This document shows, piece by piece, positions 1 to 64,000 of a stretch of DNA of 64,000 nucleotides. The translations under genes and the position numbers were made by a program. The notes under the pieces are model-generated. The model ran no database searches, had not been told where the DNA came from, and worked only from the letters and a program-made list of their open reading frames with translations. Source of the stretch: Hemileia vastatrix (lineage: Eukaryota; Basidiomycota; Pucciniomycetes; Pucciniales; Zaghouaniaceae); assembly GCA_030280995.1 (NCBI GenBank), contig JASXTE010000015.1, forward strand, positions 4,141,001 through 4,205,000, written 5' to 3'. Numbering within the stretch: the stretch's first letter is position 1; every line of letters begins with the position of its first letter.

Positions 1-640
1 ACATGTGGCAACTGGGTTGTCACCTTTCTATGCCAACTATGGATACCACTCAACATTCTTGATTGGTACCCCATCAATGTTGTAAATTCCAGATGCTGAA
101 AAATCGATTCAGAAAATACTGAGTATATTTCAGTAATTAGAAGCAGTGCTCAAGCTATCCCAACAGTTAATGAAGTGCCACCATGATCAAGGAAAGACTG
201 AACATCAGGTGCTACAGATAGGTGACAATGTTTGGCTAAGCTCACAATTCTTATCTACATTATGCCCAAGAGACAAACTATATCACAGGAAATTAGGCCA
301 TTTTTAAGATCAAATAAAAGATATCCAACTTAGCATATGACTTTCAACCACCAATTGCAATGAGACAAGTGCACCCAGTTTTCAATATCTCATTACTCAC
401 AAAGCACCAAGAAGATACAGTTTTGGGATGCCCAGAAGAGAAACTGGGGCCAGTCTAAATTGGAAACAAAGAAAAATTTGAAGTAGAAAATGTTATTGCT
501 AAGTGGTGTAAAGGGGAAAATTTCAGTACTTGGTGCTCTGGAAAGGTTATGGAGTAGGGGATAGGTCTTGGGAGCTAGTAGAGAGCTTAAGTAACACTGA
601 GGAGAAGGTGAAGGAGTTTTAGAAGGCGTGCAGGGTGGAA
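1..640 (+). pseudogene. Degenerate gypsy chromovirus pol 3' end
   Basis: Reading through many stops and frameshifts gives the C-terminal part of a Ty3/gypsy integrase: a 'SPFYANYGYH'-like stretch, 'QIGDNVWLSS', 'DKLYHRKLGPF' and 'VHPVFNISLL'-like remnants (about 20-400). A chromodomain-like piece follows ('YLVLWKGYG' and 'DRSWELVESL', about 525-600). This order is typical of chromovirus integrases, where the chromodomain targets insertion into heterochromatin. The rest of the element lies off the left edge. No frame stays open, so it is dead. A purine-rich stretch after it (about 600-770) may hold the polypurine tract, but no LTR edge could be fixed. Confidence 0.65.
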
Positions 641-1450
641 GGAAGGGTAAAAGGGAAGGGTAATGTTAGGATTTGGTTGAGAGGTGAGGAGGAGTGCTAT
701 GGGAACCATGCATTGTAAGAGGTAGAAGAGGGGACATTGCATAAGGGGGTTTTATGGGGCAAGCACTATGGAGTGCTCCTCATTGGAAACCTTATTTAGT
801 AATTCAGTTACTTCTTAGTCTCCCATATTTGGAACCCTCACTGTTGGAAACCCCAACATAGTCAGTCTAGTTAGTCTCATTGCTGTACCAGAATAGTCAG
901 TCCCATCTTAGGCTAGTTCTTAATGCTAGTATTAGTACAGCCTCTTAGGTCTTAAAATTCATCCAGTTTCAATTTAGGGATGTCTTTTACCATGTCTTTC
1001 ACTGATTTCATCTTTTATGTTGGTTTACCACATTTTCAAGGGCAGTAAAGGGATCTGGTATTGTAGGTGTAGGGTTGGGTGGGTTGGGTTTTGGGATTAT
1101 ATTCCATGTGGACATCATGGTTGGATTCAATTTTGGGGTGATGAAATTTTGATGATGAGGAAGAGTTGGATGGAAGTGAGGATTTTTATATAGGTATAGT
1201 TTTAGGAAGGAGACCAGGTACTTTTAGTTCACATGTTAGTTGTTTATGATTTGAATTATTCCTGTCTTCTTCAGACAGGCAGTCTCATTTCTCAGTGTAA
1301 ATCAAACATTGAATGGTAACACTTTTCAGAAGGGCACTAAGTGCACAAGTGTCTAAAGCAGGGAGCCCATAACCTGTTTACACAGCATCATTCTTAGTCC
1401 CAGAGTGACAGGGGAAAATGCCAAGTTCTAAGACAACAGGTTTATATATG
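641..1450. other. No gene recognised; AT-rich spacer
   Basis: There is no convincing reading frame on either strand. The left part is purine-rich and may be the 3' UTR or LTR of the chromovirus remnant before it. The right part ends at the Tc1/mariner terminal repeat. Confidence 0.5.
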
Positions 1451-1479
1451 TACAGTGGCCAGACAAAAATTTCCACCTG
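1451..1479 (+). repeat. Left TIR of Tc1/mariner element
   Basis: Reads TACAGTGG, then GACAAAA at +12 and TCCACCTG near the inner end. It pairs with 4042-4070. Confidence 0.7.
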
Positions 1480-2369
1480 TTTTTTTTCTCATAACTCAGC
1501 AACTATTTATTCTACATACATGGTCCTAAAACCTTTCCAACTCTAACCACCATGCAGAGAACAGTCATAACATTTATATTTTTATTGGATAACATTTTAA
1601 AAAAAATTCAAATTTAAAATTTTGTAATTTTGAAATTTGAGAATGAGAAAGTTGACAATACCATGCTTTTCAGCATTGAAACTAGAGAGTATGATAAGAC
1701 ATTTCATCAAAAAATAGTTGAAAAATGATTAAAAAAAATTACCTTGCCTTACCTGTCAGCCTAGGTATCCCCAGGAATGAGTATTTCTTATAGTTAAAAT
1801 AAGATAAAATTAATTGAAATAAGCTTATAAGTTAATATTATGGTTATAATACTTATATATATATTTATTACACTATTAAATGACTTATATTAGTTTAAAT
1901 AGTTTATCTGTAGCCCCATGATACTTATTAAGGTGATAATGGAGTAATAATATACTTATCTTAAGTGATATTAAGTAATTATAGACATACATATACATAT
2001 ACCTCATATTCAGTGAAATATGTAGTCATATTATGTATATATAGGCATATATGTGGGTTTAACCCTCTAAATAGCCTATAAGCTTTACTTTTCTGCTTAT
2101 TTTGGGTCATATGGACGTATTTAATGGACTTACCACACCTACATAAGCATATACACCTTTTTCAGGTGCATATATCCAGTTTGGACAACTTAATCTGCTT
2201 CCTTTAATGGATTTTTATGGATTTATGGGTTGGGATATGATTACTGGGTTAATGTGGATGCTTGGGGATGTTATTGGGGGCTGGGACAGTTATTTTGGTT
2301 CTTTTATATGCTTTGTGTTTCATTTTATTCTCTTTGGATGAGTTATTTTACCTGTTTCTTTATGGTATC

Positions 2370-2885
2370 TGTTTTTATCTGTTTTCTCTATTTATGGTAT
2401 GGGTGTATGATATCATTAATTGTGATGGAGGGTCCTTACTAGAGGTCTGGGTGTTAAAACTGCTTGAAGTGGATACCTTGGGGAGATGATGAGCCCTCAC
2501 AGTGCTTTAATTGCCAGGGATAGCAGTGACATCATCTGGATTGGAGGTCTATGCACTCCAGTGGATTTTGGTATAAGTAAGGGAGGATTTGACAGGTTAT
2601 TGGGCATCACTTACTTACTACAACTAAAATAAACATTATAAAACAATTATTATCATATAAAAATATATTTATAAGCCCTTATAAATTGATATTATTTTTT
2701 ATTAGCTATAACTATATTTTATTAACCTATTTTCCACCACTATTCTGCACCAATCCAAATATTGTGAGTTAACATTGAGCATATCTATTTTATTAGTCTT
2801 TCCCTGAGGTTTAATCTATAAATTTTTTATTAATGAGTAGTAGGACCATTAATTTTAACTATTAAATCATAATAAAATACTAGCA
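2370..2885 (+). repeat. LTR-like ~500-bp repeat, copy 1
   Basis: Strongly similar to the reverse complement of 46080-46590. Shared blocks include 'GATGGAGGGTCCTTACT', 'GAGCCCTCACAGTGCTTT', 'AGCAGTGACATCATCT' and 'TCAATGCTAACTCACAATAT' (read in the 46-kb copy). Both copies end near ACTAGCA. It sits inside the Tc1/mariner element, immediately past the end of the transposase, as expected for a solo LTR or non-autonomous insertion. No coding content; short frames at 2230-2489 are chance. Confidence 0.6.
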
Positions 2886-2889
2886 TACA

Positions 2890-3860
2890 CTGACATTACA
2901 AGTGGGTGGAGCCACCCTCAGCATCAACAACAGCCTGCATCCTAGCATGCATGGATGCAACTAAATTGTCTAGTATCTTGCTTGGAAGGTTGTTCCAAGC
3001 CATTTGAATGGCCTTGTGCATCTGAGGGATTGTTTTTGGTTGATAAAGTTGAGAAATAGAATCTTTGATTTCTCACCATACATTTTCAACTGGATTGGGA
3101 TCAGGAGACTGCACTGGCCAGTCAATCATCTTGTGTAAGTTAATCACTTCACAGAATTGAGCAGCAAGGTGTGAGATGTGAATTGGGGCATTATCTTCCA
3201 TTGAGATTAGCTGGCTGCATCTGTCATTTTTTGAAAGCCAAGGGAGTAAGTTCAAGAGATAAACATTTTCAATAAAATCTTTAGTTGTTTGTTGTTTTGC
3301 TGGAAGAAATACAAGGGGGCCCTTAACATTGCTATGAAAAGAGCCCCAAACCATAAGTAAGGATTGCCCACTCTTAAAAGTGGGTATGAGACAATCATTT
3401 TTGGACTTTTCTTGAGTTTGACATCACACTAAAGTTTGACAGGTTGTCTTTCCAATTTCAAAACTTGATTTGTCAGACCATAGAACAGCTTTCCAATCAT
3501 TAATAGTCCAGTGCAAATGGGCTTGAGCAAACTTGAGGCAGCAAGTTTTGTGTGAGGAGTTAATAAATGGCTTTTTTACAGCAGCTCAGCTATGGAATCC
3601 AAGTTTGTGTGCATGCCTTTAAAGTGCATGAGGTGAGATTTCATTTGTAAGTGTGTCCATAATTTCAGCTAATGTTGCTCTTCTGTTTTTTGACAGGACT
3701 TGGCTGATTTCTTGAAGGTCTCAATTGGAAGAAATGTGAGGTTGGCCAGGGCATTGGACAGTTTCCACTGTGCCAGTGATATCATGCACAGTGGCCTAAG
3801 GAGTCCCATAACACCTAGATATTTGGTATAGATTGGCACCCCACATTGACATGCCGACAA
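2890..3860 (-). pseudogene. Tc1/mariner DDE transposase, broken
   Basis: The clearest open block (3354-3073) has 'MVWGSF', 'MEDNAPIH' (second catalytic Asp), then 'WPVQSPDPNPVENVW', whose Glu is the third DDE residue about 35 residues later. This is the classic Tc1 signature. Upstream (3860-3400) are helix-turn-helix-like fragments separated by stops and shifts. Downstream, 'VDAEGGSTH' near 2905 resembles the usual Tc1 C-terminus. Transposases of this family cut and paste at TA. Several frameshifts and stops mean no functional protein. Confidence 0.75.
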
Positions 3861-4041
3861 TTTTGGCCTTCTCCTTGGTCATCAAATACTTTGTCTGAGC
3901 TGGAGTTGGAGGCATAGGTGAAGAGATTGGGTAGAATAGGAGGTAAGGAAAATAACCAGTATTCCCCTGGTGGCGTGAGTGGCTGTTGTGGTGGTATGAG
4001 GAAGAAAATGAAAAAGGTGATTGTGAAGATTATGCATGCAG

Positions 4042-4070
4042 CAGGTGGATACTTTTGTCACCTCACTGTA
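4042..4070 (-). repeat. Right TIR of Tc1/mariner element
   Basis: On the minus strand it reads TACAGTGAGG, then GACAAAAG and TCCACCTG, matching the left end with a few mismatches. Confidence 0.7.
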
Positions 4071-4854
4071 CATGGTAACTAAGTATCTTAACATTATGTA
4101 CCTAACACATATTTCTCTGATCACACATCACCAGAAAAAAAATGTGGGCACCTGATTGCAGGTGCCAATCCCTATCTTTGAATGTGATTCAGTTCTAGCT
4201 CAGCTGTAATTCTTCTGGCAAGACCTGCTAGCTCGCGTGGCATCAAATCTGAGTTATTCTTGTGTCACAAATCGATTGAGGGATTTGCACCTGCTAGCAG
4301 GTTCCAGGTGTTTGTTTGTGGCCTGCCAGCACTTGCTTGTATGTTATTCTTGGATACGTCGTCTACTTCAAGTATGCCAGCACCATTGTGAGAACCCAAG
4401 AAAATATATCCCTTGACATGTTTGATCCCTTGGTGCCTTTCATGTTTCGTGTGTGTGATACATCTAGTCAACACTTTCTAGTCGTTCCTTTTCTGGTTCC
4501 CTGCTTTTGTAGAAAATCGTGATATTAATTATTCTGCTCTGCATTTGCTCAACGAGAGACGATACATTTCCTGCAGCTCTGTGTTTCAACTGTGCAATTT
4601 CATTGATAGAGCCACTATCGTCATTAATTATTATAACAGTTCCTTTGTTAGGAAAACACCTTTGGTCAAACATTAGCCAAAGGCACATTGCTTGTTATGA
4701 AAACCAAACATCTTGCTGCCTTTAAAACAGTATAGCCGTTTGTTTGATGAACCAGATTGAGAAGTGAGGGACAAGCCCATTTATATACACCCATCCCCTG
4801 CCCTCTCTTTTTGTCTTGGGTGCTTGGCCGGAAGATTGTTCCCTCGTCTTCGCC
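4071..4854 (+). promoter_or_regulatory. LYS2 upstream region
   Basis: About 780 bp between the mariner element and the LYS2 start. It holds a ~95-bp sequence (4126-4225) repeated in the same orientation at 45271-45370, next to the other host gene. Short open frames exist on both strands (minus 4474-4265 and 4688-4464) but resemble nothing known and are probably chance. A CT-rich stretch just before the start (about 4795-4850) is typical of fungal promoters. No clear TATA box could be assigned. Confidence 0.45.
4126..4225 (+). repeat. Gene-flanking ~95-bp repeat, copy 1
   Basis: Starts ATCACCAGAAAAAAA and includes 'TTCAGTTCTAGCTCAGCTGT'. A clearly similar sequence, about 80% identical by eye, lies at 45271-45370 with 'GTTTCAGCTCAGCTGTAATT'. 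Confidence 0.55.
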
Positions 4855-7800
4855 ATGAAACCAGATCCCTGTTCAGCACTTGGCCGGATCGCAAACCGTC
4901 TTGAGCAGCTCCCTCTCATCGCTCTTCCCACCGATTATCCCCGCCCTCTCCACTCGGCGGCCGTCAAAGTTGTGGAAGCCTCTGTTAATGCTGTCCTGGG
5001 TCCCAACGTTTCTCTTGCTCTGCTCCGATTGTCGATTCTTCCGACCTGGTCAACCCATTCTCAGCCTCCAACTCCTTTTCACATCCTTTTATCCAGCTTC
5101 TTGCTCTTGCTTCATCGCTATACAGGAGAGCTAGACCTGGTCGTTGCCACATCAAGTCCAGATCCGCTTCACAATGACCCTTTGCTGTTGAGAGTCAATG
5201 TTTCCCCGGATCGGTCTTTCTCCAGTTTGGTAACAGAAATCGCCCTCAAAGAAAAGTTTGTTTTCTATAATATTGTTTTTGCCCTTACTTTTTTTCCATC
5301 ACGATTGGCTGAAAATATACACAATCATCCTCCATTAAATTATTTTTTACAGAGAAGCGGACACCGATCATGTTCCCTTTGAAAAAGTTTTACAAGCCGT
5401 TGGTCAGCGTGAAAGTGATGCCCCAGACTCACCCTTTCACCCTCTTTTTCGGGTCCGCTTCCTTGATGCTACCGTAAACACCCAGTCTGAGTTCATTCAG
5501 GCTACCTCCTCTACAACGGACATGACCATCATTGTTAAATACGACTCTGCTCCTCCAAACTCCTTATCTCTCCATACACCTGTAAATACACCTTCTATCA
5601 AACTAACTGTCTTATACAACGCCCTCCTTTTTACTTCTTCAAGAATCAAACTCTTACTTGATCATCTATCTACTCTCTTGGTTCACGCTTCCAACCATCC
5701 TGATGCAATTATTGGTACCCTGCCTTTCCGCACGCTTGCAGAGGATAATGTCCTCCCTAACCCTGTTGAAGATTTGAATTGGTCATTTTGGCCAGGCCCT
5801 ATCACTCAAATATTTACCGCTAATACTCTCAAGCATCCAGATAAAATTTGTCTAGTCGAAACTCTATCATCTGATGACTTTGATGTTCAGCAAGCTCAAC
5901 AAAGTCTTCAAAGAACTTTTACATACCGTCAAATTCATGAAGCCTCCAATGTTTTGGCGCATTATCTTCAGAGTAAAAATATTTTACCCGAAGAAGTAGT
6001 CACCATTTACTCTACAAGAGGTGCTGATTTAGTTGTAGCTATCATGGCTATTCTTAAAGCTGGTGCCACTTTCAGTGTCATTGATCCTGCTTATCCGTCA
6101 TCCCGTCAAAAAATTTACTTACAAGTCTCCAAACCTCGTGGATTAATCATTCTAAAAAAAGCTGGCCGCTTGCTAAAGGATGTTCGACAATATATCCAAT
6201 CTGAATTAGATATCAAGGCTGAAATACCTAGTCTTGAACTCAAGGATGATGGATCACTTAGGGGTGGCAGCCAAGCAGATGATGACCACATTGATGTTCT
6301 TTCAACGTGCCAGTCTCAGTTATCTACCACTCCTAATGTCATTATTGGACCTGATTCAATTGGGACATTATCGTTTACTTCTGGTTCGACGGGAATTCCT
6401 AAAGGAGTAAAGGGGAGACATTTTAGTCTTACTCATTTTTTTCCTTGGATGGCCACTCGATTTGGCCTTGACTCAAATAGCAGATTTACGATGCTCAGTG
6501 GAATTGCTCATGATCCGATTCAAAGAGATATTTTTACCCCCTTGTTTTTAGGGGCTGAATTACACATACCTACAGCAGCAGATATCGGCACTCCAGGCAG
6601 ACTGGCAGAATGGATGGATGATAGTGCAGTGACAGTCACTCATCTTACACCAGGCAAGCAAACCATTTCACGTCTCAGTTGATTTTATTTCTATGAGTTA
6701 ATCTCAGTTCCATTGACTTGTCATTTTTCTTTAAACATCCTAATTTATGTCTTTATTATGAAAACAACCAGCAATGGGCCAATTGCTATCCGCTCAAGCG
6801 TCAAGACGTATACCCAGTCTTCGCAATGCTTTTTTTGTTGGAGACATTCTAACCAAAAGAGACTGTTCCCGACTTCAGCATCTCGCTCCAAACTCCACTA
6901 TCATCAACATGTTTGGAACCACTGAAACTCAAAGGGCAGTCTCCTACTATGCAGTTCCTCCCCTTTCAGAAGATCCAATTTTTCTTGATACCAAAAAAGA
7001 TGTCATCCCTGCCGGTTCCGGTATGAAGGATGTTCAATTGCTTATTGTTAATCGGGTGGATCGAAATTTGAAATGTGGTGTTGGGGAACTTGGCGAGATT
7101 TATGTTAGATCAAGCGGTCTGGCTGAAGGTTACCTTGGACCGCCTGATCTTACCGAGGAAAAGTTTCTTAAAAATTGGTTCAATCCAACTGCGTCTATTT
7201 CAAGCCAATCTGAAGAGAATTTGGTTTCAGGTAAATGGTTGGGCATGCGTGATAGAGTTTATAAAACTGGCGATTTGGGACGTTATCTCCCCGACGGAAC
7301 TGTTGAGTGTGTTGGTCGCTTAGATGATCAAGTTAAAATTCGTGGTTTTAGAATTGAACTAGGTGAAATCGACATACATCTATCGCAACATCCCTTTGTT
7401 CGAGAAAATGTTACCTTGTTGAGAAGAGATAAGGATGAAGAAAAAATTCTAGTTAGCTATTTTGTCCCTAACATGGATCCAAATGCAAGTGCCGCAATCC
7501 AAGAATCTGTTAGTGCGAGTGAAGTAGAAGATGATGAAGCGCCCGAGTTAGAAAGAGTCATCATCAAATATCGAAAACTGATCAAGAATATTAGAGAGTA
7601 TCTAAAAGCCAAGTTACCTAGCTATAGTGTCCCAACTGGTGGGTGTGAACCAACCGCCATTTTATTGTTTTCCAAGAATGTATTAGAAATATAATTAAGT
7701 TTTGTTATGAACTCATTCTATTTTACACAGTTTTTGTACCTTTAGTTCGTATGCCACTCAATCCCAATGGTAAAATTGATAAACCAGCGTTACCTTTCCC

Positions 7801-9763
7801 GGATACAGCCTATCAAGTTACTTCATCACGGGGCGCAAATAAGTCCACTAAGGATAATAACACTCAAGAAAACGAACTAACCCCCACCGAAGAAGTGATT
7901 CATTCGATTTGGCAAAAACTCCTTCCTAACAATATTTATAAAAGATCTACTATCCCACCAGATGAAAGCTTTTTTGATTTAGGAGGCCATTCTATTCTAG
8001 CTACTCGATTAGTTTTTGAAATCAGAAAACAAACAGCTTTTAATGCTCCATTGGGTTTAGTATTTGAAAATCCTACTATCCGCTTGCTTGCTAAGCAGAT
8101 TGATCAATTGAAAAATACTGACTTCGGATTAGCACTTGAAGATAGTGATAAATCCAAGCAAATTGATGGCGCAAACATTCCTACTGATAAAATCCATCAG
8201 ACAAACACCCTGGCAGGTGTAAATGCTACTGCTTCCACAAACCAATCTCGACCATCTCATGACTATTCAGCCGACGCCAATGCGCTTCTCAAAACTCTTA
8301 AGCCTGATTACTCATCTGCAAATCCATTTTTGTCCAGCATTATGGATCCACCTAATTCACAAGCTGGTAAAATCGTCCTATTGACTGGTGCCACTGGCTT
8401 TTTGGGAGTGTTCATACTCTCTCAATTGCTAAAACGGGCTGATGTGCATCGAGTGATTTGTCACGTTCGTGCCAAAACCCGCGAAGCGGGTTTGCATCGT
8501 TTAAAAGAAGCTTGTGCGACCCGTGGTTTATGGAAAGATGAATACATGAGCAAACATCAAATCGAAGTAGTTATTGGTGACTTGGAGTCTCGTCAAATCG
8601 GACTAGATGCTGATACATGGAATGATTTGGCCGAAAGGGTGGATGCTGTCATCCACAATGGCGCATTGGTTCATTGGGTCTATCCATATACCAAATTGAG
8701 ATCAGCAAATGTGCTGTCCACCCTTAGTATGATTGAGTTGGTCAGCTCAGGAAAGCCAAAGACATTTACATATATATCTAGTACTGCTGTTCTTGAAATG
8801 GATTATTATGTTCAGCTATCCGATGCAGTAGTCGATAAGGGTGGTCGAGGGCTTCCAGAATCTGTCTCTCTCGATGCCGGCGCGACAGGTTTAACGACAG
8901 GCTACGGGCAAACGAAATGGGTTTCTGAACGCTTAGTTTTGGAGGCTGGTCAAAGAGGCTTAAAAGGAAGTATTATTCGACCAGCATATATCGTTGGTGA
9001 TTCTACAACAGGCGTGTTTAATACAGATGACTTCTTATGTCGACTTATCAAAGGATGCGTTCAGATTCAGTCCATACCGGATATCAATAATAATGTTAAT
9101 ATGCTTCCGGTAGATCATGTTGCTTTTGCTATCGTGTTATCGGCTCTTGATCCCCTACAAGTTCACGAGTCATCCGAGTCCCCTAATTCTGTTCAAGTTT
9201 ACCATTTGAGACCGCATCCTTTGCCGCGTGTCAACTCATTTTTGAGTTGTCTCAAAATTTACGGATATGATATCGTTAAAGATGATTATCTGGCATGGCG
9301 CGTAAAACTCGAGCAATCTATTCTCTCAAACGATATTATCAATGAAAATGGGCAGAAAGAAAGCGAAGATGACAATAATGCTTTGTTTCCTCTTTTACAT
9401 TTCGTTCTTAATGATTTACCAAGCAGTACCAAGTCAGCAGAATTAGATGACCGAATGACAGAAACTCTCTTATCTTCCTTCCTTTCTGATAAGGAAATGA
9501 AAGTTACAGTGGATGTAGAGTTAATGGGAAAGTATCTAGCTTGGTTAGTAAAAGTTGGGTACCTACCTCCTCCTCCTCTACTCGCATCTAAAGGAAAAAG
9601 GGAGGAAACGGATGTATCATTTGGAAAAGAACAGGGTAAAGGAGTTTGTAAAGGGGTTGATTATGATACGACAAATCAAGTTGAATTTTTGGACAGGAGA
9701 GAATTGCCTATTTTGGAGAATTTAGGAGAGGGAATGAAAGCCGTTGGAAGGAGCAGGAAGTAA
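4855..9763 (+). CDS. LYS2: L-2-aminoadipate reductase (alpha-aminoadipate reductase)
   Basis: Activates alpha-aminoadipate with ATP, holds it on a phosphopantetheine arm and reduces it with NADPH to the semialdehyde in fungal lysine synthesis. Four exons fit in phase: 4855-5255, 5353-6653, 6772-7638, 7731-9763, giving about 1533 residues (yeast 1392). Adenylation motifs are FTSGSTGIPKG (~474), GTTETQRAV (~615), YKTGDLGRYLPDG (~730) and DDQVKIRGFRIELGEID. The carrier domain has FFDLGGHSIL (~940), whose Ser takes the arm. The thioester reductase has LLTGATGFLG (~1075) and the YGQTK catalytic pair (~1247). The start is the first ATG in the conserved N-terminus (MKPDPCSALG). Intron 2 begins GC rather than GT. 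The C-terminal ~70 residues extend beyond yeast Lys2. No inactivating change was seen. Its activator LYS5 lies convergently just downstream. Confidence 0.96.
6654..6771 (+). other. GC-AG intron in LYS2
   Basis: Splicing ...ACACCAG|GCAAGC...ACCAG|CAATGG... gives the family-conserved 'THLTPAMGQLL' across the junction in phase. No GT donor nearby does so. GC-AG is a known minor donor class. Confidence 0.8.
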
Positions 9764-10391
9764 TAAAGATAAGTAAGTCATTTATTTATTTATTTATTCA
9801 CTTTTTAGCATGATATTGAAGGCTTGGGGTATTTAAGTTTTGGAAAATATCCTTTTTTTTTTCTTTGTGCAGGCTTCTTTTTGCCTTGAATTGAAGGAAG
9901 GGGGGGGGGGGGGGCGGGGGCGGGAAAAGATGGAAGGTGTGAAGTTAAAGATAGTTTCTTTTTTTTAAAAAAAAAGAATGGTGGAGATAATTTTGGGATT
10001 ATTCTGAATTTAGGGTTCGTGGTAGTTGAATGATGAAGAGACTAGTAGCATATGGGTCATGAAATTAATTAGGTGGTGAGTTTTGGACTCTAATTGTTTT
10101 TTGAGTGGAGAGAGGAGAATAAGGGAGAGAAAAAAGAGTCTTTTTTTTCTAATTCAAATATATACATATATGCATACATATATATATATATATATATATG
10201 TAATAGAATGAAATATCAAAATATGAAGCACATGGAAGAATATTGCAGAGACTCAGCGTAATCATGACGTAAAATAGTAGATCCTTGATTTTTACCTTTT
10301 TTTTTCATTTTTTTTCTTAAGATTCTTTGTGAGCTTTATCTATCATTGTTAAGATATATATTTAACTTTTGATGAGATTGAAATCTCCAAC

Positions 10392-10433
<42 letters not shown>

Positions 10434-10472
10434 AAAGAATAAAAGAATAAAAAACAAGTACTATACATAACA
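9764..10472. terminator. Convergent 3' region between LYS2 and LYS5
   Basis: Contains the 3' UTRs of both genes. It has a G-run (9900-9920), an (AT)n tract (about 10173-10199) and a run of over 30 A (about 10397-10431). ATTTATTTATTTATT (about 9778-9800) just after the LYS2 stop is AU-rich 3'-UTR-like sequence. No gene. Confidence 0.5.
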
Positions 10473-10784
10473 CTATATAGATTCCAAAATTTGATCAATT
10501 GAAACAAAAGTGATATTATCGAATCCGGACATTAAACGATGTGTGAAATGCATGACCTTTTTTTTTTGATTATCACCATCACTATCACTATCACTATCAC
10601 TATCATTAAACTTTGTTACGTTCTTAAATTTTAAATCTGAAGATGTGAATGAGCAAGAAAAGGATTGTTGAGAATAAATAGAATCAGGTAATATGATGGA
10701 CATCGTAATCAAATATCTTCTCGAATCAAGATTCGGTTGTAATTGTGAAATAGGAGAAGAGATGGATGATGAGAGAGAAGGAGA

Positions 10785-10815
<31 letters not shown>

Positions 10816-12238
10816 GGAGGAGGAGTATAAATCCATTCCTTAATTAAAACGTTTTTTCGAATGATTCCATCGATGGACAGGTTAACAACTTGTGCTTTTA
10901 AACTATGTTCGTCTTGTTCATATCGGGTTTGATTTTCTGTTTTATTTTCAATTATTTCAATGTCATGTTCAGTTTCAGGTTTGTCTTGTATACCTTGGGG
11001 TGTCACATCGCTTTCTTTCTTTCCATCTACTTCACTGTCATCTTTACGTTTTTCTTTCTCCTCAACTAATGAATTAAAATCCACTTCACCTAACCCACCC
11101 CATGGCTTTCCCTCACCTTCATGTTTATCATAACATTCATCTAACAACTTCATCCTTTCATTCTCCATCCTACTACTAATTTTCATCTTCTTCTCATGTT
11201 CATTAATCAAACACTCCAATCTTTTCAAATCCAAGGCTAATCCCAATCCTAGAGCTTTGACAAAACTTTCTTTTAACGTCCAAATTCGAAATATTTTGTG
11301 TAATGTAGAAGGAGGAGAGTAGACATGTTGAAGATGATTAGAATTTGAGTTTGATGCTAGGGATTAGAAAGAAAAACAAAAGATATATATATATATATAT
11401 ATATATATATTCGTTTCCAAAAATAAATAAAAAAATATTCAATTGATCCAGATAGTTCAATGATAGTAGATGATTGGAATAGAAATAAAGGAAATAAAAA
11501 GTCCAGGAAAATGTTTCTTTTAATTTTTTTTAATTTAAACTAACCCATATGACCCAAACAAGACGACGAAAAATTAGTTGACGGGAGACAATTAGCAGGT
11601 TTCGTAATGTATTTTATTTCAGAAGAAGTGAGGGATGAAGAAATTGTATCGATAAACGTATCAACAGATTTTTCAAAATGAGGAAGTTCGAGGAGCATGA
11701 CATCGGTTCCTATCATCACTTTGTTGATCTTCAAAAGATTTACGTGTTTGAGACTGAGCCGAATCATTCGTTTATGTGGATAAAGAGCAAGTCAATGTGT
11801 TATGTTGAAAAAAAAAAAAAGGATAATTAGGAGGCATAAATAAGAATCATTTTTTGAAATGATCAAATCTGTCTATAAATGGATGTTTGATCGCATAATA
11901 AAATAATTTAGATATAGAAAGATTCTACTGCTAACTAAATTTGTGAAACAAAAAAGACCTGTAAATGAAGAGCCATGACTCATACCTTGAAAAAGTGATT
12001 TCGTTTGTCTCATCATGAAGGTTTCCAATTTCATTTCCTACATTGGACGGAAGTTCCATCAGGATAAACGCACAAACTACTAGTCCATGATCATGGCTAA
12101 TGGAAAAGTCTAAATAATGACCATCCCATAATTGTGTTACCTATAAACCAAAAAAAAAAAAAAAATTAAAAAATACAAAATACAAAAAATACCAAAAAGA
12201 AGTAACCAGAAGCAATTCAACTGTTGTTACTTCTCAGA

Positions 12239-12278
<40 letters not shown>

Positions 12279-13382
12279 AAGAAAATTGACATGAAGTGAA
12301 AAAAAAGATGAACAAACACACTAAAACTGGTTTACTAAACTCTTTCCTCTCAAATGTTAAAGACTTTTTGTCAAATTGTGATTTATTTTTTTCACCATCC
12401 AAATGTTGTGTCAATTTTTTATGACTGACCACTCGGTCGATTTGCACTTCGTTGATTTGATGATGATGATGATGATGATTATCATCATTATCACCATTAT
12501 CCAATAAAGAATCTATGATGGAAAGAATAAGTAAGTGCCCTACCAAAGATCCTGTTTAATAAAAGCATGTTCATTAACAAAGAAAGAAAAGAAAAATCAG
12601 TCGACATTGATCTTGCTCAAAGTTTAAAACTTGACACATCAAAGCATTTCCCTCGTTCCCAAGACTAGATATCCAAATAGGTGACAAAGCACAGTGAAAC
12701 CATATGAGGAAGGAGAAAGGAGTTCTAATCGTCAGAAAATGAATCTAATATATAGAAAAGAACAAATTGAGTGAAAAACCAAAACCGAACAAAAAAACCG
12801 AATATCATCAGGCCAAATTACACAATTTCTTATTTAGACAAAAAAGTTCAAGACTGATTGGAAACTCACTTCTACTTCACTTCCTTTCCCTCTTGTTATT
12901 GCCATCAACAATATATATATATATATAATAGACGGAGAAAAAATAAAAGAAAAACTTAACTTTTCACATCATCAATTAAGCGATATCGTTCAATCCGTTC
13001 CCGATTTGTTGAATCAATCTTTTCCATTGTTTTGCCTAAATCCTTTTAAAAGTTGAATACATTTATTTATATATAAGTGTGAATGTATGTGCATGAGAGA
13101 GACAGTGTGTGTATGGAAGTGATCGTAAGTTTGCCATATCAAAGGAAGACCAAATTTCAATCATTTGATATTTGCCAGTCTCCCAAATTGTATCGTTTGT
13201 GAAAGGGAGAAAAAGAAAAAAAAAAGGTTAGAAAAGCTATAAACTAATAAAAGAATTGGCAAAATTGGACAGATATCGTAAAATTCCGGAAGGCAATAGG
13301 GTGGCCTGTCTTCCTCACCGCTCACAGCTTTATCTGGTTTCCAGTCAGTGATGTCCACCGCCCAGATGCCTCCTTTGATCAT
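10473..13382 (-). CDS. LYS5: 4'-phosphopantetheinyl transferase (Lys5/AASDHPPT type)
   Basis: Moves phosphopantetheine from CoA to carrier-domain serines; in fungi Lys5 activates Lys2. Six exons fit in phase: 13382-13319, 13035-12961, 12551-12322, 12140-11986, 11753-11545, 11356-10473, about 538 residues. Family landmarks, in order: IWAVDITDW (~6-14); RERIERYRLIDDVKRSLVGH spanning two introns; EFSKPVL; LDFSISHDHGLVV (~136-148); IGTDVM with the Mg-binding Asp (~190); and RIWTLKESFVKALGLGL (~267-283) with the catalytic WxxKE. It is much longer than human AASDHPPT (309) or yeast Lys5 (272): the C-terminal ~250 residues are low-complexity, acidic, with a 12-proline run and SDSDSDSD. An upstream in-frame ATG at 13448 would add 22 residues. 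Introns are long and A- or AT-rich. It converges on LYS2 and follows UBC7 on the same strand with a short gap. Confidence 0.9.
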
Positions 13383-13570
13383 GATGAAGGGAATGAACAA
13401 TGATCGTTGTTTGATAAAAGGCAAGTGGGAAAGGAGTGTGGCAAACATGAAAAGTTTAAAAACGTATCCAATTCATTGTCATCAACCCTTTGATATTACT
13501 AAAACATTACTTATTTACAACAAAGAATTTTAATTCTGAACTTCGGCTCGCGAAATGTCATCAGGTACAT

Positions 13571-14452
13571 CTAGGATGGTAATTCTAATTGCTGACGAAC
13601 AAACTGCTTAACAGTCTCTTCATACAACGGTTTATTGTCACGATACAATTTCTATCAGCATTTGTTGAAACGTAAATGATAATCAGTGAACCATGGAACA
13701 TGCTTATGAAGAGAAAGCTTTTTGGGAATTGGGGTCTAAGAAAAAGTTGAAAAAAGAAAACCTACACAACACTCGATATTTGCACCACTTTCAATGTTGG
13801 GCTCGGCGAGCATACTGATAACGCTCAGCAATATTTTCTCTACACTTTGAACGGGAGACCACCGTTCTGAGGCGGATTCGTATTGATGGGGATCATCGCC
13901 AGGGGCATGGAGTATTGAGATACAGACGTCTCCTGAAGCATAGACATTTGGATGGAGCAAAGGAGGACGAAAAGTCATCTGTAGAACAGAGGAAAAAGTA
14001 TTGAGCAGGGGTATCAAAGCTTGAATTTTAGAGAGAGACGTACTTTGGGGGGGGAGAGGGGATAATCACGAGGAAAAGTCAAGATGGCGGTGAAGACGCC
14101 GCCTTCGAAGGGAGTGTCATCAGGACCAAGAATGAGGGCTTCCCAGATGAAAAAGTCAGATTCGTTGACAGGTCCTGATAGACGCAAGATGAAAAATGGA
14201 TGGGGTCAAGACGTTGATATTGATGATCTTGAAGAATGGAAAGAAAGACAAACTTGCATACCGGCGACAAACATGACATCATCAGAGCTGGGAGCAGAGT
14301 TGGTGCTCAGCTGACGATACTGCGCAGAACACAAAAGGCGAAAGATGAAGGGTTGATGAGAAAAGGAGAAATGCGCAGGAGAGAAGATGACGACAAACCT
14401 CGGTGACGAGTCTCTTGAGTGCTGTGGTGGCCTGAGAGCGGGATGTGTGCAT
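13571..14452 (-). CDS. UBC7: Ubiquitin-conjugating enzyme E2, UBE2G2/Ubc7 type
   Basis: E2 of endoplasmic-reticulum-associated degradation: carries ubiquitin as a thioester and works with membrane E3 ligases such as Hrd1/Doa10. Five exons fit in phase: 14452-14399, 14319-14262, 14174-14044, 13978-13766, 13651-13571, giving 178 residues (human UBE2G2 165). Landmarks: [63 protein letters not shown] with the active Cys at ~100; the acidic insert after the active site that marks this subfamily; [20 protein letters not shown]; and [18 protein letters not shown] at the end. The start is the ATG nearest the conserved first helix; an in-frame ATG at 14488 is an alternative. LYS5 starts about 190 bp downstream on the same strand. 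Confidence 0.93.
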
Positions 14453-14639
14453 TGCAACGAGGGAACTGCGCGGGTGGAGAGCGGCCATACGGAGGAACGG
14501 AGCAAGAGACGAGGAGATGGATATGCAAAATACGCTGTGCCCTGTGATTTTTTTTATTTTATTTTTATTTCTTACAATCTCACCCAACTAGGGGCATGAA
14601 GGGGCAGGAAAACAAGTGCTAGGTACAGGAGGATAGGGA

Positions 14640-15035
14640 GAAAATAGAAGGAAACAACGGGCAATTAAAAGTAAAGCAATATGGGACTATTGAGAGAGAG
14701 GGACATTGTTGGGGAATCTGTTCGTGGAGATGAGAAAAGAAGCAACTTGAAGCATAATAGGGGAAGGAGACAAAAGGGAAGAGGAATCAAATTTTATTTT
14801 ATGTTTAGTGGCAATGTCAAATAGCAACTTGCGTTCTACTGAGTGAGCAAGGCAAAAAAGGAGAACATGTTCGGGGGTGTCAGGAGCGTTGAGATGGCAA
14901 AGGGAGCAGAAAGGTGAGGGAGAAGCCTTGAATCAAAATAGGTAGTGTTTCAAGGGAGAGTGGCCTGAGCGGCATTGTACAAACGCAGTGGCATGTGCAC
15001 GTGGGAGAGCGGACAGCACTATGGAAGCAGTGTCA
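14640..15035 (-). pseudogene. Non-LTR retrotransposon (LINE) ORF2 3' end
   Basis: Minus-strand reading gives 'CRSGHSPLKHYLF', then 'CSLCHLNAPDTPEHVLLFC' and 'AHSVERKLLF'. This is the CxxC...H...C cysteine-rich tail found after the reverse transcriptase in I/Tad-like LINE ORF2 proteins. The reverse transcriptase itself is absent. It may be the 3' end of the LINE whose endonuclease is at 23894-25032, separated by the copia relic and chromovirus, but the middle of ORF2 is missing. Confidence 0.65.
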
Positions 15036-15059
15036 GCGCTTCTTCCGGAGTGAACCGGA

Positions 15060-15456
15060 GTTAGCTGCATCGGTTGCATCATAGGTTTTATACTAGGAAT
15101 CTATGTACATATTGAATAATCACTAAGCATAATCTTAACTACACATAACACCCCCCCTCTTAGTGATTTTCCTGCTACTGTTATAAAATGATATGAAACA
15201 CAAAAACAAACTTAAAATACCCCCAGTAAACATCTCTTATCCTGCCATATATTCGGACCCAAATTCTTTTTAAGAAGAAGGTCTGCAATTTGATCTTGGG
15301 AGGGAATCCAATGAATTTTTATCTCCTTACAATGAACTTGTTCATTTACAAAATAAAAATCGCGGTTGACGTGCCTGCAACGTTTGTCAGAGGGATTGTC
15401 CGTTGCCGCCACAATAGCGCCTTTGTTGTCACAATAAAAGTTTGTAGGGCCATTAC
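15060..15456 (-). pseudogene. Ty1/copia RNase H C-terminus and start of 3' LTR
   Basis: Minus-strand reading 15456-15212 gives 'FYCDNKGAIVAATDNPSDK', 'RHVNRDFYFVNEQV', 'IHWIPSQDQIADLLLKKNLG': the end of a copia RNase H with the familiar 'DNKGAI' and 'T/DQIADxLTK'-like motifs. After the stop comes a G-rich polypurine tract (15143-15152 reversed) then TGTTATGTG, the likely start of the 3' LTR, whose end is not clear. The protein is cut at 15456/15457 exactly where the chromovirus LTR begins. Confidence 0.75.
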
Positions 15457-16264
15457 TGTCACGCGCCACGTGACACTTGAGGCAAAAGCAGCTCATTAAA
15501 TCAATAATAAGAGGTTTAAATCCATACTCAAAGCGCAGAAAGCAATTCTCCATAGCAACTGCGACTTTCCTTTGTGTACTCACTATTCAACCGTGCTAGT
15601 CTAAACTCTAAATCCAAATTAGTCAATCTCTCAATAGTGTGTCTCAGTCTTTTCTTCAATAAGCGATGCACAGCGCAATAGTCAATGTAATGGTGCACTA
15701 AAAGGTTTATTAAATGTCTGTGAATTATTAAAAGGGGTAGTGAGCATGGACGGAATGGATAGCGGAGGATTAGAGGGTTAACGGATGTTAGTGAGGAGGG
15801 TCCAGGTGTAACGGGTGTAATTTTAATGGTCTGTGATGTGTGGAATAGTGGATGGGTATGAGGTCAATGCGAGGAGGAGTAAAGGATATAAAAGGGATTG
15901 GGTTTTTGGTTCGATACTCTTTAGAATTAAATTGTAGAACGTATATACAGTTAATAGTGGTAAAGCTTTAGTTGAATCATTATTATTGTATCTTTCCTTA
16001 TTTTCTCAGTAATCATTTCTAAATCCTAAAACCTTTGATTATTGAGTTTCCAACCCTTCGTGAGATTTTAAGAATTTTAATATTACCTTTAACTTATATT
16101 AGAATTCTCCTCAAACATATCTCGAAGCAGTAGCTCTTCCTTTGAGTCATCTTCGAATCACTTCCTCAAACATTTCCTCTGTGCCTCAACAAAGTTTCTA
16201 AACTCCTCTCTCCATCTCACTTCCAGGAACACCCTTGACCTTGTGCGTAGGTCATCCGGTGACA
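15457..16264 (+). repeat. Chromovirus 5' LTR
   Basis: Begins TGTCACGCGCCACGTGACA (itself containing a TGTCAC...GTGACA inverted repeat) and ends ATCCGGTGACA. Roughly 88-90% identical by eye to 23087-23893. It carries TATAAAA at 15887-15893. Confidence 0.92.
15887..15893 (+). promoter_or_regulatory. TATA box in 5' LTR
   Basis: GGATATAAAAGGG; the same site is kept in the 3' LTR at 23517-23523. Likely the element's promoter. Confidence 0.6.
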
Positions 16265-16337
16265 GTATAATTTAATTCTACGTAGTTCTCACTCTTTGCA
16301 CTTCTACGTCCTTTTCAGGTGTTTTCTAAATTCTTAA

Positions 16338-17510
16338 ATGGCACCTGTTCAATGCACTCCTCCTACAGGCGCTACTACTAGAGCTCGCGCCAGAGGCAAG
16401 CCAACAGCCACACGGCCTGTTTCCCGCACTCACTCTCTGGAACCTCTCAACCTTAGGGAACGGCAACATTCAGTCCAATCTGTAGAAGACATCCCACAAG
16501 ACTTTGATGACTCTAGTGATGATGAAGAAGGAGAGGATACAATGCACGAGGCACCATCTGCCCCTGCTAATCCCCCTTCTGGTCAACCTTCAGAAACTGG
16601 ACCATCTAACTCTCTGGAAGATTTCATGAGACTTTTCATGAAAACCTTTTCAAATTCAACGTCTTCAGAGGGATCTAAATTCAAAACTCCTTCTATGAAA
16701 TCTCCTGATAAATTCGATGGAGAACATCCAGACAGATTGCGGCCCTTCTTGCAAACCTGCAAGCTCCTGTTCCATAATGAACCTCAAACCTTCAATTACA
16801 ACCAGTCGAAGGTTGTTTATGCTTCTTCATTCCTAGCCGGAAAGGCAGCAATGTGGTTCGAACCTTATCTTCTCATGCTCTCTTCGACAGAGACCCACTT
16901 ACTCATCAATAATTGGGAAAAATTTGAAGACCAACTTTTTACATTGTTTGGTGACCCTAATGAAACTGACAACGTGGAAATCAAACTGGACTTCCTTCGC
17001 ATGAGTGATAATGGTAAAGCTTCTGAATACATCTCGAATTTCAGAGCACTTCAAACTTGAGTCGGTTGGAATGATGCTGCCCTCAAGTATCATTTCAAAA
17101 AAGGACTTCCTTCGAGGATTCTGGATCAATTAAATCTTCACGGTCAGAAGATGACTACTTTAACGGATTTAATGGATTGAACCCTCGAACTCAACGGCGT
17201 TTACCAAGGACAACTTCAACATCGTCAATACGCCAACAAATCTCAAGGCCTGAATTTTAAATCAGGACCTTCTTCTCACCCACAGACAACTCAATCCAAA
17301 CCCAATAAGGGAAAGGACAAACCTCAACCGAAGAGCTCGACCCCAGGCAATATCAGTAAAGTACTGGATCCTAAAGGGGAACTTAAAGAAGCTGAGAGGA
17401 AGAGGCAAGCAGATAATGGGTTATGTATGTATTGTGGGGGTAAGCACAAGCTGGAAGATTGTGTAAAATTGAAGGAAAGAGAAGGTACAAGTTTGAAGTC
17501 AAAAAACTAG
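16338..17510 (+). pseudogene. Chromovirus gag with zinc knuckle
   Basis: The open part (16338-17060, 240 residues) starts MAPVQCTPPT, has an acidic, proline-rich N-terminus, then a capsid-type domain ('SPDKFDGEHPDRLRPFL', 'ASSFLAGKAAMWFEP', 'WEKFEDQLFTLFGDPNE'). A TGA at 17058 interrupts 'LQT-VGWND', where related Gag proteins usually have Arg. A second TGA at 17178 interrupts 'DLMD-TLELN' in the same way. Past these lies 'CMYCGGKHKLEDC' (about 17425-17463), a CCHC zinc knuckle with one residue missing. Gag would coat the RNA genome. Dead copy. Confidence 0.85.
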
Positions 17511-20500
17511 TAGATAGTTTACTTGTGTGCAAAGAAAACTATCTTATCTCTCCCAGTGCACAGAACCTCCATGTCTTAAGGACTGGAGTTGCCTTAAATT
17601 GCTTGAGATTCATTCTTTTCAAGGAGGATACCCCCTTCAGTTGTCTTATAGACTCTGGAGCTTCAATTTCTTTTGTCAGTTTATCTTTTGCCAAGAAGTT
17701 ACAACTGACATTTACAGATATTGATCAAACTCCAATATATTTGGTCAAATCAGAGGAACCCAAATATTGGGTAAGTAAGAAAGTTTTATGGGTTTTCAAC
17801 TTTCTGAACTTTCCCCCTTTGAGTGGGAATTATCAGTCTTGGACGCCCCAAGAATGGACTATACCATCCTTGACCATGACTTTTTAACAAATTGGAATCC
17901 TGAAATTGATTGGTCACGGGGATTGATCACCCCACGCACTAAGTATATTTCTAATTCTTCAATGAAGGTCAATAGGGAGTTAAACAACCCGCCTGACAAT
18001 GTCCTGCTAGAGGGAAAATCTCTTCCAGATGACTTCCAAGCATCTGATCTTTCTCTAAATGAGCAATTGGCTAACTCTTCTAGCTCAATCACTTCACTCG
18101 AAGAGGATTTAAATTGCCTCAAAGTAGTCAAATTATGCTCTCTCAATTCTGGTCTTCCCTCGACAGACTCTCTTGAAGATGATGAGGACGACCAAATCAA
18201 TGTTGAAGCCATTAAATCAACTCTACCTGAAATCTATCATGATTTCCTTGATGTTTTCTCAATCCGCAATGCCAATAAGTTACCACCTCATCGACCCTAC
18301 GACCATCAAATAGAGTTAATAGGTCCAGTACCTCCGGCAGGTCCTGTCTATTCTTTGTCAAAGGACAAATCTCAAGTTCTTCAAGACTACATTGCAGAGA
18401 ATGTAGCCAAAGTTTTCATCAGAGCCAGTAAATCTCCAACCGGCTCCCCTGTTCTTTTTGTAAAGAAAAAAGACGGTAGCCTTAGGTTGTGTGTTGACTA
18501 TAGAAAGCTCAACACAGTCACAAATAAGAATGCATATCCAGTTCCTCCTATGTCATTTCTTCTTACCCTTTTTAATGGTGCTAGTTTCTTTTCTAAAATT
18601 GATCTTAGAGGCGCTTATAATCTTATTTGCATTGCGGAAGGTCATGAACCACTGACTGCAATGCGCACTAGATTTGGTAGTTTTGAATATTTAGTAATGC
18701 CTTTTGGATTATGTAATGCACCATCTACTTTTCAGACTTTTGTTAATGACATCTTTCAAGATGTTGTCGAACAATTTGTTGTCGTCTACTTAGACGATAT
18801 TTTAATTTTCTCAAAGACACTGGATGAACATATTCATTGTGTTCAAAAGGTTCTAAATCGCCTTCAAGATCAGGGTCTCTACGCCAAGCACAATAAATGT
18901 GAATTCCATCTTAAATCTATTGATTTTTTGGGTTTTACATTATCCACTGATGTTTTAGTCATGGACAACAAAAAGGTCCAAAAAGTCCTGGAATGACCTG
19001 AGCCCAAGACCGTTAAATCCCTCCAAGGATTTTTAGGTTTTGCCAATTTCTATAGAAGATTTATTAAATATTACTCTAAAACTATTTCCAATCTTACTTC
19101 TCTTCTTAGAAAAGATATTCCTTTTGTTTTTACTTCTACAGCACAAAAGGAATTCAAAGCATTGAAAACTGCATTTACCACAGCTCCAATTCTTCAACAC
19201 TTTGATCCTTCTGCTTTGACAATAGTCAAGACAGATGCTAGCAATTATGCTATTGCAGGGGTCATTTCTCAATTCAATCCTGAAACAAAATTGTTTCACC
19301 CTGTTGCTTTTGAGTCACAAAAAATCATTACAGCAGAATTAAATTACGAAATTCATGACAAGGAGCTTTTAGCTATTATCCATTGTCTTAAAAAAAGGCG
19401 CTCTTTTCTTCTCAGCCTAGATAGTCCTTTTCAAATCCTGACTGACCATAATGCTTTGAAATACTTTATGTCTTCCAAAGTATTAACCAGGCATCAAGCC
19501 AGGTGGGCTGGATTTTTGTCTGAATTTCCTTTTTCTATTTCCTATCGCCCAGGTAAGAACTGCATTGTCCCAGATATCCTGTCACTTTGGGATGACCTTT
19601 AACCACAGCGGGGGGACACATTTGCTGACAAGAACCCAGAAAATGTGAAATCAATCTTCAACAAATCAATGTTAACGACTCATCAACTTAATTTGATGAC
19701 AATTCAATCTTTCCAAAATCCACTATCCAACATCCTCGAAGCTCAGTCAAAGGACAATTATTTTTTAGGGTTAAAAGACAAAATAATCTCAAAGCAAAGC
19801 CAAAAGATTTAGTATTGAATCAGGTCTATTAGTTTTCGAAGCTAGAGCAGTCATACCCAACAACAATGAAATAAAATTATGGATTTTCAACAGTTCACAT
19901 GATTCTCCATTAGCTGGTCATTTTGGGGTTGATAGAACCTACCAGTTAATTGTGAGGAATTTCTTCTGGCCAGGAATGACCAGAGAAATCAAGGCCTATA
20001 TAAAATCTTGTTATGAATGTAATAGGAATAAGGCTTCCAGTCACCGGAAGCATGGGTTGCTTCAAACGCTTCCTATTCCCTCTAAACCTTGGGAATCTTT
20101 ATTGATGGATTTTATTTCTCAACTTCCTTTTTCTAATAATTTTGATTCTATATTAGTAATAGTAGATAGATTTTCAAAGATGTCTATTTTCATTAAAACC
20201 ACTACTACTGCTACAGTAGAAGATTTGTCAAAATTGTTTCTAGAATATGTATTTTCCAAACATGGCTTACCTAATGATATTGTTTCAGATAGAGGCTCAT
20301 TGTTTGTATCCACATTCTGGACTCAATTGTGTTGACAACTAAATATCAAGAGGAATCTCTCCACAGCCTATCATCCTGAAACCGATGGTAAAACGGAAAG
20401 GGTCAACCAAATCCTCGAACAATACATTTGAATTTATGTTAGTTACCAACAAGATGATTGGACCACATGGTTACCATTGGCCAAATTTGCTTATAATAAC

Positions 20501-21153
20501 TCGACTCATTCTTTGACATGACAATCTCCTTTCAAAACTGTTTATAGAAGACATTGTTGATTCAACTCAATCCATGTAGGAACTAGTCATCCTGCGAAAC
20601 ATTATCTTTGAACCATATCACGACTCCAAGAAGAACTTAAATTATGTTTGGAATTAGCGATTTGAAGGTACAAGGAACAGGCCGACAAACATCGACAATC
20701 TTCTCCTTCTTTTAAACCAGGCGACAAAGTATGGCTCAATGCACGAAACATTCAAACAACTTGACCATCAAAGAAACTGGCTGAAAAATGCTTGGGACCA
20801 TTTGAAATCGACTCCGAAGTCTCTAAAACTGCATTTCGACACAAGCTACCTCCTAAATGGCAGGATATTCACCCTGTTTTCCATGTATCTCTCCTGGAAC
20901 TGGCTTGAGAAACATACCCGGGCAGGAACCAACCTCCTCTGGAACCGGTCAAAGTAGAAGACCATCTAGAGTTGGAAGTAAGCCATATCCTTGATTAAAG
21001 AATGCGCAAGGGGAAACTTCAATACCTCGTGGAATGGGAAGGCTTCCTCGATGACTCAGACAAAACATCTTGGGAACCAGCCATCAATGTTTCTAACGCC
21101 CCTGAACTCCTAAAATCTTTTCATCTTAAATATCCTTTAAAACCAAAACCTTA
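17511..21153 (+). pseudogene. Chromovirus pol: protease, RT, RNase H, integrase, chromodomain
   Basis: Protease: 'FSCLIDSGASISFV' (about 17637-17680) with the DSG site, then a frameshift near 17790. Reverse transcriptase: 'RLCVDYRKLN', 'SKIDLRGAYN', 'VMPFGLCNAPSTFQ' and 'VVYLDDILIFS' (about 18790). TGA at 18994 replaces the usual Trp. RNase H: 'DASNYAIAGVI', 'NYEIHDKELLAII', 'DHNALKYF', open to 19602. Integrase: 'CYECNRNKAS' of the HHCC finger, 'LLMDFISQLP', 'IVSDRGSLFVSTFW' and '[15 protein letters not shown]' supply DDE, with more stops. Chromodomain: 'LQYLVEWEGFLDD' and 'TSWEPAINV' (about 21020-21100), then a stop near 21152. No continuous pol remains. Confidence 0.9.
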
Positions 21154-21154
21154 G

Positions 21155-22085
21155 AACTCTCTTTTATTTTTCTCTTCTTTCTCTTTTCTTTTTTTTCTCT
21201 TCTTAAAATTCTAAAACTTCTTCTCTTCTAAAATCCTTACTCTGTTTTTCTTTCTTCTTTCTTCTTCTCAAAAGCTTTTTTCAACCTTCTTAAAAAATAA
21301 TAAATAAATAAATTAAAATAAAATAAAATAAAAAATAAACTAAAATTAAAATTAAATTAAATTAAAAAGTTAAAAAAAATAAAAATAAATAAAATAAAAT
21401 AATAAAATTAAAATCTTAAAAATCAACAATTCCTTTAAATTTTCTTTCTTTTCTCTTTTCAAACTTTTCTTCTTTTCCCTTATTTCTTTTTTTTTTGAAC
21501 TGTCAAAATTTTTTCACAAACTCAGTACAACAATCTTTCTCAAACTTCACTTCAACCTTTAAATCTCTCTTTTAAAATTCTTTGAACAAATTACTTCTTT
21601 CTTTCAAATTCTTTTTTTTTTTTTTTTTTTTTCAAAAACTATTTTTCTTCTTTCTTTTCAAATAACCAAAATTCCTCAAAAACTTCAATAAATAAACTTT
21701 CACAAATAACAAAATTTTTCTCTTATTAAATTTTCATCTCAAACAAAATTGTTTTCAATCAACTATTTCTTTTTCTTACTTAAATTTTTCTTTTTTCAAA
21801 ACTTAAAACTAAAATTCCTTCAGCTAAACATTCTTTCTTTTCTTCTTTCAAAATTTAAAACAAAATTTTATTCAAATCTTTTCTTTCTTCCTCTTCTCTT
21901 TTCTTTTCTCAAAATCTTATAAAATATATATCAACATTTTCAATTAAAATAACAAAATAAAAATAAATAAATAAATAAATATACAATTTGCTTTCTACTT
22001 TTTTTCTCTCCCTCTTTCTTCCTTTTCCTTTTCCTTCCATTTCAAATTTTCTCCTGTATTTTCTCTCGAACCAATTTCTTCATTT
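21155..22085 (+). repeat. Pyrimidine-rich low-complexity stretch
   Basis: About 900 bp almost wholly of C/T runs and AT-simple sequence (TTTCTTCTTT, AATAAATAAATAAAT, T-run at 21610-21630). It lies between the chromodomain and the antisense ORF, in the 3' untranslated part of the element. No coding content. Confidence 0.85.
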
Positions 22086-22129
22086 TTTCCAAAACCACTC
22101 TTATCTCCTTCCTGCATTTCTCAAATACC

Positions 22130-22937
22130 TCCTCCTCTCCTACTGGTACCACTTCCTCAATTTCTAGTAGTTCTTTGGCCATGTCGAAGGAGGAAGCATC
22201 CACAATCTTGTCGATCTCACCGCTTAAATCTTCGAGGAATTGAGTTCATCGACCCTGCCAAGGTTTCTTTGACCATACCTGGTCAAGAGTCTCTTCGTTG
22301 TCCTCCCTCAAATCAACCACTGGTTGCTTTGCCTCAACTGGCAGTGATGGTGCAGCTTCCACAATTGGAGCTTCCGCAATGAAATCTGAATTATAAAACA
22401 TAGGTCATGAGTAACAAAATTTTTTTAAACAAAAGTAGAACAGACTTACTTCAAACAATGGGTCAGCTTCCAAGAATAATTTCGGGGTGACTTCCACCGT
22501 CACTTCCTTCTCCTCTTTGTCATCCTCGATGACCATCCGCCGCTTCTTCGGTGTCCATCTTGAGATGGAGACTTCATCCTCATCCTCTTCAACTAATTCA
22601 TCTACCTCTTCTTTGACCCCTCGTTTCTTACTTGTGGCCTGGGTTACCCAGGTTGCCACGGTATCTTCAACCTCCTCCTCAATCTCTCCCACCGACTGAT
22701 CATCCCCAATATCTTCGACCACCTCTTTGGTCTTTGGTATTACCCAATATTTTGTTTTTGTAAATCGGCGCTTGATGTCCGTGTTTTTTGATAAGGCATC
22801 ACATGCCACCCGTCTCCAGCAGCAAAACTTGCATTTCTGGTGAGGACCTTGTGTTGCCGTGCTTTCAACGCAGAAGTACTCCATTGATTCGCAGGCTGTT
22901 CATGCTTGAGAATACTTCCGGGTAATGATTCCTCCAT
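22130..22937 (-). pseudogene. Antisense accessory ORF of chromovirus, Cys-rich plus acidic
   Basis: Runs opposite to gag-pol, between pol and the 3' LTR. The longest open part (22884-22405, 159 residues) has Cys in the pattern 'C-x6-C-x12-C-x2-CC-x5-C-D', starting just before 'MEYFCVES' and ending 'WRRVACDAL', then a basic patch and a long acidic tail ('VVEDIGDDQSVGEIEEEVED', 'DELVEEDEDEV'). The N-terminal piece 'MEESLPGSILKHEQP' (from 22937) is in a neighbouring frame. GTAAGT at about 22450 and TTCAG at about 22388 could bound an intron; an acidic frame ('FIAEAPIVEAAPSLPVEA') resumes after it, though phase needs a further shift. The Cys pattern recalls a compact zinc-binding domain such as Zn2Cys6; function unknown. 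Confidence 0.55.
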
Positions 22938-23086
22938 CTGCTTTAGGGTGTGGAGGCATGGGAATTAGGGTAGGACAAGTCAACATAATAAAGTATAAAA
23001 ATAATCAAAAGCAAGAAGGGAGAGAAAATAGTGTGGGAAAGTATGTCTCACGCTCAACGGAGCTCGCATTTTTATACCCGGGCATC

Positions 23087-23893
23087 TGTCACGCGCCACG
23101 TGACACTCAAGGCAAAAGCAGCTCATTAAATCAATAATACAGAGGTCTAAATCCATACTCAAAGCGCAGAAAGCAATTCTACATAGCAACTGCAACTTTC
23201 CTTTGTGTACTCACTATTCAACCGTGCTAGTCTAAAACTTTAAATCTAAATTAGTCAATCTCTCAATAGTGTGTTTAGTCTTTTCTTTGATAAGTGACGC
23301 ACAGCGTAATATTTAATGCAATATTCCACTAAAAGGTTTATTAAGTATCTGTGGGTTATTAAAAGGGGTAGTGAGCATGGACGGGATGGTTAGTGGAGGA
23401 TTAAAGGATTAACAGATGTTAGTGAGGAGGGTCCAGGTGTAACAGGTGTATTTTGGTGGTCTGTTGTGTGCGGAATAATGGATGGGTATGAGGTTAATGC
23501 GAGGAGGAATAATGGATATAAAAGGGGTTGGATTTTGGTTTGACATTCTTCAGAATTAAATTATAAAACGTATATATAGTTAATAGTGTTAAAGCTTCAG
23601 GTTAAATCATTATTATTGTATTATTCCTTATTCTCTCAGTAATCATTTCTAAATCCTAAATCTTTGATTATTGAGTTTCCAACCCTTTTTGAGATCTTAA
23701 GAATCTTAATATTACCTTTAAATTATATTAGAATTCTTCTCAAACATATTATGAAGCAGTAGCTCTTCCTTTGAGTCATCTTTGAATCACTTCCTCGAAC
23801 ATTTCCTTTGTGCTTCAAAGAAGTTTCTAAACTACCCTCCTCATCTCACTTCCAGGAACACCCTTGACCTTGTGTGTAGGTCATCTGGTGACA
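23087..23893 (+). repeat. Chromovirus 3' LTR
   Basis: Begins TGTCACGCGCCACGTGACA, ends ATCTGGTGACA. Pairs with 15457-16264. Many differences between the two are CG in one copy and TG or CA in the other. Confidence 0.92.
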
Positions 23894-25032
23894 ACGTGAG
23901 AGAATGACTTAGCTGGTTTGAACAGGCTATTGGGGGTCAGGGAGGATAGGTATTTTTGCCAGTGTTGCTTGTGAAGATATTTGATTTTTGCGCGGAAGAC
24001 CTTTCTTGCTGACAGAAACTCAGACTCAAAGTGAGAAGCAGGGGAGAGCCGCATGTGACAGAGGGCTCTGTAGCAGTTTTTCTTGAGGAGATCCAAGATA
24101 CCGTGATTCCACCATGCATGACACACCAAGCTGGGCTGCTGCAGCAGGACAAAGGTTTCCATTAGTTCAATAAATATAGAAGAGACTTGTTTGGAAGCCA
24201 AGTCAATGGAAGAGGGGGAGGAGAGAGGGGGGATAGGGGGCAAGGAGGAAAGGGAGTTATGGAGAGAGGACTCATCAAAGGATTTCCAATTCCTGAAACG
24301 ATTCCGTTGTGGGGGAGGGCAAGGGAGAGGGAGGATTTGGGTAATGATAGATCTATGGTCTGAAAGGTGAGAAAGCAATGCATCTCTGTCTGTGATGCAA
24401 CTTATCACCCAATCAGAAGCCTTCCCATTTGCAAATACCAGGTCAATCACAGAGGTGAAGCCCTGAGAGTTACAAAAGGTGGGGACTCCAACTTGGGAGA
24501 TAAGGGACATACCCAGATCAGAGAGGGAGTCTATGAAGAATGAAGATTCCGGGTGGTTGAAGTGATGCTTGGACAGATCTTCCCACAAATCATGATGCAA
24601 ATTTGAGTCAGCAAAAAGAAAAATAGTTAGGTGGTAAAAAGGGTGAAGGGAGGGGAAGATGAATTTTGAGGTGGGGAAAGAAGATGGGGGGTTATAATGA
24701 TTTGCGCAAATAATAGGGGAGGGTGAGAGGTTAAGTTGGAGAAAGGTGAAATCAAGCGTCGGGCTAGGGATAGAGATGAAGAGATGAATGGGGAGACGTT
24801 TTTTGACATAGAAGCAACAACAAACAGGTGAGGGAGAGGGAGAGGGAGGAGAGTGAAGAGGTGAGATCAGGTGCCATCCCCTGGCTGGCGCGGGGGAGAA
24901 GTGGTCAGGTGAGTGGAAGGGCTCCTGAAAAACAAGAATATCAAAATTATTAGTCTGGGGGTCATTAAACAAGGAATGAAAAAAATAAAATAATCTGTGA
25001 CAATTGAGTTGGAAGAAAGAGAAAAAAGGGGA
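23894..25032 (-). pseudogene. LINE ORF2, AP-like endonuclease domain (truncated)
   Basis: An open frame of about 380 residues. 'FQLNCHRL' and 'FDILVFQEPF' match the start of exonuclease-endonuclease-phosphatase domains. 'LFADSNLHHDLWE' and 'HLSDHRSIITQ' carry the catalytic Asp/Asn and Asp-His pair, and 'VPTFCNSQGFTSVIDLVFAN' is typical of retroposon endonucleases. It would nick target DNA to prime reverse transcription. The frame is proline/serine-rich and remarkably stop-free, so decay is recent. The reverse transcriptase is missing because the sequence ends at the chromovirus LTR. Residues upstream of 'SPFFSFFQ' in the open frame belong to the inserted element's terminal repeat, not the LINE. 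Confidence 0.82.
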
Positions 25033-25035
25033 TAA

Positions 25036-25074
25036 CACCAGGTCAAAAGTTAGACAACTTGCAGTCAAGTGGTT
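25036..25074 (+). repeat. CACTA-like left TIR
   Basis: CACCAGGTCAAAAGTTAGAC and 19 further bases; TAA precedes it. Confidence 0.85.
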
Positions 25075-25315
25075 GTTTAGTACCTGTGGTCTAACCTGAG
25101 TCAAACCTGTGTTGGAACTTTGGTGGGACAGTTTTTCATCATGACACATAGCTCATAACTGAATCATTAGGACCAATTTGAATTTTCATATAGTGCTGTT
25201 TGCATAATTTCCAACAGGCAATAGATCATACTTTGGTGTCTAAAAGGCATATATTGAATTCATAATGGATATTACAAAGGTGATTAATAGGCACCAGCTA
25301 TACTACTTAATGAAA

Positions 25316-26640
25316 TTATACAGACAGTATCAGATAGAACACCACCAAAGCCACTTGGATTGAGAGTTCTTGAAGCATGTCCAATAATATCTTTATGAGT
25401 AATAATAACATTTTTAGACCATCTATTGTAGCATCAAAATGTTTTGAATCCTGCTTTTGAGAAAGGATTTTCAATTTTTTTTGAACAGTATCATACAATC
25501 CAACTAGAATAAAGATTAGGTCTGGGAACTTCTTTGACTCCCACATTCTTAACACCACTACAAACTTGTTGCCTTTTGATAATTTGATCTCAATATTCCC
25601 ATTCCCTTGATGTTTTGAGTATAGTGAGAAGTATTTACCACCAAGGTTAAAGTATTGGAGATCAGTAATTTTAGATGGAAGAAATTCTAAAGCACCAGTC
25701 AATTTAACTTTTTCAAAAATATTTGAAAAACACTTTTTACCATCAATCTTGTTTAAATAATCCAGCCATAAAACATATTCTTCATGAAGTAGTTTAACAG
25801 TTGATTTTGAAGTATTTTTTTTCTATATCAAAAAAATCTTTCATTTTGTTTTCAAATCAATTTTCATTCCTCTCAAGAAGATATTGATGCTTCCCAGTCA
25901 AGATAAACATTTTCATAAAGGTTTTGTCCATTTCATCTAAAATAAAAAAAATCAAAGTAAATAATTATCAGGAACAAAAAGAATATAGGAGCACATAATT
26001 TTTTTATTATTGTTTGAGATAGATCCCAACATTCCATTCATACGCTCATTAGCCCAAGAATCTGATGATTGTGCTGTCCCAAATTGTTGCAGAAATTCAG
26101 GAAAATGTTGGGCTAAGTGGACATCAGGCTTGATGTCAATATGTGGCCAAAATTCTTTAAGAAATTTTATATACCCTTTCAGATGATCCTGAAGAGATAC
26201 AATTTTTTCCTCATTTATTTCAAAGGAAGTTAAAAGGTTGATTGTAGATACCAACAGGGAAAGAAACTATATCATATTCTTCTCTTGACATTCAGAATTT
26301 TCTATATTCCAAACTGGGAACAAAGAAACCATGTAATAAAATTTGTTTAATAAGAGCCATTCAGCTGCCTTGAGATTTTTTCCAGTCTCCCCTACATGAT
26401 GTCGAACACTGGTTAACCATGAGGGAATGAGTGTATGGAAAATAAAATTTTGAAAAATCATCAATTTTCTATGCCTTATACTTAAATCAGAAGTTAAATC
26501 ATTTGGTCCTGCAGCTTATCCCAAATTGATTTTAGGTCTAAAACAGGCAGAGAATTCCTGAAATGTGGACTTCAAAGAAGATATCATTTTGGAAAAATTC
26601 ATCTAATAATGAGTCAGCTTAGCTTACTTGAACTGTCTAC
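25316..26640 (-). pseudogene. Tnp2-like CACTA transposase fragment
   Basis: Three open blocks in different frames. 26464-26267 has 'IPSWLTSVRHHVGETG' and 'KAAEWLLLNKFYYMVSLFPVW', close to the 'LPSWLTSxPxNxG...K..EW' core of Tnp2-family proteins. 26254-25952 has 'KPDVHLAQHFPEFLQQFG' and 'SWANERMNGMLGSISNNNK', matching the 'H...H.P......GP....ERxNGxLxxIxxNNK' region. 25702-25316 is a lysine-rich C-terminal part with no recognised motif. The N-terminal half of a Tnp2 protein was not found. Tnp2 proteins cut CACTA-type ends. Frameshifts and absent N-terminus mean no activity. Confidence 0.6.
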
Positions 26641-29112
26641 ATCAGAACTAGATTTTTCTTTAACTGAGCTGGGTACTACACCCAGTGGTTTAACACTTCT
26701 TGACAAGCCAACCATTTTTAGAGCTTCTTTGGATTTCTTTCAACCAATATCTTCATACAATAATTTTTTTGAGGTTTTTTCTCAGTAATGGTATGACTAT
26801 ATAATAATTACTTTTCTTTTCTACTTCTACTTGAATCTTGAGAAGAAGAATTTGAGGGGAAAGATGGTATTTTTAAAATTTTGATTAACATATCCTTGCA
26901 TATGAACTCTGTCTTTGAGTGTGAACCTTTCTCCTATTCTGTATTGTAGCTTATTATTTTTTAATATATTCATTGTTTTTTATTATTTTTATTGTGTATT
27001 TTTCATATAATCAGGCTTCTTCTTACTGTTTCAATTTTCCCCAACCAAATAATTTTCTCTCTACTCTCTTTATCTCTTCAATTTCTACCTCTAGTCCTCT
27101 GCTTTCCTCTCAGCTGCATCTGACAGTACTTGAACTGTGTGGGGATATTACAGTCTTTTTTCTAGGTTCATTCATTTTCTCTTCTTTTTTATTTTCTGCT
27201 TATCCACTTAATTCTAACCACAGAAACACATCATTGTGTCCTTTATAGTTTTAGAACACACTTTTTTGTAGTTACTTGTTTTTGTAAGGTGCACAGTTTC
27301 TGATTGAACTGTGTTTAGATATGTTTATTCTTGAAATTATATCCAAATATTTTTCTCTCTATCCCCCATATCCCTTCCATTTTTCCCTCCTCTTCACTGC
27401 TTCCCCTTGGCTGCATCTGAAATTCTTTTCACTGTGGAGGGAAAATAGAGTCTTTTTTCCAGTTCTAGCACATGCTTTGTTGTAGCTAGTTGTTGTTGTA
27501 AGGCGCACAGTTTCTTATCGACCTTAGTTTGTTCTCTCTCTTTGATAAAAAATCTTCATTTATGTCTTGTATAGGATGATAAGGTCTGATAGGAAATAAG
27601 AAATCAGGGGAAATGTGAAATATTTGATTTTTTTAATTGAATATATCTTGTACAGGACATCCCAAAGTAATTATGGGTTATATTCTGGAAGAAGAATAAA
27701 TATGTTGGAGAGTGACTCACTTTCTTCCGATATAGTTACTTGTAAATTAGAGAGTCAGAAAATCTAAATATTAATTAGTAGGGGAAATTTAGTATCCTTT
27801 TGGGTTTATAATGTAGCTTCAACTCATATAGAGGGTGAATCCTGCCCTGGAATTCAACTCCCAAAAGGAGCAACTAAATTTCTATAGTTTTGTGGGCCAA
27901 GTAGGTTATAGAGGATGTGGGAATGAGTAGGGAAAATTTAACCAATTTTAATATGAGGTGAATGTGACCTAACCCCAATAGTATTTTTTGTATTAGAGAG
28001 ATAAAGTGAAAAAGTTTGCTCCACCAAACCTGGGGAGCTTCTGAAGTCAGATATGTGAGATCAAAGAAAGCCAATGTAGATGGGAGAGATAGTCTAAGAT
28101 CATTCAATCTTGAATAGAAATAAATGTTGAGTGGAAAAAAGATAATTCAGGAAGAAGTCAGTATTTACACAAGACTAGAAACATTTCTTGGCCAATTAAG
28201 TTACATTATCTGAATCATGAACAGATTTCCCATAGTGTGTATAGATTTTTCAAGCACTTAAGGTCCAGATAAACTACCAGAAAATATTTCAGCAGTTAAT
28301 ATTTACTGAATTAAACTTTGTACATAGAGTAAAGTCACAAGAGGTCCACTTTACCACTGAAAGTTTGAAAAATTAATGATTGGTTTATTGATGTATAATT
28401 TGAGCTCCACTTATTAAAAATATGAATTAAGGTTTTCTCCCAAATTCAAAGCATATATTAGTAATAATTACATAGTAAAAGAATACTGAAACTTTGAATT
28501 TTACAAGAGAAGAAACTAAATTGTGGCCTGGGGAGAAATTCTTATGGACTTGGAACTACATCCAGTACTTGTGAAATGCTTCTATTACCTAGTATGGCTA
28601 AAAATATGCAGGACCAGAGGCCCTTGTATATGCACTTACTTTTAAATTCCTGTTTTAAAACTAGGCACAAAGATGAGCTAAAATAACAGTGGATCCTAGC
28701 CAAGGTATATAAAAAATCTGGTATTTCACATGCCTTATAATTTTATGTGATGGCTGTTGATGAGCCAGAGCAAAGGCTCAAATGCTTATAGTCAAAATAT
28801 TGTTAGTAAATTTACTAGCTCAAGTCTATCTAAAAAAATAATGTATTTTTAATAAAAAATATTAAATTATATATTTCCCCAGTATTTTTCTCAAAAAAAT
28901 TGCAAAAAGTAAAACCAGATTTCAATTCACTTGATTTGAGCTCCAGTAAAAATTACACAATACATAAAAATATTCAACTTTATATATTTAAAAACAACTT
29001 CTGAAACTGGAATAGATGTAAAGTCATGCCCTGGGGTGCCCCGCCCTACCCCCCTGCAGGCAGCCACTTGGCCCTGCACAAGCCTTTCAAAATACCTCTT
29101 AATCCACTTAAT
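26641..29112. other. CACTA-like interior, no gene recognised
   Basis: AT-rich. An imperfect duplication is visible: about 27056-27310 and 27353-27525 share 'CAGCTGCATCTGA', 'AGTCTTTTTTC' and 'TTGTAAGG-GCACAGTTTCT'. The 26973-27248 open frame lies mainly in this repeat and is unlikely to be coding. A short GC-rich patch (29025-29080) precedes element A. Confidence 0.5.
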
Positions 29113-29200
29113 AGGGGGTGTCAGTTCTGGCAAATCCACACTTAACTTAAGTGCGGATTTCAAACCAAATCAGCACTTACAAATCAGCACTTGAATTTTG
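29113..29200 (+). repeat. Element A left TIR and subterminal repeats
   Basis: AGGGGGTGTCAGTTCTGG, then AAATCCACACTTAA and TTAAGTGCGGATTT. Shorter copies of the GTGTCAGTT-TGA block recur at about 29227 and 29467, so the end appears duplicated internally. Confidence 0.7.
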
Positions 29201-30720
29201 AAAAAAAGTCACTTATTTCAAAAAAGGGTGTCAGTTATGACCTCAAATCAGCACTTTTTTCCCGTTTTTTTTCACAACCACATTTTGGCCACAAAACATC
29301 CCTTCCTTTCTTACCCCATCCCTGTCACATGTGACACACTGACCTTCCTCGCTACCTACCCATCAATCCTTGGCACACACCCCTTCCTGACATTTTCAAT
29401 ATTTTGACCAGGCATGTTTACATTCTTTTTTACTTATTTCTTCTACTTCTTAATCTTTTTTCTATGGGTGTCAGTTCTGACCTCAAATCAGCACTTTTTT
29501 TGTGATTTTTTTTTTCAAAACCACATGTTGGCCACATCATCCCTTTCTTTCCTATACCATTTTGTACTCTCCAAATGTCCTCTTTGTGTACTTCATTCAC
29601 TTGGGTTGGTATTTTGGTTTGTTGCATATTCATTTTTTTTGGAATTTACGGTGAAATTTTTTTTTTGGATGGCTCATTGGTTTTCTTTCACCAGCTCAAC
29701 ATGAAATCGCATATTTTCTGAAATCGCATATTTTGTCAGTGATTTTTTTTTTCATTCATCCCTCATATCCTTTTCCTATACTCCTCCAACATCCCTCAAA
29801 CAATTTGGTTTCATTCATTTTGTCATCTCATCTCTCCAGGTAAGTCACTTTATTCTTTTTTTTTAATTTTTTGATTACTAATTGTAATTTTTTTTTGTTT
29901 TTTTCTGTTTATTTTATTTTTTTTATCTAAATTTTTTTTGTAAGTGGTTATTTTGGATTTCAATGGTATAATTAACCTTTTTTTTCTCTCCCTCTTTACT
30001 TTCTTTTTTAGCTCCATCACCCTACTCTTCATCCCTCCTTGGCATGGTCATTATCCCCCCTTCCCTTATTTCACTTTTTTTTGGCTCCATTTCATTGAAA
30101 CACATACATTGCACATTCTTTATGCATTTCACTTACTCCATATTCAATTTCCCCACAATTCCAACATCAATCTTTCTCACTCTATTTTTCCTACTTTTCA
30201 ATCAAGGTAAGTTTCATCTCCTTTTTTTCATGCCTATATGATATCTCATTCCATTTATGAAAAGTTCATACTTAAATATATGTATGACTCTTATCTGGAT
30301 AACAGTGAACTTATAAAACTCCTTTTGATCTCATCTTCATTACCACTTTTCAAGTTTTTGTAAAATTTTGAAAATCAGACTTGGAATTAGGGTTAGGTTT
30401 ATTCAAATCTAATGTTCTTTTTACTGAAGATTCTCCTGAAGGCTACCTTTCATTTCCCACTAACAGATTTGAATTTGATTCAGTGGTTGCTGAGATATTG
30501 ACTGTTAAAGTTGAGCCTTTTTTTTCCCAATTTAAATTTTTATTTCATTTTTTTATGTAACAAATTAGGGTTAGGTTTATTTAAATCACATGTCCTTTAA
30601 CTGAAGATTCTACTAAAGAATATCTTTTATTTCCCACAAACAGGTTTGAATTAGGTTCAGTGGTTGCTGAGATTTTGACCTTTGAAGTTGAGCCTTTTTT
30701 CCAAATTTCACTTGTCTTAT
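29201..30720 (+). promoter_or_regulatory. 5' region of element A oxygenase gene
   Basis: T-rich and AT-rich sequence with no convincing coding frame. 29500-29860 resembles the reverse complement of 56100-56500 in element B. Near-duplicate blocks of about 130 bp (about 30385-30520 and 30567-30700) share 'ATTAGGGTTAGGTTTATT' and 'CAGTGGTTGCTGAGAT'. GGTAAG at about 30206 and other splice-like sites suggest leader introns, but the upstream exons seen in element B are not evident here. Confidence 0.45.
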
Positions 30721-30786
30721 TTCACATTTTTATATTGCATATTTAGAGGATAAGGATTCTGAAACTCTTATATGATTATTATCTAG

Positions 30787-31640
30787 GCATGTATCCGTTG
30801 CTCAAGAATATCACTAAAGCTCAAAAAGATGAAGATTTTTGCTTATGGGACACTCTACCTTCCTTTAACTCTTTTCTTGCTCTTCAACTCAAAAAGCACT
30901 GTAATAAAGCATTTGAAAAAAATCATGAACCTGCAACCAAAGTAGGAATACCAAATTGGTGTGACTCCGAATGGGAAGATATCAGCCATGAATATCTTTT
31001 ATTTTCTAATGTTATTATCACTCATTCTGGATTTCACAATAAAATTCACACCGATACCAAGGACACCAATTTTCTTACTTTTGGTATATTCTCATATATC
31101 AAACCGATTACTGGCCAACCAATACCATCTCCAGCTAAAATCAAATGACATGGTTTATATTTTCCAGACCACCGGTACATCATTGATTTTGGTTTGGGAA
31201 ATGGTATCATCGAAACTATTTGGAATTCTTCTAAGGATAATCATCAAACGACCAAAGCTCCTCCTGGTTTGGAATCCTGTCAAGATTTAACACATTTTGG
31301 TTGCTCATTTCAAATCAGTCATAAGTTGATTCAAAGAATCAATAAGGTAATGAAAGAAGGTAAAGTTAATTGATTTAAAAAAACTTTATTTAGATCCAAA
31401 AAGTATGGGGATTAGAGTTGTCATCAAAAATTTTATATTTTTCATAAATTTTTAATAAATATTTTTTATGTATCAATTTCCTCAACTAAAGTAATGGGCC
31501 CATGACCTTGTGTTGTATAAATGGTAATCATGATAACATTTATTTGTTTCATGGGGTTCCTCTAGCCTATACCTGTGGAAAGTCCCAAACTTTTGTTTCT
31601 AGATTTGATCTGCATTTTGGCTGAGGGATTGTCATTACTT
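30787..31640 (+). CDS. TET/JBP-like 2-oxoglutarate/Fe(II) oxygenase, partial, element A
   Basis: Such enzymes use Fe(II), oxygen and 2-oxoglutarate to oxidise substrates; TET/JBP members act on thymine or 5-methylcytosine. The first block (30789-31148) opens after a CTAG acceptor, 'LLKNITKAQKDEDF', and holds 'FSNVIITHSGFHNKIHTDTK', with the HxD iron ligands (HTD, His at 31047). A frameshift near 31150 leads to 'IDFGLGNGIIETIWNSSKD' and 'HFGCSFQISHKLIQRINK'. After a probable intron (about 31350-31490), 'NHDNIYLFHGVPLAYT' and 'QTFVSRFDL' supply the distal His and the Arg that grips 2-oxoglutarate. The N-terminal exons present in element B are missing, and a shift after 'LHFG' ends the frame. 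The fold call is from motif order, not a search. Probably a decaying copy. Confidence 0.6.
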
Positions 31641-31689
31641 TAAACTAGGGAAATTGATATATATTAGATATTTATTTAATAATTTATGT

Positions 31690-31915
31690 AATTATATTAA
31701 ATTTAGATGACTTCCACCACTTACTTCAATAAAATGCAGGGGGGGGGGTATTGCCAAATTTTCAAATCTGACATGTGAAATTGATGACTTAGAAAAATTT
31801 TGGTGATATCCACCCCTTGCTTCAATAAAATGCAGGGGAGAGTATTGCAAATTTTTTAAAACAGATATGGAATTTTTTTGACTTGTAAATATTTTGGTGA
31901 AAATTTTTGACGAGA
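31690..31915 (-). repeat. Element A copy of the ~105-bp tandem unit
   Basis: Two units containing 'CTTCAATAAAATGCAGGGG' (31721-31745 and 31820-31842). They match, inverted, the array at 52820-53165 in element B, which likewise lies just past the oxygenase gene. Confidence 0.7.
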
Positions 31916-31924
31916 ATGTGAAAG

Positions 31925-32550
31925 TAATTGTTTCAACCTTGAGCAGGTTTCTGGCTCAAAGGAATAGCAGTACCATCAACAAAACCAATACATCCTGGGA
32001 AGCCCTCTGCTTGCATAACCTGAGATGATTCAAGTTGCTCTTCTTTTGTTGGCCAGGTGAGAAGTTGAGATTACAAGGAGTTGATGGCAGTGATACATTG
32101 TTTGGTATAAGTGTTAACTGAACAATACCTTAAATCAAAGACATTTTCTAAACGTTTCAAAGCGGCTCCATTACCATTTGAACCCAAACAACATAGTGTG
32201 ATGGCCAATTGAATTGAAGGATGTCGTTGTTCTTTTTGAGAATTATTGTGAAATATGGAATGATCCTGAATAAGCTCAAGAAATTTAAGGAAACATTCCT
32301 GAGAAGTCCTGAACAGCTGTCTAAAAATGGGTGTAGATAGTTTAAGAAGTGTTTGGATGGTGTACTTGGGGGTATGAAGTACTTGAGGCTTTCTGGGAAG
32401 AAGGTTACTTTTCGTGGCCATTTTTGATAAAAAGACAAAATCTTCTTCTAGATCAGAATCAGAATTGCAATCAGAGTCCAAGAGCAGTTCAAGAGCCATG
32501 AAAGTCATTGCTTTATGTAATTTATCACGATTTGAAAGTGAGGAAGGCAT
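31925..32550 (-). pseudogene. PIF/Harbinger transposase, N-terminal half, element A
   Basis: The open part (32550-32071) has 'FRQLFRTSQECFLKFLELIQ', 'HPSIQLAITLCCLGSNGNGA' and 'YTKQCITAINSL', the N-terminal DNA-binding/dimerisation region of Harbinger transposases. After a stop it resumes 'LLTWPTKEEQLE', 'AEGFPGCIGFVDGTAIPL' with the first catalytic Asp, then 'SQKPA', where it joins the tandem repeat. Element B's transposase is clearly similar along the whole length. The second Asp and Glu regions are lost, so it cannot work. Confidence 0.82.
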
Positions 32551-32675
32551 AACTCTTATATGATATGATATGAAGATGTAATTGATGTACGATGTTTTGA
32601 GTTATGAAGTGTTATGCTGCGGAGTGCTGCGTATGAATGGGATGTTGCTGACAAATCAGTGAAATGGGACTTGAT

Positions 32676-32872
32676 GGTGAAATCAGCACTTTTGGTTGAG
32701 AAAGTGCGGATTTGAGTGAAATAAGTGACTTATTTCATTTTGAAATCCACCAGTATTGGGGCTAGTGTGTTTTGGAAATCCGCACTTATTTAAGTGCGGA
32801 TTTGGTCAAATTTAAGTGCGGATTTGTAAGTGCGGATTTGTAAGTGCGGATTTTCCAGAACTGACACCCCCT
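32676..32872 (-). repeat. Element A right TIR and subterminal AAGTGCGGATTT array
   Basis: AAGTGCGGATTT occurs at least six times, in both orientations, between 32703 and 32852. Four are clustered at 32801-32852, just inside the TIR. The left end has related sites at 29130-29195. Confidence 0.8.
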
Positions 32873-33655
32873 AATTGTTTCATTCTCACTTAGCATATTT
32901 TTATCATGTACTCTGAATTTTTGCATAAAATGAAATTTTCAAACAAATCAGTTGTAATTTTCAACAACATTTCAAATTGAATTTACTGAATCTCTCATTC
33001 AAGACAAAATTTATTTAGTATTAATGAAGCAATCACCAGCATATAGAAAGTAAACTTCATTTAATCTTTAAAAAAGTTACATGTTATGATGCTTATGTTA
33101 TTGGAAACTAAAGTATTCTAATAGTGAATCATAAAATGATGCAAAATTTTGTATCATGTTTTGAGATTTTTACACCCACTCTACTTTACTAAGTGAAGCG
33201 GCAATGCAACATTTTTCTTCACACTATTTAAGGAAAAGTAAAAACTTAGAGACTCTACAACAGGTAAAGTGAGGCAACATGTTTCTTTATGAAATTTATA
33301 CATAACTACATAGACTCAAATGCTGCATGATTTCAATTTAAAATGAGTATCTTTCAATTTCAATTATGTAGAAAATTTTTGGAATCTTTTAATTTTTATG
33401 ATTAGGCAACATCTGTAGAAAAAAATGTGTAGATCTTTTGCATCTGCAACAGCCTTGCACCTGGAAAAAATTTTCCCCATTCATTGACCCTGTAGTAACT
33501 TAAATGCAGAAGCTGAACTGAGATCTATATCACCCAATGCAGTACATTAATTTCATTTAATATCAAAAAGTGCTTATTGAGTATTCTATACATTTGGAAA
33601 TAAACAGGGTATTATTTTTTCATTTCTTGGATATGATGTTACCTAATTTCAAATT
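32873..33655. other. CACTA-like interior, AT-rich, no gene seen
   Basis: No open frame or recognisable element. Confidence 0.5.
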
Positions 33656-33659
33656 CTCT

Positions 33660-34595
33660 ATGCAGGCAAACATGAGGCAACATGTTGTCTCATGTTTTCC
33701 CACACATTCTCACTAAAGTAATAAAATACAGAATAGAATCTTAATTCTATGTTAGAATGAAAAAGTACATACATCATTTGCACCATCTCCTCATGACATG
33801 AGGCAGCACAAAGTTTCATGTCACCAGGACATGGTGCATTTGCAAAATGATGAGGATATGCCACCTCATCTTATGCTTTGTGGAAAAAAATTTAGGTATG
33901 CGGAAGGGTGGTTTCTTACATGCATATATGTATAAAAAAGGAATGTCATATTGGATACATGAGGCAACATGTCGCCTCATGTATCCAATATGAACAGCAT
34001 AGCAAAAAAAAAGGGCAAAAGATGAGGCGACATGTTGCCTCATCTTTTGCTTGTTGGTCAGTGGTGAGTAGCACATGCGCTAGTGCAAAACATGAGGCAA
34101 AACGTCATCTCATGTTTTGCATTAGCACATGTCTACTGTTCCTACAAGAAGGCCATTGGGTGGAACTAAGTTATTGCAAAAAGAGGTGACATTTAGCCTC
34201 ATGTTGCCTGGCTATCTGGTGCACATGACCAGATAATCAGCCAACATGAGGCATAATGTTGCCTTATGTTGCATTATGTCAGTGGTCACATGTAACATTA
34301 CTTGCAAGGGCATCAGGCATGGGCTAATGCAAAAAATGAGGTGCCATTTTGCCTTATTTTTTGCACTAGTACATGTGCTACTCACCACCAACCAACAAGC
34401 AAAATATGAGGCAACATGTTGCCTCATCTTTTGCCATTTTTTTTGCTATGCTGTTCATATTGGATACATGAGGCGACATGTCGCCTCATATATCCAATAT
34501 GATATTTTTTCTTATTCATGTATTCTATAATTTGAGGAAGTAAGAAAGTTGCTTAAATGCATATATGAGGCGACATGTTGCCTCATATATGCATT
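33660..34595. repeat. Array of palindromes GAGGCRACATGTYGCCTC
   Basis: About ten perfect or decayed copies of an 18-22-bp palindrome, usually flanked by AT on each side: for example near 33959, 34022, 34405, 34467 and 34567, with weaker copies near 33671, 34088, 34242 and 34334. Between them are shared linker words such as 'CAGTAGCACATG'-like and 'CATATTGGATACATGAGGC'. No protein is evident; open frames here are by-products of the repeats. Confidence 0.85.
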
Positions 34596-34600
34596 TTGGC

Positions 34601-36062
34601 AACAAACACCACCAACTAATCACAGCCGTTCCCAGCGTGATTGTCACCTGGGGTTTCACATTGGGTTTGCGTAAAATGTGCAAATGCCAATGCAAACACA
34701 ACACACATTTTCAAAAGCCTCCAATCTTTGGAGCGTAAGTAAATATTCCACACTTCCCTCTCACCTTAACTCACTGGTAGCTAGTTTTGGTCTGATACCT
34801 CAGAAAATCAAATTTCAAACCTACTTTCTTCTCTCCTTGCTCTCATTATCTGCTTGCCTAATTAATAATTTACCTCTACTTATATTTAAGTGTACTCATA
34901 AAAAGTTGTAAAAAATCCAAAAATCTCATATTTTATTGCTCAAAATGTGACAAATATTTTTGAACCGGCCATCTTAGAATCACTAAAAATGGAAAATATA
35001 TTTCTGCTTGGGAAAATCTTAAGCATTTCAGAAGCAATGAAAAAAACATCAATTTACTGATGCAAACTTCTGATGAGGAGCCTACAACTAGCTCTGAAGC
35101 ATTTTCCAAAGCCTCAGGATTGAGTCCTTAAGTCTTTTGGAAGAGAGTGGTAGTGAGGCCAATGTGAAATCTCAAGTGGAAGTTACTGGGTCCACTTGCA
35201 TTTCTTATGTCTAGCCCAATAAAATGTTGTACTGTCCATCAAAGCAGGTTCTGAATATGTCCCAAGATTTAGAAATTAGCTTGGGTTGATTCAGAAGTGC
35301 TCACTGGTGGTGGCTGAGTATCATCCATGATATCACCAAAAAAAATTAACTGGAACAAGAACAATGTAAGTAAAATTAAATGCTTAAGGTAAAACAACAT
35401 TCCTGCATCCATTTCCTCTCCCAAATTATTGCTTGTGTTGCCTCAATAAATACTGGCAGATATCCTAGCAATATTCCTCTCACCCAACAACTCCTCTTTG
35501 TTTACCACGTTAATTTCCCTTTCATTTCCCTCCTTTCCTTTCCTCATCTCACTTGTACTTAATATTATATTTGTTGTTTCTCCCTTCACTCCTCCAGCTG
35601 GGTGGTTAAAATGAAATAAAAAAAAGTAAAAATAAAAGAGAATAAGTTATTGGAAAATACTTTAAAATTGAGGGAGGAATAAACTCTGGTAAATTTCACA
35701 AGAAACTTCCCCTCTCACAGTAGTACCTAGTCTTTGTGTCCTTTTCCTTTCCCTGCTCCTCTTGTCTTGTGCCCCCCTCACACTTTTTTACTTAAAATAT
35801 TTTATCTACTGCTCTTTCATGCCACAAATTGGGCGAGATTATATGAAATGAATAAAAAATGAGGAGGGAATGGTAGATTGATCAATAGAGAAGGAATATG
35901 AGGCATTTGCACTGACACTCCAAAGATTGGTGATGTTTGTGAATTTGTGTTGTTTTTTCATTGGCATTTTCAGTGGCATTTTCACATGTTATGCTAACCC
36001 AATGTGAACCCCCAGGTGACAATCACACTGGGAACATCTGTGATTTGTTGGTGGTGTAAGCT
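34601..36062. mobile_element. Non-autonomous element with ~120-bp TIRs
   Basis: The ends ACACCACCAACTAATCACAG (34601) and, reversed, ACACCACCAACAAATCACAG (to 36062) begin an inverted repeat of about 120 bp that also contains 'GTGATTGTCACCTGGGG' and 'TTCACATTGGGTT'. The ~1.2 kb inside has no convincing gene. Target duplication is unclear (AA or none). Superfamily unassigned. Confidence 0.65.
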
Positions 36063-36713
36063 ACCCTGTACAATTTTTATTCACTGTCATTTATAGGTCC
36101 AGAGTGGCATTTACTTCACTTGGTTATGTTCCCTCTATAATGATCTTGATGCCTCTGTCAATTGTCCTAGCCTTGAAATCTTTACAAAGATTATAACTCT
36201 TCTACCATCACAAAGTCACCAAGTCATTTTGAAATTTTCAAATTTTTTTCCAGAGTTCACTTTTAAAAAATGGTATAATGAAGAGGATTATATTATTTCA
36301 AGTAGGAAAAGTGTAAATGAGTAAATTCATCCCACATATCCTTAAAAACAACAGGGTATGATAGTTTTCAATTTGATTTCATTGATTTTTGTCTTGGTAA
36401 AGTCTATTATTCCAACCTGCAGAAAGAAAATCATGAAAAGGTATTTCATGGGCCTGGAATAAGTGGTGTAAGGTTAGTTTGCATGAAGGAATTCTTTCCA
36501 GGAAAAAAAGCTAATATAGCACCAAGGCACAATTTTCAGAAGTCACTGAAGATTAAATAAGATAGAAAGCTTTAACAATAAGCAGTGCAATATACTTTCT
36601 CTAATTTTCTTTTTGTTAAAGTGACATTCAGAGTTTTGGTCTGGCTTGTAAGTAATTTAAGCACTGAAATTCCTTCAAAGGTTACTTCTGATGTTACTTT
36701 AAGATACATGAAA
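36063..36713. other. CACTA-like right interior, no gene seen
   Basis: AT-rich; no reading frame of note. Confidence 0.5.
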
Positions 36714-36752
36714 AACCACTTGACTGCAAGTTGTCTAACTTTTGACCTGGTG
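36714..36752 (-). repeat. CACTA-like right TIR
   Basis: Reverse complement of 25036-25074 over 39 bp; TAA follows it. Confidence 0.85.
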
Positions 36753-38601
36753 TAATGATGGGGAGTTCGCCATATTTTCTCTATTCATGAGTTATTATGG
36801 GGGCAGATCAGCAAATGTGGGAGGTGGAAAATAGGAGGGGAGTTTCGCGGGTCATTGAGAAGGAGGGGGAGAGACGTGAGTGAATTTTTGAGAGGGTGGT
36901 CATGAGGGAGGGAATCAATACCGCGGAAGCAAACAGGAGATGACAGCTTTGGCATTTTGCACAATTTGGTGCTGTGATGACCTGCACAATTTGAGCAGCA
37001 TGGAGGGAGGGAACAATGAATGGACAAGTGACCTTTGCCCCAGCACTGAAAAAAAGTGCTTTGTTCATGGTTCACAGCCTGGGTGCGACAGATCTGCCCT
37101 TCAACAACAAGAGGGGAAGGGGGAAAGGGTGAGGAAAGGAGGTCAGCATCCGACTTATCATGAAGGTAGAGTACAACCAATGAGTGATTCTTCCCCGCCC
37201 TAGCTTCAGGGTGCCTCAACTAGGAGATCCGATAGAGAGACTTGAGGGAAGCAGGGTTGTCTTCAATCAAAGTATTGATGCATGACTGGTCGTTGAAGTC
37301 AAAATAGGTTGGAATGCTGTGGGCAACAACTGGGAAGGTAGGGGGTTTGTAGATAAGACCCTGGGGGAGCTATTCTTGCCAGGAACCGGTGAGGATGGTC
37401 TGATCATTGGATGAGTTCATAATGATTTTAAGGTTGTTGGACCTGTGTCGCATTACTCCTTTGACAGAAATAATGGTCTTGTTGGAGGGGTTCACAATCT
37501 TCTTGGAGGAAATACGATTGTTAATAAAAAAGAGCAGCTTGGGGTTTGGCAAGTCCTTTAAAACGGGTGATGCCGGGTTAGACTGCTTGACAGTAAAGGA
37601 TGGGGGGCGTGGAGGGAGAGCTGGAGGCAGTAGCTTGAGCAAACGTGGGTTTCAGTGGGTGGGAGGAGGGGGGAGCTAGAAGAGCCAGAGGAAAATCTAG
37701 CAGGGGAGAGACAGGCCAGTAGAGAATCTATCTTCTGTTCAATAGACTTCAGGGAAGGTTCTTCACTAGGAGCAGGTGGTGCGACAGGGGTAGTTGCTTG
37801 ATGGAAGGCAGCTTGATTTGCCAGGGGGGACAGGGTGGCTGCAAGGGCTTTGATGTCAGAAAGTGTGGCAGTGTGAACACTAGCATGGGTACCTTTTCTG
37901 GGAGGTTCTTGGACAGTGCCCAGGAGATTGTTGAGGCATGCCACAATTGTCTTGGGGTTGTTGGCCAGGTCAAGGCCAACCAGGCAGACAACATGGGCCA
38001 CTGGGGCATTAGGGTCGACTGTGGAGGGTAAGGGGATTTGAGGTGCTGATGTGAGGCCAAAGTCAGAAAAGGCTCTTGTAGGGTTGTGAATAGAGGCTTC
38101 CAAGGAGCTAGGAGCTCTGACTGGGGCCGGGTGGGTGGGGAGGGGGGAGGGATGAGCTTTGGGAGAAGGGGTGGGGGTGACTGAGCCCTCTGACATTGGG
38201 GCATCCGTGTCTGCTGGAGGTCGAGTACCGTCAGCTTGAGTGGGGAAGAAGAGCTCCCTGTGCTTGTCACAAGCTTCCTCAACAGAGTCTGAGGAGGAAC
38301 TGCAAGTTGGATGTCTTGTGGGGGGGGGTAGGGGAAGAATAATGTCTCTTCTTTGGGGTGGGGTAAGGTCTGGCAGGGGAGGGGGGGGGGAGAGGGGCAG
38401 GGGAAGGAGGGGGGGGGAGATATGATCAGTAGAGAAGGAGAGGGGGGGAATGGGAGAAGGGAAGAGCGGAGAGAGGTCAGGAGGGGGGAACTCTGGAGCC
38501 AGGGGAGGGGGAGGCTCAGGCGGCATTGGAGGCACGTCAAATTGCGGTGGAGGCGGGGTCGTGTTGACCTGCATAGCATGGTTGTTCTGGTCAGAATCCA
38601 T
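36753..38601 (-). pseudogene. LINE ORF1 (gag-like) and start of ORF2
   Basis: Begins MDSDQNNHAM at 38601, followed by a long proline-rich region and a Thr/Ser/Pro linker. A frameshift near 37640 leads to 'KLLFFINNRISSKKIVNPSN' and 'VMRHRSNNLKIIMNSS', an RNA-binding-like domain typical of I/Tad ORF1 proteins. After a TAG near 37370 come the zinc-knuckle repeats 'CWGKGHLSIHC' (first Cys lost) and 'CCSNCAGHHSTKLC' (CxxCxxxHxxxxC). ORF1 ends at 36785. The ORF2 start 'MANSPS' follows at about 36773 and is cut by the CACTA-like TIR. ORF1 proteins coat the LINE RNA. Two lesions make it inactive. Confidence 0.78.
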
Positions 38602-39645
38602 GTGTGCCCTGTGATGACTTGGATGGATTTCCGCACACTGATACATACAAAGCATTAATAGTTCAGCAAAATCAATTATTAAAAATTGAAAGAAAATAAC
38701 GGGATGTTCTACAGTTTGAGTGACAAGTTTTATAAATAATTCTTTATATTTTTCAACAATGTAACACAAACAAATGAAAAAAAAAGATTAACATGGCTTA
38801 AACAATTATGAAAAAAAAAAGTAATGGAGAATACACAATCAAGTGTTTGATTTTTTTGATTTTTTTTTTAAATATTCTTTTAAGGGGGAGGGAGGGAAAA
38901 TCATTTTAAATCAGCTTGAAATCATCAAAAATATGATGAATCCTTTTTTCTAAGTTTATATATGGATAAATGACAGGCCAGTTTTCATCGAGCCTGAACT
39001 TGCTTGCAGTTGACCCCAGGCAGAGTCAAAATGTATTTATACTAGTGTGAAAAAGATAAATTTATGCCAATACAGCTCTTTGAAAAAAGCTTGCTCTGTT
39101 TTTGCCTTCCATCCACCGCCAAAAATATGAGTTTAGGTTGCTTTTGGCGGAGTATGAGGGAAAAAAAAGGAGCAAGGTTTTTCCAAATAGCTGTATAGGA
39201 AAGTTAGATCAGCTTCGGGTATTTTGGTTTGAGGTAACAGGCAATGAAGACATGGATGTTGAAAAAGAAAGGAGTTTTTTGAAGCAGGTACTGTCCAGGC
39301 TTATCCCACAGTAAACCTCAAAAAGCAAGCTCCATTTCTTGTTAAAACTACTCTCAATATCTTTAGGGAAGGAAAACGTGGTTAGTTGAATGTTTGTCTT
39401 TCAAGAAAAGACTCCCCTGCTGGTAATCTATTGTTATTGTCTCACGATATCACTCAACTAGGGGCACCAAAGGAGACAATTTATGATTCTCGCTATTTCT
39501 AAGAGATAATCGACTATTCAAATGAAAGTTTGATGCCCTGCTAGTCTGCATGATCTGCCTTAAGGTTCAGTGACGTCATCCAACCGTTTCTGATCGATTT
39601 CACTTTTCCCGCCGACCGAGAGGAAATTTATGTGTTTATCTTGAA
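38602..39645. other. Spacer and upstream region of the following gene
   Basis: No recognised gene. An open stretch at 39080-39314 ('PSIHRQKYEFRLLLAEYEGK') has ordinary amino-acid usage but no match I know. It could be an unrecognised exon, and I do not annotate it as coding. Confidence 0.4.
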
Positions 39646-42600
39646 ATGGTTTCGTCGTACAGAAAACGCAAACGTATCGCTGAATATCAGACAGAGAGCA
39701 GCGATCAAGATGCTCGCCTCTCAGTGATATTGAAAAGTTTGCGGCAGGCGCTTGGTGCCATAGAGTTTGCTCAAAGAGATGGGTCCAACGACACGCCCTC
39801 ACTGCCCAAGAAAATAACTCATGGCGGTCGTTCATCCGTCTCACGAGCTGCACTCTCGCCAGCGCAGGAAACCTTGGAGACTATAGCTGAATATATTGAA
39901 AACATCATATCCTGGATTAATACCGTGCGCATAAAATATTTTTCAAGTCATCATATCTGCTTGTTCACGTTTTGTTGCTTTAGAAAAATGATCAACAACA
40001 TTCTCAAGTAATCGCTACAGTAACAAATTTTTCAAATCTACTGCAGTCAGAAAGGATATTTCTCATTTAGTAAGACAACACAATTATGAGAACAACCTTC
40101 ATCGTTGAGATAAAATTCAAATGCTAAGAAAGATGTTGATAATAATATTTGTTTTTACTTAGCCAAAAATATTTCAATGTGCTTTTTACACCCAATGGAA
40201 AACTTACGAACAGTCGAACAATGTGGAATGACGGCTTATTGGGGTTCTTTTCCATAATTTTTCATTCTATATTGAATCTTTTTTGTGGGGAGGAAATTTA
40301 TTCATCACACAACGCCAGTAAAGGGCACACCAGCTTGCGATTCAAGAATGGGCGCGAGGAAGTGGGAATACTATTTGAAAAGTTACTTGCTGGATTTTTA
40401 ATAGGCATTCAGGTAAGCCGATTAACAGCCAAAATTTTATCTGCCTAGTTTTTAGAAAGAGAACTGATCGATATATCTCGGGGAATATATATTACGATAG
40501 AAATTTCTTCATCGCGAACCTTCTGATCCGGCTGCCGAGAAGATTTTCAAAAAACAGTTTGGAGCTATCTTTTTTCCTTTAGCACAAGAGCTGGATCGTT
40601 ATTCGAATCTTCATTATCGTCTGCGTCGTCTAGTAAGTCCTTATTATGAAGATATCATTTTGACTTCCTCTCAAATTTCAGGTCCTAAGAACAACTTTAA
40701 AAAAAATCCTAGTTATTTGAGACGGTTGAAATGATGATCCAAGGTGTAGATGAAAACAAAAATCTTCTTAGAGAAAAATATGGGTACTGGTTTTGTCAAC
40801 TTGTTTCTTTCTGTGATCTTATCTGCTTGCTAAGCTAAAATTCTTTTTAGTAATTTGATATCAAAGACGATAGGGTCTCAATCTGGTATTGATTATTAAG
40901 AAAGTGAATTTCCTTTGCTCACAAACTGATTAACTTCCTCGACGGTCAATAGATTACATCACCTCCAATGTTGCTTTGACAATCGCATTTAGTGTTACTC
41001 ATTCTGCGACAGAAAATCATAAGAAAGCAGAACTAGCGACGAGAACCAAACGTGCTGTGAACTTGATATCATCAACAAGCTTGGAGCCAGGGATCAGTAA
41101 TAAACTCATAGCCAGTCTTTCTGAAATGAGCAGTAAAGTTTTCTGGAACAAATTAGGAGGTTTCCAAACGATTATTGCAAGAGAAGATATTCAAAAGTAT
41201 GTGCAATTTTTACTAGCTTCCCAAGAGCCCATAAAAGAACAAATCAGTAATTAGTCAGCTAAAACTCTTTCTCCTGCTTATTGATTAATCCATTTTTATT
41301 TCATTTTCTTTGATCTATTTTTCTTCATGAAATTTGTTGTCTGTTTTTCTGAAATTTCAAACAAAGAGCACGATCTTTGGCTGTCATAGAAGGTAGTATG
41401 AATGGTACCCAATTTACTTGGTCTTCGGATGGCTCTCCATCATTCAACCGGTGTATGCAAATAAATCATCATAGTTTCACATGGATGTGTGAAAACCCTT
41501 TTGTTTGTCTATTTCAAGTTGATCTCTTTTTTCATTTCAATTTAAGAGCTCATTCTCTGCGGGGGTTTATCCTGAAACAATAGGATGAAATGTCGCCAGA
41601 GATGCCAGGCGAGACCGATTTTCTGGATGTCTTTGACTTGGAATTTTTCAAAGGTTTCAAGCAAGGCGGTAATTCAAATCTTCTCAAAAATTATAAATGT
41701 ATTTTCATTGCTTTCATTTTCACTTATCTGAAGATTTTTTTATTTTTATTTTTATTTTTATTTTTTTGTACAGCTGGCAATCTTCAATTTGATGCAGTAG
41801 CGATGAGTTTTAAAACGCAGGAGAATCCCTTTTTCAATGGTCCCTTTTCCACCAACTTGCAAAAATATGCGGCTAGTCCAAAAGAAAATCATATTTTGTT
41901 CATTTATAATGCAAGCTACGAGGAAACCATTATGAATTTGCTTCGAAATCGGCATTTAGTAAGTTAACATCAATATTCAGATTACTCAACCACAAACTGA
42001 ACTTTGGTGGTTTTTTTCTTAGAACCCCACCATTAAGCTCACAATCACTGTTCCAAGTACCGTTTCCAATGAACCTGCGGCTTTTAGCGTGGCAAGAGAG
42101 GGAAAACAAGTTGAAACGAACCCTTCTAAACACCAAAAGATAAGTGTAGGTAAAAACTCAATCACGAAACAGAATGTAACCGCTCAGTATCCCCTGAATT
42201 TAGAGAAGAAATATTCGAAACCAGAAGAAATGTTTTTTGCTCGAGCTGAAGCAGTCAAGCAAGCAGTTCGGAGTGATCAGCCCATGTCTTCGAAATCTGA
42301 GAATCACAAAACAGAATACAGCAAGGAGCTCGAAACTAATACACTTTTGGGCTCGGTAATCGATTTAACTTCCCCGCCAATTAAGCGAGACTGCATTTCT
42401 TCTATGAAGAAGGTAGAGCCTAAAGACAACACACTTAAAAAGGTATGATTTACAAAACGCATGAAATTTGCCATTTAGCCTGTTAAGCATAAAGCTTACT
42501 CATTTTTTCTATTCTCTAAACATATGGAATCCGTCTGCAAAACTACATGTTAAGGAAAACGCTAAGAGCAGAAGAGAAACAGAAAATAATCATTTCCCGT

Positions 42601-45040
42601 CGGTTTCCGATTCACCATCGCCTAAATTTAAATCCTACGCTGGCCCGCGCAAGAAAAATAAATTGAAAGCACAGCGAGCGAATGCTAGAAAGATGGTCAA
42701 AAATGATCGCGTGAGAGTCAAAACCTTGACTGAATCTGAGATTGAATCTTTTTCAGAAGAAGAACTGCAAGCTGGCAAGCATGACACTTCAAAGGAGAGC
42801 GAAACCTTACTTTTACCCGCGCAAATCAAAGTGCATGCAGATCAAAGACTGACGAAATCATATTTCTCAAAATCTTTGAATGAGGAGAACACAACTTTCG
42901 ATGTGCATGAAAAAAAACGGCCACAGAAGAAGGTTAATGGAAAGGAAGTGAAGGCGAAACAAAATAAAAATAATGTTCTAAGAGCTTACACTCCTGACGA
43001 AGAGTCCATTGCTTCAGATGATGTTGATGACATCAATACATTCTCCCCTCATCTAAAAGTAAGAAATAGAAAGGATGCCGGAAAGAAATTTAGTCCAGAA
43101 AAATGCTCATCGTCAACAAAAAATCAACCAGTATCTGTAAAGGACACCCTGTTTTCAAATGAGTCATTTTCCCTGTGTAAGCTTGCGCAAAAACTTAGTA
43201 GCGGTGGCACCAAAGAAACTGGTAAGACCAAAATAACTACTCACAAACCCTTTGAAAGTCATGAGAGTGGCTCTTCTGGCTCTCCAATCGACCTTGATTC
43301 AGATTACCTCCCTTCTGATATTTCTGTCAACGAAAAGGCTATGGCAAAAATGGGACGAAAAAACTCTAAGTCTAAACCGCTTCATTTGGGTCCACTACTT
43401 TCAGAATCAATTTTGGAGAAGAAAACTGTTATGAATGGGGTCAAATATCAGAGAAATTCTAGATTGAAAAAAATAAATCCAAGGGAAAATGTGGAAGGTG
43501 AAGTAAGCGGCAAGAATATTAGCTTCAAAAGTTGTGTTCCTTCAAAGATGACGGAACTCCTATCATCTAGTGATAAGGAAACAATCTCAGGCCCTGCCAT
43601 GAAAATGGATCACAATTTACGAATCCGCCATACTTCTAGTCCGAATCTCAAGCACAAACATCATCATCATGGACTCACCGAGAGCCCTCAAGTCAGTAGT
43701 ATTTCCGATTCTGAAGATGTGCAGATAGCTGGTATGCAAGATAGTTATTTTCTTGAGAAAGAGGCAGTTCCTTCTTTCATCAGTTCGAAAAAAGAACTGG
43801 GATTACAAAAATATAAACGTAAAGATTGGCAAAACTCTGTGCAGAATGCACATATTAAGACTGGGTTAGTCAAAGAGAACAACAGCTATGAATCACTATC
43901 CGCTCATGCATCAAGCATGTCGGGTAGTGATCAGGAAGGCGAAAACCTGTTGAAAAAACTAATAAATACATCCAAAAATGAATTAAAGCCGGATACTATT
44001 GATGCTATTTTTGAAGCCTTGGAGGCATATTCTGAGAAAGGCCAAGAGGGAAAAGTGGCGAATTCAAAAATTTCAAGAGAAAAAATTGGCGTTAAGTATT
44101 TTCCTGCGGAAAATTTGAAAGAAGAGGTAGAAGTAAGCAGTGAGCTTTTACTTTTGAGCAATTTGATTCCTTGATTAAATAATCTTTCGATTTTTCTATG
44201 AGGAATTATAGAAGTCAATATCTAGGCAAAGTATAAATTGTGTACCGGGAAACTCAAAACCAGCCATTACTGCTCATTCTCCCAAATTTATTAAAGGCTT
44301 CACCAATCAGAATTCGACCCGCGATAATTACTTGAATCTCCCAACCCAAAGAAAGAAACTTCAGTTTCTAGACAAAACTTTAACGTCAACGAATAGCAGG
44401 TCTAGAGGTCAAACTGAAACTCCAATCACACGTAGAAAAAATACGAAACGTGGTGATAATCATCTCAAGAGGAAAAAGGTTGAGTTTTCAAGTGATAGCA
44501 GTGATGAAGAAATACATAAGAGGTCTGTTAAACAGGTCGATAAAGATATTTCCCCAGATCTAAGCCAGATTTTACAAAAACTTCATGATGTAAGTCAATA
44601 GGCCCAAGCTTAATTTGTTTTTAAGTTTTCAAATTTTCCCCATTCAATTTTTTTGAACATCCTCTGTTTGAACCAGCTGCTTGTTAATGCCATAGGAGAC
44701 AAGAAGAAAGGAAAAGCTGATGCGGCGAGCCAAAGTGCGATTAACTTGGTTAGACAAGCACGACTTTGGATGCAAAAAGAGATGGAAGACACGTTAGTTT
44801 CTTAGAATATGTTCCTATTTTAAGTTGCTATATTTAACTAAATGTGATGCTATAATAACCCCTAGTCAGACGACAAAGATGATAATTGATGATTCTAACA
44901 AAGAATATCATGAAGAGTTGAATCAATTGGTCAATTCCATTTCAAAACTTCGAGAGGAGCTATACGTTAAAGACAAGCTACTACGTAAGAAAATTCGCCA
45001 TTCAACAAAAGAATCACCACCCCACTCTCTTTTCCAATAG
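39646..45040 (+). CDS. Multi-exon gene of unknown function, SIM-like motifs, coiled-coil tail
   Basis: I do not recognise this protein. From 40.9 kb the exons fit in phase except one junction: block to 41196; 41367 to about 41450 (3' edge unresolved); about 41584-41668; 41774-41958; 42023-42442; 42555-44132; 44212-44589; 44677-44792; 44866-45040. The first ATG (39646, MVSSYRKRKRIAEYQTESSD) begins an open exon to about 39911, but junctions between 39.9 and 40.95 kb are not resolved. The middle has a folded-looking block ('DFLDVFDLEFFKGFKQ', 'NHILFIYNASYEETIMNLL'), then ~700 charged, Ser/Lys-rich, disordered residues. 'GSVIDLTSPP' and 'SPIDLDSDYLPSD' resemble SUMO-interacting motifs. The C-terminus is predicted coiled coil ('NQLVNSISKLREELYVKDKL'). 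Basic/acidic disorder suggests a nuclear scaffold-type protein. Intact open frames imply a living gene in a repeat-filled setting. Confidence 0.62.
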
Positions 45041-45270
45041 TTTTTTAATATCAATTTTTTTTAAAAAAATCCCTTTTTTCATTTATTTACACCGTTTATT
45101 ACATCACTTTATCCAAAAATTATTTACATGCTCCAGATTTATTTCAAAATACGCAAGGTTAAAAAAAAATTAAAATCTTGTAACAATTATATTAGACATA
45201 CCTGTCATATTAAATCAAGTATTATTAAAGAAAGAATAAATAAAGTATAGAATAAAAATACGACATCACC

Positions 45271-45370
45271 GGAAAAAAATTGCGGGCACATGATAGCAGA
45301 TGCCCTCCCCTGTCTTTGATTTGAGTCAGTTTCAGCTCAGCTGTAATTTTTCTAAGAAGACTGCGCAGTG
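45271..45370 (+). repeat. Gene-flanking ~95-bp repeat, copy 2
   Basis: Same orientation as 4126-4225; shared core 'TCAGCTCAGCTGTAATT'. Confidence 0.55.
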
Positions 45371-45884
45371 AACGTTGAGCATACTGTTAGCTTTGGTAGA
45401 CTGTTGGTCTCCTTCGGTCACTTGACTAGTTTTTATTTTTTTATGGAACTTTGTACTACGCTCATTATTAAATGCCATTTCATGAAACGTCAGCTATTTA
45501 GCATACACATATAAATACATTTATATATATCTAAAACTATAAGCTGTTACTTTATCATTTAGCCCTAATTTGTCTTAACCAATTCCTGGTGATAATTGGA
45601 TAGTATACAAAGACTGCTACGTTCCCTTCCCAATCAATATCTTTGTTGCTACTCATCATTCACCAGGTAAGGTCATCAATCATTGAACATTACTATTAGA
45701 TTCAATACACTTATTATGTTTAAACATTGAAATATAAATCCATCTTTGTTACTACTCATCATTCACCAGAGCTTGAGATCCATTGCTCACACCCCATGCT
45801 GTACATTTAAGTTGAGATAGTCTCACATCATATTAATATTGAGCATTGCGATACATCGCCCCAATCTTTATTATTACTAGATCC

Positions 45885-45965
45885 ATCCCCTGGCTCATCA
45901 TCATCACCAGATCCATCTCCTGGATCATCATCATCACCAGATCCATCCCCTGGCTCATTATCATC
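45885..45965 (+). repeat. ~30-bp tandem repeat
   Basis: Three units of 'ATCATCACCAGATCCATC' followed by CCCTGGCTC or TCCTGGATC. Confidence 0.75.
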
Positions 45966-46079
45966 GGTTATATCTCCTAATTCATCAATCATCACCAGCA
46001 CACCCCCAGTTTGTTATCAGTGTCAGCTACATCTGCCGACTCACCGGCTAGAACACCCCTGGTTTACTGGCAGTGAATG

Positions 46080-46590
46080 CTAGTATTTAAGTATGATTTA
46101 ATAGTAAATATTAATGGTACTACTACTTATTAATAAATGATTTATAGATTATACCTCAGGGAAAGACTAATAAAATAGTTATGATCAATGCTAACTCACA
46201 ATATTTGGATTGGTGCGGACTAGTGGTGGAAAATAGGCTGATAAAAATAGTTATAGCTAATATAAAGATAATATCAATTTATAAGGGCTTTTATAAATAT
46301 TTGTATATGTTAATAATTGTTTTATAATGTTTATTTGGTGTATAGTAAGTAAGTGATGTCCAATAACCTGTCAAATCCTCCCTTACTTATACCGAAATTC
46401 ACTGGAGTGCACACACCTTCAATTCAGATGATGTCACTGCTATCCCTGGCAATCAAAGCACTGTGAGGGCTCATCACCTCCCCATGTCATCCACTTCAAA
46501 AATTTTCAACCCCCAGACCTCCAGTAAGGACCCTCCATCACAATTAATGATATCATACACCCATACCATAAATAGAGAAAACAGATAAAA
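46080..46590 (-). repeat. LTR-like ~500-bp repeat, copy 2
   Basis: Inverted relative to 2370-2885. Its other edge is lost where the copia LTR-like sequence begins (about 46591). Confidence 0.6.
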
Positions 46591-47252
46591 GTGGATACTG
46601 AAAGAGTTCCGGTATCTTTTATAAATATAATAAACCTTTTATCAATAAACGTTCCAACCTCTCAAATAAAAGCATTCTCTTCCAAAAAATACTTTTTATA
46701 AATATAATAAATGTTTTATCAATAAACGTTCCAACCTCTCAAATAAAAGAGATCTCTGCCAACAAATACCTATAAAGGTAAAAACAACTTGATGAGCAAA
46801 ATAGTCAGAGATCATATTTCAAGATAGTAGAATCAACCTTTTATAAATATAATAAATGTTTTATCAATAAATGTTCCAACCTCTCAAATAAAAGAAATCT
46901 CTGCCAAAAAATACCTATAATAATAAAATAGAAGATAAAATATTAACATATGTAACTAATGAAAGATAAAACATATCCAACCTATAAAGGTAAAAACAAC
47001 TTGATGAGCAAAATAGTCAGAGATGAGGAAAAAGGAATACACAACATCTCTATATATATCAGTAAACATGCTCATAAACAAGTTGGATATGATTGAATAG
47101 CACCAACATGTAGAATATTCTTAAAACAATAAGCAAAAATAGAAAATAGAAAAATATGTGATATGTAGATAGTACATGTAACGCAATGAGCACATGATGT
47201 CAAAAGTGTACAGAAGAAGCGAGAATATGAAAGAAATATGTAATTTTACACC
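46591..47252 (-). repeat. Probable copia 3' LTR with internal tandem repeats
   Basis: On the minus strand an AAGGAGGGG polypurine tract is followed by TGTAAAATTAC, a likely LTR start; the end (CA) would be near 46591. Inside are three to four imperfect copies of a unit with 'TTTTATCAATAAACGTTCC', 'CAACCTCTCAAATAAAAG' and 'AACAACTTGATGAGCAAAAT' (46607-47030, plus-strand reading). Such repeats may be enhancer-like. The right-hand LTR of the element is not present. Confidence 0.5.
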
Positions 47253-48601
47253 CCTCCTTGCTGTCAATAATATCCAGCAAACCAATTTTCTTGGTAAATT
47301 TGGTGAATTTTTCTCTACTTAGTGATTTCGTAAATATGTCTGCAACCGTATCCGTGGTGGGGATGTATCTAATATCAATTTTGCCATTATTAATTTGTTC
47401 CCTGATCTAATGAAATTGAATTTCGATATGTTTTGTTCTTGCATGAAAAATGGGATTTTTACACAGCGCAATACTACCTTGATTATCCGAGAAAAGAACT
47501 GACAATGTATTTTGATCATATCCAAGATCAATGAGCAAATTTTGCATCCAAATTGCTTCTTGACTTGCATCGACTGTAGCTTTACTTTCAGCTTCAGAAG
47601 TACTAAGGGCAACAGTTGGTTGCTTTTTACAACGCCAACTAACTGCTGTCCCATTTATAGTAAATACATATCCAGTTGTTGATTGATGTGTTTCACAACA
47701 TCCTGCCCAGTCGGCATCAGCAAAAACATCAGGTAGTGAATTGCTGTAATTTCCATTATCAGAGAAAACATCAAAGCCTTTGAAATTCAATGAAACATTA
47801 ATTGTACCCTTTAAATAGTGCAAGACTCTTTTGAACGCAATCCAGTGTTTGATTCCCGGTGCGTTCAGAAATTGTGCTAGTTGACTATTGACAAAGACAA
47901 TATCAGGTTGAGTTCCTTGAGTAATATAATTTAGTCTTCCAACAGCTTGTTGATAATTGATGTTCAATTTAGAGAATTCTTCAATTTCATATTTTGTCAC
48001 TTTTTCTAGTTGTGTGTTCATCATCATAGGCATTGAGATTGGCTTACAGTCAGTCATTTCATAAGATTGTAGTAGGTCTCTAATTTCTTGATCTTGACAA
48101 AGTGAAATGATTTTTGCTCCCTGATCTCTGGTAACTCGCATCAACCAAGTCATCCATTTCAAAATGTGCTTTGATTGCTTCCTTGAACCATGTGATTTCT
48201 TTTCCAAAAATGGTGAGATCATCAACATGAACATGAACATAGCATGGATTGGTTTCACTTTCATGAATGAACAAACAGGGGTCTGCCAACAAAGGATGAA
48301 AATTTATCGAGTAGAAAAAATTTAATAATTCATTATACCAACAGCGTAATGCTTGTTTCAGACCATAGAGTGACCGTTTGAGTAAAAGCACAGGGTTGTT
48401 GAAATTGGCAGGTTTCTTCATGCTTAAGGGAAAATTCATGTAAACTTCTTCTTCTGGTTTGCCATGAAGGAAAGCTCCTTTGACATCCATCTGAGCAAAT
48501 TCCCAATCTTCACTATTTTCTAGACTGATTAGTACACAAAGCGTGGTGAAAATGTGGAAATAATTTACACCAGAGACCAAAAATCTGTGCACTTGTTGCA
48601 C
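47253..48601 (-). pseudogene. Ty1/copia pol 3' part: RT and RNase H
   Basis: Reverse transcriptase: 'SGVNYFHIF', 'FAQMDVKGAFLHGKPEEEVY', 'LLLKRSLYGLKQALRCWY' and 'YVHVHVDDLTIFG' (VDD active site, about 48240). A frameshift near 48100 leads to 'INYQQAVGRLNYITQGTQPD', 'FADADWAGCCETHQSTTGYV', 'ALSTSEAESKATVDASQEAI' and 'LFSDNQGSIALCKNPIFHAR', the RNase H with its DED residues. The tail 'DTVADIFTKSLSREKF' and 'GLLDI' is in another frame (47400-47255). Gag, protease, integrase and the 5' LTR are absent: the frame is lost at about 48601, near a small MITE. Inactive. Confidence 0.88.
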
Positions 48602-48631
48602 ATAAAATCAGCAATAATACACCACACAATA

Positions 48632-48867
48632 TGGGGGGCGGACTTGCTAGCAAGTCCGCAACCTTGGACCCAAACTCACCATAGATTGAACACACATTGA
48701 GCTATTGATAAAGGAACCATACAATCAGGGATGAACACCACTCAGTAGAACAGTTTTAGGTGGGTGTTCAAGTAGAGTTCAGTATGGGTTCAGTATGAGT
48801 TCAGTCTGAGTTCCATCTGAGTTCCATCTGAGTTCAGGTTGAGAACTTGCTAGCAAGTCCACCCCCT
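48632..48867. mobile_element. Small MITE with palindromic TIRs
   Basis: 236 bp. The left end reads GGGGGGCGGACTTGCTAG and the right end, reversed, AGGGGGTGGACTTGCTAG. Both include the 14-bp palindrome ACTTGCTAGCAAGT. ATA lies outside both ends (48629-48631, 48868-48870), although surrounding CAATAT/ATATTG is itself palindromic. The AGGGGG terminus and 3-bp duplication resemble elements A and B. Inside, 48770-48840 has about seven units like GAGTTCAGTATG. No coding capacity. Confidence 0.7.
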
Positions 48868-48879
48868 ATATTGCGTAGT

Positions 48880-49650
48880 GATACTTGATGCAGGTTGCAA
48901 AGCTACAATAGAGAAAACAGTTACAAGAGTTGAGTTAAATGAAGAAAAAACCTGGAAGCAAACACAGGAAATTGTGGCCAAAAAAAATTGAAAACTGAGT
49001 TAGAAACAGTGATCTAATTACCAGATGGCTGTTAGATGAATAGAGTTTCCCCAAACTGTCTTATTTAGTATGTACACACAGACCCCTCTAATCTGTACCA
49101 TTCTGTCTTTACCACCTCTAAGAATGCATAAAATCAATTTAAAAGTGTTTCCCACACCTTACAAATGCATATGTGACTTGCATGTGGCTCCACTCCATGT
49201 GAGCACCTGCTTCTAATCTAAAATACCCCAATTTACCTTTAAAAAACTCAGTACACTAACAAAAACCATTAAAACACAAAATTAGGTAAAAATTACATTG
49301 AGACATGAAATATAGATCCAAATTAAGTCTATCTAATGTTACTAAGCACTTAACCATAGTACTTAAGGCTAGCCTAAAAAACACAAAAAAAAAATTAAAC
49401 AGTTATTGTAAAATATGAAAAATGAGAAAAAGAAGCCTTGTAACTTTGAATATGAAGAATATCAAAGGGACATTAAATGTCAAGAAAAACCAGGGATATA
49501 AAATGTTTATAGCCATTATACTAATAGTACAAATATTTAGCCCATTAAGCCAGAGAAATCTATGATTCACAATTTAATGCCAATTAAGACATCCACAAAC
49601 AGCAACAAACAACACAACAAAGGCCCCTTCCAATGTTGGAAGACCACAGC
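48880..49650 (-). repeat. LTR-like repeat R, copy 1
   Basis: Matches 58300-59145 in order and orientation: 'AGAGAAAACAGTT', 'CCCCAAACTGTCTTAT', 'TATGTACACACAGACC', 'AGCACTTAACC' and 'CCAATGTTGGAAGACCACA' are shared. On the minus strand it would begin TGTGGTCTTCCAACATTGG, a plausible LTR start. No open frame. Confidence 0.65.
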
Positions 49651-50881
49651 TCAAGTGAAAAAACTTCAGATATCATAGTTTCTACATATTTATAGGATAA
49701 TATTGTTCTTTTCAAATAATAAATTAATGGAATTTTCCTTTTAATTTTATTACATAAGATTGAGGTATTGTTGAACCCCATGTGCCAAATGCACCTTGAA
49801 TAATGCTATACTTTTAGATCACAATACTTAAAGGATATTTGAAAGTTAATTATATTTATAAAATTTTTAGACAATTTTATTCTTGAATTTGATTTTCTCT
49901 TGTGGCTTAATGATAAATTTTAAATAATAATTGTGGACTGGAATATGCTTTCCATTATATTATTAATGTTTGAGGTAGTTGTATTTAATTTTCGAAATGC
50001 ATCATGTAAATTTTCCACCTTTAATAATAATAATTTAATGAAATGAAATTTTAAAATAAAGTATTAATATTTCAACTCATTTAAAAAGAAACTGTGGTAT
50101 CTGGATAGACATAGTGAAAGATGTCCTTCTGAGAAATGGCAGATTCAGAGGAAGAAACTCCTACAATGAATATAAGTGAAGATACGAGTCTGTGAACCAT
50201 AGGTAGTTAAAATGTCAAAAGTGTCCCTCTCAGAAATCAACAGTTTATCAGATGAACACTTTAGATATTGTTCAAGAAGATGAAATAAGGATTTCTGATG
50301 GTCAGGGTATCTAATTTTTGGTTAACTATAAAATTGAAGGTGTCACAAACTTGGTCAAAGGTTTCCACTTGAAAAACAGTCCAAATTTGAAAATGAAATA
50401 TTTATAACTCCTTAAAGATAAACTAGTATAAATGTAATACCTAAACTATATGCATTATAAAAGTGTGCTTCTCAAAATCAGACTGTCCTTCAAGTGGACA
50501 CTTTTTACCAAGTCTGTAACACCATTAATTTGATTTTCATCCAATTTTTAAGTACCAAGGCTAGTAAAAGAGATTGTTTCATATTTGGTACCTAAAGAAT
50601 CAACCCAAATTACAATCCATTTCCAGGAAGGACATTTTATAATTTAATAAAATACACTGATTACATATAGTACTTAGATGATGTGCATTATAAAGGTGTC
50701 CTTCTCAGTGACAGACCATTGTTCAAGTGGAAACTTTTGAGAAATTCTGAAGTACTCATATTTTCATTTTTAATCAAAAAAAAAACTATGTCCATCATAG
50801 AAGATAATTCTATCTGGTTACAAATTACTCACCTAAATGATGGTCTTATGCTGAGATGGACACTTTTATAATGGATATCAT
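49651..50881. repeat. AT-rich region with degenerate subrepeats
   Basis: Recurring words such as 'GTCCTTCTCAGTGA', 'CAAGTGGAAACTTTT' and 'AAGTGGACACTTTT' occur about every 110-130 bp (for example 50110, 50219, 50461, 50490, 50697). Similar words follow the other R copy at 59150-59700. No gene. Confidence 0.55.
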
Positions 50882-51249
50882 AGGGGGTATCAATGTTGAC
50901 TGATCCGTAATTAAATTAATTGTTGAAAATAATCTGCATTCCCCAATTATCTTCCGCAATCATTTTTGCTAATAATTGGGTTATTAGACACTTTACGTGT
51001 CAATGTTCACCTCTTATCCGACATTTTTTTACTCAATTTTTCATAACCACATCTTGGACAACTTTCTGTCATAACCACATCTTGACCTACTTTCTGCCAT
51101 AACCACATCTTGGACTACTCTCTGGATATTCCTTCTACCTTGCTTCACACTCACATTCTCATCCCATCCTGTACAATCTATCTGCTCAGAACCCCTCACC
51201 ATCTCATCTGCTTGTTTCTGCTCCTTTTCATCTTCATTTATATTTTAAC
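50882..51249 (+). promoter_or_regulatory. Element B left TIR and upstream region of the Myb-like gene
   Basis: After the TIR, 51025-51120 has three copies of 'CATAACCACATCTTG', related to 'CACAACCACATTTTGGCCAC' near the left end of element A. A pyrimidine-rich stretch precedes the ATG at 51250. Confidence 0.6.
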
Positions 51250-52653
51250 ATGCCTTGTCGTCCTAGATCTTCTCAAAGGCAGCCATCATCCAGTTGTTCT
51301 TCAAATCCCACTACTCCCTCTTTCCCCCGCTCAGCCAAGAAATCTAAGACCATTCAATTAAAAAAAGATGATCATCTCATTCTTATCAACTGGCTGAAAA
51401 TCAAATCTAACTATGATTCTTGTTTTGGTACTGAGTATTCAACTAAAGTAGGACGGCCCCCAGCATCAAAAGTTAATGGCTATCTTTTAATGGCAAATGA
51501 GTTACGGAATAAGACCAAGGGAAGGATTGATCTTTTGCCTAAACAGATGTCTGAACGCTTCAAGCATTACCAAGCCAAATACAAGAAGGCAAAGGCTCTT
51601 TCATCTTCCACTGGTTTTGGGGTTACTGACATTGATATAATTAAGGGTATCAAATCCATAGACGATAAACTTGAATATTTATTTCCTTACTTTAAAGAGA
51701 TGGATGCAATTTTTGGAGAGCAAGCTGATGTTAATCCTGTAAACATGTTGGATGGAGAAGATCCTATCTCCGAACATGATGTTGAAGCAAATCTTTTCCC
51801 ATCCTCTTCCTCCACTCAAGCCTCCCCTCATTTGAATGAGACAAATCTAGATAGCTTTTCTGTAGATCCTATTGGTGATTTAACACAACCAAATCTAACT
51901 CAGGTCTGTTTCTTTTTTCTTTTATCTTATCATTTATATTTTTTATTTACTTATCTTTTTCTTATTTCTTAAAAGGCTGACAAACAAACCCAGGATCCTC
52001 AATCAACTAAGTCTGAAGGTAGTGACAATGATGAGGAGGAAAATATGACCTTGAACAAGAAGCATAGGGCTTCATGTAGTCTAAATTTCCACTCAGAAAG
52101 AAGACAAAAAAGTGATACTTCATCACAAACCCCTTTTTTGTCTATGGAAAATTTTTTAGAGAAACGTGATGCTGGTAAGTGATACCATACCTCTTATTAC
52201 TTTACTCTACTTTTCTTCTACTTTATAACAATTTTTATTACCACTCTAGAACAAGTAGAAATTTCTAAAGAGACTCTAAGCTTTGAAAAGAAGAAATACG
52301 AGCTCTCTTTAAGGAGGGATGATAGACTACAAGATTTGGAAGAGAGGAAGTACAAGCTCTCTTTACGGAAGGATGATTGGGCCCAAGATTTGGAGGAGAG
52401 GAAGTATGAGCTCTCTTTACAGAAGGATGGTCGGGCCCAAGATTTGGAGGAGAAGAAGTTTGAGTTAACTCTAAGTATTGAAAAATCAAAAAAAGAGGAG
52501 AAAACACTTGAACATCAAAACCTATTAGAGCAGATGAAATATAAGTTTGATCATGAAGAACATTCTAAAAAGAAAGATTTCTTGATAGAATGTGTTAAAT
52601 CTAATAAATCTGTTGAGGAAATTGAACATTTAAAGAAATTGTTGGATGACTAG
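51250..52653 (+). CDS. Myb/SANT-like DNA-binding protein, element B
   Basis: Three exons fit in phase (51250-51903, 51976-52174, 52250-52653) and give an intact 418-residue protein. The N-terminus is Ser/Pro-rich and basic. Residues ~40-140 resemble the Myb/SANT or trihelix-like fold ('LKKDDHLILINWLKIKSNY', 'KVGRPPASKVNGYLLMANEL', 'QMSERFKHYQAKYKKAK'). The C-terminal exon has about four repeats of ~20 residues ('RKYELSLRKDDWAQDLEE'), reflecting 60-bp DNA repeats, and is strongly helical/coiled coil. PIF/Harbinger elements normally encode such a second protein, which helps bring the transposase to the nucleus and the ends. The plus-strand gene begins 370 bp inside the left TIR. Element A lacks it. 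Confidence 0.75.
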
Positions 52654-52819
52654 TTTGTTTTATTTCTCTCACACTTCAACTGTTCATATTTATTTGTACA
52701 TAAAATTTACTATAATTTCCTGTATTTCATTACTCTATCAATCATTACTTGAATTTTCGTATTTTAATGTTAAATATTCTTTTTTTAAATAAAATTTTCA
52801 TGTCTCCTTTGAAAATTTG

Positions 52820-53165
52820 ACGATCCCCCACCCCTGGATTTTTTTTAAGTAAGGGGTGGGTATCACCAAAATTCTTCAAAATTCTTACATGTCAAGAATT
52901 TCACAAGTCTTATAAGAAATTTTGGCAAAACCCCCCATGGATTTTATTGAAGTAAGGGACGGGTATCACCAAAAAATTTTCACCAAAATATTTACAAGTC
53001 AAAAAAATTCTATATCTGTTTTAAAAAATTGGCAATACTCTCCCCTGCATTTTGTTGAAGCAAGGGGTGGGTATCACCAAAATTTTTCTAAGTCATCAAT
53101 TTCACATGTCAGATTTGAAAATTTGGCAATCCCCCCCCTGCATTTTATTGAAGTAAGGGGTGGAA
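52820..53165 (+). repeat. ~105-bp tandem array beside the oxygenase gene
   Basis: Four units, each with a core like 'CCCCTGCATTTTATTGAAGT' followed by AAGGGGTGGG and 'TATCACCAAAA'. The core is a weak hairpin (CCCC...GGGG). Inverted copies lie at 31690-31915 in element A. Confidence 0.8.
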
Positions 53166-53166
53166 G

Positions 53167-54832
53167 TCATCTAAATTTAATATAATTACATAAATTAGTA
53201 AATAAATATCTAATATATATCAATTTCCCTAGTTTAAAGTAATGACAATTCCTCAAGCCAAAATGCAGATCAAATCTAGAAACAAAAGTTTGGGACTTTC
53301 CACAGGTATAGGCTAGAGGAACCCCATGAAACAAATAAATGTTATCATGATTACCTGTTATACAACCAAAGGTCATTGGCTCATCACTTTACTTGAGCAA
53401 ATTGATATATAAAAAATATTTATTAAAAATTTATGAAAAAATATAAATTTTTTGATGACAACTCTAATCCCCATACTTTTTGGATCTAGATATAGTTTTT
53501 TTAAATCAATTAACTTTACCTTCTTTCTTTACCTTGTTGATTCTTTGAATCAACTTATGACTGATTTGAAATGAGCAACCAAAATGTGTTAAATCTTGAC
53601 AGGATTCCAAACCAGGAGGGGCTTTGGTCGTTTGATGATTATCCTTAGAAGAATTCCAAATAGTTTCGATGATACCATTTCCCAAACCAAAATCAATGAT
53701 GCACCGGTGGTCTGGAGAATATAAACCATGTCATTTGATTTTAGCTGGAGATGGTATTGGTTGGCCAGTTATCAGATTGATATATGAGAATATACCAAAA
53801 GTAAGAAAATTGGCATCATTCCTATCAATATGAATCCTTTTGTGGAATCCAGAATGAGTGATAATAACATTAGAAAATAAAAGATATTTGTGGCTGATAT
53901 TTTCCCATTTGGAGTCACACCAATTTGGTATTCCAACTTTGGTTGCAAGTTCATGAATTTTTTCAAATGCTTTATTACATAGCTTTTTGAGTCAAAGAGC
54001 AAGAAAAGAGTTAAAGGAAGGTAGAGTGTCCCATAAGCCAAAATCTTCATCTTTTTGAGCTTTAGTGATATTCTTGAGCAATGAATATATTCCTATATAA
54101 AGAAATAAGTGAAATGATATTAAGAATGGAAAAAAAATATTAGACATACCAAGAGAATATCCTTTATCAAAACCTGGTCTCCAACCAAATCCAATCATGA
54201 TACCACCCAACAAATTTGTAGTCCTTATAGGTAATCAAACCAAAGCCATTTGATAAAGAGTTATGATAAGATCCAATAGTTGATTAAAAGATTCATCTTT
54301 TACACCATCAAATGAATGAGCTTCCAAAATGATTTGAGCCTTATAAGTATTACTGATAACTGAAACAACTCAATCATCACCAAATTTGGTTAGATATTTG
54401 ATATCTTCTGGTGATTTTTTCAGATATTAATTTTTTTATCTACTTTAGTTTTATGAAAAAAATGTTTGGGATATGACAAAAATAACTTTCACAGAGAATT
54501 TTTTTTTCAGATATCTTTTCTTCTGATAAAACTGATTATCTTTAATTTTTTTTGATGATTTAGATGATGAATTTTTTTCCCAGATATCTTTTCTTCTGAT
54601 GAGACTGATTATCTTTAATTTTTTTGGATGATTTAGAAGAAGAATTTTTCTTTTTCAGATATCTTTTATTCTGATGAGACTGATTATCATTAATTTTTTT
54701 TGATGAATTAGAAGATGATTGTATTGAAGTTGATTTTGAAGAAGATGATAGAGATGATAAAGATGAAGATGATAAAGAGGATAAAGATGAAGATGATAGA
54801 GAAGTAAGGGGTGAATCTGAAGAAGAAGACAT
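53167..54832 (-). pseudogene. TET/JBP-like 2-oxoglutarate/Fe(II) oxygenase, element B
   Basis: The N-terminus (54832) is Ser-rich ('MSSSSDSPLTSLSSSSLSSL'), then basic repeats of 'SSKKIKDNQSHQKKRYL'. Through stops and shifts follow 'PEDIKYLTKFGDD', 'AQIILEAHSFDGVKDES', 'LLGGIMIGFGWRPGFDKGYS', an intron (about 54145-54095), 'LLKNITKAQKDEDFGLWDTL', and 'FSNVIITHSGFHKRIHIDRN' with the HxD ligands (HID, about 53825). 'IDFGLGNGIIETIWNSSKD' and 'HFGCSFQISHKLIQRINK' precede a second intron. The last exon (to 53167) has 'NHDNIYLFHGVPLAYT' and 'QTFVSRFDL' with distal His and Arg. Catalytic ligands match element A, so selection acted before decay. Several stops fall at probable Trp codons (TGG to TGA). 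Length would be near 500 residues. A fold search should confirm TET/JBP against other 2OG oxygenases. Confidence 0.62.
54500..54725 (-). repeat. ~75-bp tandem repeat in oxygenase N-terminus
   Basis: About three units coding 'SSKKIKDNQSHQKKRYLKKK'-like basic segments; possibly a nuclear-localising or DNA-binding tail. Confidence 0.7.
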
Positions 54833-56382
54833 TTATTTGATCTGAAAAAAATTTAAATGTCAAAAAAAAATTCAACACATATTTTTTAAAAAAAAACTCA
54901 CGTAATAATATCTTTTAAAAAAAATATAAAGCAATATCCTTTTTAAAAAAAAAAAAAAAATTTAAAAATTTTCAGTAAAAATTATTTCAAAAAAAAAATA
55001 CAAAAGAAAACCTGAAGTTTGGTTATAAAAAACCTTCACAGAAAATCCTGTCAAAATAATAATAAAAAAAAAAAAAATCTGTAAAAGAAAAATCAGAACA
55101 AATAAAATTAAAAAAAAATTAATTCAGTAAAATTATTTGTAAGAAAAATTAAAAATTAGTATCTAAACCTTTTTTGTTTTGTAATTTACAGGGAAAGACC
55201 TTAACAGAAATTAATATTTCTTTTTTCTAAAATTTTGCCAAAAAAAAAAAAAAAATACATTTTAGTATGTTTTTTAAAAAATAGGTAACCCCTCTTTAAC
55301 TCCCATAACAGTCCCCTTTCCCCCCATTTCTTACTCTGAAATTACCTCCAAAATCCCTCCCTCCTTGCCTCAAAACCACCCTCAAATCCCCTCCTTTCCT
55401 GTCTCAAAATCCCCCCTTTCCCCCCTCCTTAATTGTCACAACCCCCCCAAACTTTTCCCATTTCACCCCTCCCCCTCTTTAGCCGCTTCAAACCCCTCCC
55501 CTTTAGCCACCTCTACCCCCCCTCCTTCTTAATGAACAATTGCAAACGATTGTTTGTTAAGAAGGAGGGGGGGGGGGTAGAGGTGGCTAAAGGGAAGGGG
55601 AAGCGGGGGAGGGGACCTAAAAGGGGGGAAGGGGGGTTTTGAGATGGGTAAAGAGAGGAGAAGGGGGGAGAGCTGAGGTGCCTAAAGAGAGGGGAAGGGG
55701 GGGGTGATGAGGCGCCTAAAGAGAGGGGAAGGGGGGGTCTTGAGGCACCTAAAGAGGGGGGAAAGGGGGGATTTGGGACAGGCAAGGAGGGTGAAATAAG
55801 GGGGTGTTGAGGAAGGTAAAGAGAGGGGAGAAGGAATAACTTGAGGCAGGTAAAGAGAGAGGAAAAGGGGTGAAATGAGGCAGCTAAAGAGGGTGAAGGA
55901 GAGAAAAAAAAAGAAAAAAGAAGAGAAAAAAGAGAGAAAAAAAAAGTTAGTCTAGCCTTGAAAATAAAAAAAAGGACTTACAAAAAAAAAAAAAAAAACA
56001 AAAACAAAAAAAAAACCAAAAAAAAAAAACAAAAACAAAATAAAGCAAAATAAAAAAATTCATGATTAGCAAATAAAAAACAAGAAAAATGAAAAAAAGA
56101 CTTACCTGGTGAGATGAGTTGAGAAAATAAAAGTAACAAAAATATTTGAGTGATATTTGAGGAGAGGATGAAAAGGATATGAGTTATGAATGAAAAAAAA
56201 AAAATCACTGACAAAATATGTGATTTCATGTTGAGCTGGTGAAAGAAAACCAATGAGCCATCCAAAAAAAAGATCTTCACTGTAAATTCCAAAAAAAAAA
56301 AAATGAATATGCAACAAACCAAAATACCAAACCAAGTGAATGAAGTACACAAAGAGGACATTTGGAGAGTAAAAAAAATAAT
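54833..56382. other. A-rich then strand-skewed C/G-rich spacer of element B
   Basis: 54840-55290 is A-rich. 55300-55535 is C-rich and 55555-55890 G-rich, forming an imperfect inverted repeat centred near 55543. The inner arms 55498-55540 and 55550-55600 are nearly complementary ('CCACCTCTACCCCCCCTCC' against 'GGAGGGGGGGGGGGTAGAGG'). From 55610 the unit 'CCTAAAGAGAGGGGAAGGGG' repeats about six times. 56100-56380 resembles 29500-29860 of element A, inverted. No gene. Confidence 0.65.
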
Positions 56383-57585
56383 TTAAAAGGGTGGTGAAGA
56401 GAAATGTTGGAGAGTAATAGGCATAATGACAGAGCGTATGCTGGTTGAATGAATGTTTTGTGATTCAAGGGTGGGGAGAGCCGGTGCTGGTTCAGGATTC
56501 TCTTCTTCATAAAGATCATTCCACTCATCCTTTAAATCAGCTAGGATATTGTGCAGTATAATTCAAGTCATGATGCAATGATTTGCAGTTTTGATCTCCA
56601 ATTTTTTTTGAAATTAGATTCTGAGCTCCCGAAGACTAGAAAATCGTCCCTTTAAAATACCTATAGCATGTTCAATTTGTACTCTTGATTGGGCAAGGTG
56701 ATAATTAAAGGCAGTTTTGGGGTCATTTTCTAAGGTTGCACCACAGAAAGCAGGTATAATGTACTTCCCACTTGCATATGCTGAGTCTGCAAGGAGGTAC
56801 TGAGATTCGTCAAAGTATGAGTCAGGGGTTTGAGAAATCCTCATTCTTTGGAAGACAGAAGAGTCATGACATGAGCCAGGGCAGCCACTATGAAAAGCAA
56901 TAAATTTTTTATTGACATTGCATAAATGTTGAACGGCAATAGAGTATCTAGAAAGAAGATAAAAAGTTAGTTTATGAAGGATGAGAAATTGGAGAAGATT
57001 TTGAAGAAACCTTTTTTTTCAATCAAAATAATGGTTGACATTATGAGCAGGCTTTTGACTCAAAGGTATAGTTGTGCCATCAACAAATCCTACATAGCCA
57101 GGGAAACCTTCAGCTTGAATCATATGAGAGTATTCAAGTCGCTGATCTGGAGTTGGCCAAGAAAGTGTTTGAGACTTGAGGGAAAGGATAGCAATCATAC
57201 AGAGCTTGGTGTATAATATCACGGTACCATATCCTATGTTAAAGAGATTATCTAAACTTCTTACAGCAGCACCGTTTCCATTTGAGCCAAAGTGACATAG
57301 TGCAACAGCAAGTTGGATGGCAGGATTACGCTGTTTGTTATGGGAATTGTTATGAAAGATAGGATGATTGGAGATGAGTTGATAAAGTTTGAAGAAAGAA
57401 TTGGGAGAAGTTCTAAAAAGTTGGGTGAAGTTTAAATGAGGAATGTTGAGAATGGAGGCCAGATCATATCGGGGATCATGATAAAGATTTGGCCCCCTGG
57501 TGATGATGTAATGCTTTTTGGAAAGAAAACACATATAAGCTAAAGCATCTTCCAAATCAGAGTCAGATTTATAGTAAAGAACTAA
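56383..57585 (-). pseudogene. PIF/Harbinger (DDE_4) transposase, element B
   Basis: Open from about 57585: 'YYKSDSDLEDALAYM', 'LFRTSPNSFFKLYQLISNHP', 'FGSNGNGAAVRSLDNLFNIG', and 'EGFPGYVGFVDGTTIPLSQK' with the first catalytic Asp. A TGA (57021) interrupts 'NHYFD-KKRYS', where relatives have Arg; an intron (57010-56948) follows in phase. Exon 2 has 'FHSGCPGSCHDSSVF', 'LLADSAYASGKYI' (second Asp) and 'QSRVQIEHAIGILKGRF' (Glu). Past a TAA and a TGA the tail 'IILHNILADLKDEWNDLYEE' runs to 56383. An in-frame reading continues upstream to about 57700 with one TAG, so the true start is unclear. The enzyme would cut the element ends with a 3-bp stagger. Three or four point stops, otherwise well kept. 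Confidence 0.85.
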
Positions 57586-57908
57586 AAAAAAGTAATAGAA
57601 TTCATTGTTGATTGAAGTAGCTTCCTAGTATAGAGGTGTTTCATTGTTGCTGGTGGAAGGGTTATGTGATGAGGGAAGTGGGAATTCACCACCAAATGTG
57701 CAGTTGGGGTGTGTAGATAGAAAAAAAACTTAAGTGTTCGCCACAAAAATTAAGTAGCATAGAGTGAGGAAAGACTTAAGGATGGAATCAGCAATTATGA
57801 GTCATGTGACTTTCTTGCAAATCCATCATGGATGAGATGAGTTTTGGATCAGGAATTAGAAATGGAAATTGGGGTATAAGAGGCGGGATAATGCATTATC
57901 GTGGATTC

Positions 57909-57940
57909 CTTATCCACTAGCCCCGGGGCTAGTGGATAAG
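57909..57940. repeat. 32-bp perfect palindrome
   Basis: CTTATCCACTAGCCCC followed at once by its exact reverse complement; 84 bp inside the right end of element B. Confidence 0.95.
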
Positions 57941-58024
57941 AATCTTCCACAATTAATAATGTCTGATCCCGGAAAAAAAAATTCCTGATCCCTAATTGTG
58001 GATCCCTGAACATTGATACCCCCT

Positions 58025-58299
58025 CATCTATGTATTATATAAATACCTGTTGTAGACAATCCTATAGTACTAGCTATAGGCCTTGACCAAGGGAGTTGGA
58101 GAAAAACCAGAGAGAAAATCCCCTGTCCCTTTAGAAAAATAGAGTGAGATTTACTTGCTAAAGTAAGTTGGTTCCTGTTTGCTAAAGCTCCTGTTTAACA
58201 CACTTGACTGCTTGATGAGCCAAGAAAGTAGTCCCCAGATAGACTACCAGACCAAAGAACTGAAATGTAGAACAAAGTCCACACCAGAGACAGCAAAGA
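58025..58299. other. Spacer right of element B
   Basis: Starts with the CAT duplication. From 58240 it has two copies of 'TCCACACCAGAGACAGCAA' (58277-58340), leading into repeat R copy 2. No gene. Confidence 0.5.
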
Positions 58300-59145
58300 T
58301 ACTTGATGTAGGCTGCAAATCCACACCAGAGACAGCAATAATACTTGCTATAGCTTGCAAGACTATAACAGAGAAAACAGTTGCCAAAGTTAAGTTAAAT
58401 GAAGAACTCACTTGCAACAAACACAGCCAATTGTGGCCAGAAAACAGTGAAAACTGAGTGAGGAACAATGATATCACCTCCGGGCGGTTGTATGATGATT
58501 AAGGTTGCCCCAAACTGTCTTATTCACTATGTACACACAGACCACTAACTAAGAGCCCATGCGCACCCACCAATCTGGCGCCTGTACCTGCCAAATTGCA
58601 TAAAAAACCCTCCTGAAGCGCTCCCCAACCTCCTAAAACAGAGGCGGGCGGGCCGCCCGATGTCGGAGATGCCTCCTGAAGCGGCCCGGCCTCCCTGAAG
58701 CCAGAAAACCAATTAAAACCACTAATCTACTTAGAAAAATTAGCTACAACTACTAAAACCTTTAAAACACGGAATTTCACTATAACAACATTGAGACATA
58801 AAATATAGAGAAAAATTATCTCTATCCAATGGTACTAAGCACTTAACCCCAAGACTTAAGGTTAGCCCGTAAAACACGTAAAACAAAATTAAACAGCAAT
58901 CTTTTATAAATGAAAAATGAGGAAATGACCCCTTAAAACTCAGAATATGAAAAATTTCTACAAGACATAAACTATAGAGAAAAACCAGGGCTATCCAATG
59001 ATAGTACCCACATAGCGGCAGACCCAATATCCACGGAATAAAACCAGAAAAATACCCAATTCCTTAACAGATGTCAATTAAGACATGCACAAACAGCGCC
59101 AAATCACACAACAAAGGCCCCTGCCAATGTTGGAAGACCACACTG
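58300..59145 (-). repeat. LTR-like repeat R, copy 2
   Basis: Similar to 48880-49650 in the same orientation, and slightly longer because of a GC-rich insert (58555-58695, with 'GGCGGGCGGGCCGCCCG'). Confidence 0.65.
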
Positions 59146-60319
59146 TGTATCTATTATGTATTATAAAAGTGTCCTTCTCAGTGAAAGACCATCATTAAGA
59201 TCAAAACTTTGTATAATGTTAGAGAGCAAAATTAGCTTCTCTAATTTCCATGATTTCTGATTTTTGGTTAACCTTAAAATTCAAGATACCCTAGACTTTT
59301 TTAAAAAATTTAGCTTGAAGGACAGTTGGATTATGAGAAGGACACTTATTTAAGGCATAATATCCAGATATTATATGTAACCAGTGTATATTTTATGAAT
59401 TTTATTTTTCTTCCTTAATGTATGACCATCCTCCAGGTGGAGAATTTAGGCACTGTATATAAAATAAGCTTTTTTACTAGCTTTGGCAGTTGAGAGTTGA
59501 ATAACCATAAAAATGAAGTTTTTCAGGCTTTTTTAAAATTTTCCACTTGAAGGACACTTATATAATGCATTTCATATATATATTATATGTGTAACAATGT
59601 ATCTGTTAATAACTATAAATGTTTTATTCTCATCAACAGACTGTCTTCCAAGAATACACTTTTGGCTGAGTCTGTGACATCTTCACTTTAATGGTAGCCA
59701 ATATTTGAGTACCAGGGCTGGTTAAAGAGCTCATTTCATACAAGTCACATAAGTGTCTACCTGAATGATGTTACAATATGGAGAAATAAATCTGTATATT
59801 TGATTCAAGATATGTTGCACAAATTTACAGCCTGAATTTTTTTTCATTTTAAAATTCTTCCCCTTTCCAATTAGAATAGCTCTGCCAAAAAATTATTTCC
59901 ATTACTAGATACACAACATGAGCTGTTGATATACAAATTCTTACTTCACTTAAGTTATTTTTACATTTGAGGAACTTGTAAGTGACTTGAGTTGTCATAT
60001 TTAAAGTGGCTGTTGTTAATATGGTCACTTTAATAATGAATTATATCCATGATTAAATTAGATATGTACCTAAGAGACTTATATAAAATGGTACAATAAA
60101 TTCAGTGCTTAAACTTTGCTCAAATTGGGTCAAAATGATTTCCAAAGTAATGTTAATACTTTTTTCAGACTGAATTTAAATCAGGGTGAATTTTTGTTCT
60201 ATATATCACTAATTTTTTTTCAATCTGTTTTCAAGTGATACTTCAACAGTTTCCTAACATATTCCTGACCATTTCTTAACCATTTTACAACCATTTAAAA
60301 GGAAGGGAGAACTTCTGGC
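59146..60319. repeat. AT-rich region with the same subrepeats as 49651-50881
   Basis: Starts 'GTGTCCTTCTCAGTGAAAGA' and later has 'CCACTTGAAGGACACTTAT'. The resemblance suggests R and this segment were duplicated together. No gene. Confidence 0.5.
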
Positions 60320-60620
60320 AGGTCACTGTCCAAACTTCTTATGGTGCATGTTGGCCATAACATCCCTTTTTTTTCTCCCCTCATCCTGTTGACATGTCAC
60401 ACACAGATCATCCTCTCTATGCAACTATACTTAGCACATTCCCCTCACTGAAATTTGCAACATTCTATTATCACATTTTTGAATTTATTGAATTTTTCTT
60501 AGTCAGAATTTCTGATGCAAATTTTTATCTTTTTCATCAAAGTAAGTTCCTTCCTTTTCATTTCTTGATTCATCACCTTTTACACCTGAAGTTTTCTATC
60601 AGCCTGGATACTCCCAGGAC
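60320..60620 (+). repeat. Fragment related to element A left region
   Basis: 'TGTTGGCCATAACATCCCTT' and 'TGACATGTCACACACAGA' parallel 'TTTGGCCACAAAACATCCCT' and 'GTCACATGTGACACACTGA' at 29280-29345. The open frame here is probably chance. Confidence 0.45.
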
Positions 60621-62167
60621 TGAGCAAAAAGTACTTATAAGTTATTTTAAACACATGTACTATACATGGGAGCAATAAATTAGATTACACAAATAGTATA
60701 CATAAGTAAAATTATGATAATTTACAAAATATGCCATTATAACACCTTATATACACGCATATATCCACCTTTTATAAGTCTTATATACTTAATATTAAGT
60801 TGGAATATGTTAGGGTAATCTTAAGAGCCTTAAATATAAGGCTACATAATCTTTAAGTACACTTAAAGCTGTTATTTTCATTGTTTTATGTCAAAAACAA
60901 GAAATGGCTTTAAATCACTTAAAAGTTGATTATATGCGCTATAAATTTAATAATATTAAAAATGCGCTTTGACAGATCAATTTGTCTTAATTAGGACTAT
61001 TGATTTGGCTACTAAAATGAATTAAAATAACACTTTTCAAATTTGGTGTTTTTTATGCCAGAAATGGCTTCTGTGTACTGCCCACATACTGCCTGCATTT
61101 TTCCCATGTGAATAGCTTCATTTTTAGCAAAGTTAGCTTTTTCACACTATAATTACCCCACATTATACACCCACTGTTGGTAAACACACTAAAATAGGCA
61201 ACAGGCGCTTATTTAGTGTCCTAGCTTAATTATAAATGCATTGACCCTCTTTATATGCACTAATTTCATTAATAACCTAATTCTTGGCACTTTAATTAAC
61301 TATACACTTAAATTTGCCTAAATTAGTCAAGTATTTACCCGTGCAAGTTCCTTCCAAGGACTGCATGTAGTTACCCCACATCTCACAACCTTTTTTGGGT
61401 TTTTTGGTGGTTTCTCAGTCAATTTTGGTTATTTTTGAAATGGGATTTCACGTAGTATAATGTCATGGTTAGGCCCAACATTTCTACAGCTTATCCCCCT
61501 TATTATTTAGTATTAATTAGTCTTAATTTTCCCTTTTTGGCCTTTTATATTAATGTATAATACACATATACTCTCTTTTTTGCTTATTCTATATTTTTGA
61601 TGGATTATCCCTATTACTACAGGATTTTGGCAGGTGATATCATTCTAATTATGTTACTAGCAACTCTTTTTAGTTCTGAGCATGTCTATTTGCTAGAATG
61701 AGGCGTTATGGTAAGGTAAACTCTTACAGTCGCCTTGCTGTAAGCAGAATCCGGAGGAGATATGTGGATTTAGCTGAAAACCCCGTCCTTCCAATAAAAT
61801 AACAAAATGGGAATTCTAAATCACTAAGCTAACCAATCTACTTGGATCTGATTGATAAAAAAATAATGAAACTCTATAATATTTAACGCTTATTGAGATT
61901 TAAAGAAAGTGGCTGTTGATAAAGAAATACTGATAACAACAATTAAGGTGTACCAGTGAAAGATCTGTAAAGATTGACTTTTATGTTTTTATAATATTTT
62001 AAATTTATATGAGACAGCAATAATCAAGTCCCAGCGACGAAGACCTTTCTAAAGATACCCTGTATGAAGTGTTATTTAAATTGTTGAGTAGTATTTCTAA
62101 AATGTTATATATAAAATATAAAGTTATAAGGGTATTACAATTTATTTTAATTTGTTGAGTAATAAAA
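60621..62167. other. AT-rich sequence, no gene recognised
   Basis: A 34-codon frame at 61701 (MRRYGKVNSYSRLAVSRIRR) is the only one with non-repetitive composition, but it is too short to call. 'CCCACATTATACACCCACTG' and similar words suggest retroelement leader or LTR sequence. Confidence 0.45.
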
Positions 62168-62838
62168 AAATGAGACCGTGGTGGTTAATGATTAAGCTGT
62201 ATGATGTGTCCCCCTTCTCAATTTCGAGTTTGAGAAGCGCTTAAGTATTCCTAGTCACGTGCCTAAGTTTTCCCCTCCAGAGCTCTTCCAGAGTCAATCC
62301 GGAGCCCGTACGGAGTCCGTACGGAGTCCGTACGGAGTCCGTACGGAGTCGAAACGGAGTCCGTCCGGACTTCCGGACTCAATTTAGAACCTTAAAACCA
62401 TAATAAAAAATCTAGAAAATTACACATAATAGAGCTACTTCCCCTTTACCTACCAAACTAATTTTCGTAGTCTGCGCAGCTCTAATTACCCCGTGAAAAT
62501 TCATCAAAGTTAAGTAATTTTTGAAAACGTAAATATTTCTATAAAACTTTAAAATTCATTTAAAAATATAAGAAAAATAGTAAAAATTCCGGGAAAATTT
62601 CCCAAGGTTCTTGAGTGACTCGACTTAATACTTATGAATTTCCCAGACCGTAAAAATAAGTTTTCTCCGTAAAATAAATTGTTTTCGTGTAGGCATTCGC
62701 TCGTGACCAATTTCTTCATATTTAAAACTCAAATAAATTAAATAAAACCCTTTTATAAAAAATAATAACGCCAATCTTGCATGCCGTAATAACTCCATTT
62801 ACATATTTAGGTGCCGTACTAAACTTTAGGCTACCACA
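62168..62838 (-). repeat. Probable gypsy-type LTR
   Basis: On the minus strand a GGAGGGAGGA polypurine tract (62841-62850) precedes TGTGGTAGCC (from 62840), a good 3' LTR start. The other end may be near 'ACCACCA' at about 62170. It carries the GC-rich 11-bp tandem repeat. The internal part of the element would lie to the right, but no pol is visible before the window ends. Confidence 0.45.
62299..62390 (+). repeat. GC-rich 11-bp tandem repeat
   Basis: GGAGTCCGTAC occurs about four times in a row, followed by variants ending in TCCGGACTTCCGGACTC. Strikingly GC- and CpG-rich within AT-rich DNA. Confidence 0.9.
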
Positions 62839-62839
62839 T

Positions 62840-63508
62840 CCTCCCTCCAATCGAGAATGTCCCCATTCGTAAAACTTTGCATAAGTGGTTGAGCAATTCC
62901 AAAAGAATTATCTTTTCCGATAAAGTAATTTGATAAATTTGTTTTAGCTGGTCTTCTTATAAATCTTTATAATAAAAAAAAACGTTCTTTCTTCTTCTCT
63001 GGCTTGATATAACATAAAATAAAATAATATAAATCTTGTGATGATTCCACTACTGAGAGCAAGGTTTGAATCCCTTCAGACTCCCATATACCAGTCTTCC
63101 TTCTTGTCACAGCATTGAGAGAGTGGATCTTCCTATGAGCCGAATACTCCTGATTCCAACCTCATAGGGCCCCCCACTGAGCCGAATTCTATGATTCCAA
63201 TCTCGCCATAAGGTCCTCCAAGCTTTACACCAAAAAAAATGGCCTATCTATGAGGCACTAAAAAAAATCATTCCCTAAAATCCAACTACCATCCTAACTT
63301 CTGATTCCTTCATCACAATTTTCAAACTTTGCTATACAGCAAACCCATAAAATACTTTTGCCAGGCTTCCAATAATAATATTAACTTTAGACCATGTTAA
63401 AGCGCCACAAATTTCACCTAATTAACCATTATGCTTTCTTTAGCATCATTACCACCTAAAATTTTAACCTCCTAAAGCTATCAGCACCCAATTCCAGAAA
63501 TAATTGAA
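62840..63508. other. Probable retroelement 3' untranslated sequence, no gene
   Basis: No open frame of substance. A duplicated phrase 'GAGCCGAAT...CTGATTCCAA' occurs at about 63138 and 63180. Confidence 0.4.
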
Positions 63509-64000
63509 TACCCAGTTTAGAGTCTTAGTGGACAGTGATAAATTAAAAGATTGAATTGAGTTATCCGAACAAGATTGACATTCCAGTTTAAAGTCTTGGT
63601 GGACCAAACATATAATCGATTGCCAATTTATGGTCTTGGTGGACCAAAGATCGTTTAAGTGCATAAATGTCTTGATATATTCCTAAGTAAGGCCTAGGCT
63701 TGACCAAAGATTGAATAAATTTGATAATCCAGTTTAATGTCATAGTGGACCAAACATTTGATCGACAAGTAATCCAGTATAAGGCCATAGTGGTCCAATG
63801 AATGTTGAATTATCCTGCAGATATTAATTTTCCAGTTTAAAGTCATAGTGGACTAAACAATGAATGAACTACCAGTTTAAAGTCATGGTGGACCAAACAT
63901 TTAATCGATAAGAAATCCAGTTTAAGGTCATGGTGGACCCAACAGCTTGATAACAGTCCAGTTTAAGGTCTTGGTGGACCTAACAAATCCAATAAAAAAA
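63509..64000 (+). repeat. Array of a ~23-bp motif with variable spacers
   Basis: At least nine copies of 'CCAGTTTAAGGTCATGGTGG' followed by ACC and usually AAACA, at about 63510, 63582, 63622, 63729, 63774, 63832, 63872, 63917 and 63958. Spacers vary from about 17 to 85 bp. The array runs off the right edge. Confidence 0.85.

What the first reader, a model, noticed from the sequence alone, without database searches (positions are those of the whole stretch)
29113..58024. PIF/Harbinger transposons that carry a TET/JBP-like 2OG-Fe(II) oxygenase
Seen: two separate elements (29113-32872 and 50882-58024), each closed by AGGGGGT inverted repeats and a 3-bp duplication (AAT, CAT), each holding a DDE_4 transposase and a gene with HxD (HTD/HID), distal H and R in the right order. 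Known: fungal TET/JBP genes have been described travelling with KDZ-type DNA transposons. Inference: here the partner is Harbinger-type, so the oxygenase may have been captured independently, and it could oxidise methylated bases on the transposon or on its target.
Basis: partly seen in the sequence, partly recalled or inferred. Interest (0 to 1): 0.9.

Follow-up and report, generated by a model that had tools for sequence, protein, structure and literature searches.

The report
Dead rust Harbinger transposons with TET-like genes
Two broken jumping genes in what looks like a rust fungus genome each carry remains of a TET-like enzyme gene, a pairing already described in 2025, but here nearly the same enzyme gene sits in two clearly different jumping-gene families, so it seems to have been swapped between them.

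Summary
Two elements (e1 29113-32872, e2 50882-58024) have matching terminal inverted repeats and perfect 3-bp duplications. Each holds remains of a PF20515 "Tet-like 2OG-Fe(II) oxygenase" gene and of a Harbinger-type transposase. e2 has a DDE_Tnp_4 match; e1 has only the N-terminal part of a related transposase. Oxygenases and transposases are all broken.

The headline idea is published: Kojima 2025 (PMC12730594) reports Harbinger transposons carrying TET/JBP genes in six rust species.

Two things add to the text I read. (1) The oxygenase core is 94.9% identical between e1 and e2 over 1,127 aligned bases, while the transposases are 47% identical over 130 aa and about 1.35 changes per site apart; the gene lies in opposite orientation relative to the transposase, and both copies share an in-frame stop. 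This fits recent, passive exchange of a TET cassette between two old Harbinger families. (2) Both elements fit 3-bp duplications; the published group (PHISTA) is defined by TA, which e2 does not show. A Myb/SANT-like accessory protein is possible, unproven.

Verdict: real, known in kind, a modest variant.

The parts
29113..32872 (.). element e1, 3,760 bp, non-autonomous remnant
   Evidence: TIR 24/25 matches, 3-bp duplication AAT
29110..29112 (.). left target-site duplication AAT of e1
32873..32875 (.). right target-site duplication AAT of e1
29113..29137 (+). left TIR of e1
32848..32872 (-). right TIR of e1
29560..30009 (+). 5' block of the TET cassette in e1 (possible promoter/5' UTR, by inference)
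   Evidence: 88.1% identical to e2 over 430 aligned bases (76.8% counting gaps)
30779..31908 (+). core of the TET cassette in e1 (oxygenase core and 3' part)
   Evidence: 94.9% identical to e2 54100-52972 over 1,127 aligned bases
30747..31148 (+). oxygenase piece 1 of e1, HTD at 31047-31055, ends at an in-frame TGA
   Evidence: PF20515 profile 59-159, E 2.3e-15
31149..31373 (+). oxygenase piece 2 of e1, likely distal His at 31242-31244
   Evidence: PF20515 profile 177-211, E 1.9e-7
31699..31900 (+). two units of a ~100-bp repeat at the 3' end of the cassette in e1
31921..32601 (-). N-terminal part of a Harbinger-type transposase in e1, with an in-frame stop, cut short where the TET cassette ends
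   Evidence: 51.9% over 181 aa to e2's N-terminal piece; 47% over 130 aa; 68% over 44 aa
50882..58024 (.). element e2, 7,143 bp
   Evidence: TIR 22/25 matches, 3-bp duplication CAT
50879..50881 (.). left target-site duplication CAT of e2
58025..58027 (.). right target-site duplication CAT of e2
50882..50906 (+). left TIR of e2
58000..58024 (-). right TIR of e2
51250..52653 (+). third gene of e2: possible Myb/SANT-like protein (first open piece 51250-51972; second, repetitive piece 52183-52653; introns inferred)
   Evidence: relatives P0002 and P0003 of the first piece; sub-threshold Myb_DNA-bind_4 in 3 of 3; fold inconclusive
52831..53178 (-). ~100-bp repeat units at the 3' end of the cassette in e2
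52972..54100 (-). core of the TET cassette in e2
53506..54234 (-). oxygenase pieces of e2 (53992-54234; 53731-53991 with HID at 53832-53824; 53506-53730), broken by in-frame stops
   Evidence: PF20515 E 0.024, 6.6e-9, 1.1e-6
54560..54832 (-). Ser/Lys-rich open frame upstream of the oxygenase in e2, possible N-terminal exon
   Evidence: open frame only; no e1 counterpart
55914..56376 (-). 5' block of the TET cassette in e2
56614..57624 (-). Harbinger-type transposase of e2 in two open pieces (57019-57624, 56614-57018), interrupted by an in-frame stop
   Evidence: DDE_Tnp_4 E 2.3e-19 in the second piece; 47 relatives of the first

Best explanation
Both elements are decayed PIF/Harbinger-type DNA transposons of a rust-like fungus that carry a TET/JBP-like oxygenase gene as cargo. 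The likely working form, inferred from the published group, is a cut-and-paste element whose transposase acts on the AGGGGGT ends (perhaps with the third, Myb/SANT-like protein) and whose oxygenase oxidises 5-methylcytosine on the element or its target, so that the element escapes methylation-based silencing or mutation. Shown here: ends, duplications, PF20515 and DDE matches, broken genes, and the mismatch in age between oxygenase and transposase. Inferred: that the oxygenase gene with its 5' and 3' noncoding parts is a cassette exchanged between two old Harbinger families after they split, probably by passive recombination (in e1 it abuts a transposase that lacks its second half); and the anti-silencing function.
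For: Oxygenase: of 4 e1 frames scanned 2 match PF20515, both above the cut-off; of 6 e2 frames 3 match, 2 above it (the others were another frame of the same stretch or flanking pieces). Transposase: DDE_Tnp_4 and 47 relatives, 24 of A. psidii, 3 of P. striiformis, 1 of Podila, 19 environmental. Ends and duplications. Exchange: cassette core 94.9% identical (57 mismatches in 1,127), 5' block 88.1%, best transposase stretch 71.7% over 374 bases; transposase protein 47% over 130 aa; tree path 1.35 changes per column, sister grouping weak (64/56); opposite orientation relative to the transposase. Same in-frame TGA in both copies. e1's transposase homology ends at 31921, the cassette at 31908. CpG observed/expected 0.26 and 0.20, against 0.72 in the LYS2-like region and 0.73 in an unassigned coding-like region. 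Precedent: PMC12730594.
Against: Only two copies, both broken. The similarity could come from gene conversion between inherited TET genes, with an inversion in one element. Low CpG is also seen in other repeats of the window (LINE 0.25, copia 0.37, gypsy 0.40), so the elements show no sign of having escaped it. Identity in the core is uneven (86% in the bin at 30979-31078 holding HTD, 99% at 31179-31278). The tree warns that e1 and e2 are long branches and that its bootstrap had not settled. No relative of the oxygenase was found, though the short query limited that search.
Confidence: 0.72

Rival explanations
1. Gene conversion: both Harbinger families inherited a TET gene from a TET-bearing ancestor, one family inverted it, and the core was later homogenised by conversion inside one genome.
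For: The 5' block is less similar (88.1%) than the core (94.9%), and identity within the core is uneven. Both copies lie in one window about 18 kb apart.
Against: The 5' noncoding block at 88.1% is still far closer than the transposase coding region (71.7% in its best stretch), so this part too looks younger than the transposase split. The orientation differs.
Confidence: 0.3
2. Chance nesting: the oxygenase belongs to a third transposon that inserted into both Harbinger elements.
For: The cassette core has sharp edges, and e1's transposase is cut short at one of them.
Against: No inverted repeats or duplications are evident by eye at the edges aligned (not tested systematically); the two cassettes differ in length (about 2.3 and 3.4 kb). 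The paper also found no ends of their own on rust TET genes (PMC12730594, sections 23 and 25).
Confidence: 0.1
3. The elements are ordinary PHISTA elements (TA duplications), and the 3-bp duplications are coincidence or decay.
For: e1 also fits TA/TA; the published TET+ Harbinger elements carry a transposase, a TET gene and a third gene, as e2 does.
Against: e2 reads TA/TC under that model while CAT/CAT is perfect; both elements match 3 bp.
Confidence: 0.25
4. The oxygenase is a 2OG enzyme of the PF20515 family that does not act on DNA bases.
For: The Tet-like name rests on the profile; no solved relative was found by sequence; the 2OG-binding Arg is not assigned here.
Against: [quoted passage not shown] That the window's copies are PU-type is my inference.
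Confidence: 0.15

Closest known systems
TET+ Harbinger / PHISTA transposons of rust fungi (Kojima 2025, PMC12730594)
   Same: Harbinger-type transposase, TET/JBP gene and a third gene between terminal repeats, in Pucciniales
   Different: Both elements here fit 3-bp duplications and e2 does not fit TA; the third gene may be Myb/SANT-like (unproven); near-identical TET cassette in two diverged families and in opposite orientations
Canonical PIF/Harbinger and Nuwa transposons
   Same: DDE_Tnp_4 transposase, 3-bp duplication, second gene possibly Myb/SANT-like
   Different: Described in PMC12730594 section 14 as encoding transposase and Myb/SANT protein (Nuwa), with no oxygenase mentioned
KDZ (Kyakuja, Dileera, Zisupton) transposons with TET/JBP genes
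   Same: DNA transposon carrying a TET/JBP gene in basidiomycetes
   Different: Different transposase; the rust Dileera element described gives 8-bp duplications
PF20515 2OG-FeII_Oxy_6, Tet-like 2OG-Fe(II) oxygenase superfamily
   Same: Profile matches above the cut-off, with HxD and a downstream His
   Different: Copies here are broken by in-frame stops; e1 lacks the N-terminal part of the profile

Membership tests
PF20515 Tet-like 2OG-Fe(II) oxygenase | profile match above the curated cut-off of 27 bits | tested here: met
   57.6 and 31.7 bits in e1; 36.5 and 29.2 bits in e2; a third e2 piece 15.1, below
PF20515 Tet-like 2OG-Fe(II) oxygenase | HxD metal-binding motif | tested here: met
   HTD 31047-31055, HID 53832-53824 minus
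PF20515 Tet-like 2OG-Fe(II) oxygenase | distal His and 2OG-binding Arg | tested here: inconclusive
   A His (31242-31244) lies inside the profile match; the Arg could not be assigned without an alignment to a solved relative
PF20515 Tet-like 2OG-Fe(II) oxygenase | activity on methylated bases | not testable with these tools
   No activity data; both copies broken
TET/JBP PU type (Kojima) | PU-type conserved residues and place in the PU tree | not tested
PIF/Harbinger superfamily | DDE_Tnp_4-type transposase | tested here: met
   e2 56614-57018 E 2.3e-19. e1 has only a homologous N-terminal part
PIF/Harbinger superfamily | 3-bp target-site duplication | tested here: met
   AAT/AAT and CAT/CAT, 2 of 2; two copies only
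[quoted passage not shown]
   Myb_DNA-bind_4 below the cut-off in 3 of 3: E 0.0018, 0.29, 0.088; model mean pLDDT 53.7; no useful fold match
PHISTA | TA target-site duplication | tested here: not met
   e1 TA/TA possible, e2 TA/TC
PHISTA | transposase groups with PHISTA families | not tested
   No PHISTA sequences at hand; the tree held P. striiformis and A. psidii proteins of unknown family

The most novel reading that the evidence does not exclude
In rust fungi a TET/JBP gene, with its own 5' region and 3' repeat, circulates as a discrete cassette between Harbinger families that make 3-bp duplications and have a Myb/SANT-like partner. The exchange between e1 and e2 was recent and need not have been selected for function, since the shared copy seems to have carried a stop already. 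At 95% this pair is closer than the one pair above 70% (about 80%) that the paper gives for TET genes of different transposons; the comparison is not like for like, since that pair crosses superfamilies and the paper calls Puccinia PHISTA families very similar to one another.
Probability: 0.4. Interest if true: 0.55.

Novelty: new variant of a known kind. Interest (0 to 1): 0.38.

Why it matters
If rust transposons exchange a DNA-demethylating gene as a cassette, that would be an arms race between transposons and genome silencing whose weapon moves separately from the transposase. A 95% identical pair in two diverged families lets the breakpoints be read closely. It also suggests that TET carriage is not confined to the TA-duplicating Harbinger group.

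Tried and rejected

Whole-genome search: not completed in 12 tries.

Full report
What was checked. The finding names two elements. I read both, listed open frames, compared the elements with each other and the window, scanned open pieces against Pfam, searched proteins, built a transposase tree, predicted one structure and read parts of the relevant paper.

Ends. AGGGGGT alone occurs 10 times in the window against 5.8 expected, and 8 of 100 shuffles had as many. What makes the two elements real is the longer inverted repeat (24 of 25 and 22 of 25 matching) and the identical 3-bp flank (AAT, CAT). Of the 4 convergent pairs at 500-10,000 bp only these two have either property. The left ends of e1 and e2 share AGGGGGT(G/A)TCA and then diverge.

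Oxygenase. In e1, 30747-31148 matches PF20515 positions 59-159 (E 2.3e-15) and 31149-31373 matches 177-211 (E 1.9e-7). In e2, 53731-53991 matches 85-159 (E 6.6e-9), 53506-53730 matches 179-211 (E 1.1e-6) and 53992-54234 matches 32-81 below the cut-off (E 0.024). Counting everything given to Pfam from these stretches, 2 of 4 e1 frames and 3 of 6 e2 frames match, 4 of them above the cut-off; the others were another frame of the same stretch or flanking pieces. HTD and HID are in place. The in-frame TGA at 31146-31148 lies between profile positions 159 and 177, so inside the domain, and the e2 copy has the same TGA. Splicing it out would probably remove matched residues, so that is unlikely but not excluded. 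e2 has at least one further in-frame stop, at the end of 53992-54234. e1 shows no counterpart of e2's upstream pieces.

Transposase. e2 has a DDE_Tnp_4 match in its second piece. e1 has a related N-terminal part, 47% over 130 aa and 68% over 44 aa, whose homology ends at 31921, next to the end of the oxygenase cassette at 31908. e1 therefore cannot make a whole transposase, and e2's is interrupted by an in-frame stop. Of 47 relatives of e2's first piece, 24 are from A. psidii, 3 from P. striiformis, 1 from Podila, and 19 are environmental.

Cassette. The core 30779-31908 equals 54100-52972 at 94.9% (57 mismatches in 1,127 aligned bases), including noncoding sequence and a ~100-bp repeat. A 5' block (29560-30009 against 56376-55914) is 88.1% identical over 430 aligned bases; BLAST, counting gaps, gives 76.8%. 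The best transposase stretch is 71.7% over 374 bases. The tree gives a path of 1.35 changes per column between the two transposases; they join with only 64/56 support, the tree warns of long branches, and its bootstrap had not settled. In e1 the oxygenase runs opposite to the transposase, in e2 along with it. The simplest reading is exchange of the cassette between families after they split. Conversion of two inherited genes plus an inversion is the main rival. That both copies carry the same stop suggests that the shared ancestor was already broken, so the exchange need not have been selected. Independent mutation at the same place cannot be excluded.

Third gene. The open frame from 51250 has two environmental relatives (58% and 55% identity; 2 hits among 171 candidates). 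All three proteins give Myb_DNA-bind_4 as the only Pfam hit, below the cut-off (E 0.0018, 0.29, 0.088). The predicted model has three helices within residues 37-116 but low confidence, and fold searches were uninformative. I call it Myb/SANT-like as a guess. The paper's third proteins, said to lack Myb/SANT, could be the same kind; I could not compare them.

Methylation context. CpG observed/expected is 0.26 in e1 and 0.20 in e2, 0.72 in the LYS2-like region, 0.73 in the coding-like region 40934-44601 (a part of it, 42465-44174, had no Pfam match), and 0.25-0.40 in three retroelement regions. This fits methylation-linked decay of repeats in general. It gives no sign that these elements escaped it.

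Comparison with the literature. Kojima 2025 (PMC12730594; I read the abstract, sections 5, 10, 23 and 34, part 1 of 2 of section 24, and found passages; not the figures or supplements) reports TET/JBP genes in seven transposon lineages of rusts. These include 15 Harbinger families with TA duplications in five Puccinia species and A. psidii, with a third protein said to lack Myb/SANT. It proposes escape from silencing and passive transfer of the gene, with no signature at its ends. [quoted passage not shown] The finding's main claim is therefore known. Against that text, e2's 3-bp duplication, the possible Myb/SANT-like partner and the 95% shared cassette between diverged families are additions. 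In the listings (20 of 184 shown; 14 of 15 shown) I saw no other paper on TET genes in Harbinger elements; the library holds open-licence papers only, and the 2014 PNAS paper on fungal TET/JBP expansion (recalled) was not held.

Scores. Real feature, known kind, modest variant: interest 0.38.

Noticed in passing
window 29113-29560: The start of e1's left end (GGGTGTCAGTT) recurs at about 29226 and 29466; the stretches from these two are 83.5% alike over about 97 aligned bases, so the left terminus looks duplicated.
   Followed up: partly
window 30979-31078: Within the 95% identical oxygenase core, the 100-bp bin holding the HxD motif is only 86% identical, the lowest of all bins.
   Followed up: no
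window 31420-31711 and 53166-53459: A fold-back pair (arms about 80 bp, 79% alike in e1) flanks the last open piece of the oxygenase region in both elements; it could be a small inserted element.
   Followed up: no
window 30385-30733: 177-bp tandem duplication upstream of the e1 oxygenase core, where e2 has other sequence including possible N-terminal exons.
   Followed up: no
window 55569-55891: G-rich minisatellite with a 34-bp unit inside e2, between the 5' block and the oxygenase.
   Followed up: no
window 4768-11363: A LYS2-like gene (name recalled; phosphopantetheine and NAD-binding reductase domains in 7649-9763) next to a 4'-phosphopantetheinyl transferase-like gene on the other strand (10473-11363); in yeast, from recall, such a transferase activates LYS2.
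   Followed up: partly
window 16338-20335, 23881-25152, 47407-48607: Gypsy-like (reverse transcriptase match), LINE-like (endonuclease match) and copia-like (by eye, no Pfam match) retroelements, all CpG-poor.
   Followed up: partly
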